Shown here: positions 1-64,000 of the stretch, one piece after another
Layout of the letters: each line of letters starts with the position of its first letter
Position numbering within the stretch: position 1 is the first letter of the stretch
Origin: a bacterium
Lineage (GTDB): Bacteria > Desulfobacterota > Desulfocorpusculales > Desulfocorpusculum
Assembly: GCA_037481695.1 (NCBI GenBank)
Contig: JBBFLE010000005.1
Coordinates: forward strand, 1-64,000
Length of the DNA: 64,000 nt
Direction: 5' to 3'
The notes under the pieces: model-generated
Seen by the model: the letters and a program-made list of their open reading frames with translations, nothing else
Database searches by the model: none
Told to the model about the DNA's origin: nothing
Made by a program: the position numbers and the translations under genes

Positions 1-133
1 CAGATGACACGCGAAAACCTCAAATGCACGTAAAGCGAAATCTGGGTTTATGATAATCTTAAAATTGATTGGCTGGCTCCTGTGGCAGGGGCCCATCATG
101 GGCAGAGACAACCAATGAGGCGGGGGTGGCAAG

Positions 134-850
134 GTGGCAGAACAAAAAGTGAATCCTCAAGAACTGTCTCAAAACAATGGCAAACAAGGAAGACCTGCCT
201 GGGTGGCAGTAAAAGGTGAGGTTTATGATCTCTCCCAAAGCAGGCTTTGGAGAGCAGGGGAACACATGAAGCGTCACCAGGCGGGAAAGGATTTAAGCTC
301 AGAGATCCTGGCAGCGCCCCACGGCCTAGAGGTCTTGGAAAGGGAGGCTGTAAAAAAGGTGGGTCTTTTGGTTCAAGAGGAGTCCCAAGAGGATATTCCC
401 CTGTTCCTGGAAAGGCTTTTGGGGAGATTTCCCATTTTGAGAAGGCATCCCCATCCCATGATGGTACATTTTCCCATTGCTTACTTGTTGGGAGCTGCTT
501 TGCTGCTATTGGTGCAAAGCTTAATGCCCGCCTGGGTGATCTTGGAAAGGGCAGCCTTTGTCATGCTTGCCATGGCAATTCTTTTCACACCCCCTGCCAT
601 CATCACGGGGCTCATTACCTGGTGGGTGAACTATGGGGCCAGGCCCATGCAGCCAGTGAAACGCAAGCTTTATCTGGCCGTAGTACTGGGCCTGGTGGAA
701 ATGCTCTCCTTGCTGCTTAGGTTCAGAGGGCCGGTGCAAGGGGATCTGATGGAGGCCATTTATGGGGGGTGCACGGCTGTGATGGCCCTTTGCGTGGTGG
801 GGCTGGGCTGGTATGGGGGGCATCTGAGTTTTCCTTATGAAAAGAGGTGA
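134..850 (+). CDS. Cytochrome b5-like domain fused to DUF2231-type membrane domain
   Basis: A 238-residue protein starting at GTG. Residues about 18-80 look like the short bacterial cytochrome b5 haem-binding domain: AWVAVKGEVYDLSQS, then GEHMKRHQAGKDL and APHG. His48 and His63 are the likely haem ligands by position. From about residue 104 the chain is membrane-embedded, opening with HPHPMMVHFPIAYLLG, which is typical of DUF2231, and has about four hydrophobic segments (116-130, 139-162, 180-196, 213-228). Two further haem-ligand candidates (His107, His112) sit at the mouth of the membrane domain. Inference: a membrane electron-transfer protein. It ends four bases before the sensor kinase, so the two are probably cotranscribed. 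The start is uncertain because no strong ribosome site precedes the GTG. Confidence 0.72.
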   Translation: MAEQKVNPQELSQNNGKQGRPAWVAVKGEVYDLSQSRLWRAGEHMKRHQAGKDLSSEILAAPHGLEVLEREAVKKVGLLVQEESQEDIPLFLERLLGRFPILRRHPHPMMVHFPIAYLLGAALLLLVQSLMPAWVILERAAFVMLAMAILFTPPAIITGLITWWVNYGARPMQPVKRKLYLAVVLGLVEMLSLLLRFRGPVQGDLMEAIYGGCTAVMALCVVGLGWYGGHLSFPYEKR

Positions 851-853
851 GAC

Positions 854-2875
854 ATGTGGGGCGAGGTGGATCCCCGATGCCAAATGTGGCTTGAGGCTTT
901 GACAGCTTCCACGGTAGCTTTGGAAAGTTGTCCCTTTGAGGCTCAGGAACTGGCCAAGGCCTTGAAACCTCTGGCAGAGAACTCCAAAGGTTCTGCAGCC
1001 TTGATGCTCATGAGATTTCTGCAAGACAAGGCTGCTTACCTGGAGGTCGTGGCCAGGTATCCAGAAGAAGATCTCTTGGTGTCAGGAAGCCCCTGGCCCC
1101 AAGAAATGGTGGATGTTTCCCATCTTCCTGCATACTGGCTTGAAAACCTAAAGGCAGGAAGGCCTGTCTTGGAGAAGAATCCCCAAACCCCAGTACTGGG
1201 GCAGTGGCAAAACCTCCTCATATTTCCCTTGTGCCTGGAAAAAGAGCTATCGGCTCTGCTTTGCCTGGGGAACTACCAGGAGGCCAGGGAAGGCCTGGTA
1301 TTTGAAGGGTTGAAGACTGCTTCGGGGATTTTTACTCTTTGGCTTGGCTGGTTAAACGAGAAAAGGCGGCTTGAGGATTTCATCCAGTTCATGCCTAATC
1401 CCACCTTTGTGATGCACAGAAGAGGTCACATCACGGCCTGGAACCGCGCCACCGAGGAGATGACTGGCTGGGAAGCATCCAGGGTTCTCAACAAAGGGGA
1501 CTATGAGCATGCCATTCCCTACTATGGCATCAGAAGACCCATCCTGTGTAATCTGATTCTAGAGCCAGACCCTTATTGGGAGAGCACGTATCCGGAATTC
1601 CATAGAGTGGGGAATGATCTTTACACACTCTCTTTTTGCCCGGCTCTTCCCGAGGGAGGAGCTTATCTGACCACCAAGACTTCCAAAGTCTTCGACGTGA
1701 CAGGCAGGCTCTGGGGCTCCATACACACGGTCAGAGACGTTACCAGGGAGAGGCAGATAGAAAGGAGCCTCCACAGATCCGAGTCAATGTACAGGGCCAT
1801 TACGGATTTTGCAGGCATAGGCATGATGCTCCTGCAGCGGGACAGGGTGACCTACTGCAATGAGCAGATGTCCAATTTTTTGGGATCTGCTCAAGGCTTC
1901 TCCAGCCTGGAAGAGCTCCTGGGCCGTGTTCATCAAGAGCAAAGGGAGGCCATAAAGCTTGCCATGGAAAGGCTCCTGGAAGGCAAACAGGACTCCTTCA
2001 GACTGGAAATCAAGCTGCAAAGGGAAGGCCAAACCAGGCATTGCCAGTGTTTTGCCCAGGTGGTGGAATACGAAGAGCAGCCCACTGTTTGCTTCATCAT
2101 GGAGGACGTGACAGAACAGAAGGAGTTGGCTCACAAGGCAAGACTCAATGAACTGCGCATGTATCATGAAGATCGCCTCACTGCCCTGGGGGTTATGGCT
2201 GCCGGAATAGCCCACGAGTTGAACCAACCCTTGAACACCATCAGGGTCATCACCGATGGATTGCTTTTCGGGCGGGATCAGGGCTGGAGTCTGGAACAAG
2301 AGGAGCTGTACGAGAACCTGGAGATGGTCTCAAGGCAGGTAGTGAGGATGTCTGAGGTCATAAGAAACATAAGGGATTTTGCCAGGGAGGATAGATTTCA
2401 AACTGAAGATGAGGTTAACCCCAACCAGGCGGTGCAGGGGGTCTTCTCCATGATTGGCCGGCAGCTTGAGGCCCACGGGATAAAGGTTCAAAAGCTTCTG
2501 GACAGCTCACTTCCAACTGTGAGAGGAAGGTTGAGCCGTCTGGAGCAGGTGGTCATGAACATGATAGTCAATGCCAGACAGGCCTTGGACGACTGCGGCA
2601 AGGAAGACAAAGAACTGCGGGTTCAGACCTTTTCGTCCAACGGATGTATTTGCATCCAGGTGGCAGATAATGCCACGGGTGTGGACCCTGGAATCATGTC
2701 CAAGATCTTTGATCCCTTTTTCACCACCAAGGAGGTGGGTAAGGGAACTGGTCTGGGCTTGACCATAAGTCAATCCATAGTGGCCGAGATGGGAGGGACC
2801 ATGGAGGTCTTCAACAATGAACAAGGTGGAGCCACCTTTGTGGTGAAGCTTCCATTGAAGGGAGAGAGATGTTGA
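854..2875 (+). CDS. PAS-domain sensor histidine kinase, soluble
   Basis: A 673-residue histidine kinase with no obvious membrane segment, so it probably senses a cytoplasmic signal. An N-terminal region of about 170 residues (GAF-like or unassigned) is followed by two PAS-like domains (about 178-300 and 312-430). Then come HisKA with the H box GIAHELNQPLN (phospho-acceptor His454) and a GHKL ATPase domain with NMIVNARQALDD (N box) and KGTGLGLTI (G2 box). AGAGGTGA lies upstream of the ATG. The last codons overlap the start of the sigma-54 activator at 2869, the usual arrangement for a cognate pair. Inference: it reports the methyl-donor substrate or redox state and controls the island downstream. 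Confidence 0.9.
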   Translation: MWGEVDPRCQMWLEALTASTVALESCPFEAQELAKALKPLAENSKGSAALMLMRFLQDKAAYLEVVARYPEEDLLVSGSPWPQEMVDVSHLPAYWLENLKAGRPVLEKNPQTPVLGQWQNLLIFPLCLEKELSALLCLGNYQEAREGLVFEGLKTASGIFTLWLGWLNEKRRLEDFIQFMPNPTFVMHRRGHITAWNRATEEMTGWEASRVLNKGDYEHAIPYYGIRRPILCNLILEPDPYWESTYPEFHRVGNDLYTLSFCPALPEGGAYLTTKTSKVFDVTGRLWGSIHTVRDVTRERQIERSLHRSESMYRAITDFAGIGMMLLQRDRVTYCNEQMSNFLGSAQGFSSLEELLGRVHQEQREAIKLAMERLLEGKQDSFRLEIKLQREGQTRHCQCFAQVVEYEEQPTVCFIMEDVTEQKELAHKARLNELRMYHEDRLTALGVMAAGIAHELNQPLNTIRVITDGLLFGRDQGWSLEQEELYENLEMVSRQVVRMSEVIRNIRDFAREDRFQTEDEVNPNQAVQGVFSMIGRQLEAHGIKVQKLLDSSLPTVRGRLSRLEQVVMNMIVNARQALDDCGKEDKELRVQTFSSNGCICIQVADNATGVDPGIMSKIFDPFFTTKEVGKGTGLGLTISQSIVAEMGGTMEVFNNEQGGATFVVKLPLKGERC

Positions 2876-4326
2876 ATCTCTTGCTGGTGGATGACGAGCC
2901 TGATGTAAGGAAGAGCCTGTCGCAGTTTCTGGAAAAGCTGGGGCACAAGGTGGTCACGGCTGCCAGCGGTCTGGATGGTTTGAGGGAGTTCCATTGCTTT
3001 GAATTTGACGTTGTCATAACAGACATAAAAATGCCGGGCATGGATGGACTGGAGCTTCTTCGCAGAATAAAGGAGGTGGAGCGCTCGGCCGTGGACGTGA
3101 TCGTGGTGACAGGCCACGGTGACATGGAAAACGCCATCAAGGCCCTCAAGTACGGAGCCTTTGATTACTTGCAGAAACCCATAAACGTCAGAGAGCTGGC
3201 CATCACACTAGAGAGGGCAGAGCAGTATCGGACCCTGAGGGAGAACTACAGCCGTCTGAAACGCGATTTCCAAGAGATGGTGGATCAGGAAACAAGAAAT
3301 TATAAAGGTGCAGCCGAGCAATTGCGGGAGGCGTACTTAAGGGAACTGGGATTGGGGGATATAGCTGTTTACTCGGAATCCATGAGAAAGGTGGTGGAAC
3401 TGGCGGAGAAATACAGCTTGGACAGAAGCATCCCTGTATTGATTCAAGGGGAGACGGGCACTGGCAAAGAGCTCATAGCTAGGTACATACACTACTATGC
3501 TGGAGCCCGAAGCCCCTTCGTGGCCCTCAACTGCGGAGCCATTTCCCAGGATCTTCTGGAGGCAGAGCTTTTCGGTCACGAACCAGGAGCGTATACCGGG
3601 GCTACGGCCACAGGGAGAATGGGAAAGCTGGAGGCGGCCCAGGGGGGCAGTATCTTCTTGGATGAGATAGGTGAGATGGATCTGGCAGCACAGGTGAAGC
3701 TCCTAAGAGCCCTGGAACAGAAGCGTTTTTACCGTGTAGGGGGTATAAAGGAGATCCCGGTGGATGTGCGCATCATAAGCGCCACCAACAAGGATCTTCA
3801 AAAGGAAATCTCGGAGGGGCGTTTCCGGCAGGACCTCTACTACAGGATAAACGTGGGTTTCATAAGGATTCCTCCCCTCAGGGAGCGAAGAGAAAGCATA
3901 GTGCCTTTGGCCTTCAACCTGGCCCAGAAGGCTTTTTCCAGAAGGGGAAAACGATTTCCAGGCTTCACGAGGGAGGCCGAGGAGTTCCTGTGTTCCCTGA
4001 ACTGGCCCGGCAATGTGAGGCAGTTAAAAAATGCCATGGAACGCCTGGCGGTTCTGGGCCCCTGGGAAAAGGTAGACAAGAGGGAATTGTGCTTCCTGGA
4101 GGGCGAGGAAAAGGAGCACAAGGCTCCAGGAGAGATGCGCTTTGTGCTTGGTTTGGATGAGTTCGATCTGCCGGATGGAAGCCTGGATCTGGAATCCTTG
4201 ATCCGGCTGGTCATAGGCAGGACCATGGAGAAATTCGGTGGGAATCAGACCAGGGCGGCCAGATATCTTGGAATATCCAGACGAGTGCTCCAGGGACATT
4301 TGAAAAGAATGCAGGCATTGGGATGA
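2869..4326 (+). CDS. NtrC-family sigma-54-dependent response regulator
   Basis: 485 residues. A receiver domain (about 1-115; acidic pair Asp8/Asp9, phospho-acceptor Asp52 in VVITDIKMPGMDG, Lys103) is followed by a linker and a AAA+ domain with Walker A GETGTGKE (194-201) and Walker B SIFLDEIGEM. A C-terminal Fis-type helix-turn-helix (NQTRAARYLGISRR) ends the protein. The sigma-54 contact loop reads GAYTGA rather than the usual GAFTGA (240-245), a conservative aromatic change. The gene overlaps the kinase gene by 7 bases. A tandem palindrome and a -24/-12 promoter lie directly downstream, so it very probably activates the methyl-transfer operon starting at 4650. Confidence 0.93.
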   Translation: MLNLLLVDDEPDVRKSLSQFLEKLGHKVVTAASGLDGLREFHCFEFDVVITDIKMPGMDGLELLRRIKEVERSAVDVIVVTGHGDMENAIKALKYGAFDYLQKPINVRELAITLERAEQYRTLRENYSRLKRDFQEMVDQETRNYKGAAEQLREAYLRELGLGDIAVYSESMRKVVELAEKYSLDRSIPVLIQGETGTGKELIARYIHYYAGARSPFVALNCGAISQDLLEAELFGHEPGAYTGATATGRMGKLEAAQGGSIFLDEIGEMDLAAQVKLLRALEQKRFYRVGGIKEIPVDVRIISATNKDLQKEISEGRFRQDLYYRINVGFIRIPPLRERRESIVPLAFNLAQKAFSRRGKRFPGFTREAEEFLCSLNWPGNVRQLKNAMERLAVLGPWEKVDKRELCFLEGEEKEHKAPGEMRFVLGLDEFDLPDGSLDLESLIRLVIGRTMEKFGGNQTRAARYLGISRRVLQGHLKRMQALG

Positions 4327-4337
4327 ACTGCCCCACC

Positions 4338-4354
4338 AGGGGCACACTGCCCCT
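4338..4354 (+). terminator. Short hairpin after the regulator gene
   Basis: Inverted repeat AGGGGCA-CAC-TGCCCCT with a 7-bp stem and 3-base loop, 12 bases after the stop codon of the activator gene. No T-tract follows, so it is at best a weak or Rho-assisted terminator and may simply separate the regulator transcript from the operon. Confidence 0.3.
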
Positions 4355-4357
4355 TCT

Positions 4358-4377
4358 GGTGCACCCTTTGGTGCACC
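4358..4377. promoter_or_regulatory. Tandem GGTGCACC palindromes, candidate NtrC-type enhancer
   Basis: The self-complementary octamer GGTGCACC occurs twice (4358-4365 and 4370-4377) with four bases between. Read across the spacer it forms TGCACC-N4-GGTGCA, which differs from the well-known enterobacterial NtrC site TGCACC-N5-GGTGCA by one spacer base. Its centre is about 116 bases upstream of the predicted start site of the sigma-54 promoter at 4458, a normal distance for an upstream activating sequence. The adjacent NtrC-family regulator is the obvious candidate to bind it. Confidence 0.65.
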
Positions 4378-4457
4378 TACTAGGAGCTGCCAGAGGGAAC
4401 TGGTATTTAACTCGTTGAAATCCAATTCTTTCCATGTTGGTCAAGCCCCAGCTTAAA

Positions 4458-4473
4458 AGGCACAAAGCTTGCT
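4458..4473 (+). promoter_or_regulatory. Sigma-54 (-24/-12) promoter
   Basis: AGGCAC-AAAGC-TTGC matches the consensus TGGCAC-N5-TTGC at every position except the first, with the strict GG-to-GC spacing of 12. The -12 GC lies at 4471-4472, giving a predicted start near 4484 and a leader of about 165 bases before the ATG at 4650. The rest of the 323-base gap (4327-4649) holds the enhancer-like palindromes and the short hairpin; I see no gene in it. The promoter should drive the methyltransferase and transporter genes downstream. Confidence 0.72.
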
Positions 4474-4649
4474 TTTGACAATCTAGACTTTATGAGCTCC
4501 AAGGGCCAAGCAGAGTTCAGTCTGCTTGTCTTGGCTGATGGGCTCTTTTAGATGCATCCCATGTTGGCTCAAAAAACAAGCCACTGAGTTGTCCCTGGAA
4601 CTGGAAGCCTTGGGGTACATGTTGGCTTAAGATCTCGGTCTGGGGGTGT

Positions 4650-5447
4650 ATGGTGATCATCATAGCAGAGCGGATAAACGCCTCCCGCAAGCACATAGCC
4701 CAGGCCATAGCAACAAGAAACGCTGGCTTCCTTCAAAACGAGGTCAAGGCGCAGGTGCAGGCAGGGGCTCATTATATAGATGTGAATGCCGGGACCTTTG
4801 TGGGGGAAGAAGCCAAGCATCTGGCATGGGTCATCCAGACCGTTCAGGAGGTCACAGAGCTTCCCCTTTGTATAGATAGCCCTGATCCTTCTGTCATAGA
4901 GGCGGTCTTGCCCCTTGTACGCTCTAGGCCCATGATCAACTCCATAACCCTTGAGCCAGGTAGGCTCCAGGGCATGCTCCCCCTCGTGTCAGAGTACTCA
5001 ACCAAGGTCATAGCTCTTTGCCAGGCCGAAGACGAGATAGCCGAGACAGCAGAGGCCAAGCTGAGAATGGCCGACAAGCTTGTGGAGAAGGTTACAGCGG
5101 CCGGAGTGCCTTTGGAGGATCTTTTCATTGACCCCCTGGTGTACCCTCTGGCCACCAATCCGGTCTCGGCAGTGCAGACTCTGGAAGCCATTGCTCAGAT
5201 CATGGCCCGCTTCCCAGGAGTGCACACCACCTGTGGGCTGAGCAATGTGTCCCATGGACTTCCCAACAGAAAGCTGGTGAACCGGACTTTTCTGGTGGCA
5301 GCCATCACCAGGGGGCTGGATTCGGCCATATTGGATCCCACGGACAAACAGATTTACGGAGCCTTGAAGGCCGCAGAGGTGGTAATGGGGAAAGATGAGT
5401 TTTGCATGGAGTACATCACGGCCTTCAGAGAGGGTCGGCTGGAATGA
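4650..5447 (+). CDS. Pterin-binding (MtrH/AcsE-like) methyltransferase
   Basis: 265 residues, the usual size for the corrinoid:tetrahydrofolate methyltransferase family (AcsE, MtvA, MtrH-like). It opens with IIIAERINASRKH, the family's ERIN signature, followed by AGAHYIDVNAGT and LCIDSPDPS, which build the pterin-binding TIM barrel. TTCGLSNVSHGLPNR late in the chain is also typical. Role by family: it moves a methyl group between a methyl-corrinoid protein and tetrahydrofolate, joining demethylation to the Wood-Ljungdahl pathway. GGGGGTG precedes the ATG. It is the first gene behind the sigma-54 promoter; the corrinoid partners lie at 10476, 17367 and 18032. Direction of transfer and the exact pterin are not shown by sequence. 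Confidence 0.88.
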   Translation: MVIIIAERINASRKHIAQAIATRNAGFLQNEVKAQVQAGAHYIDVNAGTFVGEEAKHLAWVIQTVQEVTELPLCIDSPDPSVIEAVLPLVRSRPMINSITLEPGRLQGMLPLVSEYSTKVIALCQAEDEIAETAEAKLRMADKLVEKVTAAGVPLEDLFIDPLVYPLATNPVSAVQTLEAIAQIMARFPGVHTTCGLSNVSHGLPNRKLVNRTFLVAAITRGLDSAILDPTDKQIYGALKAAEVVMGKDEFCMEYITAFREGRLE

Positions 5448-5523
5448 GCCTGGACCCTGGGGGTCGGGGTAGGGAGCGTTCATCGCTTCCCGAGAGCCAT
5501 AGAACACCAATGGGAGGTGTGCC

Positions 5524-6837
5524 ATGTCCAGGAACCGCAGGGATTTCATCAAGACAGCCGGTGCGGGAATGGTGGGTGCCGGAGCCACCATGGCTTTGGG
5601 TGGGCAGTGGGCTTGGGGTGCTGCCCCTGAAGGGGTGCCCAAGGAGCCAGTCAAGATAGGGGTGATGGCCGCCCAGTCGGGGGTCATGGCAGTGCCTGGT
5701 GTGGCTGCTCTGACCGCATCCAAGATCTGGGCTGAGAAGGTCAATCAATCGGGGGGTATCCTTGGCCGCATGGTGGAGCTCAAGGTGGAGGAAGAGACAG
5801 GGGCCAAGGAAACGGTGGAGAAGTTCAAGAAACTCACCTTGCAAGAAAAGGTAGATGTGGTGGTGGGGCTCATGTCCACGGGCAATGGTCAGGCAGTGGG
5901 GCAGGAGGCAGAAGCGCTCAAGCAGCTTTGGCTTAGCTGGGATGCCACCACCCAAAAGGGCGTTGTGGAGGGGCAGCCTGTGGCCAACTACAGCTTCAGA
6001 AGCGTGGACAACGAGCTGGAGGCCATAGCAGGGGCCATCATGACAGCCAAGCATTTTCCCAACATCAAGAAGGTGGCTGGCATCAACAATGACTACTCCT
6101 ACGGCCGGGACTGCTGGGAGTCCTACTGCAGGGTTCTCAAGATGTACAACCCCAACGTGAGCTTCGAGGAATCCATCTTTCTGAAGCTGGGGGAGACCGA
6201 GTTCTCGGCGGCCATCGATGCCTTGGCTGCCAAAAAGCCAGATCTGATCATGAGCAGCTTCTGGAGCGGAGACACCACCATCTTCCTGAAACAGGCTGCT
6301 GCCAAGAAGCTCTTCGAGAATATCAAGGGCTGTTTCACAACAGGTGGTGGAGTCCATGATACTCTAAAGAAGGAGTTCACCCCCGAGGGCCTGATACTGG
6401 GTTATAACAGCATGTATTTCCGCTGGACCGACAACTGGCCCATGTTGAATGACTTCATCAAGATCTATTACGAGAGAACCAAGACCTATCCAGTGTACGA
6501 GTGCGACCATGCCTGGTTCGTGCTTCAGGCGTACAAGGCCGCGGTGGAGAAGTGCTACAGCCTGACCAAGAAGTGGCCCACAAAGGAGCAGGTCATAGAG
6601 GCATTGAGGGGAATTCAGGTTCCATCCCTTTCGGGTTACAGGGGCTATCGCAAGGACAACAAGCAGGAGTGTTGTTTCTTCATGGGAGTCACGACCCACA
6701 AGAACCCCTATGACTTTGTGACCATTGACCCTGTACAAATCTTTCCCTCTGCCAGCATCCAGAAACCCGAAGGCTACACATTCGACCAGTGGATGAAGGA
6801 GTGGGAAAAACAGGTGCAGGAGCTCAAGAAAACCTGA
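5524..6837 (+). CDS. ABC importer substrate-binding protein (LivJ-like, Tat signal)
   Basis: 437 residues of the Peripla_BP_6 (branched-chain amino acid type) family. The N-terminus MSRNRRDFIKTAGAGMV is a twin-arginine signal with a hydrophobic stretch ending near GGQWAWGAA, so the protein is probably exported already folded. The mature part begins PVKIGVMAAQSGVMAVPG. Liv-type binding proteins in anaerobes often bind aromatic or other carboxylates rather than amino acids, so the ligand cannot be read from family alone. GGGAGGTG precedes the ATG. Permease and ATPase genes follow in the normal order. Confidence 0.9.
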   Translation: MSRNRRDFIKTAGAGMVGAGATMALGGQWAWGAAPEGVPKEPVKIGVMAAQSGVMAVPGVAALTASKIWAEKVNQSGGILGRMVELKVEEETGAKETVEKFKKLTLQEKVDVVVGLMSTGNGQAVGQEAEALKQLWLSWDATTQKGVVEGQPVANYSFRSVDNELEAIAGAIMTAKHFPNIKKVAGINNDYSYGRDCWESYCRVLKMYNPNVSFEESIFLKLGETEFSAAIDALAAKKPDLIMSSFWSGDTTIFLKQAAAKKLFENIKGCFTTGGGVHDTLKKEFTPEGLILGYNSMYFRWTDNWPMLNDFIKIYYERTKTYPVYECDHAWFVLQAYKAAVEKCYSLTKKWPTKEQVIEALRGIQVPSLSGYRGYRKDNKQECCFFMGVTTHKNPYDFVTIDPVQIFPSASIQKPEGYTFDQWMKEWEKQVQELKKT

Positions 6838-7004
6838 GCACATAATAAAGGGCCGCTTTTTCGAGGCAGGATCAGGCCTGCTCTTGCCGCCTGATTGATG
6901 GGCGGCCTAGGCTGGGCTCAACAAGGGGCGGCCTCCTGCAGGATATATCATTTGTGGGGGCCGCCCTGGGTCATGAAGCCTGCTGGGCAGAGGGCATTCT
7001 CAAT

Positions 7005-7886
7005 ATGGCGACGTTGCTAAACATTTTATCAAGCGGCGTTTTTCATGCCTCCATACTGTTTCTGGTGGCATCCGGGTTGCAGCTGGTCTTCGGAGTGCAG
7101 AAGGTCTTTAACCTGGCATGCGGCAGCTTTTACGCCCTGGGTGCTTACCTGGGCATCACCTTCGTGGATGTTTTCACAGGTAGGGGCGGTCCGCCTCTTC
7201 TGGCATTCATTCCCCTTTTGGCAGCAGGGATACTGCTGGGAGCCTTGGGCCCTGTGGTGGAAAGAGGGCTTTTGCGATTTGTGTACAATCGGGACGAGAG
7301 CTTCCAGTTGTTGCTCACATTCTCGGTGGTGCTCATGCTGGAGGATGTGATCAGGTTTTTCTGGGGCACGTACCCGAGATCCCCCAAGGGGGTTTACCTG
7401 GCCTTTGGCACCCTTCATGTGGGAGGGGCCGCCATTCCGGTTTACAACCTCTTGGTGATTGCGGCCTCACTACTGGTGGCCTTGTTGATGGGATACTTGC
7501 TTGAGAAAACCAGGTTCGGCAAGATCATCAGGGCAACCGCATCCAACAGCGAGATGGTCCAGGCCCTGGGCATCAGGAGCTCAGTGGTCTATGTGAAGGT
7601 CTTCACCCTGGGCACCATCCTGGGCACAGTGGGAGGTGCCCTTGTCATACCCACCACCGCCGCAGTCTCCGAGATGGCCGTTCACCTGATTGTGCTGGCA
7701 TTTGCCGTGGTGGTCATAGGCGGATTGGGGAGCATGAAAGGGGCTTTCCTGGGGGCGCTTCTGGTGGGACTTCTCAAGTCAGTTTCCATAGCGGTTTATC
7801 CGGAGCTGGAGATGATGCTCATCTATCTCATAGTTATTGGAGTATTGGTGCTAAGGCCACAGGGGCTCTTCGGAGGCGCGTCATGA
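7005..7886 (+). CDS. Liv-type ABC transporter permease (LivH-like)
   Basis: About 293 residues from the ATG at 7005 (MATLLNILSSG); an upstream in-frame GTG at 6954 would add 17 non-hydrophobic residues and lacks a good ribosome site. It is a polytopic membrane protein with the LivH pattern, beginning HASILFLVASGLQLVFGV and ending VIGVLVLRPQGLFGG. It forms half of the membrane channel with the next gene, whose ATG overlaps its last codon. Confidence 0.9.
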   Translation: MATLLNILSSGVFHASILFLVASGLQLVFGVQKVFNLACGSFYALGAYLGITFVDVFTGRGGPPLLAFIPLLAAGILLGALGPVVERGLLRFVYNRDESFQLLLTFSVVLMLEDVIRFFWGTYPRSPKGVYLAFGTLHVGGAAIPVYNLLVIAASLLVALLMGYLLEKTRFGKIIRATASNSEMVQALGIRSSVVYVKVFTLGTILGTVGGALVIPTTAAVSEMAVHLIVLAFAVVVIGGLGSMKGAFLGALLVGLLKSVSIAVYPELEMMLIYLIVIGVLVLRPQGLFGGAS

Positions 7887-8920
7887 TGTTGGGCGCACCC
7901 GAGAAAATGGGATCCAACAACGCTGCTGGGGCAGCGAGAAGGGCTTGGCATCCTTGGGTCCTGATGGCCGGATTCTTACTGGTGGCCATTGGCTGGCCTC
8001 TTGTGGGGAGGGACTATCAGGTTTACTTGAGCCTCTCGTTCTTCTCCTACTCCATAGCCCTGCTGGGTTTGAACCTGCTTTTCAATTACACAGGGCTCAT
8101 ATCCTTTGGACATGCCCTCTTCATAGGAATAGGAGGATACACCGCTGCTTTCATGACCCACAAGTATTCTTTACTGAACATGGAATTGATCATTCTGATA
8201 GCAGTTTTCTTGAGCGGGCTTGTGGCCCTGCTCATAGGCCTCATCTGTGTAAGGTACATAAAGATATACTTTGCCATGCTTACCCTGGCCTTCGGGATGC
8301 TCTTCCATTCCTTTTTGATGAAGACTTACAGTCTCACCGGTGGTGACGAGGGAATGCATGTAATGCAGCCCAAGCTTCTTGGGTTTGATCTGAGCCACAT
8401 GGACAAGATGAGCTTTTTTTCAGGGCCATATTATTACTACAACCTGGTTTTCTTTGCACTGGCCTCCTATCTGATGTGGAGAATAGTCCATTCCCACTTC
8501 GGGCTTTGCATTCAGGCCATAAGGGACAATCCGGACAAGGCCGAGTACCTGGGCATCTCCATAAGGAGGTACAGGCTCTATGCCTTTGTGATCTCGGGTT
8601 GTTTCACGGGCCTGGGCGGAGCCTTGATGGCTCCTGTTACCGGGCACATGGATCCGGCCATGGTCTTCTGGACCCACTCTGGAGACATGGTCTTCATGAC
8701 ACTGCTGGGTGGCTTCAGCAACTTCTTTGGACCCATGCTGGGCTCCCTGGTGTTCATCTTTCTCAGGGATACGGTGAGCTCTTTCACGGAGTACTGGCGT
8801 TTCATCTTCGGGGCTTTGCTTGCAGCCCTTGTAATACTGGCTCCCGGGGGGCTCATGGAACTTCTCTCCAGGGGGTGGGCCGCCGTGGGAGGGCTTAGGT
8901 CCAAGGAGCAAGGCTCATGA
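7883..8920 (+). CDS. Liv-type ABC transporter permease (LivM-like)
   Basis: 345 residues, polytopic. The segment LNLLFNYTGLISFGHALF is the hallmark of LivM proteins, and the EAA-like loop contains IQAIRDNPDKAEYLGI. The ATG overlaps the stop of the LivH-like gene (ATGA) and the stop overlaps the next ATG, showing translational coupling through the importer genes. It pairs with the 7005 product in the inner membrane. Confidence 0.9.
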   Translation: MMLGAPEKMGSNNAAGAARRAWHPWVLMAGFLLVAIGWPLVGRDYQVYLSLSFFSYSIALLGLNLLFNYTGLISFGHALFIGIGGYTAAFMTHKYSLLNMELIILIAVFLSGLVALLIGLICVRYIKIYFAMLTLAFGMLFHSFLMKTYSLTGGDEGMHVMQPKLLGFDLSHMDKMSFFSGPYYYYNLVFFALASYLMWRIVHSHFGLCIQAIRDNPDKAEYLGISIRRYRLYAFVISGCFTGLGGALMAPVTGHMDPAMVFWTHSGDMVFMTLLGGFSNFFGPMLGSLVFIFLRDTVSSFTEYWRFIFGALLAALVILAPGGLMELLSRGWAAVGGLRSKEQGS

Positions 8921-9717
8921 TCCTGGAGGCCCATGACATAAAGAGATTTTACGGGGGCTTCTGCGCCCTGGATGGGGTGAGTATCTCCATTCAGGAGGGA
9001 GAGTTCGTCTCTGTGATCGGCCCCAATGGGGCAGGAAAGACGACTCTGATCAATGTGCTGACTGGTTTTCTCAAGCCAGATCATGGAAGAGTGCTTTTCG
9101 ATGGCCGGGACATTGTGGGCAAGTCCCCTGAGGAGTTGACCCAACTGGGCATTGCCAGGAGCTTTCAGCTCGTGCACGTTTTTCATGGGCTAACAACATT
9201 GCAGACCCTCCAGGTGGCGGTGGTATCCAGGCTGAGAAGAGGCACCAGATGGCTATCCAGCCTGTCATCCGACCGGGAGGTGAGGCAGCAGGCCCAAGAG
9301 GTGGCCGAGCTGTTCGGTCTGAGTGCTTTTCTGAATCAGAGGTCCTCCAGTCTTCCTCAAGGGGCCAAGAAGCTACTGGATGTGGCCTCGGCCTTTGCTT
9401 TGAGGCCCAGGATCATTCTGCTGGATGAACCCACCAGCGGGGTCAGTACCGCGGACAAGAACCTGATCATGCGTACGATGGTGGAGGCAGCCCGTAGCAT
9501 GGGCATAAGGACGATCCTTCAGGTGGAGCATGACATGGACATAGTATTTTCCTACTCTGACCGGATTGTGGCGGTGCACCAGGGCAGGATTCTGGCCGAT
9601 GGCAAGCCTGAAGATCTCCAGCACAATGAAGACGTGATCTGCACCGTGGTGGGCAAGAAGGAGTGTTTCCAAACCTTCCAATCCATCATGGAGGCCAGAA
9701 AGAGCCGGGAGCGCTGA
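8917..9717 (+). CDS. Liv-type ABC transporter ATPase (LivG-like)
   Basis: 266 residues. Walker A is GPNGAGKTT, the Q-loop region is IARSFQLVHVF, Walker B is RIILLDEPTSG, and the switch histidine is in QVEHDMD. The ABC signature is unusual: where LivG proteins have LSxGxQR, this one reads SSLPQGAKKLLDVASAF, keeping the Gly but lacking the usual Ser-Gly-Gly pattern. I believe a subgroup of anaerobe LivG proteins shares this, so it need not mean loss of activity. The gene is coupled to the neighbours by a start/stop overlap. Confidence 0.88.
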   Translation: MILEAHDIKRFYGGFCALDGVSISIQEGEFVSVIGPNGAGKTTLINVLTGFLKPDHGRVLFDGRDIVGKSPEELTQLGIARSFQLVHVFHGLTTLQTLQVAVVSRLRRGTRWLSSLSSDREVRQQAQEVAELFGLSAFLNQRSSSLPQGAKKLLDVASAFALRPRIILLDEPTSGVSTADKNLIMRTMVEAARSMGIRTILQVEHDMDIVFSYSDRIVAVHQGRILADGKPEDLQHNEDVICTVVGKKECFQTFQSIMEARKSRER

Positions 9718-9720
9718 AAG

Positions 9721-10431
9721 ATGCTGCTTAGCGTGGAAGGGCTGGAGGTCTTCATCCAGTCTAGCAGGATCCTAAGGGGAGTGAGTCTAGGCGTGGATCA
9801 AGGTGAGGTGGTTTGTCTCATAGGCCGAAACGGCGCGGGCAAGACCACTACCTTGCGCACCATAATGGGATACCTGAGACCCGCGAGGGGAAAGGTGCTC
9901 TTCAAGGGTGTGGATCTCACTCGCAAGAGCACCCACGAGATAGGGCTCATGGGCATTGGATACGCCCCGGAGGAAAGCGCCATATTCCCGGATCTGACCG
10001 TGCACGAAAACATAGAGATATCCACATGGGCAAGGCCCAGCGGCCGTTCTGTTCAGGAGAGGATAGAGCTGGCCTACGAGGTCTTCCCGGTCTTGAGGAA
10101 ATACAGGGACAGAAAAGGGACCCACATGAGCGGTGGTGAGCGAAAGATGCTCTCCATTGCCAGGGCCCTGGCCCTGGATGCAGAGCTTTTTCTGCTGGAC
10201 GAGCCCTTCGAGGGACTGGCCCCTGCTTTTGTGATCCAGGTGGCAGGAAGCATACAGAAGATAGCCCAGATGGGGATTTCCATCCTCATTGTGGAGTCCA
10301 ACATATATCACGTGCCAGACTTTGCCCAGCGCCTTTATGTGCTGGAACGGGGCGAGGTGATCTTCTCGGGCCTGCCCCATGAGGTGGCAACCAAAGAGGA
10401 AGTTCTGAGGATAATCGCCGGAGCTGCCTGA
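9721..10431 (+). CDS. Liv-type ABC transporter ATPase (LivF-like)
   Basis: 236 residues, the standard LivF length. Walker A GRNGAGKTTT, signature MSGGERKMLSIARAL, Walker B LFLLDEPFEGLAP and a final switch region with IVESNI (Asn where many have His) are visible. It completes the five-gene importer (5524-10431) as the second nucleotide-binding subunit. It begins three bases after the LivG-like stop. Confidence 0.9.
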   Translation: MLLSVEGLEVFIQSSRILRGVSLGVDQGEVVCLIGRNGAGKTTTLRTIMGYLRPARGKVLFKGVDLTRKSTHEIGLMGIGYAPEESAIFPDLTVHENIEISTWARPSGRSVQERIELAYEVFPVLRKYRDRKGTHMSGGERKMLSIARALALDAELFLLDEPFEGLAPAFVIQVAGSIQKIAQMGISILIVESNIYHVPDFAQRLYVLERGEVIFSGLPHEVATKEEVLRIIAGAA

Positions 10432-10475
10432 GAAGTTAAAGGCAGGAAGCCGGCGCACTTGGGGAGGATAGAAAC

Positions 10476-12251
10476 ATGGCAAGAGAGCCCAAACCTGATT
10501 TCCAAAGATACATGATGGCCCTGCATTGTGAAGAGCCGGACCGAGTTCCTTTGGGGGACTGGCATGTGGACCAAAGGCCCAAGGAAGCCTTCATGGGCAG
10601 AAAGCTCGTTACCCTGAAAGATCATGTGGATTTCTGGTACACGGCAGGATTTGATTATGTGGCCAGCTCATCAGGAATCCTGGAGCCTGTCAGGGCACCT
10701 GAAGGTATGACCGTCAAAGGGGAGGAAGTTCACACCGAGTACGGGGACAGGGTCTCAAGAGAATGGGCTCACGAGCACGAGGGGGTCATCACCAACTGGG
10801 AGCAGTTCGAGAAATATCCCTGGCCCTCGGTGGATGACTTTGATTTGTCCAAATGGGACGTGTTGGACAAGATCTTACCCCCTGGCATGAAAGCCATCTT
10901 GCTCTTGGGAAAGATCTACACGCCGGTTTGGATGTACATGGGGGCTGAGGTCTTCTTCCAGGCCCTGGAATCCAACCAGGAGCTGGTGGAGGCCATGTTT
11001 GAGAAGATAGGCCGGATACAGTATGAGACCTTCCTGAGGGTGGTGGAGCATCCCTGTGTGGGGGCCGTGCTCCATCCCGATGACATAGCTCACAATACTG
11101 GACTGCTGGTGCACCCCAAGCACCTCAGGAAATATCTGTTCCCATGGTACAAGAAGATGAGCGAGGTGTGCAAAGACAAGGGGCTGGGCCATGTTTTCCA
11201 CAGCGACGGTGACTGCACAGAGGCAATGGATGACCTCATAGAGTGTGGCTTCAACGGGTTTCATCCGGTTCAGCCCAATGCCATGGACATAGTGGAGGTC
11301 AAGAAGAGGTGGGGCAAGAGGATATGTCTTCTGGGGAACATAAACCTGGATTCCACCCTGACCCTTGGAACACCAGAGGATGTGAGAGCCGAGGTTTACG
11401 AGAGAATACGCACCATAGCTCCGGGAGGAGGATACATGGTCTCTTCTTCCAACTCCATAACAGACTATGTGCCTCTCGAAAACATGAAAGCCATGATAGA
11501 TGCCACATTCGAGTTTGGGAAATACCCCATTGAGCTCGAGGAGGGCAGGATTAAGGGCAAGATCTGGACCTTCAGGGGCAAGCCCCTGAAAGGCTCGGCA
11601 CAGGAACTGGATTCTGAAATGGATGTTGAGGCATATGCCACGGCCCTGCTGAGTCCCAAGAGTGACAAGGCCATAGGGCTGGTCCAGGAGGTACTGGACA
11701 GAGGCGTCAGCGCCTCAGATGTGCTTTCAAAAGCACTGATCCCGGCCATGGGACTGGTGGGCCAGAAGTTCCAAACGGGCCAGATCTATATTCCGGAGAT
11801 GATGATTGCTGCCCGCAACATGGCGGCAACTGTCAATCATTTCAAAGACAGGCTTGTAACATCAAGGGGCCAGGCCAGGGGCAAGGTGGTTATCGGAACC
11901 GTAAAAGGAGATCTTCATGACATAGGAAAGAATCTGGTTTGCATGATGTTGGAAGGACAGGGCTTTGAGGTCATGGATCTTGGGGTCTCGGTGGATCCCC
12001 AGAAATTCGTGGAGACAGTCAAGAAAGAGCAACCTCAAATCGTGGCCATGAGTGCACTTTTGACCACCACCATGATAGAGATGAAAAACGTGATTCAGGC
12101 TCTGGAAGCTGCAGGATTGAGACATAAGGTCAAGGTCATAGTAGGTGGGGCACCGGTGACCCAGAGCTTTGCAGATCAAATAGGAGCCGACGGATACGCA
12201 TATGACGCCCCAGGAGCAGCCCAAAGGTGTAAGGAATTGGTGGTTTCTTAA
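10476..12251 (+). CDS. UroD-family methyltransferase fused to corrinoid-binding domain (CmuA-like), copy 1
   Basis: 591 residues. Residues 1-350 are a uroporphyrinogen-decarboxylase-fold methyltransferase. About 385-460 is the helical cap (B12-binding-2) and 468-590 the Rossmann corrinoid domain with DLHDIGKN (lower axial ligand His481), SALLTTTM and VGGAPV. This order is that of CmuA, the chloromethane methyltransferase/corrinoid fusion. The metal-site motif is HSDG (His242-Asp244) instead of the HxCG of MtaA/MtbA. Inference: it demethylates a small substrate and loads its own corrinoid; the 4650 product could unload it. The substrate is unknown; chloromethane is only one family example. It sits between the ABC and TRAP importers. 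Confidence 0.88.
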   Translation: MAREPKPDFQRYMMALHCEEPDRVPLGDWHVDQRPKEAFMGRKLVTLKDHVDFWYTAGFDYVASSSGILEPVRAPEGMTVKGEEVHTEYGDRVSREWAHEHEGVITNWEQFEKYPWPSVDDFDLSKWDVLDKILPPGMKAILLLGKIYTPVWMYMGAEVFFQALESNQELVEAMFEKIGRIQYETFLRVVEHPCVGAVLHPDDIAHNTGLLVHPKHLRKYLFPWYKKMSEVCKDKGLGHVFHSDGDCTEAMDDLIECGFNGFHPVQPNAMDIVEVKKRWGKRICLLGNINLDSTLTLGTPEDVRAEVYERIRTIAPGGGYMVSSSNSITDYVPLENMKAMIDATFEFGKYPIELEEGRIKGKIWTFRGKPLKGSAQELDSEMDVEAYATALLSPKSDKAIGLVQEVLDRGVSASDVLSKALIPAMGLVGQKFQTGQIYIPEMMIAARNMAATVNHFKDRLVTSRGQARGKVVIGTVKGDLHDIGKNLVCMMLEGQGFEVMDLGVSVDPQKFVETVKKEQPQIVAMSALLTTTMIEMKNVIQALEAAGLRHKVKVIVGGAPVTQSFADQIGADGYAYDAPGAAQRCKELVVS

Positions 12252-12469
12252 CCGGGTTTTGATAAGGGTATTTAGAAAGAGGGATGATACTGAAAAACAA
12301 AGGGGCTGCTGGCTTCTTTGACAGATTCAAGGCCAAAGCAAAAGACACAAAGAAGTTTCTGGAAGAGCAAAGGTCGGGCCATCAGATGAGCGGGCCACAT
12401 GGAATGGAACCTATGGGGACGGAAAACATGAGCGTTCCCAGAATACCAAGAGCAGAAAAGGAGGGTGCC

Positions 12470-13540
12470 ATGGGTAGAAAGGCTTCATGGGCGGCAACGG
12501 TTTTAACATTTGGGCTTCTCTTGTGGGGGCAATGGGCCTTGGCTGCAGATCCGGCCAAGAAAAAGGAACAGCCCAAAGCACAGCCCAAAGGAGATGTGTT
12601 CAAATGGAAGGCTCAGACACTTTGGGCAGCTCAGGAGACCCCGCACAAGACCTTTGAAGAGTTCTGCGCAAAGATAAAACGCATGACCGACGGAAGGCTC
12701 GAGATTCAGGCCTTTCCAGCAGGGGCCGTGGTTCCCACCAACGAGACTCTGGATGCTCTCAAAAACAACGTGCTTCAGGCCATTCACGTCTGGCCTGGTT
12801 ATGCAGCGGGGAAAAACCCTGCCTTTGCAGCCCTGACCGACCTTATCTTCGCATATGAACACCCCTGGGAGCTGGATGCCTTCATGCACTACAGGGGAGG
12901 TCTGGAGATGTTGAGGGAACTCTACAAACCCTTTGGAGCTTACACCGTGGGGGTGATGTTCTGGGGAGTCGAGTCCTGGCCATCCAAGAAGCCCATCACC
13001 AAACTGGAGGACTTCAAGGGAGTGAAGATTAGGGAACCCCAGGGCATGGAGGCCGAGTTCATGGCCAAGGCAGGGGCATCGGTGGTAGTGCTGCCTGGCA
13101 CAGAGGTGTTCTCTGCCCTGGACAAGGGGGTGATCGACGCCACCAATTGGGGAACCGTGTCCATCAACGAGAAGATGGGTTTTCACCAGATAGCCCCTTA
13201 TTTCACCTATCCAGGATTCCATTCCATGCCAGTGGGCGACTTCACAGTGAACCAGAAGGAGTGGGATCGCCTACCGGATGATATCAAGGCCATTCTAACC
13301 ACTGCCACCAGAGAGTGGTGCTGGGAAACAGTGGAGCGGGTGGCCCTGGAGGACCTGAAGGTGGTCTCTGAGGCCAAGGCCAAAGGCAGAACCCCTGTTA
13401 CCTGGAGCGCGGAAGAGAAGGCCAAGGCCCGCAAGCTGGCCCGGGAGATCTGGAGCGATTGGAAAAAGAAAAACGAGCAGACCCGAAAGGTCATAGAGGC
13501 CCAGGAGGCATGGCTCAAGGAGCTGGGAAGAATAGAATAG
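12470..13540 (+). CDS. TRAP transporter substrate-binding protein (DctP family)
   Basis: About 356 residues from the ATG at 12470, chosen because AAAGGAGGGTG lies just upstream and a clean Sec signal follows (MGRKASWAATVLTFGLLLWG, cleaved near ALA-ADP). The frame stays open upstream to an ATG at 12284 with its own AGAGGG; that 62-residue stretch is Lys-rich, has no signal character, and may be leader sequence. Mature protein: WKAQTLWAAQETPHKTFEEF and later VKIREPQGMEAEF, DctP-type. TRAP binding proteins usually take carboxylates. An attenuator hairpin separates it from dctQ. Confidence 0.88.
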   Translation: MGRKASWAATVLTFGLLLWGQWALAADPAKKKEQPKAQPKGDVFKWKAQTLWAAQETPHKTFEEFCAKIKRMTDGRLEIQAFPAGAVVPTNETLDALKNNVLQAIHVWPGYAAGKNPAFAALTDLIFAYEHPWELDAFMHYRGGLEMLRELYKPFGAYTVGVMFWGVESWPSKKPITKLEDFKGVKIREPQGMEAEFMAKAGASVVVLPGTEVFSALDKGVIDATNWGTVSINEKMGFHQIAPYFTYPGFHSMPVGDFTVNQKEWDRLPDDIKAILTTATREWCWETVERVALEDLKVVSEAKAKGRTPVTWSAEEKAKARKLAREIWSDWKKKNEQTRKVIEAQEAWLKELGRIE

Positions 13541-13559
13541 AGGGGCCCTACATGAAAAC

Positions 13560-13601
13560 ATCCGGGGAGGACAGAAGCCCATCTCCTCCCCCGGATTTTT
13601 C
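13560..13601 (+). terminator. Intrinsic terminator/attenuator between dctP and dctQ
   Basis: Arms ATCCGGGGAGGA (13560-13571) and TCCTCCCCCGGAT (13584-13596) pair over 12 bp with one bulged G, a 12-base loop, and a run of T after the stem (13596-13600). It lies 19 bases after the dctP stop and 34 before dctQ. Partial termination here would give more binding protein than permease, a common need in TRAP operons. Confidence 0.72.
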
Positions 13602-13634
13602 AAAGAGATTCAGACAAGACGAGAATAAAACATC

Positions 13635-14135
13635 ATGGACAAGCTCTTGAGCCTCATGGATAAGCTCAGCAGCTGGATCGGTAAGTCGGCTAGCATATTT
13701 TCCCTCTTAACCGCAGCTGTCATCACGTATGAGATATTTGTGAGGCAGGTTCTTGTGAGCCCTACGGTGTGGGCGGCCGAGGCCACTGTTTTTGCCTGTG
13801 GGATCCTTTATCTTCTGGGCGGGCCTTGGACCCTGCTTGAGGACAAGCATGTTAGGGTAGATGCGCTTTACCGCAGGTTCTCGCCCAGGCTCAGGGCCTT
13901 GGTGGACTCCATCACATTTTTGCCTTTTTGCCTTTATCTCCTGGTAATGATCTGGGCCACCTGGCATTACGCCGTGGAGTCTCTGGAGTTGGGGGAGACC
14001 ACCATGTCCCCATGGAATCCACCCATATGGCCCATGAAACTCATAATGCTTGTGGCCCTGGTCTTGATCTTTCTCCAGGGCACTGCCAAGTTTCTGCGTG
14101 ACCTGGCCTTCTTGGCCAAAGGGAGAAGGCCATGA
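13635..14135 (+). CDS. TRAP transporter small permease (DctQ family)
   Basis: 166 residues with four predicted membrane segments, the standard DctQ layout. ILYLLGGPWTLLEDKHVRVD fits the family's conserved second-helix region with its charged loop. The ATG at 13635 has a poor ribosome site, and an alternative ATG seven codons in (13656) cannot be excluded. The stop overlaps the ATG of the large permease, so the two subunits are translationally coupled. Confidence 0.85.
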   Translation: MDKLLSLMDKLSSWIGKSASIFSLLTAAVITYEIFVRQVLVSPTVWAAEATVFACGILYLLGGPWTLLEDKHVRVDALYRRFSPRLRALVDSITFLPFCLYLLVMIWATWHYAVESLELGETTMSPWNPPIWPMKLIMLVALVLIFLQGTAKFLRDLAFLAKGRRP

Positions 14136-15451
14136 GCATAGAGTGGATAAGCGTCTTGATCGTGGTGTCCATGCTGGGCCTCATGGTCTTGGGGCTTCCC
14201 CTGGCCTGGTCCATAGGAGCCGTGGCAGTTGGGCTGGTGCTGCTCATGTTCGATCCTCAGGTCATGGTCATGCTGGTCTCCAGGGTCTTTGACATGAGCC
14301 TGAACTATACCCTCATGTCTGTGCCCCTGTTCGTGCTCATGGCCGGCATCCTTCAAAGATCAGGGGTGGCGGACCAGTTGTTCAGGGCCGTGAATGTCTG
14401 GGCCGGAGGCCTAAGAGGCGGCCTTGCCATAGGGACCATCATAGCCAATGCCATCATGGCCTCCATGGTGGGGATCATAGGGGCGGAAATAGTGACCTTT
14501 GGGCTCATAGCCTTGCCAGAGATGCTCAAGAGGAATTACCACCACAAGCTGGCCCTGGGGAGCATTGCAGCCGGAGGTGGTCTGGCCACCCTGATCCCCC
14601 CCAGCGTGGTTTTCATAGTGTACGGCATGACAGCTGGTTGCTCGGTAGGGGAGCTCTTCCTGGCCGGGATCTTTCCAGGATTTCTGCTGGGGGGCTTGTT
14701 CATCCTGTACGTGATCTGGTATGGCTGGCGACATCCCGAAGCAGCGCCTGTGGCTGCAATGGAGGAAAGACAGCTGCCTCTGAAGCTCAAGCTCCAGGCG
14801 CAGAAGGAGCTTTTGCTGCCTCTGCTTTTGGCTGGAGGGGTCTTGGGTTCCATCTATGCAGGAGTGGCAACCCCATCAGAGGCTGCTGGAGTGGGAGTGC
14901 TTGGTTCCATTGTGGTGGCTGTCATCAACAGGAAGTTCAGATGGAGGATGTTACGGGACTCCATGTACGAGACCCTAAAGATCAGCTCCATGCTGGCATG
15001 GCTCTTCTTCGGGGCCCAGACCATCATCGGAGCATACACCCTAGCAGGCGGTACGCGTTTTGTGACAGAGGCTCTCAAGGCCATGGAGCTCGGGCCCTGG
15101 GGAACCCTCATCTTCATGAATCTCATATGGGTCTTCCTGGGTTGTTTCTTGGACTGGATAGGCATCCTTTTTCTTACTGTGCCCATATTCCTGCCCATCA
15201 TAGTGGAGTTTGGTTTTGACCCAGTTTGGTTCGGTGTGGTGTACTGCATGAACATGCACATATCCTACCTGACACCGCCCTTTGCTCCATCGGCTTTCTA
15301 CATGAAGAGCATAACTCCTGATGAAATAAGCATGGGTCAGATCTACTCGGCCACCCTTCCTTATCTTTGGCTGACTTTTCTGGCCACCGCAGTGGTTACG
15401 GCATGGCCCGGGCTGTCTTTGTGGTTGCCTGATCTGCTCTTGAGGAGGTAG
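14132..15451 (+). CDS. TRAP transporter large permease (DctM family)
   Basis: 439 residues, about a dozen membrane segments, matching DctM in length and motifs: GLPLAWSIGAVAVGL near the start, LATLIPPSVVFIVYGM in the first repeat and LTPPFAPSAFYMKSI near the end. It is the sodium-driven transport subunit working with the DctP and DctQ products. The GntR-type regulator follows after three bases, suggesting that the regulator responds to the transported acid. Confidence 0.9.
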   Translation: MSIEWISVLIVVSMLGLMVLGLPLAWSIGAVAVGLVLLMFDPQVMVMLVSRVFDMSLNYTLMSVPLFVLMAGILQRSGVADQLFRAVNVWAGGLRGGLAIGTIIANAIMASMVGIIGAEIVTFGLIALPEMLKRNYHHKLALGSIAAGGGLATLIPPSVVFIVYGMTAGCSVGELFLAGIFPGFLLGGLFILYVIWYGWRHPEAAPVAAMEERQLPLKLKLQAQKELLLPLLLAGGVLGSIYAGVATPSEAAGVGVLGSIVVAVINRKFRWRMLRDSMYETLKISSMLAWLFFGAQTIIGAYTLAGGTRFVTEALKAMELGPWGTLIFMNLIWVFLGCFLDWIGILFLTVPIFLPIIVEFGFDPVWFGVVYCMNMHISYLTPPFAPSAFYMKSITPDEISMGQIYSATLPYLWLTFLATAVVTAWPGLSLWLPDLLLRR

Positions 15452-15454
15452 GGG

Positions 15455-16168
15455 GTGAGGGTCTGCAGAATAAAGAGAACCACGGCTGCTGACGAGGTCT
15501 TCAAGAGCCTCCACGGGCTCATGGTATCAGGGGAGCTGCGTCCAGGTGAAAGGCTTCCCTCCCAGAGGGAGCTGGCCCGGCGTTTCGAGGTGAGCCGAAG
15601 CACTCTGAGGGAGGCCATTCACAAGCTCATGGCCCTGGGGTACGTGGAACCCAGACAAGGAGTGGGGACCATTGTGGCCAGCGGGGACCCCCTCAGGTAC
15701 ATGAGCTCTTTGGAGGATCATTTCCTGCTGGATGGGGTCTCGGCCGGCGAGTTTCTGGAGGCTAGGCTCATCATAGAGACAGCTGTTGCAAGACTGGCAG
15801 TGCAGAGGTCTTCGGCACACCAAAAGGCTTGTCTTAGGCGGCTGGTGGAACGCCAGGTGCAGGCCGCGCATACGGGTGCCTTGGAAGAGTTCAGCAGGTT
15901 GGATACAGAGTTTCACCTAAGCCTGGCCGCCTTGAGCAACAATCGGGTGCTGGTGAAGCTGGAGGAGACCATACTGGATCTGCTCAGGCAGTTCATCAGG
16001 AAGGTCTCGGATCTGCCCGGAGCAGTGGAAGACGCCCTCATGTTCCACAGAAGGATCTTGGATGCCTTGGATGCGGGGGACTCCAGGGAGGCCGAGAAGG
16101 CCATGGCCTCTCACCTAAGGGATGTGGCCCGAAGGATCAAAGGATACCTGGGCGTGAAGGTGCTTTAG
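15455..16168 (+). CDS. GntR-family transcriptional regulator with FCD domain
   Basis: 237 residues starting at GTG with GAGGAGGT eight bases upstream. The winged helix-turn-helix is clear (about 12-75: GERLPSQRELARRFEVSRST, then LREAIHKLMALGYVEPRQG) and is followed by the all-helical FCD domain, which in this family binds small organic acids, often through a metal held by histidines (EFHLSLA, FHRRILDAL). It is placed between the TRAP genes and the MtaA-type gene, so it may control the TRAP operon, the methyltransferase genes after it, or both. No convincing operator was found. Confidence 0.88.
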   Translation: MRVCRIKRTTAADEVFKSLHGLMVSGELRPGERLPSQRELARRFEVSRSTLREAIHKLMALGYVEPRQGVGTIVASGDPLRYMSSLEDHFLLDGVSAGEFLEARLIIETAVARLAVQRSSAHQKACLRRLVERQVQAAHTGALEEFSRLDTEFHLSLAALSNNRVLVKLEETILDLLRQFIRKVSDLPGAVEDALMFHRRILDALDAGDSREAEKAMASHLRDVARRIKGYLGVKVL

Positions 16169-16297
16169 GACTCCAATACAAAACAGAGCTAGACCGGCCA
16201 GGATCCATGAGCTTGAGATTAGAAACCCATCATCAGCCTGCATCACCCACCAGTGGTCAAAAATGCGGGCAACAGTAAAGAGAGGTAAGAAACTGCC

Positions 16298-17308
16298 ATG
16301 AAGAGCACCCCTTACAACCTTGTCATGTCAGCCCTTTTAGGCGGGCGTAGGGCACAGCGCCCCCCTGTGGGAAACCCAACCTCCATAGTTTGCCATGGGC
16401 TCATGGATGCATGCGGTGTCTCATTTCCTGAGGCCCACCTGGATGCCCAGGCCATGGCAGAGCTGGCCCTGGCTGGCCACGAGGTGGTGGGCTTTGACAC
16501 GGTCATGCCTGAGTACAGCGTGCATCAGGAGTCTGCGGCCCTGGGCTGCCAGGTGGACTGGGGCAGCAAAGACAGGATGCCCGATGCCAAGAACTTTCCC
16601 TACGCGGATTTCTCCGACATCCAGGTCCCGGATAACATCCTGGAAAAGCCATCCATGCGGGTGGTCCTGGATGCCCTTTCTTTGCTGAGAAAACACGTGG
16701 GGGGACAGGTGGCCATCTGGGGGAAGGTCATGGGGCCATGGACCCTATCCTACCACATGGCTGGAACCCAGAACTTTCTGCTACAGGTGGGGATGGGTGA
16801 GAAGGAGAAGGTGACCCGCATGCTGCGTCAGTTGATGCCGGTTACCATAGAGTTTGCCAATGCACAACTCAGGGCAGGGGCGGATGCTGTTGTGCTGGCT
16901 GACCACGCCACAGGAAATCTCGTTGGGCCGTACACATACGAGGAGTATCTTCTTCCCATCCACCAGGAGATAACGGCCCAGATCGGCGGACCCGTGATAC
17001 TCCACGTTTGCGGCAACTGCACGGACAGGCTGGATCTTTTTGCCCGCTCAGGAGTGGATGCCTACCACTTCGAGTGGCAGGTGGACGCCCGGGAAGCTGT
17101 GAAAAGGGTGGGAAACATCATCTCCCTGGTGGGGAACGTGAACAATCCCAGGGCATTGTTGCAGGGCACACCAGAGGATGTTTATGCCCAGGCCCGCTAT
17201 GCCATCGAGGCGGGTGTGAACATCATAGGACCCGAGTGTGCGATTCCCCTGGCCACTCCCCTTGATAACCTCAAGGCCATAGTGGAGGCGGCAAGAGAGG
17301 GTTACTGA
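16298..17308 (+). CDS. MtaA/MtbA-type zinc methyltransferase (UroD family)
   Basis: 336 residues, the length of methanogen MtaA/MtbA (methyl-corrinoid:coenzyme M methyltransferases). The zinc ligands line up closely: HVCG gives His236 and Cys238, and GPECAIPL gives Cys314, compared with His237, Cys239 and Cys316 of MtaA. HGLMDACGV near the start is also typical. In a bacterium the acceptor is probably not coenzyme M unless the organism makes it; another thiol, or an indirect role in passing methyl groups between corrinoids, is possible. The corrinoid protein gene follows. Upstream, 16169-16297 shows no clear promoter. Confidence 0.85.
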   Translation: MKSTPYNLVMSALLGGRRAQRPPVGNPTSIVCHGLMDACGVSFPEAHLDAQAMAELALAGHEVVGFDTVMPEYSVHQESAALGCQVDWGSKDRMPDAKNFPYADFSDIQVPDNILEKPSMRVVLDALSLLRKHVGGQVAIWGKVMGPWTLSYHMAGTQNFLLQVGMGEKEKVTRMLRQLMPVTIEFANAQLRAGADAVVLADHATGNLVGPYTYEEYLLPIHQEITAQIGGPVILHVCGNCTDRLDLFARSGVDAYHFEWQVDAREAVKRVGNIISLVGNVNNPRALLQGTPEDVYAQARYAIEAGVNIIGPECAIPLATPLDNLKAIVEAAREGY

Positions 17309-17366
17309 GATCAAGTGGATCAGCATTTGTGCTGATGAAAAATCGATGGAAGGAGAAATACGCTCC

Positions 17367-18008
17367 ATGGCAGAGCATGTTGAGATCATAAAAGAGGCAG
17401 TGATAAAGGGAAAACATAAGGAAATAGAGCAGTTGGTGAGACAGGCCGTGGAGGAAGGAGTGGAGCTGGAAAGGCTCATCCAGGAGGGCATGATAGAGGC
17501 CATGGACGTGGTGGGCAAGAAATTCGCCGATGGGGTCATCTTTGTGCCCGAGATGCTGGTTGCGGCAGTGACCATGAAGAAGGGGCTCGAGCTCATAAAG
17601 CCCATGCTCAAGGCAGACAGCAGATCCAGCGGTCGCATAGTCATGGCCACAGTCAAGGGAGACCTGCATGACATAGGCAAGAACCTTGTCATAATGATGC
17701 TGGAGGGAGCCGGCTTCCAGGTCACAGACCTGGGGGTGGACATAGATGTGGAGACCCTGGTGCAGAAAGTCCAGGAGCTAAAGCCCCAGTTGCTGGGGCT
17801 ATCGGCACTGCTTACCACCACCATGCCCGAGATGGCCAGGGTGATCCAAGCCCTTGAGGCCGTGGGTCTCAGGGAAAAGGTCAAGGTGATGGTGGGAGGA
17901 GCCCCTGTGGATCAGAGATTTGCGCAGCAGATAGGCGCTGATGGTTATGGAAAAGATGCTGCCGAGGCTGTGGAGCTGGCCAAGAGGCTGGTGGCCGGGT
18001 CCCACTGA
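17367..18008 (+). CDS. Stand-alone corrinoid protein (MtaC/MtbC/MttC family)
   Basis: 213 residues from the ATG at 17367, which has AAGGAGA in front; an in-frame ATG seven codons earlier (17346) lacks one. The helical cap domain (about 1-80, ending FADGVIFVPEMLVAA) is followed by the corrinoid Rossmann domain with GDLHDIGKNL (axial ligand His101), SALLTTTMPEM and GGAPV. It is the methyl shuttle partner for the zinc methyltransferase upstream and perhaps for the 4650 pterin methyltransferase. Its C-terminal half resembles those of both fusion proteins, suggesting duplication within the island. Confidence 0.92.
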   Translation: MAEHVEIIKEAVIKGKHKEIEQLVRQAVEEGVELERLIQEGMIEAMDVVGKKFADGVIFVPEMLVAAVTMKKGLELIKPMLKADSRSSGRIVMATVKGDLHDIGKNLVIMMLEGAGFQVTDLGVDIDVETLVQKVQELKPQLLGLSALLTTTMPEMARVIQALEAVGLREKVKVMVGGAPVDQRFAQQIGADGYGKDAAEAVELAKRLVAGSH

Positions 18009-18031
18009 GTCTCTCATGAGGAGGTAATGGT

Positions 18032-19939
18032 ATGACCCATAAAGAACGCATTCTCATGGCAGCAAGGGGTGAGATGCCAGATGTGCTTCCTTATGTGCCG
18101 CGTTTTGACCTCTGGTACAATGCCAACCGATATCGGGGCACTCTTCCGGTTCAATACAGGGACAAGACCCCTGATGAGATAGCCAGGGCAGAGGGCTGGG
18201 CGCTTCACAAGGTGGTCCCTGAACTCCTGAACGTGGAAACAGAGCAGGACAACCTCTACCGCGCCATAGGGCTTTATGGCCTGAAGGAGTGTGGTTACGA
18301 GATCCGGTTTTCCCCCAGCGTTGAGGTCAGAGCAATTCCCTTGTCAGACTCCCTTAGGGTGGAGTACCACACACCCAAGGGTGTGATCAGCACCACCGAG
18401 GTGGTCACAGAGGAGATGAGGGGTGCAGGTGCCACCATCACATGGGTGGAGGAGAGGGCCATAAAGAGCTCCGAGGACTATGAAAGGCTGGCATATCTTT
18501 TTGAGCAGGCGGAGGTGGTGCCTCAGTACGAACGCTATGCCCGCTGGAGGCAGGACATAGGGCAAGGCGGGGTGGCAGTGCTCATGGGCAGCCTGGCCGC
18601 ATCCCCCATGCTCCATATCCAGAGAGATCTCTTGGATGCCACCAGGTTTTTCTACGAGTACCACGACCGCCAGAAAGAGATGAGGAAGCTGGCTGAGAGC
18701 CTGGAGTTCCTATATGAGAGGATTCTAAAAGTAGTGTGCGATTCCCCTGCAGAGGTGGTGCTCTGGGGGGCCAACTACGACGACATGATCACATATCCCC
18801 CCTATTTCCAAAAGGAGATCCTGCCCTGGCTTCAAAAAGCATCCCGGGCCTTGCAGGAAAAGGGCAAGCTCCTGCTGTGTCACTGCGACGGGGAAAACAT
18901 GGGCTTGATGGATCTTATCAGGGACTCTGGAATGCATGTGGCAGAGGCGGTTTGTCCTGCTCCCATGACAAAGATTCCCATAGAGGAATACTACAGGAGA
19001 TGGAAGGATCATCTCACCATCTGGGGCGGCATTCCCCAAAGCATGCTCTTGGCAGAGACAGCTTCGGATGAGGAGTTCCAGGCATACCTGGATCATTTCT
19101 TCAAGGCAGTGGCCCCAGGACAAAGGGTCATAGTGGGGATCGCGGATACAACTCCTCCCAATGCGGTCTTCGACAGGCTTCGCCGTATTGCAGATGAAGT
19201 GGCCAGGCACGGACGCCTCCCGTTGGAGGCAGGGGGCCTAAGACCAGTCCAAGGGCTGATGCCAGAGGCCCTGGAGGCTGCTGGGGAGGAGCTGCAAGAG
19301 GCCGAGATCTTCCATGCAGTGAGAAAGGCTGTGCTGGCCGGTGATCATGTGGGAATCCAGGCCAGTGTCAGGGAGCTTCTGGCACGAGGGATCCCAGCAG
19401 GGGATATACTGCACAAGGGCATGATTCATGCCATGGAAGCCATCGGGGCCAGGTTCAAAAGAGGGGAGGTGTTCATTCCCGAGGTGCTCCTTTCGGCCAG
19501 GGCCATGAACGAGGCCCTCAAGGTCCTGGAGCCCCATCTGGCAGGACAGAGGGTGGAAAAGGCAGGCCGGGTCCTCATAGGGACAGTGCGGGGAGATCTC
19601 CACGACATAGGTAAGAACATGGTGGCCACCATGCTAAGGGGAGTGGGTTTCCAGGTGCGAGACCTTGGCATCAACGTGAGCACAGAGCAATTCGTAAGAG
19701 AAGTTGAATCAACAAACCCTGACATACTGGCTCTGTCGGCACTGCTTACCACCACCATGCCCGAGATGGCCAAGGTCATCCAGGCCTTGAAGGCCAAAGG
19801 TTTGAGAGACCGCCTAAAGGTGATGGTGGGCGGGGCTCCTGTGAACCAGAAGTTTGCTCAAGAAATAGGAGCCGATGGCTATGCCCAGGATGCAGGAGAG
19901 GCCGTGGGCCTGGCCAAGCGGCTCATGGAGGGGAGGTAG
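18032..19939 (+). CDS. UroD-family methyltransferase fused to corrinoid-binding domain (CmuA-like), copy 2
   Basis: 635 residues with the same order as the 10476 gene: UroD-type barrel (about 1-395), helical cap (about 425-505) and corrinoid domain (from about 510) with GDLHDIGKNM (His524), SALLTTTMPEM and GGAPVNQ. The catalytic barrel has HCDGE (His284, Asp286), again Asp where MtaA has its zinc Cys; a separate Cys is present in AEAVCPAP (Cys308). The barrels of the two fusions are clearly diverged while the corrinoid halves stay close, so they probably handle different substrates or enantiomers. GAGGAGGT lies ahead of the ATG. Confidence 0.88.
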   Translation: MTHKERILMAARGEMPDVLPYVPRFDLWYNANRYRGTLPVQYRDKTPDEIARAEGWALHKVVPELLNVETEQDNLYRAIGLYGLKECGYEIRFSPSVEVRAIPLSDSLRVEYHTPKGVISTTEVVTEEMRGAGATITWVEERAIKSSEDYERLAYLFEQAEVVPQYERYARWRQDIGQGGVAVLMGSLAASPMLHIQRDLLDATRFFYEYHDRQKEMRKLAESLEFLYERILKVVCDSPAEVVLWGANYDDMITYPPYFQKEILPWLQKASRALQEKGKLLLCHCDGENMGLMDLIRDSGMHVAEAVCPAPMTKIPIEEYYRRWKDHLTIWGGIPQSMLLAETASDEEFQAYLDHFFKAVAPGQRVIVGIADTTPPNAVFDRLRRIADEVARHGRLPLEAGGLRPVQGLMPEALEAAGEELQEAEIFHAVRKAVLAGDHVGIQASVRELLARGIPAGDILHKGMIHAMEAIGARFKRGEVFIPEVLLSARAMNEALKVLEPHLAGQRVEKAGRVLIGTVRGDLHDIGKNMVATMLRGVGFQVRDLGINVSTEQFVREVESTNPDILALSALLTTTMPEMAKVIQALKAKGLRDRLKVMVGGAPVNQKFAQEIGADGYAQDAGEAVGLAKRLMEGR

Positions 19940-19942
19940 GAA

Positions 19943-20689
19943 TTGCTCTTGGAACAGCAAGAGGGGGGGTTAAGGGACCCCGGGGAAAAAGCTTCATGGA
20001 ATGGCCCCAGGGTGCTCATAGCTTGTAAGGTCATGGAGCCTGAGCTAGAGAGCCTGCGGGAAATGATCCAGGGAGTGCAGGTGCGCTATGTAGAGCAGGC
20101 CCTCCACAGGGTGCCCCAGAACATGGCCTCCAGGGTGCAGCAGGAGATAGATAGGGTTTCATCCTATGCGGGTCTTGTGATCCTGGGCTACGGGCTTTGT
20201 TCCAACGGGATCGTGGGGGTGGTTGCGCCTCCTCAAGGCCTAGTAGTTCCCAAGGCCCATGACTGCATAGCACTCTTTTTGGGCTCCCTGGAGAATTACA
20301 GGAGATCTTTTGGGGAGAGGCCTGGGACCTATTACCTGACACCCGGATGGGTTGCAGAGCACAAAGATCCCCTGGGCATCCTGCAGGAGTATATCCAGCG
20401 CTACGGGGAAGAGACCGCCCAGTGGGTGATGACAGAGGAACTCAAGCATTACACCCACATAGCTCTCATAAACAGTGGAGTCGGAGATGTAAAGAGGCTA
20501 AGAGAGCGGGCCAGGGAAAATGCCAGATACTTTGGCAAACAGTACCATGAGATAGCCGGTGATCTCTCATACTTGAGGAGATTGCTTCAGGGGCCTTACA
20601 CTGATGAAGATTTCTTCTTCATTGCTCCTGGGGAGAAGGTCACCCAAGAACGCTATCTGCAAGAGGCTCTGGCATGCGCGTCATCATGA
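19943..20689 (+). CDS. DUF1638 protein of a methyltransferase locus
   Basis: 248 residues from a TTG start with GGGAGGT six bases upstream. The core RVLIACKVMEPELESL and LVILGYGLCSNGIVGV are characteristic of DUF1638, a family commonly met beside corrinoid methyltransferase genes in anaerobes. It has conserved Cys and His residues (ACKV, GLCSN, HDCIALFLG) that could bind metal. The molecular function is not established to my knowledge. It starts three bases after the second fusion gene and its end overlaps the LarA-type gene by 16 bases, so all three are coupled. Confidence 0.8.
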   Translation: MLLEQQEGGLRDPGEKASWNGPRVLIACKVMEPELESLREMIQGVQVRYVEQALHRVPQNMASRVQQEIDRVSSYAGLVILGYGLCSNGIVGVVAPPQGLVVPKAHDCIALFLGSLENYRRSFGERPGTYYLTPGWVAEHKDPLGILQEYIQRYGEETAQWVMTEELKHYTHIALINSGVGDVKRLRERARENARYFGKQYHEIAGDLSYLRRLLQGPYTDEDFFFIAPGEKVTQERYLQEALACASS

Positions 20690-21966
20690 ACTATGGTCGA
20701 GAGGGTCTGGCCGTAGACTTGCCCGATGAGTGGGATGTGAGGGTAATTCGCAAGAGGCCCATGCCCGTCCTGGAAGATCCATTGGCTGCCATGAAAGCTG
20801 CCCTTGAGAACCCCGTTGGTTGTGCTCCCCTAAGGGACCTGGCCAAGGGAAAGAGGACTGCCTGCATCCTCATCTGCGACATCACCAGGCCAGTTCCCAA
20901 CAGAGTGATTCTACCTGTCCTCATAAGGACGCTTATGGATGGTGGGTTGGATCCGGGAAACATACAGGTCCTGGTGGCCACAGGCCTCCACAGGCCCAAC
21001 CAGGGTCAAGAGCTGGAGGAGCTGGTGGGGGATGAGTGGGTTCTTGCCACGGTTCCAGTGGAGAACCACTTTGCCCGTCAGGATTTGGACCACGTGGAAG
21101 TGGGGATCACGAGTCATGGGGTGCCTGTGCTCTTGGACAGGCGTTTTGTGCAAGCCCAATTGAAGATCGTCACCGGTTTGGTGGAGCCGCACTTCATGGC
21201 AGGTTATTCCGGGGGCCGAAAGGTGATCATGCCAGGGGTGGCCCACAAGAGCACCATAACTGCTCTTCACACGGCTCGCTATTTCGAGCATCCACGCTCT
21301 GCCAACTGCATCCTGGATGGGAACCCCCTTCACGAGGTACAGCTGGAGGTGGTACGCATGCTGGGAGGTGCCCTGGCCGTAAATGCAGTAATAGACGAGC
21401 ATCGCCGGATCTCTTTCTTGAATTTTGGTGAGATCCAAAGAAGCCACCTGGAGGCCGTAGGCTTCGTGAGGCCTTATGGGGAGATACCGGTCTCGGAGAA
21501 GTTTCGCACAGTGCTCACTAGCAGTGCCGGTTACCCCCTGGACAGAACCTACTATCAGACCGTGAAGGGCATGGTGGGGGCCATGGATCTCCTGGAGCCA
21601 GGGGGAGACCTTTTCATTGTGAGCGAGATCTCCGAAGGCTTCGGTTCCCTAGAGTACCGAGAGGCCCAGGAGAGACTAATGCGGCTTGGCTCAGATGGGT
21701 TTCTGCAAGAGATCCTCCCAAGAGATCACGCCCTCATAGACGAGTGGCAGACCGAGATGCAGCTAAAGCCCATGAGGGTGGGACAGATTCACCTTTACAC
21801 CAAGGCTCTGGATCCAGAGGAAAGGGCCCTGACCGGGGTAAGGATAATAGAGGATCTGGAGGGGGAGATCCGAAGGAGCGTGGAGCGCTCTGGCCAGAGG
21901 AGGATCGTGGTCTTGCCAGAAGGGCCTTACGTGGTTCCCATTTACAGATCCCCTTCCCATCAGTGA
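20674..21966 (+). CDS. LarA-family nickel-pincer 2-hydroxyacid racemase/epimerase
   Basis: 430 residues. Catalytic positions match Lactiplantibacillus LarA almost number for number: Arg72 (DITRPVPN), His106 (GLHRP), His173 (EPHFMAGYSGG), Lys183 (GGRKVIMPG, which anchors the nickel-pincer nucleotide) and His199 (ALHTARY), compared with Arg75, His108, His174, Lys184 and His200. The enzyme family racemises or epimerises alpha-hydroxy acids by hydride transfer. LarB, LarC and LarE, needed to build the cofactor, are not in this window. Its place in a demethylation operon suggests that a hydroxy acid is a product or substrate of the pathway, but that is inference. Confidence 0.85.
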   Translation: MRVIMNYGREGLAVDLPDEWDVRVIRKRPMPVLEDPLAAMKAALENPVGCAPLRDLAKGKRTACILICDITRPVPNRVILPVLIRTLMDGGLDPGNIQVLVATGLHRPNQGQELEELVGDEWVLATVPVENHFARQDLDHVEVGITSHGVPVLLDRRFVQAQLKIVTGLVEPHFMAGYSGGRKVIMPGVAHKSTITALHTARYFEHPRSANCILDGNPLHEVQLEVVRMLGGALAVNAVIDEHRRISFLNFGEIQRSHLEAVGFVRPYGEIPVSEKFRTVLTSSAGYPLDRTYYQTVKGMVGAMDLLEPGGDLFIVSEISEGFGSLEYREAQERLMRLGSDGFLQEILPRDHALIDEWQTEMQLKPMRVGQIHLYTKALDPEERALTGVRIIEDLEGEIRRSVERSGQRRIVVLPEGPYVVPIYRSPSHQ

Positions 21967-22099
21967 CCGCTTTGAGTCCATCAACCTTGGCCCCAAGGGG
22001 TGAATCCATTGCCTTGGATCAAAGTTTAGGCCCCTGGGGGCATGGGTTGGGAATCCGGGCCCTTTGGCAGGTTGTTTTTGGGAGGGGGCAGACTTTTGC

Positions 22100-24025
22100 A
22101 TGTGCGCAAGAGATCTTCTTGTGGAAAATAAGTCCCATATGTGCAGGGTAATCCTTGAGCCTTCCGGTATGTCCCTGGAGGTTCCCCGTGGCACCACCAT
22201 ATTGGAAGCTGCCTCAGGTGCTGGTTTCAGAATCAGGGCCGAGTGCGGAGGGAAAGGTCTCTGCGGCAAGTGTATTGTAAAAGTGCACCCCCCTGAAGGG
22301 GCGTCGCCGCCTGAGATCGCGGAATCAGAGTTTATAACGCAGAAGGAACTCGAGGCAGGCATCAGACTGGCCTGCCAATGCAGGATAGAGGGCTTCCTCA
22401 GCGTTGAGGTGCCTCCTGAGTCCCAGGAGACTGAGGAGGCCCTGGGTAAGATTGCCCTCAGAGGCAGATACAGGGTGGATCCAACGGTCAAGAGGCTTTT
22501 TCTTGCTGGCTCTGGAGCCTCCCTGGGGGATGAGCGCCAGCCTTCAGACCTGGTGGAAAAGTTGCTGGAGCGCTTGGAAGAGCTCGGCATATTGCCTGAG
22601 CCCAGGCTGGAGCTTGGCGCCTTGCGGGAGCTCAGCATGAGCCCCTCCCTTCAAGGTGACCTCACCGTTATTTGCCACAAGGATCGAGGCATAACGGGGA
22701 TAAGAGAGGGTATTAAACAACCAAGCCTGGGGGTGGCCCTGGACATAGGCACAACCACCCTTGCCGCCTATCTGTGTGATCTCACAAGCGGTGAGATCCT
22801 TGCCTCGGCAGGCGTAGCAAATCCCCAGAGGCGATTTGGGCAAGACGTGATAAGCCGCATAGGTTTTGCAAGCCAGGGACGAGGTTCCCTCCTGGAGCTG
22901 CACCGTGAGGTGATTCAAGGCCTCAATGGACTGATCCACAAGTGTCTGGCCAGAGCCAGGGCTGCTGCCCAGCAGGTGGATGAGGTGGTGGCTGTGGGGA
23001 ACACTTGCATGGTGGAGCTCTTTTCCGGGCTCAATCCCAGGGCCCTGGGCGCGGCTCCCTATCTTCCGGTAACCAGGAGCTTCCCTGACCTGAGAGCAAG
23101 CGAGCTGGGATTAGAGATTTCCCCTGGGGCAAACGTGCACATTCTGCCTGTTATCTCGGGCTTCGTGGGGGCAGACACGGTCTCTGCCATTTTGGCCGAC
23201 GGCCTCCACAACAGGCATGAGATCACCCTTCTTGTGGACATAGGCACCAACGGCGAGATAGTGCTGGGAGGCAGATGTGGGCTTTGGGCCACCAGCTGTG
23301 CCACGGGCCCGGCACTGGAAGGAGCGCATATAAGCTGCGGCATGCGGGCAATCAGGGGGGCCATCCATAGGGTTTGGGAGCATGGTGGCAGATTGCATTG
23401 GGAGACCCTGGGAGGCCCAGAGGCAAGGCCCAGAGGCCTTTGCGGATCAGGGATAATAGATGCCATTGCCACCTTGAGGTCCATGGGGGTGATCCTTCCT
23501 TCGGGGAGGCTCAAGGAGGAGGCCCCTGGGGTCATTTTGGACGAAAAGGGCATTGGAAGAGCATTCCCTCTGGTGGGGAAGCAGGACACGGCCACGGCAA
23601 AGGACATACAGATAACCCTAGGGGACATACGCCAGATCCAGTTGGCCAAGGCAGCCCTGTGCGTGGGCATCATGTTCTTGATGCGGAGGGCAGGGGTGGA
23701 GAGGGTGGACAGGCTGGTTTTGACAGGCGCCTTTGGAGCCAGATTCGACTGGCGCTCGGCGGTGGCCATAGGGATGATTCCCCAAGAGGCAATCTCCGGA
23801 GAGGTGGAGACCATGGAGAATGCAGCGGGCCTGGGAGCGGTCATGGCCCTTCTGGATCAGGGCCAAAGGCGTGAGGCGGCCAGCCTTGCCAGGAGCGTTA
23901 AGGTTTTGGAGCTGGCTCAAGAGCCTGACTTCGGGGTTGAGTATCCCATGGCCATGGGCTTTCCTGCAGCAAGATGGGAAGAGTCCCCAGATCTCACCCC
24001 AGAAAGGGACATTCTGGTCCCATGA
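22100..24025 (+). CDS. RACo-type corrinoid activation protein ([2Fe-2S] + ASKHA, DUF4445)
   Basis: About 641 residues from the ATG at 22100 (GGAGGGGG upstream); an ATG at 22139 is also possible and would begin right at the ferredoxin fold. Cysteines AECGGKGLCGKC (49, 55, 58) plus ACQC (92) make a [2Fe-2S] site. The large C-terminal part has ASKHA phosphate motifs VALDIGTTTLAAYL and LVDIGTNGEI and ends its fold with GAFGARFDWRSAVAIG. RACo/RamA-like proteins use ATP to reduce inactive Co(II) corrinoid back to Co(I). It should serve all three corrinoid proteins of the island and is its last gene. Confidence 0.9.
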   Translation: MCARDLLVENKSHMCRVILEPSGMSLEVPRGTTILEAASGAGFRIRAECGGKGLCGKCIVKVHPPEGASPPEIAESEFITQKELEAGIRLACQCRIEGFLSVEVPPESQETEEALGKIALRGRYRVDPTVKRLFLAGSGASLGDERQPSDLVEKLLERLEELGILPEPRLELGALRELSMSPSLQGDLTVICHKDRGITGIREGIKQPSLGVALDIGTTTLAAYLCDLTSGEILASAGVANPQRRFGQDVISRIGFASQGRGSLLELHREVIQGLNGLIHKCLARARAAAQQVDEVVAVGNTCMVELFSGLNPRALGAAPYLPVTRSFPDLRASELGLEISPGANVHILPVISGFVGADTVSAILADGLHNRHEITLLVDIGTNGEIVLGGRCGLWATSCATGPALEGAHISCGMRAIRGAIHRVWEHGGRLHWETLGGPEARPRGLCGSGIIDAIATLRSMGVILPSGRLKEEAPGVILDEKGIGRAFPLVGKQDTATAKDIQITLGDIRQIQLAKAALCVGIMFLMRRAGVERVDRLVLTGAFGARFDWRSAVAIGMIPQEAISGEVETMENAAGLGAVMALLDQGQRREAASLARSVKVLELAQEPDFGVEYPMAMGFPAARWEESPDLTPERDILVP

Positions 24026-24363
24026 GGCCGGATTTTGACCTTGACATCTTGAGCGGTTTGGCTGTAAAAACTCCAGTTAATCTTCTGTTCTAAGGCATAG
24101 GGGGCATGCTCTGGATCTGGGGTGTTACCAGGCCAGGAAGCGGCTTTTTCAACTTCCCCCGAGGTGCGCCCTCGGCGTCGAATTCTGTTGGCTCTGTCTC
24201 TACAAGGCTGGCTTCCTGAGAGGTCGTTGTAATAATTCCCAAGCATTACCGCCATCTTCTAAAGAGGCACCAAAGAGGCCAGGATATTTGTTTTTTTGGA
24301 CCCCAGAGAGGCCAGGCTGGGGGCCACCATCAAAGACTCCCACATTGATCCGGAGGAACCGAG
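24026..24363. other. Non-coding gap between the methyl island and a hybrid kinase
   Basis: 338 bases with no credible gene. It contains a candidate sigma-70 promoter (24041-24070) and a perfect 6-bp hairpin CCGAGG-TGCGC-CCTCGG at 24159-24175 without a T-tract. A T-run at 24289-24297 precedes, rather than follows, any stem. Its main role is probably to end the methyl island and start the kinase transcript. Confidence 0.5.
24041..24070 (+). promoter_or_regulatory. Candidate sigma-70 promoter
   Basis: A perfect -35 TTGACA (24041-24046) is followed after 18 bases by TAAAAA (24065-24070), four of six matches to the -10 box. It lies about 290 bases ahead of the hybrid kinase gene, giving a long leader, so the assignment is tentative. 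Confidence 0.38.
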
Positions 24364-26760
24364 ATGGGGGATGAGGAGCGAGAGGAGCTCAAACGGAAAG
24401 TCCAGGCACTGGAAAGAACACTTGGAGAAGCACAGGAGCAAATTGGATACCTTCAGGCCCAAACTGCTTTGTATCAGATGATGATAGAGCGCTCCTTGAG
24501 CGGCATCTACCTGATACGGGACGGCAATTACCTGTTTGCCAATCCTGCCTACTGTGATATAGCCGGGTATTCCTGGGAAGAACTCACAAAAAGGGATGCA
24601 CTGGACATCATACACCCAGAGGAGAGGGAGTTCGTAAGGGAAAGGCTCAAGAGGAGACTCGCGGGAGAGAGTGTTCCAGGGGAGTACGAGATCAGAATCC
24701 TAAGACCTGACGGCCAGGTGCGCCACGTTTGGGTAAGGGCCCAAAGAGTCATGTACCAGGCAGAGCCAGCAGTGCTGGGGAACCTGGCGGATATCACCCA
24801 ACTGCGCCAGACTGATTTGGCTCTTAAGGAGTCTGAGGAGCGCTTCCGCATGGTCTTCCAGAACGCATCTGTGGGGATCACCCTGGTCAGCCCGGATGGA
24901 ATCTTTCTGGATGTGAATAGGGCCATGGCCGGGCTCCTGGGCTATGAGCCCCAAGACCTGATAGGGAAAAGGGTCACACAATTCACTCACCCTGAAGACC
25001 TGGCTACAAGGGAGGTCTTCCTGGAAGAGCTCCTGTCTGGGCGCATACCTTGGGGACAGCAGGATCGCCGCTTTCTCCACAAGGAGGGGTCAATCATATG
25101 GGGACGCATATGCTCTAGCCTTCAGAGAGACCAGAAGGGCAACCTCCAGTACTTCATCTCCTTGGTGCAGGACATAACAGCCCAGAAAAAGGCCGAGGAT
25201 GCCCTCAAAGAAAGCGAGCAGCGCTATAGAAACCTTGTGGAAGTGCTTCCCGAGGGGGTATGGGTCCAGAGGGAAGGGGTCATACTTTATGTGAATCCTG
25301 CCATGGTGAGACTCCTGGGGGCCTCCACCCCAGAGGAACTCGTGGGAAGATCTATTTATGAGTTCGTACATCCCGAATCCAGGGCTTCTGTAGAGCAGAG
25401 GACCCAAGAGATCCAGCAGGATGGTGGTACAGTACCTCTCAAAGAGCAGCGGTATGTTTCGCTCAAGGGCTCTGTTCTGGAGGTGGAAACCAGTGCCACG
25501 GCCGTGCCCTTTCAAGGCCAGAGGGCCGTGCTGGCTGTATACCGAGACATCTCTGCCAGAAAGCGTCAAGAAAGAGAAAGAGAAGAGCTCCACAAGCGCT
25601 ATCTCCAGGCCCAGAAGATGGAGGCAGTGGGAACCCTGGCAGGTGGCATTGCCCATGATTTCAATAACATACTCATGTCCATCCAGGGGAACGTCTCTCT
25701 CATGCTTCTGGAGACCCCAGAGGATCACCCCCACAGGGAAAGGCTCGAGGTCATTCAGGAGGCAATCAGAAGCGGGGCGGATCTAAGCAGGCAACTGCTG
25801 GGCTTTGCCAGAGGGGGTAATTACGATGTTAGGCCACTGAACATAAACGAGGTTGTAGAAAAAACCTCCAGCATGTTCAGCAGAACCAGAAAGGAGATCA
25901 GCATTCACAAGAGGTTCCAGCCAGACATCTGGACAGTGGATGCGGATCGCAGCCAGATGGAACAGGTTTTCATGAACCTCTTTGTCAATGCCTCGGATGC
26001 CATGCCAGGAGGTGGGGAGCTGTTTCTGGACACCCAGAACGTGAGCCTGGACGAGGATTACCTGAGGCCATATTCCATGCCCCCAGGCCCATACGTGAGA
26101 ATATCTGTGACCGACTCTGGCACAGGCATGGACGAGGAGACACTCAAGCATGTGTTTGAGCCCTTCTTTACTACCAAGACCATGGGCAGGGGAACCGGGT
26201 TGGGCCTGGCCACGGTTTACGGCATAGTCAAGGCACACAAAGGTTTGATCACAGTTTACAGCACCCCCGGCCAGGGGAGCACTTTCCACATTTACCTGCC
26301 GGCTTCCCCGAGAGAGCCTTCGAGGCAACTCAGGCTTCCCCAAGGGGTGGTCAAGGGGAAGGGCACAATACTGCTCATCGATGATGAGGAGATGATCCTG
26401 AAGGTGGCAAGTCAGCTCTTGGAGGCACTGGGTTACAAGGTGGTCAAGGCAAAAGGTGGCCAAGCTGGTCTCAAGAGTTATGAGGAGTTGATGCACCAGG
26501 TGGATCTGGTCATTCTGGACATGATAATGCCAGACCTTGGAGGATCCCAGGTATTTGAGAGGCTCAAAGAGATGAACCCCAAGGTAAGAGTGCTTCTCTC
26601 CAGCGGTTATGCAGTAAACGGTGAGGCCAAACAGATACTGGAAAAGGGCTGCAGGGGCTTCATCCAGAAACCCTTCAACCTGGCGGAGCTTTCCCAGAAG
26701 GTGCAGGCAGCCTTGAGGGAGGAATCCCTTGAGGACCCTAGCCATGACAAAACCCTTTGA
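24364..26760 (+). CDS. Hybrid sensor histidine kinase (three PAS, HisKA, HATPase, receiver)
   Basis: 798 residues with no membrane segment. A short coiled coil (2-40) leads into three PAS domains (about 40-155, 160-275, 280-400). Next come HisKA with [12 protein letters not shown] (His431), an ATPase domain with [15 protein letters not shown] and [13 protein letters not shown], and a C-terminal receiver domain with [13 protein letters not shown] as phospho-acceptor region. The HDFNN box is typical of hybrid kinases that pass phosphate through their own receiver. GGAGGAA precedes the ATG. No dedicated regulator lies beside it, so its partner is probably elsewhere. It may be unrelated to the methyl island. 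Confidence 0.9.
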
Positions 26761-26955
26761 GGCAAGGTTTTGGGTGAGGTACATATGGTGGCCCAGAAGA
26801 TATTTTTGTGTAGCAGCTTTCATCAGGGACCACAAGGGGCGGGTTCCATGTGACTATGTTCCCCGGAGCCCCAACCCGGCTCTAGGGTCAGCAAGTTTAG
26901 GTGGGAGATGGAGGCAAACCTTGGGGGCCCATAGTTTTTTGGAGGCTGGGGTATT

Positions 26956-28920
26956 TTGCTGGATATGCTTTTGGGGAACTGGAAACAATCCCGGCTGAGA
27001 ATAGCTTACCTTCTGGGAGGTGTTTTCCTGGCTGTTTCCATGGGCCTTCGTCTGGCCCTGGTCATCAGATCCTGGAGGCTCTTGGAGGGGGAGCTTGTTG
27101 TTTTGCCCAAGGTATTGGGCATGGGTCTCCTCATGGACCTTGCGACCTTGAGCTATTTTGCCATCCCCTATGTAGGCTTCCTTGTTCTTGCTCCCAGAAA
27201 GTTTTACTCCAGCAAAAAAATAAGCCCATTTCTCCATGGGGCTGTGATAGCAAGCCTTTACCTGATTCTTTTCGTGGCCGTGGCCGAGTGGTTCTTCTTC
27301 GAGGAATTTGCAGCCAGGTTCAATTTCATAGCCGTGGACTACCTCATCTATACCCAGGAGGTTCTGGGAAACATATGGGAATCCTACCCCTTGATTCCCA
27401 TCCTACTGGGAATACTCCTGGGGGCATTGTTAATCTGGTGGCCTTTGAGAAATGTTGTGAGAGCTTCCCAGAAGAGCCTGGAGCCTCTCGGGAGGCGCGC
27501 TATTGAGGGTTTTCCATGGGTTGCTGCGGCTGTGCTCTTTGGCCTTACGGCTGATCTGGACTGGAGCCGGATCTCTGGGAACAACTATGCCAATGAAATC
27601 GCCTCCAATGGCATGTACAGCTTTGTTTCAGCCTTTGGGACCAACCAGATAGATTACGAAACATTCTACCCCAAGCTGGAGCCCGAGAAGGCCTTGGCCA
27701 TGCTCAAAGATCAATTGGCAGAGCCCAATGCCCGCTTTCTTTCGGATGATCCCTGGGATCTGCGCCGCAGAATTGCCAACGGGGGGCCCCTGGGGGAAAA
27801 AAGACTCAGCGTGGCCCTCATAGTGGTGGAGAGCCTAAGTGCTGAATTCGTGGGGGCCCTGGGTGGGCAGAAAAAGCTGACCCCTCGCTTGGATTCTTTG
27901 GCTTCCCAGTGCCTGGTCTTCACCAACATCTATGCCACAGGCACTCGTACAGACAGAGGGCTTGAGGCAATAACCCTCTCCGTGCCCCCTACACCCGGTC
28001 GATCACTGGTCAAGAGGCCTGGGAATGAAAACCTGTTTTCCCTGGGCTGGATCCTCAAGAGGGAGGGCTACCGGGTGGAGTTCATATACGGGGGTTACGG
28101 TTATTTCGACAACATGAACCATTTTTTCAGCCAAAACGGCTTTAAGGTGGTGGACAGAAAGGAGTTCGCCTCCCATGAAATCACCTTCTCCAATGCCTGG
28201 GGGGTCTGCGACGAGGATCTTTATCGCAAGGCCCTCTCGCGCATGAGAGAGTCCCACAAGAACAATCAGCCCTTCTTCGGCCTCATACTGACCACCTCCA
28301 ACCACAGGCCCTATACTTATCCAGAGGGCCGAGTCAAGGTGCCATCAGGCAAGGGCAGAAAGGGCGCCGTGCTCTATACAGACTGGGCCATAGGCAACTT
28401 CTTTGATGAGGCTAGAAAAGAGCCCTGGTTCCAAGACACCATCTTCGTGGTGGTGGCGGACCACTGCGCCAATTCCGCAGGAAAGGCTGCCTTGCCTGTG
28501 GATCGCTACAGGATCCCGCTTTTCATTTACGCCCCCAGGTGGATCAAGCCAGCCAGGATAGAGACTCTGGGAAGCCAGATGGACTTGGCACCCACACTCC
28601 TGGGCTTGCTGGGGGTGGATTACACCAGCAAGTTCCTGGGCAGGAATCTTTTGAGCATGAAGCAGGAACAAGGAAGGGCCTTCATGGCAACTTACCAGAA
28701 GCTGGGCTATCTGAGGGGCAATAGGCTGGTGGTCATGGATGTGAAAAGACCTGCGACTCAATACCAGTGGGTTCCAGGCAGGAGGGATCTTGAGGTTGTG
28801 AATCCAGATGGCCCCCTCACAGAAGAGGCCATCTCCTATTACCAGGGGGCATCTCTCATCCATGGCCGCGGGCTGGACAGGTGGGAAGAGGAGCAAGGGG
28901 CCCGTGGGGCAGGTAATTGA
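26956..28920 (+). CDS. LtaS/OpgB-like phosphoglycerol transferase family membrane protein
   Basis: 654 residues. TTG was chosen as start because GGAGG lies 10 bases before it; an ATG three codons later is too far from it. Five hydrophobic segments (about 15-37, 56-78, 93-115, 145-163, 187-200) precede an extracytoplasmic sulfatase-fold domain (from about 280). Metal and catalytic residues include Glu292 (IVVES), the Thr330 region (YATGTRTDRG, where LtaS has its Thr nucleophile) and VVVADHC near the C-terminus. In Gram-negatives this family includes transferases that decorate glycans with phosphoglycerol; the true substrate is unknown. A PAP2 phosphatase gene follows. Confidence 0.8.
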   Translation: MLDMLLGNWKQSRLRIAYLLGGVFLAVSMGLRLALVIRSWRLLEGELVVLPKVLGMGLLMDLATLSYFAIPYVGFLVLAPRKFYSSKKISPFLHGAVIASLYLILFVAVAEWFFFEEFAARFNFIAVDYLIYTQEVLGNIWESYPLIPILLGILLGALLIWWPLRNVVRASQKSLEPLGRRAIEGFPWVAAAVLFGLTADLDWSRISGNNYANEIASNGMYSFVSAFGTNQIDYETFYPKLEPEKALAMLKDQLAEPNARFLSDDPWDLRRRIANGGPLGEKRLSVALIVVESLSAEFVGALGGQKKLTPRLDSLASQCLVFTNIYATGTRTDRGLEAITLSVPPTPGRSLVKRPGNENLFSLGWILKREGYRVEFIYGGYGYFDNMNHFFSQNGFKVVDRKEFASHEITFSNAWGVCDEDLYRKALSRMRESHKNNQPFFGLILTTSNHRPYTYPEGRVKVPSGKGRKGAVLYTDWAIGNFFDEARKEPWFQDTIFVVVADHCANSAGKAALPVDRYRIPLFIYAPRWIKPARIETLGSQMDLAPTLLGLLGVDYTSKFLGRNLLSMKQEQGRAFMATYQKLGYLRGNRLVVMDVKRPATQYQWVPGRRDLEVVNPDGPLTEEAISYYQGASLIHGRGLDRWEEEQGARGAGN

Positions 28921-28996
28921 CAGGATCAAAAAAATGGAGCCCTCCATGGAAGGATCCCAAGGAAGCTGTGCTGCCCCGGGGACCCAAGAGAGTTCA

Positions 28997-29794
28997 ATGC
29001 AGGAAGACTCGGGGAGTTTTTCCTTCATGCCTTCAGACCCCTGGGCTTCTGGGGAAAAAAGCGGCCGGCCCCTGGGCGAGAGAAGGTTTCTGCTGTGGCA
29101 TCTTTGGTTACCTCTGGCGCTCTTGACAGGCCTGCTCATTCTTTTTGAGACCACGGATCTGGATCTCAGGCTCTCGGATCCATTTTTTGACTTTGAAAGG
29201 GGGCTATTTTTTTGGAGGGACACCTGGTGGGCCAAGAGGCTACTTCACTCGGGAGGGAAGATATTTGTAGGCGTGATTTGGCTGTGCCTTCTTTTCTTGT
29301 GGATTTACCAGTTTATAAGAGGCAATTCTACGAAGCTTCGCTCCTGGAGGACATCCCTTGTATTTCTCATGATCAGCATGGCTTTAGGGCCAATAACCGT
29401 GGCTGGCATCAAGCTCCTGGTGAACAGGCCCTATCCCGAACACATAAAACGTTATGGAGGTCCCCTGGAGTACAACAAGCTTTTTGAGAGGCCTCCTCCC
29501 ACAGGCAAACACTATAAGGGTTTTCCCGCAGGCCATGCCTCCGCAGGCTATGGGCTCGTGGGTCTATATTTGGTACTGCGTGAGACAAGGCCCAGGCTGG
29601 CCGCCTGGGGGCTTATCTTTGGATTGGGGCTGGGCAGCCTTTTTGGCTTTGCTCAGCACGTCAGGGGCATGCACTACTTTTCCCACAACCTTTGGAGCGC
29701 AGCCATTTGCTGGTTTGAGGCCCTTTTTTTGTACCTGGTCTTCTTCAGAGGAAGGCTCCAAACCATCAGGGCGCAAAACCCACCTGGCTCTTGA
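28997..29794 (+). CDS. PAP2-family membrane phosphatase
   Basis: About 265 residues from the ATG at 28997 (AAGAGAG upstream); in-frame ATGs at 28934 and 28808 would add a low-complexity N-terminus, the latter overlapping the preceding gene. PAP2 motifs are clear: KLLVNRPYP, FPAGHASAG (PSGH-type, with Ala) and RGMHYFSHNLWS. Five or six hydrophobic segments are present. Such enzymes remove phosphate from lipid phosphates or lipid pyrophosphates at the outer face of the inner membrane. Beside an LtaS-like transferase, recycling of a lipid by-product is a reasonable but unproven role. Confidence 0.82.
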   Translation: MQEDSGSFSFMPSDPWASGEKSGRPLGERRFLLWHLWLPLALLTGLLILFETTDLDLRLSDPFFDFERGLFFWRDTWWAKRLLHSGGKIFVGVIWLCLLFLWIYQFIRGNSTKLRSWRTSLVFLMISMALGPITVAGIKLLVNRPYPEHIKRYGGPLEYNKLFERPPPTGKHYKGFPAGHASAGYGLVGLYLVLRETRPRLAAWGLIFGLGLGSLFGFAQHVRGMHYFSHNLWSAAICWFEALFLYLVFFRGRLQTIRAQNPPGS

Positions 29795-29833
29795 GATCCA
29801 CATGATCCTTTGATCCGGCCAATAAATCGAGAC

Positions 29834-30892
29834 CTACCTCGCCATTCCGGTAAAGCCTGCTTGGGGAAGCAGGGGGGCCTCGGCCAGGCTTTTGGGGACC
29901 GTGCCCGTCAGGGCTTTCAGAAACTCTGACAAATCCTTGATCACATCCTCCTGGAGCTGCCTGCCCAGCTGGGTGCTGCCCATGATCTTTACTGCCCTTT
30001 CCAGTTCAGGTACTGAACCGTCGTGGAAGTAAGGCGGGGTCACGGCCACATTTCTCAAACTGGGCACCTTGAAGACATAGAGATCCTGGAGATCTCCCGT
30101 GACATCGGCCCTCCCGCGCTCTGGCTCAATACTTCCCGTGGCCTCCCAGTAATTCATGTGGATTCCAAACTTCTCGTACATGGAACCCCCAAGACCCGGG
30201 CCGCCGTGGCAGTCTATGCAGCCCAGATCCAGGAACCTTTCCAGCCCCCTTTTTTCTCTTGCATTCAGGGCAGTTTCCGACCCCAGGAGCCACTCGTCCA
30301 GGCGCGAGGGGCTCACAAGGGTTCTCTCGAAAACCCCTATGGCAACCCCCCAGTTCTTGGCGTTTATGGGATCCTGATCCTGAGGGAAGGCCTTCTTGAA
30401 AAGCTCATGGTAACCTTCTATGGCCCTAAGCCTGGCCATGGCAGCTTCCAGACTGGGGTTACCGAAGCTGGGGGCACCCACAAGGGCCTTTACTGCCTGG
30501 TCCTCCAAAGACTCCCTGTCCCCCCTCCAGTGCTGGGAGATCTGGAGAAAGGCATTGAGAACAGTGGGTGCGTTTCTGGGGTTTAGCCTTCCCATGACTC
30601 CCACAGAGCGGGGCAGCCCGTCTGTACCGTAAAGCTGGGGGAGATGACAGCGGCTGCAACTGACCGTCCCATCCAAAGAGACCCTGGGCTCAAAGAAAAG
30701 CAGCCTGCCCAGGGCCGCCCGTTGCTCCTCAAGCGGTTTTCTGCCAAGGTCTTGGGCTGGCTCAAGGGGGGCCATGACCCCAAGAGCCCTTGTACGTAAC
30801 TCGTGGCCGGCCATCGAGGTGGAATCTGGGTTGGCCCCGCTTGCCAAGGCCAGCAAAAAGCTAACCCAAAAAAATGTGCGTGCTTTGCCCAT
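29834..30892 (-). CDS. Dihaem cytochrome c peroxidase / MauG-family protein
   Basis: About 352 residues. The start was set at the ATG at 30892, which has GGAGAT just upstream; an ATG four codons earlier (30904) is also possible. A Sec signal (MGKARTFFWVSFLLALASG) directs it to the periplasm. Two c-haem sites are present, CSRCH and CIDCH, with the spacing seen in bacterial dihaem peroxidases, and the context LGRLLFFEPRVSLDGTVSC is typical. Likely role: reducing hydrogen peroxide with electrons from a c-type cytochrome, protecting an anaerobe. It is convergent with the PAP2 gene, and a good sigma-70 promoter lies upstream. Confidence 0.88.
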   Translation of the reverse strand: MGKARTFFWVSFLLALASGANPDSTSMAGHELRTRALGVMAPLEPAQDLGRKPLEEQRAALGRLLFFEPRVSLDGTVSCSRCHLPQLYGTDGLPRSVGVMGRLNPRNAPTVLNAFLQISQHWRGDRESLEDQAVKALVGAPSFGNPSLEAAMARLRAIEGYHELFKKAFPQDQDPINAKNWGVAIGVFERTLVSPSRLDEWLLGSETALNAREKRGLERFLDLGCIDCHGGPGLGGSMYEKFGIHMNYWEATGSIEPERGRADVTGDLQDLYVFKVPSLRNVAVTPPYFHDGSVPELERAVKIMGSTQLGRQLQEDVIKDLSEFLKALTGTVPKSLAEAPLLPQAGFTGMAR

Positions 30893-30965
30893 GAGTATCT
30901 CCATGTCTTGCTCTTTTGTGCAGCCCCATGGAACTCCAAGGTCAATCCACATTCTCCTAAATCGG

Positions 30966-30993
30966 ATTATATCCCTCCTGGGAAGGCCTTCAA
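30966..30993 (-). promoter_or_regulatory. Sigma-70 promoter for the dihaem peroxidase
   Basis: On the minus strand, TTGAAG (30993-30988) is followed after 16 bases by a perfect TATAAT (30971-30966), predicting a start near 30959 and a leader of some 55-70 bases. The remainder of the 405-base gap up to the GAF gene (30893-31297) shows a lone TATAAT on the plus strand at 31138-31143 without a matching -35 box, two T-runs and no gene. Confidence 0.5.
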
Positions 30994-31297
30994 ACAAAAA
31001 AGCTCTCAAGCATGGCCCTGGGGCAATCATCCTAGGGCAAAGCTATGGTGCCATCTCGAGCCCATTGTGCAGGATATACTGAAAAATTTTTTCTTGAGCC
31101 TTCCATTTTTTTAGGATCTCTGCAGGGCCCAAGGCCTTATAATCTTCTTCAAGGAAACAAACTAAGAGCAAAGCCCAAGCATTGTCCCAGGCGGGTGAGG
31201 CTGGCGCTTTGTACCCCAGAGCTAAGCTCCATTCATTCATTTTTCGTGTGATGGATCGTGGAGGTATCACTTAAACATCCAACGAAAGGAGCAAGCC

Positions 31298-31903
31298 ATG
31301 GAAGCCAGGACAAAGAGGCAGGAAGGGCGGGGGCCAGGAGACCAGCTACTTTATCATCAGGATTTCTTCAGAACTTTTCGGGACATCATGAAAAGGGTTT
31401 CCACCACCAGGCGCTCCATGAACGTGCTTCATGACATAACCGAGGCTGTGACGCGTTCCATGGGGGTAAAGGGCAGCGCTCTTTTCCTCCTTAACAGGAA
31501 AAAAGGCGTCCTGGAGGTGGTCTCTTCCTTTGGCCTCAGTGACCGTTATCTGAGAAAGGGTCCGGTTCTAGCCGACAGGAGCATCAAGGAAAGTCTTGAA
31601 GGAATGAGCGTCTGCGTGGATGATGTTTCAGCAGACCCTAGGATCCAGTATCCCCAGGAGGCAGCCCTGGAGGGAATCCGCTCCATACTCTCTGCCCCCA
31701 TGGTTTTCAAGAAAAAGGTCATAGGGGTGCTCAGGGTCTATGCATCTGTGCCCACGGAGTTCAGCATGGAGGATGTGGACTTCGTGGAGGGCCTGGCAGA
31801 CCTGGCAGCACTGATCATCGAGTACAACAGACTGGTATCAGGTGCCAAACAGAGCCTGGGAGCTCTCAAGGAACTGGCAGGCAGACCAGCCAGAAAAAAA
31901 TGA
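31298..31903 (+). CDS. GAF-domain protein
   Basis: 201 residues, soluble. A helical N-terminus (about 18-45) leads into one GAF domain (about 45-180), with MGVKGSALFLLNRKKGVLEV as its first strands and LSAPMVFKKKVIGVLRVY as the conserved central sheet. No output domain is attached, so it would act as a small-molecule or redox sensor binding a partner. AAAGGAGC precedes the ATG. It ends 14 bases before the convergent DedA gene and has no obvious partner gene. Confidence 0.8.
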   Translation: MEARTKRQEGRGPGDQLLYHQDFFRTFRDIMKRVSTTRRSMNVLHDITEAVTRSMGVKGSALFLLNRKKGVLEVVSSFGLSDRYLRKGPVLADRSIKESLEGMSVCVDDVSADPRIQYPQEAALEGIRSILSAPMVFKKKVIGVLRVYASVPTEFSMEDVDFVEGLADLAALIIEYNRLVSGAKQSLGALKELAGRPARKK

Positions 31904-31916
31904 AAGGGTCTGGGCC

Positions 31917-32522
31917 TCAGTGCTTTTTCCTGCGGGAGAGCATGAAGAGGCCCCCCCCTGTAAGGAGCAGGGCCAGCACCACAAGATCCGCCTGATGGGA
32001 GTACTGCTGTACAAGATTCCAGTTCTCTCTCAGTTTCATGCCGCAATAGAGAAGAAAAAAGTTCCAGAGGGTAGCCCCGGTTATTGTGGCTGTCACAAAT
32101 GGCCCCAGGGGCATGGAGCCGGCCCCGGCAGGGATGGATATGAGGTGTCTAATGACCGGGATGAAGCGGCCCAGAAATATGGTCCAGGTTCCCTTTCGGC
32201 GGGCAAAGAACTTCTCTGCCAGCTGAAGATCGTGGGCGTTGAGCAACAGGTACCTGCCGGCCCTGAGCACCAGAGGCCTTCCCCCCCAGCGGCCCATGGC
32301 ATAAGATGCCAGAGAGCCTGCCAGGGAACCCAGGCTGGTGGCCACCATGGCCATCTCCAGGCTCCATTTATTGTCAGCCACCAGAAACCCCACAAAGGGC
32401 ATGACCGCTTCGCTGGGCACAGGGGCTATCATGCTCTCCAGGGCCATGAGAAGTGCAGCCGCCCAATACCCTCCTGTCTCAAGGCAAGAGACCGCCAGAC
32501 GGGATATGGTTTCTGTGAGCAT
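31917..32522 (-). CDS. DedA/SNARE-associated family membrane protein
   Basis: 201 residues, polytopic. The DedA signature region is visible as ESMIAPVPSEAVMPFVGFL, followed by GSLAGSLASYAMGRWGG and FLGRFIPVIRHLISIPAG (the conserved R-x-P segment). Members are lipid or proton-linked transporters; UPF members move undecaprenyl phosphate or phosphatidylethanolamine. It is the last gene of the minus-strand run, 17 bases after the AI-2E-family gene. Confidence 0.88.
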   Translation of the reverse strand: MLTETISRLAVSCLETGGYWAAALLMALESMIAPVPSEAVMPFVGFLVADNKWSLEMAMVATSLGSLAGSLASYAMGRWGGRPLVLRAGRYLLLNAHDLQLAEKFFARRKGTWTIFLGRFIPVIRHLISIPAGAGSMPLGPFVTATITGATLWNFFLLYCGMKLRENWNLVQQYSHQADLVVLALLLTGGGLFMLSRRKKH

Positions 32523-32539
32523 GGGAAGCCCCCCCTTGC

Positions 32540-33613
32540 TCAGCGCCTGTCCAGCTCGTCCAGGACTGGACGGGCTGCGGCCTCATAGGCCTGCAACATG
32601 GAGATGGCCAGCACGATGGCCAGGGGTCCCAAAAGAATCCCCAGGGGGCCAAAGGAGAACACACCACCCAATAAGGAGAAGAAAATGAGAAGAGGGTGTA
32701 GCTCGCTTCTGCCCTTCATGATCATGGGTCTTACCAGGTTGTCGCTAAGGCTCACCATCAAGCCCCAGATGATCAGGAAGATTCCATAGCCCACATGCTG
32801 GGTCAAAATGAGCATGATGCCAGCCGGAAGCCACACCAGGGCTGTGCCCACCACAGGCACCATGCTGAAGAATGCCATGGCCGCTCCCCAAACCAAAGGC
32901 TGGAGCCCCACGATGAGAAAACCCACCCCCCCCAAGAATCCCTGTAATATGGCAGTCAGAAAGGCCCCATAGAAGGCAGATTCACTCACCCTCCTGAACT
33001 TTTCGAAAAGCTCCTTTCTCAGGCTCCCTGGCAGGGGGGTCAGATACAGGGCCCAGCGCAGGAACCTACCTCCGTCCTTCAGAAAATAGAAAAGCGCCAC
33101 CAACATCAAGAAGAACTGCCAGAGAGTTGTTGTGACAGCCTTCAATGCAGCAGCACTTAGCCCCACGATCTCCTTGCTCAGGCTTCCCACAAGCCCTGTG
33201 AAGCCTTTGATCAGCTCCCTTGGGTCTATGCGAAGCTGTGGCAGGACCTTCTTCTGCCATTGCAGAGCCTGGCGCACGATCTCCTCGTCCAGAAGATTTC
33301 CGTGCAGCTTCTGGTTCACCCAGTCGTACAACTGAATGGATTGCTGAGCCAGGATTCCCAGAAGCACCAGACAAGGCAGTATTACCACCACCACCACAAG
33401 AAAACAGGTGATGAGGGCCGCAAGACTCTCGTGACCCCTCGTAAAGCGCCTTATCCTGGCATGGCCAGGCTCGGCTATGGTTGCCAAAACCAAGGCCACC
33501 AAAAATATGCTCAAAAAAGGCCTCAGAACCACGTATCCAAAGACCAAAACCGCCACCAGGCTGGCCAGTAGGAATCCTCCACCGTAGTCCCGTAGCCCTG
33601 TGTCTTTTCCCAT
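32540..33613 (-). CDS. AI-2E/PerM-family transporter
   Basis: About 357 residues from the ATG at 33613, chosen because AAGGAGAG lies upstream; a longer frame to 33661 lacks one. About eight hydrophobic segments with the family pattern: paired helices at the N-terminus (GGGFLLASLVAVLVFGYVVL), a long soluble stretch, then GFLGGVGFLIVGLQ and SMVPVVGTALVWLPAG. The family was named from an autoinducer-2 exporter, but many members are ion antiporters, so the substrate is open. It lies 144 bases downstream of branching enzyme, with a palindrome in that gap. Confidence 0.85.
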   Translation of the reverse strand: MGKDTGLRDYGGGFLLASLVAVLVFGYVVLRPFLSIFLVALVLATIAEPGHARIRRFTRGHESLAALITCFLVVVVVILPCLVLLGILAQQSIQLYDWVNQKLHGNLLDEEIVRQALQWQKKVLPQLRIDPRELIKGFTGLVGSLSKEIVGLSAAALKAVTTTLWQFFLMLVALFYFLKDGGRFLRWALYLTPLPGSLRKELFEKFRRVSESAFYGAFLTAILQGFLGGVGFLIVGLQPLVWGAAMAFFSMVPVVGTALVWLPAGIMLILTQHVGYGIFLIIWGLMVSLSDNLVRPMIMKGRSELHPLLIFFSLLGGVFSFGPLGILLGPLAIVLAISMLQAYEAAARPVLDELDRR

Positions 33614-33678
33614 GCGGCTCTGCTCTCCTTGTCCCACCTTGCTTGTACGCCCAGCCTGCATATTTGAGCCAACTCATC

Positions 33679-33694
33679 ATACCCCGTGGGGTAT
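33679..33694. repeat. Hyphenated palindrome upstream of the AI-2E-family gene
   Basis: ATACCCC-GT-GGGGTAT, 7-base arms and a 2-base centre, 66 bases before the AI-2E-family start and 63 after the branching-enzyme stop. It has no T-tract on either strand, so an operator is as likely as a terminator stem. Confidence 0.4.
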
Positions 33695-33757
33695 CAGCCA
33701 AGCCCCGAAACACCCCTCCATGTTTTCCCATGGATCCCCTGCCACAGGGCTCATCTG

Positions 33758-36043
33758 TTATGCCTGCGAGGACTCGGGCCGCAGTATTAGGGCTCCCAGA
33801 GGAGGCAGGGTTAGGCAGAGGCTGTAAGGCCTGCCATGCACGGGCTGAGCCTCGCTACAGAGCAAGCCCCCGTTTCCCACGTTGCTGCCACCATAGAAGG
33901 CCGAGTCTGTGTTGAGAACCTCCCTGTAATATCCCGGGATGTCCACGCCCACTGCATAACCATGGCGCACTACGGGTGTGAAGTTAAACACGCACACCAG
34001 TTGGCCTGCCGGGCCTCTGCGCTGGAAACTGAGCACGCTTTGCAGCGCGTCATTACAATCTATCCAAGAGAAGCCTCGTGGATCCGTGTCCCAGGCCCAA
34101 AGAGCCTGCTCTTGCCTGTACAGCCTGCCCAGATCCTCCAAAAGCCTTCCCACTCCCCCATGGGTGGGATATCCCTCCAAGAACCATTCCAGGCCAGTCT
34201 CGTGGCTCCACTCCTTCCATGGGGCCAGCTCCGTGCCCATGAAAAGGAGTTTCTTGCCCGGATGGCAGAACAGATAGGCCAAAAGCAGCCTTAAATTGGC
34301 GAAACGCTGCCACTCGTCTCCAGGCATCTTGGACAGCAGGGAGCCCTTGCCGTGGACCACCTCGTCATGGGACAAAGGTAGAATGAAGTTCTCGCTGTAT
34401 GCATAAAGCATGGAGAAGGTAAGCAGATTGTGGTGGAAGCTTCTGTGGATGGGGTCCTTGCGGAAATACTCCAGGGTGTCGTGCATCCAGCCCATGTTCC
34501 ACTTGAAGTGAAAGCCCAGTCCCCCAAGATACGTGGGAGATGAGACTCCAGGCCATGCCGTGGACTCTTCGGCCACTGTGAAAGCCCCTGGTACTCGCTG
34601 GCCGATCAGCTCGTTGAGCTCCCGCAGGAAGGCCACTGCCTCCAGATTTTCCCTGCCACCGTACCTGTTGGGGAGCCACTGCCCTTCCTTTCGGCTGTAA
34701 TCCAGATAGAGCATGGAAGCCACTGCATCCACCCGCAGCCCGTCTGCATGATACTCCTGGAGCCAGAAAAGGGCATTGTCCAGAAGGAAATTCCTGACCT
34801 CATTGCGGCCATAGTTGAATATGAGGGTATCCCAGTCCGGGTGATGTCCCAGCCTGGGGTCCATATGTTCGTAAAGGGCCGTGCCGTCGAACCATCTGAG
34901 ACTGTGGTCGTCCTTGGGGAAATGAGCCGGCACCCAATCCAGTATGACCCCTATGTTGTTTTGGTGACATAGATCCACCAGAAACTTGAAATCGTCCGGG
35001 GTGCCGTAACGGCTTGTGGGGGAGAAATAACCTGTGACCTGATAACCCCAGGAGCCGTCAAAGGGATGCTCCATGACCGGCAGCAGCTCCAGGTGGGTGA
35101 AATGAAACCTTCTGGCATGCTCCACCAGAAGAGGAGCCATTTCCCTGTAGCCCAACCAGGAGCCGTCCTCTTTTCTGCGCCAAGAACCCAGGTGCACCTC
35201 GTAAATGTTCATGGGAAGCCCCCTGAGATCCGGGCCTTCAGGGCGGCTCTCCATCCATGAACTGTCCCCCCATTCATAGGCTCCCAGATCCCAAACCCTG
35301 GAAGCCGTGCCTGGTCTCATCTCCATGCAAAAGGCCACAGGATCGCTCTTGATACGCAGATGCCCGTCCCTGGTCAAAAGCTCGAACTTATAGAGTTCTC
35401 CAGGGCCTATCCCAGGCACGAAGATCTCCCATATTCCCGAGGCTCCCAGGCAGCGCATGGGAAAGAGCCTGCCGTCCCAACCGTTGAACTCCCCCACCAC
35501 GCTCACCCTTCTGGCATTGGGGGCCCAAAGGGCAAAGGCCACCCCATTGACCCCCTCCATGATCCTGGGATGGGCACCCAGCTTGCTGTGCAGGTTCCAG
35601 TGACGGCCCTCACAGGCCAGATGAAGGTCCAATTCTCCTATGGTGGGCAGGAACCTGTAAGGGTCATCCCTTTCCCAGACGGAGCCGTTGGGGAATCGAA
35701 AACGCAGCCTATAGGCAAAGGAAGGGCTCCTGCCTCTGATCAATGTTGCGAAAAGTCCTCCCGGGTGGCAAAGCTCCATGGGCAGTTGCCGCCCGCTGGG
35801 GAGAACCACCCATGCCTGAGCCGCATCAGGGTGAAAGGCTCTCACCACCGAATCATTGCCCAGGCCGTGGGCTCCCAGGATGCGGTGAGGGTCTGAATGA
35901 TCAACCCTTACCAGAGCCTCCAGCTCTTCCCAGGAGATGTTTTCAATGAGATCAAGGGGTTGGGGCGCCTCTAGCCCATCCTCTCCTGGGGCAGCATGAG
36001 GGATTCCTTTGCGATAGGCTCTTTCTATATTCTCTGACGCCAT
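33758..36043 (-). CDS. glgB: 1,4-alpha-glucan branching enzyme
   Basis: 761 residues from the ATG at 36043 (GGGAG upstream); longer in-frame starts would run far into the preceding gene. The N-terminal carbohydrate-binding modules (HRILGAHGLG, then FALWAPNARRVSVVGEFNGW) are followed by the GH13 barrel with GLRVDAVASMLY (catalytic Asp), TVAEESTAWPGVS (catalytic Glu) and LSHDEVVHGKGS. Full length for GlgB. It makes the alpha-1,6 branches of glycogen. The start overlaps the end of the GH57 gene by 19 bases, so the glycogen genes are coupled. Confidence 0.95.
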   Translation of the reverse strand: MASENIERAYRKGIPHAAPGEDGLEAPQPLDLIENISWEELEALVRVDHSDPHRILGAHGLGNDSVVRAFHPDAAQAWVVLPSGRQLPMELCHPGGLFATLIRGRSPSFAYRLRFRFPNGSVWERDDPYRFLPTIGELDLHLACEGRHWNLHSKLGAHPRIMEGVNGVAFALWAPNARRVSVVGEFNGWDGRLFPMRCLGASGIWEIFVPGIGPGELYKFELLTRDGHLRIKSDPVAFCMEMRPGTASRVWDLGAYEWGDSSWMESRPEGPDLRGLPMNIYEVHLGSWRRKEDGSWLGYREMAPLLVEHARRFHFTHLELLPVMEHPFDGSWGYQVTGYFSPTSRYGTPDDFKFLVDLCHQNNIGVILDWVPAHFPKDDHSLRWFDGTALYEHMDPRLGHHPDWDTLIFNYGRNEVRNFLLDNALFWLQEYHADGLRVDAVASMLYLDYSRKEGQWLPNRYGGRENLEAVAFLRELNELIGQRVPGAFTVAEESTAWPGVSSPTYLGGLGFHFKWNMGWMHDTLEYFRKDPIHRSFHHNLLTFSMLYAYSENFILPLSHDEVVHGKGSLLSKMPGDEWQRFANLRLLLAYLFCHPGKKLLFMGTELAPWKEWSHETGLEWFLEGYPTHGGVGRLLEDLGRLYRQEQALWAWDTDPRGFSWIDCNDALQSVLSFQRRGPAGQLVCVFNFTPVVRHGYAVGVDIPGYYREVLNTDSAFYGGSNVGNGGLLCSEAQPVHGRPYSLCLTLPPLGALILRPESSQA

Positions 36044-38463
36044 GGCAAGAGCTTCTCCCTGATTCTCATTTCCCGGGCCAGCTCCTGGGCCGCCTCCAGA
36101 GCCTTGCCGAATTCCCACCAGCATTCCTCGCAGGCTCTGATGAAGAGATTCTGTGCTCTCCAAAGCTCCAGACCGATGCCCAGGTTCCTGGCCGCATTCA
36201 AGACCGCCATGCATGTTTCAAAGACCACGGGCGCATCTGACGGCCTGTGCCTGAGGGTTTCCAGAGAGGATTCCATCTTCTGTGAGAGGAGCCTGGCCCA
36301 AGCATCCTTCTCGGGCCTGTAACCCCAGGCGGATGAACGCTCCAGCAGAGCCGCCGCCTCTTCCATTCTACCGCCGTCTTGGGGCAACTCCTCCAAGACC
36401 CTTTGAATTCGCCTGCTAACATGTAAAGCAGCGGCCGTGACAAGGGCTTCTGGTATGGGAAAGCCCATGGCCCCCAGGTGCTCCAGCATACCCAGATCAT
36501 GCTCGGCCAGGTTATCCAAGGTGTTGATATAGTCCTGGAACCTGTCCTCCAGCATGAGCCTTATGAGTCTTCTTTGCTCATCTATGAAAAGATCTTTGAG
36601 ACCAAATACCGGGGGCGGAAACTGCTCCCTCAGCCAGGAGTAAAGTTCCCCTGCCGAGAGATCCCTTAGCCTCTGTCTGAGCCCTTGCTCCAGCCTGATC
36701 CAGTCTTCTTCTGATGCAGAGGGCCTCTGGAAACAGGCCAGGTCCAGACCTCCGAAATGAATCACCCCATAGAGGTACTGCTCGCATTGAGTTGTCCTGC
36801 GGCAGGTGATCTTCACTCCCCCCAGAGCCACCCTGGCTGCCTGGGCTGATTCCACCTTTGCCCAAAGCCCTTGGAGTTCGTAACCTGGAATCTCCTCCGA
36901 TGGATGCCTGTTCCTGAAAAGAGTTCGCACTGCGAACTGAGCCACCACCCTGGAAGACTCCACCACAGAGGGCTTTACCTTGACCTCCCAAACCCTCCTG
37001 CCGTCTCCCAGTTCCGCGATATTGCTGGGAGCCCTCTTCAGAGTGTCGAGAAAAGCCTCCTCCAAATCCTCCCCCAGATCCTTGGCCAGCTGTAAGGCCC
37101 TGGCCGCATATCTAAGGATCTGGGTGGTCTCCAGCCCAGAGATTTCATCGAAAAACCAGCCGCAGCTTGTGAACATGAGAAGTCCGTGGCGCTGCATTTC
37201 CAAGAGCTTTAAGGCCCTCTGAAGCTCCTGTTCTTGTACCTTGGGGCTCTTGTGGGTGCTCCAGAAGGTCTCCAGTCCCTCCCCTGGGGGCCCAAGGATC
37301 ACACCCACGTACTTGTCCCTGGCATCCCAAGGATCCTTGAACAGTCGAGAACCTTTCTCTTCAAAGATGGCATCCAGTCTCCCCTTGAGCCAGTTCATGG
37401 CTTCTCTGAGGGGAGCCCTCCAGCTCTGACTCCAGTGGGCAGGACCTCCCACCCGGCAGCCGCAGTCGGATTTCCAGCGCCCCAAGCCATGGGCACAGCT
37501 CCAGGCAGTGCCCTCTCTTATCTGCACCTCCCAGGTGGGTGGTGACAGCTCCAGAAACTCTCCATAGTTGGTAAGGCTCACCGATGGGTCTTCCATGGCT
37601 TTGTGGAGCACGTACGCCAAGGCCATCTCCCCGAAACGGTGGTGGTGCCCGTAGGTCTCCCCATCGGTGGCTATATGCACCAACTGGGGGCCCTGGGAAT
37701 CTCTCCTGAAGGCGGACAGGAGCCTATGGTAAAAAGACTCCCCATCCCCCAGGAGCCCCTCGAAGGCCACTGCCCTGGATATGGGACCATCATAGAAGAA
37801 AAGAGAGATTCTCCTGCCAGAGGGCAGCCTACATAGATACGCTCGGGTGATGTCCAGGTCGTCCCTTACCGCAAACCAGGAGGAGTGGCCCAAAGGTCTC
37901 ACCCGAAGAGCCTGGTGAGGAGCCAGAATGGTGAAGAGAATGCCTTCCTGGGCCAGCACATCCAATGTGGCCAAGTCCACGGCTGTCTCAGGAAGCCACA
38001 TGCCCTCTGGTTCACTGCCGAAAAACCTGGAATAGGCCTTTATGCCCCATCTTATCTGGGTGAGACGATCCCTGGGGCTGTCCAGTGGAAGGATGCTGTG
38101 TCCAAAGGCTTGGGCCAGGGCATTGGAGTGGCCCCCATGCTGACTCTGGCTCCTATGATGAGCCTCCAGCAATGCCTCCTTTACATCCGGGGCGTGGGCC
38201 ATTAACCAGGTAAGCAAAGTGGGGCCCACATTGAAGCTGATGTGCTGGTAATTGTTGAGAAGCCCCTGGACCATTCCCTCTGGATCCAGGATTCTGGCCG
38301 CAGTGTTGGGGCAATAGCACTCGGCCTTTATCCTCTGATTCCAATCATGATAAGGGAAGGCTCCGTCCTGGAGCTCCACCATCTCCAGCCAAGGGTTTTC
38401 CCTGGGAGGCTGGTAAAAATGACCGTGAATGCAAAGGAATCTGCCTGTAGGAGACTCTCCCAA
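36025..38463 (-). CDS. GH57-family glycoside hydrolase with DUF3536 region
   Basis: About 812 residues. I prefer the TTG at 38463, nine bases after GGAGG; a TTG at 38472 overlaps the glgA stop but sits against the ribosome site. FLCIHGHFYQPPRENPWLE opens the GH57 barrel and the conserved HIATDGETYGHHHRFGEM lies near residue 270. The C-terminal half matches DUF3536-type GH57 proteins. Family members act on alpha-glucans (amylase or 4-alpha-glucanotransferase type). Its place between glycogen synthase and branching enzyme suggests a part in glycogen turnover or shaping. Confidence 0.85.
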   Translation of the reverse strand: MGESPTGRFLCIHGHFYQPPRENPWLEMVELQDGAFPYHDWNQRIKAECYCPNTAARILDPEGMVQGLLNNYQHISFNVGPTLLTWLMAHAPDVKEALLEAHHRSQSQHGGHSNALAQAFGHSILPLDSPRDRLTQIRWGIKAYSRFFGSEPEGMWLPETAVDLATLDVLAQEGILFTILAPHQALRVRPLGHSSWFAVRDDLDITRAYLCRLPSGRRISLFFYDGPISRAVAFEGLLGDGESFYHRLLSAFRRDSQGPQLVHIATDGETYGHHHRFGEMALAYVLHKAMEDPSVSLTNYGEFLELSPPTWEVQIREGTAWSCAHGLGRWKSDCGCRVGGPAHWSQSWRAPLREAMNWLKGRLDAIFEEKGSRLFKDPWDARDKYVGVILGPPGEGLETFWSTHKSPKVQEQELQRALKLLEMQRHGLLMFTSCGWFFDEISGLETTQILRYAARALQLAKDLGEDLEEAFLDTLKRAPSNIAELGDGRRVWEVKVKPSVVESSRVVAQFAVRTLFRNRHPSEEIPGYELQGLWAKVESAQAARVALGGVKITCRRTTQCEQYLYGVIHFGGLDLACFQRPSASEEDWIRLEQGLRQRLRDLSAGELYSWLREQFPPPVFGLKDLFIDEQRRLIRLMLEDRFQDYINTLDNLAEHDLGMLEHLGAMGFPIPEALVTAAALHVSRRIQRVLEELPQDGGRMEEAAALLERSSAWGYRPEKDAWARLLSQKMESSLETLRHRPSDAPVVFETCMAVLNAARNLGIGLELWRAQNLFIRACEECWWEFGKALEAAQELAREMRIREKLLPWRQRI

Positions 38464-38468
38464 GAGTT

Positions 38469-39935
38469 TCAACCTCCGCAGACCCAGTCATAGAGTTCCA
38501 GATACTCCCTGGCCGAGCGATCCCAGGAGAAATCTTCCTTCAATCCATTGAGCACCAAGTTTCTCCATATCTGGGGTTTTTCATAAAACGAGACGGCCTG
38601 TCTTACACATTCCAGAAAAGCCTTTGGTTCGTGGGGGCCGAACTTGAACCCGTTTCCCTGGCCGGTGGAAACATCAAAAGGCCTCACCGTGTCCTGCAGT
38701 CCGCCTGTGGCCCTCACCAGGGGAACTGTCCCATACTTGAAGGCGTACATCTGGGTCAGGCCGCAGGGTTCGTACCTGGAGGGGATCAGGAATATGTCCA
38801 CTCCGGCCATTATCCTGTGGGCCAAAGCTTCATCAAAGCCTATTTTGACCGCCAGTCTGGAGGGGTTGGCCTTTGCAGCCTCCTGCAAGGCCCTCTGATA
38901 GTGATCCTCTCCTGTGCCCAGGATCACAAGCCCCACATCCAGATCCAACACCTCCTGTAACACAGCAGTCAAAAGGTCCAGGCCCTTCTGGGCTGCCATG
39001 CGGGTTGTCATGCCCAGCAGGGGCCTTTTTTTCAACCGGGGATCCAGCCCGGTTTCCTTGATGAGCTCTTCCTTGCAGATGGTCTTGCCGGTCATCTTGC
39101 CGGGGTAGTAATTTGCTGGCAGATGTGGATCCGTGGCTGGATCCCAAAGGGAGTAATCCACTCCGTTGAGGATCCCCCTCAGCACATCCCTTCTGTGATA
39201 AAGGATCCCCTCCATGCCCAGACCAAACTCAGGGGTCTGGATCTCCCTGGCATAGGTGGGGCTCACGGTGGTTATGGCCCTGCTGTACACTATTCCTGCC
39301 TTGAGAAGGCTCATGTTGCCCCAAAACTCCAATCCCTCTGGGTGGAAAAACTCCGCCATGGGTAATCCAGTGACCTGGAGCTTCTCCGCAGGGAAAATAC
39401 CCTGATACCCCAGGTTGTGGATGGTAAACACGCTGGGAACTCCTCCCAGCACAGGGGAATGCCTGTATGGGCCTGCCAAGAGAGCAGGCACAAGACCCGT
39501 CTGCCAGTCATTGCAGTGTATGAGGTCCGGCCTGAAACCCATGGCCTCGACCATGAGAAGCACCCCATGGCAAAAGAAGCTGAACCTCTCCAGGTTGTCG
39601 TAATAGTCCCCTGCCGGGTTACCGTAAAGATTGGGCCTCTCGTACAGGTCCTCCCTTTCCAGCAAGTACACAGGTGTTCCCCCCTGGGAAGCGGTCTCCC
39701 ATACTGCAGCCCCGAGGCGGGTGTTGCCCAGGGGTACTTCTATGCGGTTCAGGACAGGCGAGAGGCTGAATCCCCCCTTGCGCACAGAGGCATAAAGGGG
39801 CAAAGCGACCCTTACATCTGCCCCCAGATCCCTCAGTGCTGCGGGGAGCGCCCCGGCCACATCGGCCAGTCCACCGGTTTTGGCATAAGGGACCACCTCC
39901 GAGGACAGGAACAACACCTTAAGCTCCTTTTTCAT
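38469..39935 (-). CDS. glgA: Glycogen synthase (GT5)
   Basis: 488 residues, standard for bacterial GlgA. It begins LKVLFLSSEVVPYAKTGGLA, the ADP-glucose binding KTGGL loop, with FTIHNLGYQGIFPAE and the C-terminal LIPSRYEPCGLTQMYAFKYG and GTVPLVRATGGLQDTV of the GT-B fold. It elongates alpha-1,4-glucan from nucleotide glucose. AGGAGGTAATC precedes the ATG. No glgC (ADP-glucose pyrophosphorylase) is present in the window. Confidence 0.96.
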   Translation of the reverse strand: MKKELKVLFLSSEVVPYAKTGGLADVAGALPAALRDLGADVRVALPLYASVRKGGFSLSPVLNRIEVPLGNTRLGAAVWETASQGGTPVYLLEREDLYERPNLYGNPAGDYYDNLERFSFFCHGVLLMVEAMGFRPDLIHCNDWQTGLVPALLAGPYRHSPVLGGVPSVFTIHNLGYQGIFPAEKLQVTGLPMAEFFHPEGLEFWGNMSLLKAGIVYSRAITTVSPTYAREIQTPEFGLGMEGILYHRRDVLRGILNGVDYSLWDPATDPHLPANYYPGKMTGKTICKEELIKETGLDPRLKKRPLLGMTTRMAAQKGLDLLTAVLQEVLDLDVGLVILGTGEDHYQRALQEAAKANPSRLAVKIGFDEALAHRIMAGVDIFLIPSRYEPCGLTQMYAFKYGTVPLVRATGGLQDTVRPFDVSTGQGNGFKFGPHEPKAFLECVRQAVSFYEKPQIWRNLVLNGLKEDFSWDRSAREYLELYDWVCGG

Positions 39936-39967
39936 GATTACCTCCTGGCTACCTTTGGGGCCTCAAA

Positions 39968-41233
39968 TCAACCAGCGTTGTCTCGGGCCACCGCTTCCAA
40001 CAGTTCCCCATAAACCTCGGGAAAGGAATAGAGGACCCTGTTCCAGGAAGGGATCAAGGTCCCTCCGGCCTCGGCCCTGCACTGTTGCCAGGCCTCCCAG
40101 AGAAAATCCTGGAAATGGTGAGCGGTTATCTCCTCGCGGTGCCTGTCATAGCGAAGTCCGTTGACCTCCGCATCGTCGCTGTAGCGCTTGATGAACACAA
40201 GAGCCCTTTGATAATAAGTGTGGCGTATCATGTCCACAAAGGGATCCTCCAGGGGCACTCCGTGGGAACGGATATGGTTGAGGTAAAACTTGGCTATGTC
40301 CACTACCATACGGCGTAATCCATTGTCCGGATCATCGGGTTGGAGCTCCTGTTCCTTGTGTTCGTAGTTCTCTGCCAGGTCTATCTGGGCTATCTTTCCA
40401 GGAGCCACCCTGTGGTAAACCTCTGAGAGGGTGCTTACCTCCAGGCCCCAGTCGCAGGCTATGTTTATCCCCCTTGCCAGCCGGGCCAGAAAGCTCACCT
40501 CACCTGCCAGCGGATATTTGAAGGCCCTATGATACAGAAAAAAGCGTTCCAGCTCCCTCATGCCCCTCTGCTGCATCATGCCTGCCATGGCGTCTACAAA
40601 AGGCACCACAAAGAGCCTTGTTACCCTTCCCTTCATGGTGAGCTCTGCCCTGGAGATCCTGGAGTAGTAACCCTTGCAGAATTCAAAATCATTATGGGGG
40701 TTGGCCGTGGGCTCCAAGAGCCTTCCCAGAAAAACCCGGTCATATTGAAGTATGTCGCAATCATGCAATCCTATCACGTCGCTGTCGCCCCTGGCGAACA
40801 GGTAGCCCAATGCGATCCAGACCGACTGCCCCTTGCCCTTGACCCCTGTGTGGATCCTGCGGGAGGCCATTTCATGAAATATTCTTTGAATCCTCGGGCC
40901 GTCCACCCAAACTATGGCCACCTCCCGCTGCCTTGTGGAAAGAGAAGAAAAGAGCTCCTTGGCCTCTTGGAACTGATGAGGCTCTGGAGCCCCACCCAGG
41001 GCCACCACAACATGGCGCAGGTACCCCACCTTGCTCAGCTGCAGACAGATCTCATGTAGGGCGTTTCTGGAAGCTATTTCCTCGTGCAGGCATGGGAGAA
41101 GAAGGCTTATGCGCAGACTCTTGGAATAAGAAATGAGCTTTTTTTCCAGACATGCCAGGTACTGTGCCCTGTCCAAGACTCTATAGAGTCCGTGGAGATT
41201 GGTGATTATGCCTTCTTGATGAAAATCCCCCAT
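39968..41233 (-). CDS. GT81-like glycosyltransferase (glucosyl-3-phosphoglycerate synthase-like)
   Basis: 421 residues. A GT-A fold enzyme resembling glucosyl-/mannosyl-3-phosphoglycerate synthases: ISLLLPCLHEE (nucleotide-sugar binding start), GVKGKGQSVWIALGYL, VIGLHDCDILQYD (the metal-binding D-x-D region) and YPLAGEVSFLARLARG. The N-terminal 45 residues and long C-terminal tail make it larger than the usual 300-residue enzyme. Products of this class are compatible solutes or starters for polysaccharides. Sitting one gene upstream of glgA, a role in osmolyte or glucan priming is possible. No phosphatase partner is adjacent. Confidence 0.7.
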   Translation of the reverse strand: MGDFHQEGIITNLHGLYRVLDRAQYLACLEKKLISYSKSLRISLLLPCLHEEIASRNALHEICLQLSKVGYLRHVVVALGGAPEPHQFQEAKELFSSLSTRQREVAIVWVDGPRIQRIFHEMASRRIHTGVKGKGQSVWIALGYLFARGDSDVIGLHDCDILQYDRVFLGRLLEPTANPHNDFEFCKGYYSRISRAELTMKGRVTRLFVVPFVDAMAGMMQQRGMRELERFFLYHRAFKYPLAGEVSFLARLARGINIACDWGLEVSTLSEVYHRVAPGKIAQIDLAENYEHKEQELQPDDPDNGLRRMVVDIAKFYLNHIRSHGVPLEDPFVDMIRHTYYQRALVFIKRYSDDAEVNGLRYDRHREEITAHHFQDFLWEAWQQCRAEAGGTLIPSWNRVLYSFPEVYGELLEAVARDNAG

Positions 41234-41267
41234 CTGGAACCCTTTCCTGAGGCCTCACGGCAGCACT

Positions 41268-42284
41268 TCAATATAGCAGATCAGTCCCTGGAAAGCATCC
41301 CATGCCTTTTGGTGCAAGCACACACTTGCCCCCTCCACCCGGTAGGTCCAGGGCGTATTGAGGGACCCATTCCAAGGAAAGCCTCTTGGCCAGCTCATCC
41401 ATTATCTCCAGGCCCCTTTTGACAGGAGTTCTGAAATGAGCTGCCCCCAGGACAGGATCCAGCTGAAAGAGGTAGTAAGGCCTGACTCCCACGGCCACCA
41501 GACCTCTCAAAAGCTCCAGCATGACCTCAGGCTCGTCGTTTACTTGCTTGAGTAGCACTGTTTGGGATCCCAAGGGGATGCCTGAATCGGCCAGCATGGA
41601 GCACGCCCTTCGGGCCTGAGGGGTCAGTTCCAATGGATGGTTGAAGTGCAGGCTCATGTAAATCGGGTGATACCGTTTCAACATGCGGCAAACAGAGGGG
41701 GTGATTCTTTCTGGAAGTGCAGAGCAGACCCGTGTGCCTATTCTTATGATCTCCACATGAGGTATTTTCCTCAGTGTAATGAGAATAGACTCCAGTTGTT
41801 CGTCCTCTAGGAGCAGGGGATCCCCTCCTGAAAGCAGTACGTCTCGCACCTCCTGGTGGGAGCGGACATACTCCAGGGCCAGGCTCAGATCAGGGCCATT
41901 GCTGCTCCCATGGCCTCTGCCCACCCTTCTCCTTCTGTTGCAGAACCTGCAGTGGATGGCACAACGGTTGGAGGCCAAGAGCACCACTCGATCAGGATAA
42001 CGGTGGATCAGATGGGGCACTGGGCTCATTTTCTCCTCTGCCAGAGGATCCGGGACACCCTCCTTGTCCTTCAGCTCCCTGGGATCGGGAAGCACCTGTT
42101 TTGCCATGGCATCCCCGGGCCCTCGGATGAGGGATAGGAAGTATGGGTTTACCAGGGCCGGGAAGAGTTGGGAGGCAGTAGCTGTGCTTCCGGGATCGAG
42201 GCCAAAGAGCCGGCAAAGCTCTCGAGGGCTGCTAAGGCTTCGGGCCATCGCCTCGCGCCAAGATTGCCGGCCTTTTCCCTTCAT
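41268..42284 (-). CDS. KamA/EpmB-family radical SAM PLP-dependent aminomutase
   Basis: 338 residues. The radical SAM cluster motif is CAIHCRFC (Cys108, Cys112, Cys115), followed by LLSGGDPLLLED. Near the end, LDLPGGGGKCVL supplies the PLP lysine (Lys320). Length is closer to EpmB, the EF-P lysine modifier (about 340), than to lysine 2,3-aminomutase (about 415), but neither EF-P nor EpmA is in view. Reaction class: moving an amino group between the alpha and beta carbons of lysine. It starts one base after the acyl-CoA synthetase stop, with AGGAG upstream. Confidence 0.85.
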   Translation of the reverse strand: MKGKGRQSWREAMARSLSSPRELCRLFGLDPGSTATASQLFPALVNPYFLSLIRGPGDAMAKQVLPDPRELKDKEGVPDPLAEEKMSPVPHLIHRYPDRVVLLASNRCAIHCRFCNRRRRVGRGHGSSNGPDLSLALEYVRSHQEVRDVLLSGGDPLLLEDEQLESILITLRKIPHVEIIRIGTRVCSALPERITPSVCRMLKRYHPIYMSLHFNHPLELTPQARRACSMLADSGIPLGSQTVLLKQVNDEPEVMLELLRGLVAVGVRPYYLFQLDPVLGAAHFRTPVKRGLEIMDELAKRLSLEWVPQYALDLPGGGGKCVLAPKGMGCFPGTDLLY

Positions 42285-42285
42285 C

Positions 42286-44408
42286 TCAATCTCCTGGCCT
42301 TAAGAGCATGATCCTGCTGTCTGCCACCACACAGCCTTCCCCCTCGGGGTAAACTATCAGGGGGTTTATGTCCAGCTCGGCTATCTCCGGGTGATCGCTC
42401 ACCATCTGGGAAAGCCTCAGAATGCAATCCTTTATGGCCTCTATGTCAGAAGGAGGCTGACCCCTCAGACCCTGAAGTACCTTGTAGGCCTTGATGGAGC
42501 GGATCATGATCTCGGCACTTACCTCCCACATGGGTGCAAGGCGGAAGGTCACGTCCTGAAGCGCTTCCACGAATGTGCCTCCCAGGCCGAACATGCAGAT
42601 GGGGCCGAATCTTGGGTCCCTGGTGGCTCCCAGGATGACCTCCACTCCTCCCCTGGCCATGCGTTCCACCAGAACACCCTGGATCCTGGCCTGGGGATTA
42701 AAATTGAGGGCATTGACCAGGATCTCTTGGTATGCGTTCTGTGCTTCTTCCAGGCTTCGTATCTTGAGCCGAACCCCTCCAGCGTCGAACTTGTGGATTA
42801 TGTCCGGGGAACTTATTTTCATGGCCAGGGGAAAGCCCACCTCTTCCACGGCCTGGGGAAGCTGGGAAGCATCCTGCACCAAGCGCCCCTCAGGGTTGGA
42901 AAACCGTAGCACTGAAGAACCTCATTGGCCTCCCACTCTGGCATGAAATAACTCTCCTTGCCCTGGAGTCTGCTGCGTATGATCTGAGTGGCCGCCTCCT
43001 TGTCAGCTGCCACTCTTCTGACCTGCCTCTTCTCCAGTCTAAGGAGCTCCCCGAATCGCACCATGGAGGCCATGGCGCGGGCAGCGGCTTCTGGAAAGGT
43101 GTAGTTGGGGAAACCGTTTCTCTCTAGGTATCTCACACCCTCGGAAACATCCACTATGCCCATGAAAGAGCACAGCACTGGTTTATCTATTCCCTTGGCC
43201 ACCCTGGGCACTATCTGGGCGGTCTCCAAGACATCGGTCATGGCCTGAGGGGTCAGTATCACTATGGCACCGTCCACATTCTCATCTTCCAGGATGGCTC
43301 TTATGGCGGCCTCATAACGCTCGTGGGTGGCATCTCCTATGACATCAACCGGATTCACCAGACTGGCCGTGGGTGGGAGCTGGGTACGGAGTCTGTCCTG
43401 GGTGGCCTCGGAGAATCTGGAGAGGGTAAGACCATATCGAATGGCAGCATCCGTTGCCACTATGCCAGGGCCTCCGGCATTGGTCACTATGGCCACCTTG
43501 TTACCCTTGGGCACCGGTTGGCGGGAAAAGGCCAGGGCATAATTGAAAAGCTCTGCTATGGTCTCCACCCGTTGAATGCCGCTTTGCATGAATATGGCAT
43601 CATAGGCAGCATCAGAACCAGCCAGAGATCCTGTATGTGAGGAGGCCGCCTTGGCACCTTCCGGGGATCTGCCAGACTTGATGGCCAGCATGGGTTTCTT
43701 GGAAGCCCAGGTGATCTCCCTGGCTATTTCTATGAACTGCCTTCCTGAGCTTATGTCCTCCAGATACATGAGGATCACCTGGGTGTCTGGATCATCCTTT
43801 AGAAAGGCCAGCAGATCTATCTCGTTCACATCAGCCTTGTTTCCAAAACTTATGAACTTGGAAAAGCCTATGTTGCGGCCTGCGGCAAAGTCCAACACCG
43901 CTGTGCACAGGGCTCCTGATTGGGAGATGAAGGCTATGTTTCCCCTGGCAGGCATCTTGGTGGCAAAGCTGGCGTTCATGGAGACCGAGGGATGGGTGTT
44001 TATGACCCCAAGGCAGTTGGGGCCTATGAGGGGAAGCCCGTAGGATCTAACCATCTGTTTCAACTGCTCCTCCAATTCCACACCCCTGCCTCCCACTTCC
44101 TTGAAGCCGGCAGTGATCACCACAAGCCCCCTCACACCCTTGAGGGCAGCGTCTTGCACCACCTTTCCTACCCCTTCTGCTGGCACTATGATCACGGCCA
44201 GGTCCACCTGGTCTGGTATCTCTCTGAGGGATGCATAGGCCCTGACGCTCAGCACCGAGCGGGCCTTGGGATTGACGGGGTAGAGCACTCCCTGGTAACC
44301 TGCCCTAAGGATGTTGGAAAAAACAGCCCTTCCCACGCTTCCTGTCCTGTTGGTGGCCCCCACCACTGCTATGGATCCAGGGTTCATGATGGCTTCTATA
44401 TCCTTCAA
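42286..44408 (-). pseudogene. ADP-forming acyl-CoA synthetase, split by a single-base frameshift
   Basis: The intact product would be about 707 residues, the normal length of one-chain NDP-forming acyl-CoA (acetyl-CoA) synthetases. Start: TTG at 44408 with AGGAGG eight bases upstream, giving a product that reaches GSIAVVGATNRTGSVGRAVF (CoA-binding domain) promptly. GNIAFISQSGALCTAVLDFA and SSHTGSLAGSD (catalytic His) follow. After EVLQCYGFPT the first frame runs into 24 foreign residues and stops at 42819; the second frame continues with PEGRLVQDASQLPQAVEEVG and the rest of the ATP-grasp domain. One C missing from the run at 42893-42895 explains it. It could be a real mutation, a sequencing error or programmed slippage. 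Confidence 0.85.
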
Positions 44409-44471
44409 CTGGCTTGCCTCCTGGGTTTTCCCATAGGATAGCAGATCCTGATGGCTTTGCCCAAATCGGCC

Positions 44472-44500
44472 TTGCCAGGCAAACACAGGCTCTATATTCT
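44472..44500 (+). promoter_or_regulatory. Promoter with overlapping palindrome upstream of the metal importer
   Basis: TTGCCA (44472-44477), 17 bases, then TATTCT (44495-44500) resembles a sigma-70 promoter with a start near 44507. The -35 box is inside the perfect palindrome TTGCC-A-GGCAA (44472-44482), so a bound repressor would block it. A zinc- or manganese-responsive regulator is the natural guess, but the sequence is not a standard Zur box. Confidence 0.42.
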
Positions 44501-44527
44501 GGGAACTGTGTGGAGGAGGGAGGCGCC

Positions 44528-45469
44528 ATGAGCAAAAATCTTCTTGTGATTCTCATCTGGGTCCTGGTCCTTTTGGGCTCTCAAGGAAGTCTTGGAGCCC
44601 AACAGGAGAGGATACCCGTTACTGCCAGCATAGTTCCCCTGGGCGAATTCTGCCGCCAAATAGGTTTGGACCGGGTAGAGGTGCAGGTGCTGATTCCTCC
44701 TGGTGCAAGCCCCCATACCTTTGAACCCCCACCCTCGGTGGTGGCCAGAGCAGCCAAAGCAAGGGTTTTCGTGTACATAGGCGAAGGTCTGGAGCCTTGG
44801 GCTGGAAGGCTGTCCCGCTCTCTGGGAAAGGGATCGGTGGCCCTGGAGGCTGCCCAGGGACTGCCCCTGATCCGGGAGACTCACGGCCAAGGCACTCAAG
44901 AATCCGGCCATGGCAAGGGCAAACACTCCTCTTCCCATTCCCACGAAGGAGGGGCCAATCCCCACGTCTGGCTGGATCCGGTGCTGGCTCAAGAGATCTG
45001 CAAGAAAATAGCCCAGGCCCTGATCCAGGTGGATCCAACCCATAGGGAATACTACCAGAAGAATCTTGAGAATTACCTAGGAAAGCTTGAGGCCTTGCAC
45101 AAGGAAATTGAGGAGAGAGTCTCAGGATTCCGTATCCGCAAATATGTTTGCTTTCACCCTGCATATGCTTATTTTTCAAGAAGGTATGGCCTGGAGGAGG
45201 TGGGGGTCATAGAAATCTCTCCGGGAAGGGAGCCCTCCCCCAAGCATCTAAGAAATCTGGTGGCCCAGATCCGCAAACATCAGATCCAGGTGATCTTTGC
45301 AGAACCCCAGCTCAGTCCCAGGGTGGCCGAGGCAATAGCCCAGGAAGCTTCGGTGAGGGTGGCCATGCTGGACCCCTTGGGGGGTAGGCCACCCTATGGT
45401 TCTGATTATCTTGCTCTAATGCGGCACAACCTGCAGGTAATGAGCGAGAGCATGGGGGATGGGAGATGA
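44528..45469 (+). CDS. Zinc/manganese ABC importer binding protein (ZnuA-like)
   Basis: 313 residues from the ATG at 44528 (GGAGGGAGG upstream; longer starts ignored because the signal peptide begins here: MSKNLLVILIWVLVLLGSQG). Metal ligands of cluster A-1 proteins can be placed: GASPHTFEPPPS, NPHVWLDP, CFHPAYAYFSRRYG and MLDPLGG. Between the first two is a flexible His-rich loop (GHGKGKHSSSHSHEGG), which is typical of zinc rather than manganese binding proteins. It delivers metal to the ATPase and permease encoded next, in a tightly overlapping operon. Confidence 0.9.
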   Translation: MSKNLLVILIWVLVLLGSQGSLGAQQERIPVTASIVPLGEFCRQIGLDRVEVQVLIPPGASPHTFEPPPSVVARAAKARVFVYIGEGLEPWAGRLSRSLGKGSVALEAAQGLPLIRETHGQGTQESGHGKGKHSSSHSHEGGANPHVWLDPVLAQEICKKIAQALIQVDPTHREYYQKNLENYLGKLEALHKEIEERVSGFRIRKYVCFHPAYAYFSRRYGLEEVGVIEISPGREPSPKHLRNLVAQIRKHQIQVIFAEPQLSPRVAEAIAQEASVRVAMLDPLGGRPPYGSDYLALMRHNLQVMSESMGDGR

Positions 45470-46242
45470 AGGTTTTGGCAGTGGAAATCTCAGGCCTGAC
45501 GGTCAAGTACAATGGCACGGTGGCCCTGGAGGATGTGGATCTGGAAATAGAGGAGGGCCGCTATGTGGGGATCCTTGGGCCCAACGGGGCTGGCAAGAGC
45601 ACGCTGCTCCAGGTGATCCTGGGCCTTGTGAGACCTGCCAGGGGCAGAGTCAGGGTCTTCGGTGAAGAACCGGAAAAACTCAGGGGAAGGGGTAGAGTCG
45701 TGGGGTACTTGCCCCAGAGGCCCCTGATAAACCCCAATTTCCCTGTCTCGGCCCTGGAGGTGGTGCTCATGGGCAGATATGGCAGGGTGGGCCTCTTCAG
45801 GAAACCGGGCAGGGGGGACAAAGAGGTGGCCATCCGTTCCATGGAGAGGGTAGGCATAGCACATCTGGCGCGCAGGAACATAGGAGAGCTCTCAGGAGGT
45901 GAGCAGCAAAGGGTGTTCATAGCCAGGGCCCTTTGCGTGGAGCCCAAGCTCCTGGTGCTGGACGAGCCCACGGTATCTCTGGATGCTTGTGCCCAGGACG
46001 AGCTCTATGATTTGATAGCAGGGCTCAAAGAGGAATTAAAACTCACGGTTCTCATGGTTTGTCATGATGTGGGAGCCATATCCAGGTACGTGGACGACGT
46101 GATCTGTATAAACCGCCGGATCCATGTGCATCAGCCCCCTCCCATAGGCCGCATAGGGTTGGAGCAGACCTTCGGCTGCAGCGTGGAATACCTCTTCCAC
46201 GGGGAGGTACCCCACAGGGTGGTCAGGGGGCACGATGGGTGA
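45466..46242 (+). CDS. Zinc/manganese ABC importer ATPase (ZnuC-like)
   Basis: 258 residues. Walker A GPNGAGKS, signature GELSGGEQQRVFIARAL, Walker B LLVLDEPTVSLD and switch His in MVCHDVGAI are all intact. Family-typical LPQRPLINPNFPVSALEVV follows Walker A. The ATG overlaps the binding-protein stop (ATGA) and its own end overlaps the permease start by eight bases. Confidence 0.92.
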   Translation: MKVLAVEISGLTVKYNGTVALEDVDLEIEEGRYVGILGPNGAGKSTLLQVILGLVRPARGRVRVFGEEPEKLRGRGRVVGYLPQRPLINPNFPVSALEVVLMGRYGRVGLFRKPGRGDKEVAIRSMERVGIAHLARRNIGELSGGEQQRVFIARALCVEPKLLVLDEPTVSLDACAQDELYDLIAGLKEELKLTVLMVCHDVGAISRYVDDVICINRRIHVHQPPPIGRIGLEQTFGCSVEYLFHGEVPHRVVRGHDG

Positions 46243-47050
46243 GTTCCTGGAATGGGGTTTTCTTCAAAGGGCCCTGGCGGCAGGCATACTGGTCAGTGGC
46301 CTGTGCGGAGTGCTATCGGTCTTCATAGTGCTTCGCAAGATGGCATTCATAGGGGTTGGCATATCTCATTCTGCCTTCGGAGGAGTTGCTCTGGGTTTTC
46401 TCTTGAACATAAGTCCATTTTGGAGTGGGGTTGGTTTTGCCGGAGTCGTGGCCTTGCTCATAGAATGGTCCAGAAGCAGGGCACGGGTGGAGGAGGATAC
46501 GGCCATAGGAATTTTCTTTTCCGCTTCCATGGCCCTGGGGGTGCTCTTCTTGCACCTTTCCCGGACATACAACGTGGATGTTTTCGGCTTTCTGTTCGGA
46601 AACATACTGGCCGTAGGGGAAGGGCAGCTTTGGGAGATCCTGGCCCTGGCCGGGGTGGTCCTGGCTCTGGTGTTTTTTCTTTTCAAGGAGATCGTGTTCT
46701 TGAGCTTTGATGAGGCCATGGCCTGGGTAAGCGGGGTGCCGGTAAGCTTCCTAAGATATCTCTTCTTGGTGATGCTGGCCTTCACGGTGGTTGTTTCCAT
46801 ATATCTTGTGGGGATCATCCTGGTGGAGGCTTTGCTGGTGATCCCAGGAGCAGTGGCCAGAAATATCACCCGCCACATACGTCACATGGCACTGGTTTCT
46901 GCAGGTGTGGGAGTGGGCTCCACGGCACTGGGCCTGGTTGTGTCATACTGGCTGGATCTGCCCACGGGTGCAACCATAGTGGGAGTGCTCTCCATGATCT
47001 TCTTTGCCACCATGGGCTTCTCCAGAAAGAGAGCTCACAGGCTGGCTTGA
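46235..47050 (+). CDS. Zinc/manganese ABC importer permease (ZnuB-like)
   Basis: 271 residues with about eight hydrophobic segments. Family features include LCGVLSVFIVLRKMAFIGVG, ISHSAFGGVALGF and the later LLVIPGAVARNIT. It forms the homodimeric channel of the importer. The next gene is about 160 bases away, so the operon probably ends here. Confidence 0.92.
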   Translation: MGEFLEWGFLQRALAAGILVSGLCGVLSVFIVLRKMAFIGVGISHSAFGGVALGFLLNISPFWSGVGFAGVVALLIEWSRSRARVEEDTAIGIFFSASMALGVLFLHLSRTYNVDVFGFLFGNILAVGEGQLWEILALAGVVLALVFFLFKEIVFLSFDEAMAWVSGVPVSFLRYLFLVMLAFTVVVSIYLVGIILVEALLVIPGAVARNITRHIRHMALVSAGVGVGSTALGLVVSYWLDLPTGATIVGVLSMIFFATMGFSRKRAHRLA

Positions 47051-47209
47051 GCCTTTCTTTCCTTAAAGGATCTCTCGCCTCTGGCAGCCAGGGGCCCAAA
47101 GACTATCCTTGTTTTCCTTTCCATGTTGACAGGGGGCCTGGCTTCTGCTAGGAGAATTTCAGCCCTGTGAGGCTTGCGGGTTGACAAGGTTTTGGGAAGG
47201 GAGGTGTGC

Positions 47210-48391
47210 ATGGCTGAGGAGCAGGGAGGGGACAAGGCGCTTCCCAGGCTCACCATAAGATTGGTGGGGTTCCAGCCTGGGGCTTCTCAGGATGAACTGG
47301 TGGGCGCCTTGGGGCGCCTATTCAAGGGTAAGAGCCAGGAGGAGATAAGGATGGCCTTGGCCAAGGTGCCTCTGACCCTTACCCGTTCAGCCACAGAGGA
47401 GCAGGCCCGCAAGTTAAGAAGCTTCTTGGAGAGGAAGGGGGCTGTCCTGGAGATTGCTTACCAGGCTGTTCTCAAAGCCAGGGCTCCCTCAGAGGAGATC
47501 CAGGGGCAGTTGCCTGAGCTAAAAAGCGCTGGGGCTGTGGCGGCCTTGAGCAGGCCCATCACCTGGGCCAAGGACAGACGCTCCAGGCCCAGGGTTCATC
47601 CAGGACTTCCCCTGGAGCCCATGGGCCTCAAGGAGATCTTGGGACGCTCCATCTCGCTATTTAAGGAAAACCTGGTTCTGTTCTTCTTGCTGCTGTTGCT
47701 GCCCAGCCTGATCTCTTTTCTCCTGGCCAAGCTGGTAGGCGAAGTAGGTGAAGACATCTTTGTTAGGTCCGTGGGGATCTCTGAGGTGTTGATTTTGATG
47801 GTAGGGGTGGCAGTTTTCTTTTTCGTCTTTATCTGGGCAGAAGGGGCCTTGATCTATGCCGTGTCGGAGGTTCATCTGGGGCATGAGGTGAGCCTTGCGG
47901 GCTCATTTGGGGCCATTTGGCCCAAGCTGGGAGCCTTGATTTCGACCATGCTTTTGGTGTGGTTTTTGATTCTCCTGGGGGGACTTTTTTTTGTAATACC
48001 AGGTTTGATCTTTGTGTTTCGATGGCTCATGGCAGATAAGGTGGTGGTGCTGGAGGGGATAAGGGGAGTCAAGGCCATGGGCAGGAGCCGGGAGCTCATG
48101 CGCTTCCAGGTGGGGCCGGGTTTTTGGAACAGGCCTTGGATCAGGGTTACTCTTCTGGGTTTGGGAGCGGGGCTTGTGTGCATAGGGATCTACGTGGTCT
48201 TGCTTGTCCCAGGGTGGCTTTTGGCTCAGTTTCTTCCAGGCGCCTTGAGCGACTACCTGGGAGAGGGGTTGGAGTTAATGGCAGAGACCCTCACTTCGGC
48301 CTACGGGTCCATAGTGCTGGTGATTTACTACTATGACATAAGGGTGCGCAAAGAGAACTTCGACCACAGAAGCATGGCCGAGCACGTTTGA
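47210..48391 (+). CDS. Membrane protein with an L7/L12 C-domain-like N-terminus
   Basis: 393 residues from the ATG at 47210 (GGGAGGTG upstream). Residues about 12-85 resemble the ribosomal L7/L12 C-terminal fold, especially EEQARKLRSFLERKGAVLEI, which mirrors the L12 ending DAEALKKALEEAGAEVEV. About 60 linker residues follow. Then comes a membrane domain with six or so helices (LVLFFLLLLLPSLISFLLA first) and internal FVIPGLIFVFRWLMADKVVV, as found in DUF975/YciC-like or GDPD-membrane-domain proteins. I do not recognise a function. It is convergent with the Lon fusion gene, 10 bases apart. Confidence 0.65.
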   Translation: MAEEQGGDKALPRLTIRLVGFQPGASQDELVGALGRLFKGKSQEEIRMALAKVPLTLTRSATEEQARKLRSFLERKGAVLEIAYQAVLKARAPSEEIQGQLPELKSAGAVAALSRPITWAKDRRSRPRVHPGLPLEPMGLKEILGRSISLFKENLVLFFLLLLLPSLISFLLAKLVGEVGEDIFVRSVGISEVLILMVGVAVFFFVFIWAEGALIYAVSEVHLGHEVSLAGSFGAIWPKLGALISTMLLVWFLILLGGLFFVIPGLIFVFRWLMADKVVVLEGIRGVKAMGRSRELMRFQVGPGFWNRPWIRVTLLGLGAGLVCIGIYVVLLVPGWLLAQFLPGALSDYLGEGLELMAETLTSAYGSIVLVIYYYDIRVRKENFDHRSMAEHV

Positions 48392-48401
48392 AATAAACGC
48401 A

Positions 48402-50432
48402 TCAGACCCTGGCCGGCGGCCTCAGAACCAGCTCCACCGCCTCCTCCAAGGACTCCACGAAATGCAGCCTCAGGCCGGCCAGAGTCCTTTGGGGGGCTGC
48501 TTGCGCATCAAGGCGGTTTCTGGTTGGCAAGACCACCTCTCTGACGCCTGCGCGCTCGGCAGCCAGGAGCTTTTCCCTAACGCCAGCCACAGGGAGAATC
48601 CTGCCGGTCAGGGTGATCTCTCCAGTCAAGGCCACATCCCTTCGGGCTGGCCTTCCCGTGAACAGGGACAAGAGCGCCATTGCAATGGTGAGCCCAGCCG
48701 AAGGGCCGTCCTTGGGGATGGCTCCTGCTGGAACATGGATGTGGATGTCTCTGTCTTGGAACTGTTCCTCTTGGATTCCCAGCTTAATGGCTTGGCTTCT
48801 TAACAGGCTCAGGGCGGCCAGGGCCGACTCGCGCATCACCTCTCCCAGGGATCCCGTCAGAAGGAGGGCGTTTCTGCCCCTCATGGAAGTGGCCTCTATG
48901 AAGACGATGTCCCCGCCGGTCTCCGTCCAAACCAGCCCGGTTGCAACACCTATGCGGTCGTTTTCCTCGGCCACCTCGTGATGGAAACGCCTAGGTCCCA
49001 GGTACAGGGATACCTCATGGGCACCGATCAGCACTGGGGACTTGGCCTCACCGGCCTGCACCGCCTGGCGGGCCAGTTTGCGGCATATGGCCGCCAGTTC
49101 CCTTTCCAAACCTCTCAAGCCCGCTTCCCGGGTATAGTCCTGAATCATTCGAAGAAGGCCTTCTTCTGAGAACTCGGGGGGATTGTCCGCCAGGCCGTGC
49201 TCCCTCACAAGCCTCGGAATAAGGTGGCGCCTTGCTATCTCCACCTTCTCCTCGTCCGTGTAACCTGGAAGGGTCAGCACCTCCATCCGGTCCAGAAGAG
49301 GGGCAGGTATCATGTCAATGACATTGGCCGTGAGGATGAACATAACCCTGGAAAGATCAAAGGGCATATCCAAGTAGTGGTCTACGAAATGCGTGTTCTG
49401 CTCAGGATCCAGCACCTCCAGCAGAGCTGAGGCCGGGTCTCCCTTGAATTCCTGGCCGAGCTTGTCCACCTCGTCCATCATGAACAAGGGGTTGAGGCAT
49501 CCAACCCGGCGGATTTCCTGGATGACCCTGCCCGGCATGGCACCGGCGTAGGTGCGCCTATGGCCTCGAATTTCCGCCTCGTCCCTGACCCCAGCCAGGG
49601 AGATCCTCACGAATCGCCTCTCCAATGCCCGGGCTATAGAACGTCCAAGAGAGGTCTTGCCGGTGCCTGGGGGGCCCGCGAAGCACAGAATGGGACCCTT
49701 GACTTCCCGCTCCTGCACCTTTTTATCCAAGGACCGGGTCACTGCAGCCCTCAGTTCTTCCAATTGGAAAGGCTTTGCTAAGTAATCGCAGGCGCCTGTC
49801 TTCATTGCGCGCACTGCAGTGTCAACGGTGGCATAACCCGTGATAAGGATCACCGACGTCTCTGGATGGAGTTCCTTTATGCGGCCCAAAAGCTCCAAAC
49901 CATCCACTCGCTCCATCTTGAGATCCGTTAGCACAAGGTCGAAAGCCTTCTGGCGCAACATATCCAGTGCCTGAATACCATTGGAGGCCGTGGCCACCTC
50001 GTACCCCTCTTTGCTCAGGACATGACGCATGTTTTCCCTGGCGATTTCCTCGTCGTCCACGACCAACAACCTGAAAGGGCTGTTTCTACGAAGGGTCCTG
50101 ACCGCGAGATATTCCAGGATTCGTTCCTTGGCCTGAGAAAGGCCGAAATGGTCTTGGTCCAGGATGGCCTGGGCGCGATCCATGTCTAGGTTGTCCTCTG
50201 TACGCACCCCCCATGGCATGGACAAAAGGTAGTCCAGGTAGGTGATCCCGATGGTATACTCGGTGGAATCTGGATGCATCTTCTCAAGCCTGGCCAGTTC
50301 TCTCAGTGCAATCTCCCTGGCCGCATCTGGCATGGAGGAGGCGTGCAGAGCTTCACGAAGGGAATTCAGCTCCTCGCTCTCAGAGACCGCCTCTTCATGA
50401 CTTTCCTGATCAGATCTCTTGAACCAACGCAT
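48402..50432 (-). CDS. Lon protease with an inserted response-regulator receiver domain
   Basis: 676 residues. Residues about 22-117 are the Lon helical domain (EYTIGITYLDYLLSMPWG, KERILEYLAVRTL); the usual N-terminal substrate-binding domain is absent. Residues about 120-240 are a receiver domain with all key residues: Asp126/127, phospho-acceptor Asp170 (LVLTDLKMERVDG), Thr198 and Lys220. AAA+ follows at once: Walker A GPPGTGKT (253-260), Walker B FMMDEVD, and VRDEAEIRGHRRTYAGAMPG. The protease domain keeps Ser578 (PKDGPSAG) and Lys621 (VREKLLAAE), so it should be active. Inference: proteolysis controlled by phosphorylation. The receiver closely resembles that of the sigma-54 activator at 54609. 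Confidence 0.92.
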   Translation of the reverse strand: MRWFKRSDQESHEEAVSESEELNSLREALHASSMPDAAREIALRELARLEKMHPDSTEYTIGITYLDYLLSMPWGVRTEDNLDMDRAQAILDQDHFGLSQAKERILEYLAVRTLRRNSPFRLLVVDDEEIARENMRHVLSKEGYEVATASNGIQALDMLRQKAFDLVLTDLKMERVDGLELLGRIKELHPETSVILITGYATVDTAVRAMKTGACDYLAKPFQLEELRAAVTRSLDKKVQEREVKGPILCFAGPPGTGKTSLGRSIARALERRFVRISLAGVRDEAEIRGHRRTYAGAMPGRVIQEIRRVGCLNPLFMMDEVDKLGQEFKGDPASALLEVLDPEQNTHFVDHYLDMPFDLSRVMFILTANVIDMIPAPLLDRMEVLTLPGYTDEEKVEIARRHLIPRLVREHGLADNPPEFSEEGLLRMIQDYTREAGLRGLERELAAICRKLARQAVQAGEAKSPVLIGAHEVSLYLGPRRFHHEVAEENDRIGVATGLVWTETGGDIVFIEATSMRGRNALLLTGSLGEVMRESALAALSLLRSQAIKLGIQEEQFQDRDIHIHVPAGAIPKDGPSAGLTIAMALLSLFTGRPARRDVALTGEITLTGRILPVAGVREKLLAAERAGVREVVLPTRNRLDAQAAPQRTLAGLRLHFVESLEEAVELVLRPPARV

Positions 50433-50455
50433 TGCTTGTCTCCGTATGTGACCCC

Positions 50456-50461
50456 ATTATA
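50456..50461 (-). promoter_or_regulatory. Candidate -10 box for the receiver-Lon gene
   Basis: A perfect minus-strand TATAAT, 24 bases before the ATG, with GGAG in front of that ATG. The expected -35 positions (GTTCGG/TGTTCG) are poor, so an activator or other factor may be needed. Confidence 0.35.
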
Positions 50462-50510
50462 GATCTTGCGGATCGGGCCGAACAGGTTTTCCACGTACCC
50501 TTTCTCTTCT

Positions 50511-50613
50511 GTTGCATTTTGCAATTTCAATGGTCCTGGCTGCAACAAGGAGCCAACAGCCTGTAAACTTTAGGTATTCTCCCCATCCAGACGAGAACCG
50601 TTGCATTCTGAAA
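50511..50613. repeat. Direct repeats GTTGCATTYTGMAA in the divergent gap
   Basis: GTTGCATTTTGCAA (50511-50524) and GTTGCATTCTGAAA (50600-50613) match at 12 of 14 positions, 89 bases apart. The first is also nearly palindromic (TTGCA-TTT-TGCAA), and a third half-site (TGCAAC) lies between them. They occupy the 319-base gap between receiver-Lon and the divergent small gene at 50752 and could be operators for both. No gene is seen in this gap. Confidence 0.45.
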
Positions 50614-50690
50614 CGATACCTCGGGCCCTTGTCCTTGCCTTCGAAGAATAACAATCTGTGATATCAATAACTTAGAGTTCGAAGGGATTT

Positions 50691-50706
50691 GGGCATGGGT
50701 CTTGAA
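50691..50706 (+). promoter_or_regulatory. Possible weak sigma-54 promoter before the small FAE-motif gene
   Basis: GGGCAT-GGGTC-TTGA keeps the GG, CA and TTG elements and correct spacing of TGGCAC-N5-TTGC, but has Thy for the last C of the -24 box and A in place of the critical C at -12. A start would fall near 50717, 35 bases before the ATG at 50752. A sigma-54 activator is encoded at 54609, which makes it worth noting. Confidence 0.3.
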
Positions 50707-50751
50707 ATAACACTGGTGCCCGCGCATCAGAGAGAGGGCTGGAGAGAAGAC

Positions 50752-50934
50752 ATGATGACCAAAATCCGACAGCGGCTGGAGGATTGGATGGTGGCCGTGG
50801 CCTTTGCCGAGCAAGGAGACCACTTGACTGCCAGGGAGTTCATAAGATCTGGTTGGAGGCCCAGACCTGCGCCGCGCAGCAGGGCCAGGCGGCACAACAG
50901 AATGGTGGCCAAGGCTCAGGCACCCCGAAGTTGA
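50752..50934 (+). CDS. Small FAE-motif protein 1
   Basis: 60 residues from the ATG at 50752 with GGAGAG five bases upstream. The first half is an amphipathic helical pair, IRQRLEDWMVAVAFAEQGDH followed by LTAREFI, matching the motif repeated in the products of 50964, 61021 and 61348. The second half is strongly basic (RPRPAPRSRARRHNRM). No family is recognised. It begins the operon running to the TauE exporter and sensor kinase, divergent from receiver-Lon. Its reality rests on the shared motif; base composition alone would not prove it. Confidence 0.65.
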   Translation: MMTKIRQRLEDWMVAVAFAEQGDHLTAREFIRSGWRPRPAPRSRARRHNRMVAKAQAPRS

Positions 50935-50963
50935 CCTGATGGCCAGCAACCCGGAGGCATCAA

Positions 50964-51470
50964 ATGGGAATCCTAAGCAGGCTCAAGGGCAAGAGAATGG
51001 GGGGCAGGAGGATCCTGGAGCGCAGGAAGCGGGTGTCTTCGTGGGCCCACGCCCTCGAGCGCTATGCAGAGGCAGCCGGGATTGCCCAGGAGGGCCAAAC
51101 CGACCAAGCCCGTGGCCTGGTCAGGGAGCTCCTGGCTGAAACACGCAAGATCCTGGTGGTGACAGGAGCCGATGGCGGTTCTATGGAACTGCGCAGATAT
51201 GCTGTTTCCTTGGCGAAGCGCTTGGGTTGCGAGATCTGGCATCTGTCATGCGTGGAATTGAGGCCGCAAGACCCCCTGAAAAGTTGGTCTAGGGATGTTT
51301 TAGAAGTCCCCTATCGGCAGATCTCCATGCAAGGACCAAGGGAGGGGTGTGTTGATCGGGCACTGAGGCATCTCAGGCGAGTGGAATTTGTGCTGGTTGA
51401 GGAAGCCATGTGCGAGCCTGTGGAGCTTGGGGTGCCAGTTTTTCTCATGTTGAGGGAAGCACAACGCTGA
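50964..51470 (+). CDS. FAE-motif plus universal-stress-like Rossmann protein
   Basis: 168 residues, ATG with GGAGG seven bases upstream. After a basic start (GILSRLKGKRMGGRRILERR), residues about 26-52 carry a version of the FAE helical motif (LERYAEAAGIAQEGQTDQA). From about 57 a universal-stress-protein-like alpha/beta fold begins: KILVVTGADGGSMELRRYAV then SLAKRLGCEIWHLSC. The usual USP ATP loop (GxxGxxxxxxGS) is not evident, so nucleotide binding is doubtful. It lies between the small FAE gene and the membrane protein gene, in one transcript. Confidence 0.65.
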   Translation: MGILSRLKGKRMGGRRILERRKRVSSWAHALERYAEAAGIAQEGQTDQARGLVRELLAETRKILVVTGADGGSMELRRYAVSLAKRLGCEIWHLSCVELRPQDPLKSWSRDVLEVPYRQISMQGPREGCVDRALRHLRRVEFVLVEEAMCEPVELGVPVFLMLREAQR

Positions 51471-51485
51471 GAGGAGGTGAATAGC

Positions 51486-51803
51486 ATGGCTCAGGTGAAG
51501 GATGAACCAAGCAGACCGGTGGGCAAAATGGTTCTGTTCGGTCTGCTCACAGCGGCCCTCTATGGACTGATCTTTGCAAACGCGGACTGGGTGATGGAGT
51601 ACTTTACGCGGGGGGCCTGGTATGCGGCCATGCCTGTGGCAACGGTCTTCGTTTTTTCTTTCGTGCACGGGGCATTCGCAAGTCATCTGTGGTCCGTGCT
51701 GGGCGTGGGAGTCAGCAGGAAACCGGCTCAGCCTAGGCCGCCCAAGGTGAGAAAAGCGCTGCGAAGGCGAAGACCCCAACCCCAGCTTCGGCTGGAGACC
51801 TGA
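51486..51803 (+). CDS. Small two-helix membrane protein beside TauE
   Basis: 105 residues from the ATG at 51486 with GGAGGTGA upstream. Two hydrophobic segments (about 15-35 and 46-71: YAAMPVATVFVFSFVHGAFA) and a very basic C-terminus (RRPRP-type, with KVRKALRRRRPQ). Family not named, but small proteins of this layout commonly precede TauE/SafE exporters in anaerobes, as I recall. Inference: an accessory subunit or anchor for the exporter encoded next. Confidence 0.7.
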   Translation: MAQVKDEPSRPVGKMVLFGLLTAALYGLIFANADWVMEYFTRGAWYAAMPVATVFVFSFVHGAFASHLWSVLGVGVSRKPAQPRPPKVRKALRRRRPQPQLRLET

Positions 51804-51855
51804 GGGTATATGGGCCGGGTTCAGAAAGCAGCCATACAAAAAGTGGGAGGGAGCC

Positions 51856-52941
51856 ATGCACGAGGCGGCGCAGGAGGCGGTTAAGTTCATAGATCTCAAT
51901 CTGATGGCAGTGCTGTTTCTGTTCTTGGTGGGCTTCATAGGCGGGCTTGTCAGCGGGTTCATCGGCTCTGGGGGAGCCTTTGTGCTGACTCCAGGGATGA
52001 TGAGCCTGGGTGTGCCTGGGGCCGTGGCAGTGGCAAGCAACATGTGCCACAAATTTCCCAAAGCCATGGTGGGAGCCTATAAGCGGTTCAAATATGGCCA
52101 GGTGGACATCAAGCTGGGGCTGGTGATGGCCGCCACGGCTGCGGTGGGCGTACAAGTGGGTATCCGCATTCAGCAATTGATACTCTCCAAATGGGGGGAA
52201 GCCGGGTCCGATTTGTACGTGAGCCTGGCCTTCGTGGTGGTGCTTGTAACGGTCGGGGGATACGTGTTCAGGGATGCGAGACGCATCTCAAAGTATGGTG
52301 GGGAAGAAAGGCGCTCTGCGCTTGCCGAACGGCTCCAGCGCATAGAACTCCCCCCCATGATCCATTTCAAGACCGCCAACCTTAGGATATCCTTCTGGTT
52401 TACAGTACCAGTAGGGTTCGCCACCGGGATGCTTGCTGCCACCATAGCAGTGGGAGGTTTTATAGGGGTGCCTGGAATGATTTACATCATCGGCGCCTCC
52501 AGTCTGGTGGCATCTGCAACCGAGCTTGTCATAGCATTTGTGATGGGATTTGGGGGCTCCATCAACTGGGCCATCCACGGAATGGTTGACATACGCCTCA
52601 CGCTGATCATTTTGGCTGGTTCCCTGCTGGGGGTGCAGCTCGGTGCCATCGGGACCACCATGGTGCGCCAGCACGTGATCAAGATGGTCATGGGCACAAT
52701 CATGCTCATAGTGGCCCTCAGTCGGGCCATGGCCATTCCTAAGTACGTTGAGAGACTTGGGCTTTTCTCGGTGCCTCCGGAGCTGGTGGATCTGCTTTCC
52801 AAAGCCAGCTTTGCCAGCATGTGTGCGGCCTTGGGCATAGGGGCTGCCATGATTCTGGGGGCCATGTGGCGAGCCCGCACACCCTCTGCCAGAGAGCCCA
52901 AAGAGAGTGCCGTGGAGAAGGCTTACCAGAGCGCCCATTGA
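51856..52941 (+). CDS. TauE/SafE-family anion exporter 1
   Basis: 361 residues, seven or eight hydrophobic segments. GFIGGLVSGFIGSGGAFVLT is the family's first repeat and ATIAVGGFIGVPGMIYIIG the second. Between them is a soluble loop of about 70 residues (140-210), so this is a longer-than-usual member. The family exports or imports small anions such as sulfite, sulfoacetate or organosulfonates. GGGAGGG precedes the ATG. It follows the small membrane protein gene and precedes a membrane-bound histidine kinase. Confidence 0.88.
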   Translation: MHEAAQEAVKFIDLNLMAVLFLFLVGFIGGLVSGFIGSGGAFVLTPGMMSLGVPGAVAVASNMCHKFPKAMVGAYKRFKYGQVDIKLGLVMAATAAVGVQVGIRIQQLILSKWGEAGSDLYVSLAFVVVLVTVGGYVFRDARRISKYGGEERRSALAERLQRIELPPMIHFKTANLRISFWFTVPVGFATGMLAATIAVGGFIGVPGMIYIIGASSLVASATELVIAFVMGFGGSINWAIHGMVDIRLTLIILAGSLLGVQLGAIGTTMVRQHVIKMVMGTIMLIVALSRAMAIPKYVERLGLFSVPPELVDLLSKASFASMCAALGIGAAMILGAMWRARTPSAREPKESAVEKAYQSAH

Positions 52942-53159
52942 GGCAAATAGGGGGCTGGATGTGGCCGGACGTTGGAAGTGCGAGAATTTTTTGGAAACGA
53001 GGTCCTGTGCACTTCGTTCAGCCCCAAGCCTCCAATGGTCTGGTTCCAGCACGGTGTGAATCCAGCCCTCTGCCCTGGTCTTCTTGCAGGTCTCAAAATC
53101 CCCTGAGATAATCCAGCCTATATTCTCAGCAGAAGGCGATTGGGAGGAGGTTGAACTTC

Positions 53160-54605
53160 ATGTGGCAGGCCATGGGCAAGATCAGGGTGCGTCTTGTTCT
53201 GGGGTTTGCTGCCTGCTTCCTAGGCGTGTCGGTCTTTGTGACCCTCAGCTATCGCTACTTCATTCAGATAGAGCAGAAGCTCATATCCCTTAATCTCGCC
53301 GACGAACTGGTGAACCTGACTTTGGAGGCCAGGCGTTATGAGAAGAACTACTTCCTCTATCGTCACCAGGCGGACTTTCAGGAGGCCCTTCGGTACTTGG
53401 GGCAGGTGGAGCAGGCTCTCCTGGTTCAACGCCAGGCCATAGAGCAGGCAACGGGCTTTTCGGGTTGGAGCCACTGGAGGGATGTCACATGGGTTTATCG
53501 CCGTTCCCTCTCGGTGGTAAGGGACCTTGACCTAAGTAGTGGAAGCGGGGGAACCGGGAATGAGCTTCTGGCCCCGCACGTGAACACCATCCGCTCAATG
53601 GGCCAGGAGCTCATAGGACTGGCCGAGCATTTGGCCAGACGTGAAAGAACAGCCATCCAAGGGCTTCTGGGCCGATACAGAGTGCTTTTCGGAATATTCT
53701 TCTTCAGCACCGTGTGCTTCGGGGGTCTCATCGTGTATCTTCTAGAACGTAAAGTAGTGAGACCCCTTTCCGTGATAGAAAGGGCGACACGCAGGGTGGC
53801 AGAGGGTCGCTTCGAGACCATCGAATGGGACTCGGGACGCGACGAGATAAGTTCTCTGGTGCGGGCCTTCAACCAGATGGTATTGCAACTTCTGGAGAAT
53901 CGCGAGCAGATGGTCCGAACAGAAAAATTGACGGCCCTGGGCACTCTCACGAGCGGAGTGGCTCACGAGCTGAACAACCCTCTGAGCAACATCTCCACTT
54001 CCTGTCAGATCCTTCTTGAGGAAGCTGACGAGACATTTTCCTCCCATCATAGAGGGCTTCTCTCATCCATAGAGGAGCAGGTGTTGAAGGCCAGGGACAT
54101 AGTGCGCGCTCTGCTAGAGTTCTCCAGACAAAGGGATTTCCAGCTAAGGCCTGTGGAACTCAAGGAGGTGGTGGAGGACACTCTTAAGCTTATCCGCGGG
54201 GATATTCCGGCCCGTGTGGAGGTGAGGGCCGAGGTGCCATCTGGCATATTCCTTCAATTGGACAAAGCCAGGATGCAGCAGGCTTTTATCAACCTGATCA
54301 TGAACGGCATTCAGGCCATCGAAGGGGATGGGTCGGTGACCATCCGGGCCAGCATCGATCCATCCCAGGCATGCGTCCTAGTAGAGGTTGAGGACACAGG
54401 AAGTGGAATTCCTCCTGATGTGCTTCCAAGGGTGTTCGACCCATTTTTCACCACAAAGGAAGTGGGTAGGGGAACAGGGCTGGGTCTTTCGGTGACTTAC
54501 GGCATAGTGGAGAGGCATAATGGGAGGATATGGATCGAGAGCACAGTTGGTAAGGGCACAAAGGTGTTCATCCGGCTACCCTTGCAGGATCAACAGGAGT
54601 GTTGA
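53160..54605 (+). CDS. Membrane-bound HAMP sensor histidine kinase
   Basis: 481 residues from the ATG at 53160, nine bases after GGAGGAGG; an in-frame TTG at 53151 abuts that site and is rejected. The first helix (about 8-30) and second (about 178-200) enclose a helical periplasmic domain of about 145 residues. HAMP (about 200-252), HisKA with GVAHELNNPLS (His269) and an ATPase domain with NLIMNGIQAIEGDG and [13 protein letters not shown] follow. Three bases separate it from its sigma-54 partner. The 218-base gap upstream (52942-53159) holds three scattered ATCCAGCC/GGCTGGAT copies but no clear promoter. Confidence 0.92.
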   Translation: MWQAMGKIRVRLVLGFAACFLGVSVFVTLSYRYFIQIEQKLISLNLADELVNLTLEARRYEKNYFLYRHQADFQEALRYLGQVEQALLVQRQAIEQATGFSGWSHWRDVTWVYRRSLSVVRDLDLSSGSGGTGNELLAPHVNTIRSMGQELIGLAEHLARRERTAIQGLLGRYRVLFGIFFFSTVCFGGLIVYLLERKVVRPLSVIERATRRVAEGRFETIEWDSGRDEISSLVRAFNQMVLQLLENREQMVRTEKLTALGTLTSGVAHELNNPLSNISTSCQILLEEADETFSSHHRGLLSSIEEQVLKARDIVRALLEFSRQRDFQLRPVELKEVVEDTLKLIRGDIPARVEVRAEVPSGIFLQLDKARMQQAFINLIMNGIQAIEGDGSVTIRASIDPSQACVLVEVEDTGSGIPPDVLPRVFDPFFTTKEVGRGTGLGLSVTYGIVERHNGRIWIESTVGKGTKVFIRLPLQDQQEC

Positions 54606-54608
54606 CCC

Positions 54609-56012
54609 ATGGCTCTACGCCCTAAGATCCTAATCGTGGAAGACGAGGATGTGGCCAGGGAGAACTTGCGATATATCCTCTCCAAAGAAGATTACGAGAT
54701 AGAAACTGTGGCCAGTGGTGTGGAGGCAATTGTTCGCATCCAGCAGCAGGATTACGATCTGGTGCTCACGGACCTCCGCATGGAGAAGGTGGACGGCATG
54801 GAGGTGTTAGCCCGAACAAAGGCCGAGAAGCCTGGCACAGAAGTGATCATGATCACGGGTTACGCCACCGTGGACTCAGCCATTGAGGCCATGAAGAGGG
54901 GGGCATTTCACTACATTCCCAAGCCATACAAGATAGATGAGGTGCGAGCCATAGTCAGACAGGCCCTGGAGAAGAAAGGGTTACGGGATGAATTGGAGGA
55001 GCTGCGACGGGCCCTGGAGGCCCAAAGCGGACTGTCTGCCATTGTTGGTAAAAGCAAGCCCATGCAGGAACTCCTCGAGACCGTGCGACAGATAGCTCCC
55101 ACGGACTGCAACGTGCTCATAGTTGGAGAGACAGGTACAGGCAAGGAACTTGTTGCCAGGGCCATCCATCATCTCAGTCGTCGCTCGGCTGGGCGCTTTA
55201 TGGCCTTCAACTGTGGTGCCTTTGCAGAGGAGCTTCTGGCCAACGAGCTTTTCGGCCATGAACGGGAGGCATTCACAGGGGCCCACAGTGCCAAGCCAGG
55301 GCTCTTCGAGGTAGCTCATGGGGGGAGCGTGTTTCTAGATGAGATAGGAGACATGCCCCCATCCATGCAAGTGAGGCTCTTGAGGGTGATCCAGGAGAGG
55401 GTGGTCATGAGGCTGGGTGGCACCAGGAACATACCTGTGGATGTGCGAATCCTGGCTGCAAGCAACAGGGATCTCAAGAGGTTGGTTGAGGAGGGCAGGT
55501 TCAGATCCGATTTGTACTTTCGCCTCAATGTGGTGACCCTCCAGGTGCCTCCCCTGGCAGATAGAAAGGAGGATATTCCCCTCCTGGCCCACCACTTCCT
55601 GCGCAAGTTTTCGGCCAAGCAGGGCAGGCAAGTCCAGGGGATATCGGAAGAGATGATGAGTGTGCTTATGAACTATCCATTTCCGGGCAACGTGCGTGAG
55701 CTGGAAAACATAATCGAGAGGGCAGTAGCGCTAAGCAAAGGGCCTGTTTTGGATGTGCGAGATCTGCCCGATGAGCTTCGTTTGTTTCAGTTCAAAGTGG
55801 TGAGGCCCCGCGCCGGGGGGCTACCCACTCTGGAGGAGGCAGAAAGGGATTACATCAAGTGGGTTCTGGAACACACCGGCTGGAACAGGACTCGCGCGGC
55901 GGAGATCCTGGGCATAGACCGGGTCTCCCTCTGGCGCAAGATAAAGCAATACGGCCTGGAGCCTCCAGGGCGCAGCCAAGAGGAAGCCAGGCAAGGGAAG
56001 GAACCCTCCTGA
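54609..56012 (+). CDS. NtrC-family sigma-54 response regulator, partner of the 53160 kinase
   Basis: 467 residues. Receiver with Asp11-region acidic residues, Asp55 (LVLTDLRMEKVDG), Thr and Lys104-region; AAA+ with Walker A GETGTGKE, EAFTGAHSAK (an intact GAFTGA-type loop with Glu-Ala in front), Walker B SVFLDEIGDM, and the C-terminal helix-turn-helix NRTRAAEILGIDRVSLWRK. Its receiver is strikingly like the one inside the Lon fusion (ARENxRxxLSKExYE, ITGYATVDxAxxAMK). Likely targets: the divergent Lon/FAE promoters and the exporter genes. GGAG lies before the ATG in the kinase's last codons. Confidence 0.94.
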   Translation: MALRPKILIVEDEDVARENLRYILSKEDYEIETVASGVEAIVRIQQQDYDLVLTDLRMEKVDGMEVLARTKAEKPGTEVIMITGYATVDSAIEAMKRGAFHYIPKPYKIDEVRAIVRQALEKKGLRDELEELRRALEAQSGLSAIVGKSKPMQELLETVRQIAPTDCNVLIVGETGTGKELVARAIHHLSRRSAGRFMAFNCGAFAEELLANELFGHEREAFTGAHSAKPGLFEVAHGGSVFLDEIGDMPPSMQVRLLRVIQERVVMRLGGTRNIPVDVRILAASNRDLKRLVEEGRFRSDLYFRLNVVTLQVPPLADRKEDIPLLAHHFLRKFSAKQGRQVQGISEEMMSVLMNYPFPGNVRELENIIERAVALSKGPVLDVRDLPDELRLFQFKVVRPRAGGLPTLEEAERDYIKWVLEHTGWNRTRAAEILGIDRVSLWRKIKQYGLEPPGRSQEEARQGKEPS

Positions 56013-56713
56013 TTCATCTCTGACTTACTTTGATCCCCCACACGGACAGCCGTGAGGCAAATTCCGGGGAATCCCTAATTCACCCCCTGGCCTGGCAGGA
56101 TAAAAAAGAGTCTCACGCCCAAGGAGTTACCGAGACTCCCAAAAAGACCCTTTGGGCCAAAACTGGGGTTGGATCTCACTGTTGTTCCAATCCCCAAAAC
56201 TTCTCTGGGCCCCAACGACTAGCCTGACTGCTAGGGCCCTGAACAAGAAGGCGGTCCCCCCTCCAAGAGAATTTCAAACCTTGAACACTTACCTCTGGCT
56301 GTACCTGGATCATTCTCCAGGACCGGTGAAGTTGGGGCCATACCCCGAAGCCCCGGTATTTTTTCCCTGCTTTGCGATTCGGATTGGGGAAGGACCCCAT
56401 AGGGAAGATCAGGCTGCATTGGAGCATAGCTTAGTTCATCCCAAGATATGGTGAAGTCAGTCCGCATCATGAATCATCAGAGTTGGAGCAGTAAGCCATG
56501 GCTCGGCCATGCTTACTTACGGGCTCTTGACGCCGGAGGATGGCTCTGATACGTTTTCGCCGGTTCTCTCAGAGGCATGCAAGGTTAGAGGCTGGTATTC
56601 CATTGGAATGGGGGCAGCATGGGAAATCTCGAGATTTGAAAGTGCGATTATGAACCTAGGGCCCTTTCTGGCAGAGGGTGCTGGTTAGGTCATGGAAGAG
56701 GCGGAGGTTGTCC
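56013..56713. other. Long non-coding gap between the two signalling modules
   Basis: 701 bases with no credible gene on either strand; short open frames here have no ribosome site and no family character. Possible structure: ATACC-N10-GGTAT followed by a T-run (56340-56364), a weak terminator for the upstream kinase/regulator pair, and a TGGGG-N5-CCCCA stem at 56385-56399. No convincing sigma-54 or sigma-70 promoter was found before the second exporter. The length is unusual here, so an RNA or a lost gene should be considered. Confidence 0.45.
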
Positions 56714-57661
56714 ATGCGGGGACGGGGAACTGGGATGTTTGCTTTGGTTTTGGTGGTGGCCGGTGGGGCATCATGGGGCCCGGTGCCATGCCTTGCACAG
56801 CAGTATGGTGATGCAGCAGCAGTAACTCCATGGTGGGTCTGGCCCCTTGTCCTGTTCTTCTTCTGCTTTGTCCTGGGAATCATAGCGGTCCTGGCAGGAG
56901 TGGGGGGAGGGGTTCTGTATGTTCCCTTGGTGAGCGGGTTCTTTCCCTTCCACCTGGACTTCGTTAGGGGTGCAGGGCTTCTGGTGGCCTTGGCGGGGGC
57001 ACTGGCTGCCGGCCCAGGCCTTCTCAGGCGCAATCTGGCAAGCCTCAGGCTGGCTTTACCGGTTGCAGTGATAGCCTCCAGTTGCGCCATCGTTGGGGCC
57101 TTCATGGGCTTGGCGCTTCCAACCAATGTGGTCCAGATCTGCCTGGGTGGGACCATCGTCTTCATAGCCTTCCTGCTTCTCATGTCCAAGAATGTTGAGA
57201 GACCTCAGGTGAAAAAGCAAGACGCACTCGGAGCTGCCCTAGGCATGTCTGGGATCTACCAGGAGTATACGGGGGAGCTGGTCCAGTGGCGCACGCACCG
57301 CACATTGCCAGGGCTTCTGCTGTTCATAATCATCGGTGTAATGGCCGGAATGTTCGGGCTTGGGGCAGGCTGGGCCAACGTGCCGGTTCTGAATCTCCTC
57401 ATGGGGGTGCCTCTCAAGATCTCTGTGGGAACCAGCAAGTTCCTCCTGTCCATCACGGATACATCTGCAGCTTGGGTTTATCTGAACCAGGGTTGCGTCA
57501 TACCGCTCATGGCTATTCCCTCCATAGTGGGGCTCATGTTGGGTTCTTTTGTGGGGGTGAGGATCTTGGCCGTTGCAAAGCCCAAGATGATCCGATATCT
57601 GGTCATCGGGGTGCTCTTTTTTGCCGGAGCCCGATCCCTTTGGAAGGGTCTGGGACTGTGA
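56714..57661 (+). CDS. TauE/SafE-family anion exporter 2
   Basis: 315 residues from the ATG at 56714 with GGAGG seven bases upstream; an upstream GTG at 56678 is unlikely. A signal-like N-terminus (MRGRGTGMFALVLVVAGGAS) is followed by eight or so hydrophobic segments with the paired family repeats GIIAVLAGVGGGVLYVPLVS and IIGVMAGMFGLGAGWANVPV. It is not a close duplicate of the 51856 exporter. A small four-helix protein follows, then a Cache-domain kinase, repeating the order exporter, small membrane protein and kinase with the first two swapped. Confidence 0.88.
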   Translation: MRGRGTGMFALVLVVAGGASWGPVPCLAQQYGDAAAVTPWWVWPLVLFFFCFVLGIIAVLAGVGGGVLYVPLVSGFFPFHLDFVRGAGLLVALAGALAAGPGLLRRNLASLRLALPVAVIASSCAIVGAFMGLALPTNVVQICLGGTIVFIAFLLLMSKNVERPQVKKQDALGAALGMSGIYQEYTGELVQWRTHRTLPGLLLFIIIGVMAGMFGLGAGWANVPVLNLLMGVPLKISVGTSKFLLSITDTSAAWVYLNQGCVIPLMAIPSIVGLMLGSFVGVRILAVAKPKMIRYLVIGVLFFAGARSLWKGLGL

Positions 57662-57676
57662 GTGTGGAGGTTGAAC

Positions 57677-58093
57677 ATGTCTTCTGAAATCGAGACCCCT
57701 CGTGAGCAGGTAATCTACGCCAACATTCTATTTTATGGTTGCTGGCTGGGCATCTTGATAATGGTGATCACCTACCTTTTTTACATCAGCGGGATCCTGG
57801 AACCCCATGTCCCTTTGCAGAGAATAACCCAGTGCTGGGCCGAGCCTGTGGGCAGGTACATAGAGGGTTCGGCAATCCCCCTCGGATGGGGTTGGGTGGC
57901 CCTACTGGGTAAAGGGGATTTTCTAAACTTTGTGGGTATCGTTCTTTTGGCCGGGCTCACGGTGGTGTGTTTCATGACCCTGATCCCGGCATATCTGGCC
58001 CAGAGGCAATGGATCTTCGCGGTCATAGCCACGATGGAAGTGCTGGTACTGGTACTGGCAGCTTCAGGTATCCTGGGGGTCGGGGGGCACTGA
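57677..58093 (+). CDS. Small four-helix membrane protein beside TauE
   Basis: 138 residues from the ATG at 57677 with GGAGG upstream (an in-frame GTG at 57662 lacks one). Four hydrophobic segments (about 16-38, 66-80, 88-107, 112-132). It resembles the DUF1634-type proteins that accompany TauE permeases, though I cannot confirm the family. IPLGWGWVALLGKGDFLNFV in the middle is distinctive. Likely an accessory subunit of the exporter encoded directly upstream. Confidence 0.65.
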   Translation: MSSEIETPREQVIYANILFYGCWLGILIMVITYLFYISGILEPHVPLQRITQCWAEPVGRYIEGSAIPLGWGWVALLGKGDFLNFVGIVLLAGLTVVCFMTLIPAYLAQRQWIFAVIATMEVLVLVLAASGILGVGGH

Positions 58094-58127
58094 GAAGCAG
58101 AGCCCAAGGAGGTAAGACCAGAGGGCC

Positions 58128-59882
58128 ATGTCTTTCTTTGGCGCCATTGGCCGATGGGCAAGAGGTTTCACCCAGGAGCTAAGGGATTTCACTGATTATA
58201 CAGAGTCACCCCGACGCTACAGGCGGCTGCGCCGCAACATGATCTTGATGGGGATCATTGGCACGACCATACCTCTTGTGCTTCTGGCCGCCATGAATTA
58301 TCACCAGTTCCAGAGGGCCATGAAGGGCGAGCTCATGCAGCCCCTCAGAATCTTGGTTAACCGAACCAAACATTCCTTTGAGCTGTTTCTCACGGAGCGG
58401 CTATCGGCTCTCAGCTTCATTGCATCGGCCTATTCCTGGGAGGAGCTTGCAGATGAGCGCGGCCTTCACAGGGTGTTCCAGGTGATGAAGCGAGAGCTGG
58501 GAGGTTTCGTGGACTTGGGCCTCATTGACCGCAGGGGAATACAGGTTGGATACGTGGGCCCATACGAGCTTAAGGGCAGGGATTATTCTGATCAGGGATG
58601 GTTCCAGGAGGTCACAGTAAGGGGTCGTTACGTAAGTGATGTGTTCATGGGGTACAGGAAGTTCCCTCATTTTGTCATAGCCGTGGAGCGCCAAGCCGAC
58701 AGGGGGGAGTGGTGGGTGCTAAGGGCAACTGTGGACACGGAGAAGTTCAACCATCTTATCGCATCCATAGGTCTCACCGAGACAACCGATGCCTTCGTGG
58801 TCAACAGGGTAGGGGTTCTCCAGACACCGTCCAAGTACTATGGAAAGGTGCTGGAGCAGTGCCCATTTTCTCTTCCCCCGCCCAGCCAGGTGCCGATGGT
58901 AATGGAGACAGAGGATCCCTATGGTAGAGAGGTGCTCCTGGGATACACCTATTCCGAGTTTCCCTCTTTCATCCTCATGGTGGTGCAGCCCAGGGCAGAG
59001 CTTCTCAGATCCTGGATCACCCTCAGGAGTGAACTCTTCTTGCTTTTTGCCGCGAGCCTCCTGGTCATCTACATGGTCCTGTACAAGGTGACGGGGCTGC
59101 TGGTCAAGAGGATCCAGGAATCCGACATGAGGAGAGAGGCATCCCATCGAGAGATGCAATACACCAACAAGCTTGCCTCAATAGGAAGGCTGGCTGCCGG
59201 GGTTGCCCACGAGATCAACAACCCCATGGCCATTATCAACGAGAAGGCCGGTCTCATGAAGGATCTGATTGAGACCTCGGATTACTGCCCCAACAGGGAA
59301 AAGTTTTTGTCCCTCACAGGCTCTATACTCCAGTCAGTGGAGCGGGTACGAAACGTGACCCACAGGCTCCTGGGATTTGCCCGTCGCATGGACGTGCAGT
59401 ATGAGATGCTCTGCTTGAATGAAGTTCTCCAGGAAGTCATGGGGTTCCTGGAAAAAGATGCATTTCACAGAAGCATAGAACTCCAGGTGGAGCTGGCAGA
59501 AGATCTTCCCCGGATTTATTCGGACAGAGGACAGCTCCAGCAGGTTTTCCTCAACATCCTGAACAACGCCTTCGAGGCCGTGGAAGACGGTGGCAGAGTC
59601 GCTGTGCAAACCAGGCGGGAGGGTCCCGAGTGGGTAGCAGCAGCCATCCAAGACAACGGTAAGGGAATGTCAGAGGAGACCATGAAGCACATCTTCGACC
59701 CGTTCTTCACTACCAAGAAGGGTTATGGTACTGGCCTTGGGCTCTCCATTACTTACGGCATAGTGAGCCGCCTAGGCGGCAAGATCCAGGTACACAGCCG
59801 GGAGGGGATGGGTACAACTTTCACGGTCCTTCTTCCCTTGAGGGCGCCGCAGATAGAAGGGAGCCGAGATGGAACCATGTAG
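58128..59882 (+). CDS. Cache-domain sensor histidine kinase
   Basis: 584 residues. A first membrane helix (about 37-57, MILMGIIGTTIPLVLLAAMN) and a second (about 300-322) enclose a double-Cache ligand-binding domain with the typical GRDYSDQGWFQEV and RYVSDVFMGYRKFPHFVIAV. The cytoplasmic part has GVAHEINNPMAI (His361), NNAFEAVEDGG and GTGLGLSITYG. Such kinases detect small organic or amino acids outside the cell. AAGGAGGTAA lies upstream. The stop overlaps the next receiver gene by 14 bases. Confidence 0.92.
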   Translation: MSFFGAIGRWARGFTQELRDFTDYTESPRRYRRLRRNMILMGIIGTTIPLVLLAAMNYHQFQRAMKGELMQPLRILVNRTKHSFELFLTERLSALSFIASAYSWEELADERGLHRVFQVMKRELGGFVDLGLIDRRGIQVGYVGPYELKGRDYSDQGWFQEVTVRGRYVSDVFMGYRKFPHFVIAVERQADRGEWWVLRATVDTEKFNHLIASIGLTETTDAFVVNRVGVLQTPSKYYGKVLEQCPFSLPPPSQVPMVMETEDPYGREVLLGYTYSEFPSFILMVVQPRAELLRSWITLRSELFLLFAASLLVIYMVLYKVTGLLVKRIQESDMRREASHREMQYTNKLASIGRLAAGVAHEINNPMAIINEKAGLMKDLIETSDYCPNREKFLSLTGSILQSVERVRNVTHRLLGFARRMDVQYEMLCLNEVLQEVMGFLEKDAFHRSIELQVELAEDLPRIYSDRGQLQQVFLNILNNAFEAVEDGGRVAVQTRREGPEWVAAAIQDNGKGMSEETMKHIFDPFFTTKKGYGTGLGLSITYGIVSRLGGKIQVHSREGMGTTFTVLLPLRAPQIEGSRDGTM

Positions 59883-60252
59883 GGTCCTTCTGGTGGATGA
59901 CGAGGAGGAGTTCGTCACCACCCTGGCCGAGAGGCTCAGGCTAAGGGGCATGGAGGCCAAGGTGGCCACAAGCGGCGAAGAAGCCATGAGGATCTTGGAG
60001 AGTGTGCCTGCGCACGTGGTGGTGTTGGACGTCTTGTTGCCTGGGATGGGAGGTTTGGAGGTGCTCAGGAGAATTCGGGCCAAGCATCCCCAGATCCAGG
60101 TGATCCTTCTGACAGGCAGGGGAAGCGACCAGGAAGCGCGGGAGGGTCTAAGCCTTGGGGCCATGGACTACCTCATCAAGCCTATTCAGCTCGAGGAACT
60201 AATAAGGAAAATAAGGGAGGTTGCTCCGTGTGCGGCCCGGGAGAGACTCTGA
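59869..60252 (+). CDS. Stand-alone receiver protein 1
   Basis: 127 residues, a single CheY-like receiver: acidic pair Asp10/Asp11, phospho-acceptor Asp54 (VVVLDVLLPGMGG), Thr in LLTGRG and Lys in LIKPIQ. No output domain, so it signals by binding partners or as a phosphate carrier. The start overlaps the Cache kinase gene, marking it as the kinase's first partner. Two related receivers follow at 61348 and 61970 with Asp at the same position. Confidence 0.92.
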   Translation: MEPCRVLLVDDEEEFVTTLAERLRLRGMEAKVATSGEEAMRILESVPAHVVVLDVLLPGMGGLEVLRRIRAKHPQIQVILLTGRGSDQEAREGLSLGAMDYLIKPIQLEELIRKIREVAPCAARERL

Positions 60253-60983
60253 AACATATGGACAGACCCGGAGACAGAGAGGCTCGCTTCATGGGGAGGA
60301 TCACAGCCGGCATGACTCACGAGATAAGAAATGTACTGGCCATTGTGAGGGAGTCGGCTGGCCTCATGGAGGATCTCTTGTCTATGGAAGCAAGCGCATC
60401 CTTCCCCCATAGGGACAGGTTCCACCGTGCCCTAAGGGCCATCCAGGAACAGGTTGACAGGGGAGTGGATCTGGCCACCAGGCTCAACCGCTTCGCCCAC
60501 AGCATGGACCAGCAGCTATGCGAGGTGAACCTGGGAGAACTATTGGAACAGGTGGGAGCTTTGTTGCGCAGGCAGGCGCGAAACAAGAAAGTGGAGCTGA
60601 GGCTGGATCCGGGTTCGCCACAGATCCTGGTGGTGAGCGATCCCTTCAGACTGGGGATGCTTCTTTGCTCATGCGTGGAACACTGCATGGACGCCATGTC
60701 CCCTGGACAGGCCCTGGAGCTCAAAGTCTTGGGATCCGAGAGGTCCCCCATGGTAGAGATCAAGCCATGGGCGCAGGAGCCTGAGGGTGATGCAAGCTGG
60801 GAACCAGGGCCGCCCCCTGGGCTATGCTCCCTGTCGGATGTTTTGCAGGCTTTGGGTATTTGCATGAGGCACTCTGGGAAGCTGGAAGGGCAGGGCTTGA
60901 GGCTTTGCCTGGGAATCAGCAAGGAGGAAAAAAGCCCCCTTGAAAGCTCCTCAAAAGGCTTTCCATGTGGTACGCTGGGATAA
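60228..60983 (+). CDS. Histidine-kinase-like protein with a degenerate ATPase domain (possible phosphotransferase)
   Basis: 251 residues from a GTG with GGGAGG eight bases upstream; an ATG at 60258 is possible. Residues about 20-100 are a good dimerisation/phospho-acceptor domain with MTHEIRNVLAIVRESAGLM (His31). Residues about 105-235 follow the outline of a GHKL domain (FRLGMLLCSCVEHCMDAM where kinases have the N box) but lack the N-box Asn, the DxGxG box and the GTGLGL box. This is the layout of ChpT-type histidine phosphotransferases. Inference: it passes phosphate among the three receivers here. It overlaps the receiver gene by 25 bases. Confidence 0.72.
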   Translation: MCGPGETLKHMDRPGDREARFMGRITAGMTHEIRNVLAIVRESAGLMEDLLSMEASASFPHRDRFHRALRAIQEQVDRGVDLATRLNRFAHSMDQQLCEVNLGELLEQVGALLRRQARNKKVELRLDPGSPQILVVSDPFRLGMLLCSCVEHCMDAMSPGQALELKVLGSERSPMVEIKPWAQEPEGDASWEPGPPPGLCSLSDVLQALGICMRHSGKLEGQGLRLCLGISKEEKSPLESSSKGFPCGTLG

Positions 60984-61020
60984 AGGTATTTGAGCCTCTA
61001 GAGCCTGGGGAGGTGATGAT

Positions 61021-61314
61021 ATGGCCCGTTGGAGAGAAAAGATGGAGAGGCTGTTTGCTGCCGTGTCTTTTGCCGAGGAGGGGCAAAGAGGGGATGCCCT
61101 GAAGGTGGCAGGCCTGGAGCCTGTTCAGGCAGACCTCTCCCTGGAAAGTGCTTTTGCAGCCGCAGCCTTTGCAGAGGCCAACTGTCATGAGATGGCCCGT
61201 GAGGTCATGGGCTTGAGAGAGTCACCAGAGGTGTCCGATCCAGTGGATTTTGCATCAATTGTGGGGCTCAGAGGGGTCAGGATCTGGTACGGGGTTGCAC
61301 ATCTGGCAGCCTGA
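61021..61314 (+). CDS. FAE-motif protein 2 (two motif copies)
   Basis: 97 residues, ATG with GGGAGGTGAT upstream. It contains the helical motif twice: REKMERLFAAVSFAEEGQRG (about 4-23) with DALKVAG, and ESAFAAAAFAEANCHEMARE (about 41-60) with VMG. No catalytic feature or membrane segment is visible; a small helical binding protein is the best description. Family unknown. It lies between the kinase-like protein and a receiver that carries the same motif at its C-terminus. Confidence 0.72.
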   Translation: MARWREKMERLFAAVSFAEEGQRGDALKVAGLEPVQADLSLESAFAAAAFAEANCHEMAREVMGLRESPEVSDPVDFASIVGLRGVRIWYGVAHLAA

Positions 61315-61347
61315 GCCTTCTCGGAATAATAGGCCAAGGAGGGGAGC

Positions 61348-61809
61348 ATGGAGAAGTTCAAGGTGCTTCTAGTGGATGACGAGGAGGAGTTTGTAAAGGC
61401 GCTCTCCGAAAGGCTCCAGATGAGGGATCTGGGCTCTGATCTGGCCTTTGACGGAGAACAGGCCCTCCAAATAGTTAAGGACCAGGAACCGGACGTCATG
61501 GTCCTGGATCTCAAGATGCCGGGCATAGACGGCATGGAAGTGTTAAGAAGAGTCCGCAAGGCCTACCCCCAGGTCCAGGTTATCATTCTGACGGGCCACG
61601 GCACAGAAAAGGATGCTGAGGAAGCAAAAAGGCTGGGGGCATTTGCTTACCTTCAGAAGCCCGTGAACCTGGACCAGCTAGTCCAGACCATGCGCAAGGC
61701 CTACAAGAAGAAGATGGAGGATGCCATGGTTGCCGCCACCTTTGCCGAAGCCGGGGACTTCCGCACGGCAAAGGAGGTCATGGACGAGGAAAAGGGAAAG
61801 AAAAAGTGA
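61348..61809 (+). CDS. Receiver protein 2 with C-terminal FAE motif
   Basis: 153 residues. Receiver domain (1-118; Asp10/Asp11, Asp54 in MVLDLKMPGIDG, Thr in ILTGHG, Lys in LQKPVN), then a helical tail KKKMEDAMVAATFAEAGDFR followed by TAKEVMDEE. The tail is the clearest form of the motif found alone in the 50752 and 61021 products, so phosphorylation may control what the motif binds. AAGGAGGGG precedes the ATG. Very close to the receiver at 59869 in sequence. Confidence 0.9.
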   Translation: MEKFKVLLVDDEEEFVKALSERLQMRDLGSDLAFDGEQALQIVKDQEPDVMVLDLKMPGIDGMEVLRRVRKAYPQVQVIILTGHGTEKDAEEAKRLGAFAYLQKPVNLDQLVQTMRKAYKKKMEDAMVAATFAEAGDFRTAKEVMDEEKGKKK

Positions 61810-61969
61810 GGTTGAGATCAAAGAAGGAATAAAGACCTAAGAATCATTGGTGGAGAACAGGATGCTGGCCTGCGCAAGGCCGTATCCCATTCTCTGCACC
61901 CGAGAAAAGCAGAGCGAGACCTATGTAGCTGCAACTGCCTGCTTTGGAGAAGGGCCGAAGGGGGTCACG

Positions 61970-62401
61970 ATGCACAAGGCCAGGATCCTGCTTGTGGATG
62001 ACGAGGAGATGTTCGTGGAGATGCTGGCAGAGCGTTTGGAGGCAAGAGGGCTAGAGGTGGTGAAGGCCTTCGATGGAGACCAGGCTCTGGAGAAGATAAG
62101 AGAGGGCGACTTGGATGTGGTGATCCTGGATGTGCTCATGCCAGGCAAGGACGGCATAGACACACTGAGAGAGATAAAAAACCTCAAGCCTCTTACCGAG
62201 GTGATAATGCTCACGGGTCATGCAACAGTGCAGACGGCCATAGAGGGCATGAAGCTGGGGGCATACGATTATCTCTTGAAACCCACGGAGACAAAGGATC
62301 TCTTAGAGAAGATCCAGGGAGCTTACAAGAGAAAATCAGAACATGAGGAGAGGATTCGTCAGGCGGAGATAGAGCGCATTACCCGAAGCAAGAGCTGGTG
62401 A
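61970..62401 (+). CDS. Stand-alone receiver protein 3
   Basis: 143 residues from the ATG at 61970 (GGGGG about seven bases upstream); the frame is open further upstream but without family sequence. Receiver with Asp10/Asp11, Asp54 (VVILDVLMPGKDG), Thr in MLTGHA, and Lys in LLKPTE. A charged helical tail (KRKSEHEERIRQAEIERI) replaces the FAE motif. The stop is followed closely by the CBS gene. The repeated Asp54 and near-identical first strand in all three receivers argue for tandem duplication. Confidence 0.88.
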   Translation: MHKARILLVDDEEMFVEMLAERLEARGLEVVKAFDGDQALEKIREGDLDVVILDVLMPGKDGIDTLREIKNLKPLTEVIMLTGHATVQTAIEGMKLGAYDYLLKPTETKDLLEKIQGAYKRKSEHEERIRQAEIERITRSKSW

Positions 62402-62454
62402 GTAAACAGGAGGTTCATAGTATTTCCAGAGGCCAATGGGAAGGAGAATCGGCC

Positions 62455-63012
62455 ATGGAAGAGGAGCTCAAGGTCAAGGACTTGATGGTCCCCTTGGGGG
62501 AATATGCAACGGTATCTGAAGATGCCACCCTTTACGAGGCTGTTTTGGCTCTGGAGGAGGCACAGAAGAGGTTTGATGTCAGTCGAGATCGGCACAGGGC
62601 CATCCTGGTCTTGAACAAAGAGGGCAAGGTAGTGGGGAAGCTAAGCCAGCACGACGTGATAAGAGGACTGGAGCCCAGTTATGACAGAATGGGCGATTTC
62701 CGGGGCTCGAGCCGCATGGGCTTCAGTCCCGAGTTCATCCGGTCCCTTCTTAAGAACTATGCCCTGTGGGAAAAACCCCTTCGCGAGATCTGCCGCAAGG
62801 CGGCCGAGATAAGAGTCAAGGACATCTACTATACCCCAACCAAGGGGGAATATGTGAGGGAGGATGACACCCTCAACACAGCCATCCACCAGTTGATAGT
62901 GGGACACCATCAGTCTCTCCTTGTGACCAGAGGTCAAGAAGTGGTGGGCATTTTGAGGTTGAGCGACGTGTTTCGAGAGGTTTGCAAGATGATAAAGGAA
63001 TGTAAGATCTGA
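62455..63012 (+). CDS. CBS-domain pair protein
   Basis: 185 residues from the ATG at 62455 with AAGGAGAA upstream; an earlier GTG at 62398 overlaps the receiver gene and is less likely. First CBS motif: KVKDLMVPLGEYATVSEDAT to GKVVGKLSQHDVIRGL. Second: IRVKDIYYTPTKGEYVREDD to QEVVGILRLSDVFREV. An extra stretch of about 50 residues (about 77-128) separates the two. CBS pairs bind adenine nucleotides such as AMP or ATP and relay energy status. It lies between receivers and a permease and may link energy state to either. Confidence 0.87.
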   Translation: MEEELKVKDLMVPLGEYATVSEDATLYEAVLALEEAQKRFDVSRDRHRAILVLNKEGKVVGKLSQHDVIRGLEPSYDRMGDFRGSSRMGFSPEFIRSLLKNYALWEKPLREICRKAAEIRVKDIYYTPTKGEYVREDDTLNTAIHQLIVGHHQSLLVTRGQEVVGILRLSDVFREVCKMIKECKI

Positions 63013-63095
63013 TCCTTGTGAACCTCGGGGTGCCTGAAATCAGAAAACGAGATCCAGGCTGGTTCTGAGAGCTGAAGCAGAGGAGGCTAGAGGCT

Positions 63096-64000
63096 ATGGC
63101 GGCTGAGGGGAATGCATCGGGAGGATTTGACTGGAAGAGGATCTTTTTCATCCTGCTGGGTTTTGGCCTTTTTTTATTTATCTATTACATGCCTGCCTGG
63201 AAAGACGCAGTGGATCCCACCGGTAAAGCCTTTCCCCTCACTCGTGAGGGCAAGGCTTCAATAGCTCTTTTCCTGATGGCCGGGATATGGTGGGTCTTCG
63301 AGGTGGTGCCCATAGGGGTTACCAGCCTGGCCATTGGGGTGATGCAATCCCTTTTTGCCATACGTTCGGCCAAGGATGCTTTCCGGGATTTCATGGACCC
63401 ATCGGTGATGTTCATATTCGGATCTGTGGTCATAGGGCTTGCCTTCACCAAGACAGGCCTGACTAGGCGCATAGCTTACCGGATGCTGGAGCTGGTTGGG
63501 GAGAGAACGAGCATAATACTGTTGGGCTCTTTGATCCTCACCGCGGGCCTGGCCCATTTCATGGCTCACACAGCAGCAGCAGCCACGGTTTTTCCCATTC
63601 TCATCGCCATCAATCACCTTTACGGAGCAGGAGACAGGCCCACAAGATTCGGCAAGGCCCTCTTCATAGGCATGGCCTATGCTGCGGGGGCTGGCAGCAT
63701 AGTCACCTTTTTGGGTGCGGCCAGGGGACCTGCCGCAGCCGGGATGTTCAAGGAGTTCACTGGGGCTGATGTGGGATTCTTTGACCTGCCCATGTACCTC
63801 TTCATCATCGGTTGGGGGATGGTCTTCATTATCTGGGCATACCTCATGGTTTTCCTCAAGCCTGAGAAGGAAAGGATCGAGGGGCTTCGGGAAACCGTGA
63901 GGGAGCTTTCATGGGATATGGGTCCCATGAGCAGGGATGAGAAGTTTGTGATTCTGTGCCTGATTCTGGTGGTCATAGGCATGGCACTTCAGTCCTTTGT
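63096..64000 (+). CDS. DASS/SLC13-like sodium:anion permease, cut by the window end
   Basis: 301 complete codons are visible from the ATG at 63096 (AGGAGG nine bases upstream) with no stop before position 64000. Hydrophobic segments include IFFILLGFGLFLFIYYMPAW and SVMFIFGSVVIGLAF. The family-typical IWWVFEVVPIGVTSLAIG (helix 2-3) and LTAGLAHFMAHTAAAATVFP (the Asn/Thr-type signature region, here HTAA) are present. Relatives import sulfate or dicarboxylates with sodium. It closes the second signalling module and may bring in the anion that the module senses. Confidence 0.8.
   Translation, partial: MAAEGNASGGFDWKRIFFILLGFGLFLFIYYMPAWKDAVDPTGKAFPLTREGKASIALFLMAGIWWVFEVVPIGVTSLAIGVMQSLFAIRSAKDAFRDFMDPSVMFIFGSVVIGLAFTKTGLTRRIAYRMLELVGERTSIILLGSLILTAGLAHFMAHTAAAATVFPILIAINHLYGAGDRPTRFGKALFIGMAYAAGAGSIVTFLGAARGPAAAGMFKEFTGADVGFFDLPMYLFIIGWGMVFIIWAYLMVFLKPEKERIEGLRETVRELSWDMGPMSRDEKFVILCLILVVIGMALQSF

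Follow-up and report, generated by a model that had tools for sequence, protein, structure and literature searches.

The window analysed here, a stretch of 64,000 nucleotides (positions 1-64000 of contig C5 in a 4.10-Mb genome of 52 contigs), carries a conserved 20-kb island of corrinoid methyl-transfer genes, which we read, with a probability of about one in two, as a corrinoid-dependent pathway that O-demethylates one small methylated carboxylic acid or several. A wider reading is more tentative: the pathway may be a so far undescribed one that is widespread in uncultured anaerobic Desulfobacterota-like bacteria, where short-chain aliphatic methoxy or hydroxy acids would be O-demethylated by two oxygen-type barrels of separate clades and one thiol-type barrel, tying an overlooked pool of aliphatic methyl ethers to the Wood-Ljungdahl pathway. 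The source bacterium is probably a sulfate reducer, and its genome encodes acetyl-CoA synthase and dsrA.

The gene island and its parts

The genes assigned within 4650-24025 are all encoded on the + strand, closely spaced or briefly overlapping. Pfam and NCBIfam found every part named in the initial annotation in its expected position (pterin methyltransferase, MtaA-type enzyme, corrinoid protein, two fusions, activator and two importers), while the DUF1638 protein, LarA, the GntR regulator and the upstream pair of histidine kinase and NtrC-type regulator had been missing from that list. The features are as follows:

854-2875, + strand: PAS histidine kinase (HK), by Pfam
2869-4326, + strand: NtrC-type sigma-54 response regulator, by Pfam
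4459..4473, + strand: weak sigma-54-like site GGCACAAAGCTTGCT, a pattern match 5' of the first gene
4650..5447, + strand: pterin-binding methyltransferase (MeTr), methyl-corrinoid:tetrahydrofolate (PF00809; NF005719, 327 bits, cut-off 259)
5524..10431, + strand: complete Liv-type ABC importer, LivK-H-M-G-F (Pfam and NCBIfam)
10476..12251, + strand: fusion A (FusA), a URO-D barrel with corrinoid cap and B12 domain (Pfam URO-D, B12-binding_2 and B12-binding)
12284..15451, + strand: complete TRAP importer, DctP-Q-M, with a binding protein probably of the lactate/2-oxo-acid subfamily
15455..16168, + strand: GntR/FCD regulator (NanR/LldR/PdhR-like scores)
16298..17308, + strand: MtaA/CmuA-family methyltransferase with a His-Cys-Cys zinc motif (TIGR01463, 253 bits, cut-off 235.4)
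17346..18008, + strand: free corrinoid protein (PF02607 and PF02310)
18032..19939, + strand: fusion B (FusB), a divergent URO-D barrel with corrinoid domains (Pfam and motif alignment)
19943..20689, + strand: DUF1638 protein (PF07796, 151 bits)
20674..21966, + strand: LarA-family nickel-pincer 2-hydroxyacid racemase (PF09861/PF21113)
22064..24025, + strand: RACo/AcsV-type ATP-dependent corrinoid reductive activator (PF14574, PF17651 and PF00111)

According to Pfam and NCBIfam, the corrinoid protein, the pterin methyltransferase (MTII) and the activator all accompany the MTI enzymes in the island, which makes the set complete. The HK/NtrC pair at 854-4326 probably regulates the island; its homologues flank related islands (NtrC 68% and HK 51% in locus L074, HK 64% and NtrC 63% in L047, NtrC 63% in L041). 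The sigma-54-like pattern occurs twice in the window against 0.39 matches expected. One match precedes the first gene; since a search upstream of related islands found none, the site at 4459..4473 is only tentatively an element of the island. The genes that follow beyond position 24364 are of other, unrelated types (kinase, sulfatase, PAP2, cytochrome peroxidase and glycogen genes).

Recurrence of the gene set in related genomes

The barrel of fusion B was used as a query against 84,980 species genomes and returned 26 loci, 49-68% identical and all from metagenome-assembled genomes, belonging to Desulfobacterales, Syntrophales/Syntrophaceae, other deltaproteobacteria, Burkholderiales and one Spirochaete. 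Genes in these loci were assigned by a codon-model gene call. Barrel A, barrel B, the MtaA-like enzyme, the corrinoid protein, the pterin methyltransferase and the TRAP importer recur together in several families, with the activator and DUF1638 as their usual companions. As the same gene set recurs in many genomes, the island is a conserved unit and more than a chance pile-up. The initial annotation was right to see in it a coherent methyl-transfer island.

The Syntrophaceae loci L036, L041 and L047 contain MeTr, fusion A (75-78% identical), DctPQM, fusion B, DUF1638 and RACo; the MtaA-like gene (77-79%) and the corrinoid protein follow fusion B in L041 and L047 and lie upstream in L036. In a genome of the window's own family (L074/L075, with fusion B split across contigs) we found NtrC, HK, MeTr (77%), fusion A (79%), DctPQM, fusion B (69%), DUF1638 and RACo. 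Loci from Desulfobacterales and similar groups (L034, L037, L040, L045 and L058) jointly hold, not every part being seen in each locus, GntR, the MtaA-like enzyme, an unfused A-type barrel (35-38%), the corrinoid protein, fusion B, MeTr, LarA (52-63%) and RACo. The TRAP genes of L045 and L037 are 74-76% identical to those of the window for DctP and DctM, and DctQ is lower. Both barrels are unfused, with the same partners, in L082-L086 from other families of the phylum, and homologues of the Liv importer adjoin the related systems in L035 and L053. In each of the Burkholderiales-type loci L050, L053 and L056 there are two B-type fusions alongside TRAP and a PhyH dioxygenase, and in L050 and L056 a ketopantoate-hydroxymethyltransferase-like gene as well.

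Neighbours were counted wherever barrel B was flanked by 4 kb or more of sequence in both directions, which held for 28 loci. A corrinoid protein was present in 14, TRAP in 13, an A-type barrel in 12, MeTr in 11, DUF1638 and RACo in 8 each and LarA in 4, where the counts of A barrels and MtaA-like enzymes include some cross-matches between the two. The 13 loci with TRAP compare with an expectation of 0.115 per locus at the TRAP density of the own genome, which has 27-28 TRAP permeases; the resulting p of ~4e-6 is optimistic, since the loci are related. Additionally, among 148 relative genomes barrel B was found in 14 and A-like proteins in 25, at a threshold that also lets in distant superfamily members, and all 14 barrel-B genomes are among those 25 (Fisher 3e-13, with relatedness and genome size uncontrolled). 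A search of a plasmid collection matched CmuA and a distant Vescimonas fusion, and no close relatives were found there. Our literature search found no paper that names the island or its gene set.

The fusion barrels and the closest known systems

Gene content, motifs, conservation and co-occurrence are read directly from the sequences. In alignments, the metal site of fusion A reads H242-S-D244, with Asn where the third Cys would be, and that of fusion B reads H284-C-D286, the third Cys again being absent. The His and Asp are invariant in 11 homologues of A and in 19 homologues of B. The MtaA-like enzyme at 16298-17308 (motif HVC...PEC) and CmuA both have His-x-Cys and the third Cys. In the UroD superfamily, His-Cys-Cys marks the S/Se methyltransferases, and O-demethylases have a carboxylate or a non-ligand in place of Cys, a rule that is a correlation and comes from a preprint (Kountz and Balskus, PMC10418091). 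Thus, with Cys replaced by Asp, both fusions would be oxygen-type barrels by this rule, and the free MtaA-like enzyme would be of the thiol type.

The phylogeny of the barrels, an analysis already proposed in the initial annotation, resolves three separate clades: A barrels, B barrels and the MtaA-like enzymes of the islands. In the A clade the fused sequences branch from within the unfused ones, and in the B clade fused and unfused sequences are sister groups. This branching makes the A fusion a later step in one and the same system and traces the B fusion to a single split. Fusion A scores 66 bits against Pfam URO-D and fusion B 24.4 bits, barely above the cut-off of 23.9. A phmmer search of the PDB gave no match for barrel B, which has no solved relative by sequence. 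The AlphaFold models have a mean pLDDT of 83 for B and 73 for A; the barrel model of fusion A matches 4ay7 (TM 0.70 on target) and UROD, and the corrinoid halves of the fusions match the B12 domains of MttC, MtaC and MetH. Foldseek searches with the full-length fusions returned matches mostly to the corrinoid half. The MtaA-like enzyme is 33% identical to 4ay7.

CmuA, the chloromethane methyltransferase of Methylorubrum extorquens CM4, likewise joins a URO-D-type barrel and corrinoid domains in this order in one protein, and its methyl group passes on to tetrahydrofolate. However, CmuA has a His-Cys-Cys zinc site instead of the His-x-Asp of the fusions, is 24-28% identical to FusA and matches FusB in the corrinoid half only, and the annotated neighbours of cmuA include no TRAP or Liv importer, unlike the island. 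Against TIGR01463 (mtaA_cmuA, cut-off 235.4) FusA reaches 55.2 bits and FusB gives no match.

The systems of the oxygen-type demethylases MtvB, OdmB, VdmB and MtoB (summarised in PMC13222342) and of the zinc-free CdmB share with the island a UroD-superfamily MTI, a corrinoid protein, a pterin MTII and a RACo-type activator. They differ in that MTI and corrinoid protein are unfused and that their descriptions are without TRAP, LarA and DUF1638; the available C-terminal fragment of CdmB is distant in sequence from both fusions. In type 1 mlp gene clusters (PMC10418091), too, a single corrinoid protein and a single activator go with several UroD-superfamily barrels, but these have His-Cys-Cys sites except in a few Mlp1, act on methyl-Se/S and come without a THF methyltransferase, whereas two of the three barrels in the island are His-x-Asp and MeTr is present. 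The split methionine synthase / glycine-betaine system of Phaeobacter and Ruegeria shares the pair of DUF1638 and RACo/RamA-like activator, a pterin protein and a free corrinoid protein; its methyl donor/acceptor enzyme is instead MtgB (MttB superfamily) or of homocysteine type, and this genome lacks an MttB homologue.

The individual pieces of the island are not what is new, as they are of known kinds. The initial annotation had called the number and mix of parts unusual, which holds for the combination and does not hold for multi-barrel corrinoid clusters or URO-D/corrinoid fusions as such: besides CmuA, as many as three MtaA-like barrels occur in type 1 mlp clusters, and 26 methyltransferase systems are described for Acetobacterium dehalogenans (PMC13222342, PMC10418091). 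Clear orthology of the fusions with an enzyme of known substrate, which the initial annotation would have taken as a refutation, was not found in comparisons with CmuA, the CdmB fragment and 4ay7. As far as sequence can tell, FusA and FusB are a new variant of the UroD-superfamily corrinoid methyltransferases. The clade of B barrels, and the combination of oxygen-type A and B barrels, a thiol-type barrel, DUF1638 and a lactate-type TRAP importer, are undescribed in the papers searched, and may be distinct from MtvB, OdmB, VdmB and MtoB.

Substrate and proposed pathway

The nearest solved relatives of the window's DctP are 4pe3 and TTHA0766 (E 5e-60), the latter a calcium-lactate-binding protein, followed by 2-oxo-acid binders. 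The acidic residue of the DctP family metal site (D/E before W/F, as in the TakP and TTHA0766 structures) is kept in most island DctPs (the group at 30-74% identity) and replaced by Asn in the DctP of the window and that of L045. LarA has Lar_N and LarA_C domains and all of the catalytic motifs GLHRP, EPH and GGRK, and LarC, for synthesis of the nickel-pincer cofactor, is encoded in the genome. The score of LarA against the lactate racemase equivalog NF033504 is 324 bits, below the cut-off of 460, and its best solved relative is LarA_Ip (9eid, E 2e-104), which racemises short-chain aliphatic 2-hydroxy acids (PMC11851776). Since DctP probably belongs to a family of lactate and 2-oxo-acid binders and LarA comes closest to a racemase of short-chain 2-hydroxy acids, we favour a small aliphatic acid, methoxylated or hydroxylated, and not an aromatic one. 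The initial annotation had argued from the carboxylate-type importers to a methylated acid, which the present data make likely; it had also found no recognisable substrate, yet the class can be recognised, as the metal site points to oxygen demethylation and the TRAP binding protein and LarA point to molecules resembling 2-hydroxy or 2-oxo acids.

The order of reactions, the oxygen chemistry and, above all, the substrate in the following scheme are proposals. The acid would be taken up by the TRAP importer and possibly also by the Liv ABC importer. FusA and FusB would then move the ether methyl group to Co(I) of their own fused corrinoid domains, perhaps also of the free corrinoid protein, and MeTr would hand it to tetrahydrofolate. 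Methyl-THF could enter the Wood-Ljungdahl route, to be oxidised or assimilated; this link is supported by acetyl-CoA synthase in the genome and by FTHFS, FolD and MTHFR, the three genes preceding MeTr in L041. Corrinoid oxidised to Co(II) would be re-reduced by RACo, with DUF1638 as its putative partner in reactivation, a role suggested by analogy with Phaeobacter, where DUF1638 has a fitness link to B12 reactivation (PMC5764234). The MtaA-like enzyme may form a thiol branch, exchanging methyl groups between the corrinoid protein and a thiol or thioether other than coenzyme M made via ComA; it scores 268 bits against the MtaA equivalog, below the cut-off of 400. The demethylated product would most likely be a short-chain 2-hydroxy acid whose enantiomers LarA interconverts for further oxidation. 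This is the weakest part of the substrate argument because LarA is found in few related loci, and being missing from most related islands it may be accessory or part of a separate lactate operon.

Searches at E 0.001 found no ComA, MttB superfamily member or MtaB in the genome, which is estimated to be 100% complete. Methanol and MttB-type amines were set back as substrates by the absence of MtaB and the MttB superfamily, and coenzyme M as methyl acceptor by that of ComA. The absence of the MttB superfamily also argues against betaines, which had been among the earlier candidates.

One would argue that the island demethylates methoxylated aromatic acids of the vanillate kind, as in Acetobacterium, Moorella and Methermicoccus, and that its importers carry lignin monomers. 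LivK does weakly match 4evq and 4ey3, two aromatic-acid binding proteins. The UroD-superfamily O-demethylases characterised in the papers we found act on methoxyaromatics, and a Desulfatiglandales MAG expressed a putative methoxyaromatic methyltransferase cluster (PMC10989822). However, DctP and LarA resemble proteins for small aliphatic 2-hydroxy/2-oxo acids, barrels A and B are 26% and ~22% identical to the 136-residue CdmB fragment, and no aromatic-ring genes are among the classified genes of the related loci, so that we consider aromatic substrates rather unlikely.

Two further explanations are given little probability. The MtaA-like enzyme could itself be the demethylase of methylthio compounds, with the fusions serving S-methyl acids such as methylthio-hydroxybutyrate: its His-Cys-Cys site is of the S/Se type, its gene is adjacent to the corrinoid gene in a conserved manner, and the absence of ComA would leave room for another thiol partner. 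Against this quite improbable reading, both fusions lack the Cys ligands, and a separate cluster resembling the methyl-S/Se type sits on contig C26 of the same genome. The island could also be two neighbouring modules, lactate-type uptake and racemisation (TRAP, GntR and LarA) beside a methyl-transfer system that is fed otherwise, for example through Liv or by diffusion of a methyl halide or methyl ether. The rarity of LarA and GntR in related loci, the ~27 TRAP systems of the genome and the activity of CmuA and CdmB on chloromethane would fit such a division, but in different families TRAP is found with barrel B at a frequency above expectation and embedded in the gene order, several Desulfobacterales loci keep LarA next to the system and in part share the type of DctPQM, and the His-Cys-Cys site of CmuA is unlike that of the fusions; we hold this explanation to be very unlikely.

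If O-demethylation of small aliphatic acids is indeed the function, a conserved three-barrel system with an importer of the 2-hydroxy/2-oxo-acid type would suggest that anoxic habitats support methylotrophy on aliphatic methyl ethers. It would also give a short list of candidate substrates for a protein family encountered in this analysis solely in metagenome-assembled genomes, and DUF1638 would gain another genomic link to corrinoid reactivation. The substrate need not be the same everywhere: identity among the DctPs of the islands ranges from 22 to 74%, and since their types vary to this extent, different islands may import different acids.

Second methyl-transfer cluster and an in-frame TGA

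G000:C26:1-35062 (L062/L063), second methyl-transfer cluster of the source genome
G000:C26:25468-26454 (L009:1480-2490), minus strand, MtaA-like gene of the second corrinoid cluster

The cluster on contig C26 comprises several MtaA-like genes, a corrinoid protein, RACo, CobW-like GTPases and an oxidoreductase with similarity to models near selenium genes, and it resembles the published type 1 mlp clusters (PMC10418091). In the listed MtaA-like gene a single in-frame TGA, probably a selenocysteine codon, stands where the third Cys ligand of the zinc would be encoded (FAPG-TGA-DMPYDVP vs VLAPGCGIAPMTP). A 7-bp hairpin with the loop GGU lies 3' of the TGA, its folding z-score being non-significant, and the source genome contains a tRNA-Sec match of 74.6 bits.

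Relatives of fusion B

L061:5575-7314, URO-D/corrinoid fusion on a plasmid of the gut bacterium Vescimonas fastidiosa

In the tree this fusion is sister to the B-barrel clade (support 0.997, long branch); glycine-cleavage and amidohydrolase genes lie nearby. Burkholderiales-type islands (L050, L053, L056) harbor two B-type fusions, TRAP, a PhyH dioxygenase and a sugar-type ABC importer, with a ketopantoate-hydroxymethyltransferase-like gene in L050 and L056, and may represent a version of the pathway that is in part aerobic.

Candidate LarA-fold proteins and the DctP start

L036:2440-3807, island-adjoining protein
L045:5001-6281, island-adjoining protein
L037:965-2254, island-adjoining protein

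These proteins, alike in length, are possible additional LarA-fold relatives: two of the three show weak Lar_N/DUF362 similarity in Pfam and the other has no Pfam match. The called DctP (window 12284-13540) carries about 60 extra residues, after which come another methionine and a signal-like stretch (MGRKASWAATVLTFGLLLWG), and its real start may lie downstream of 12284.
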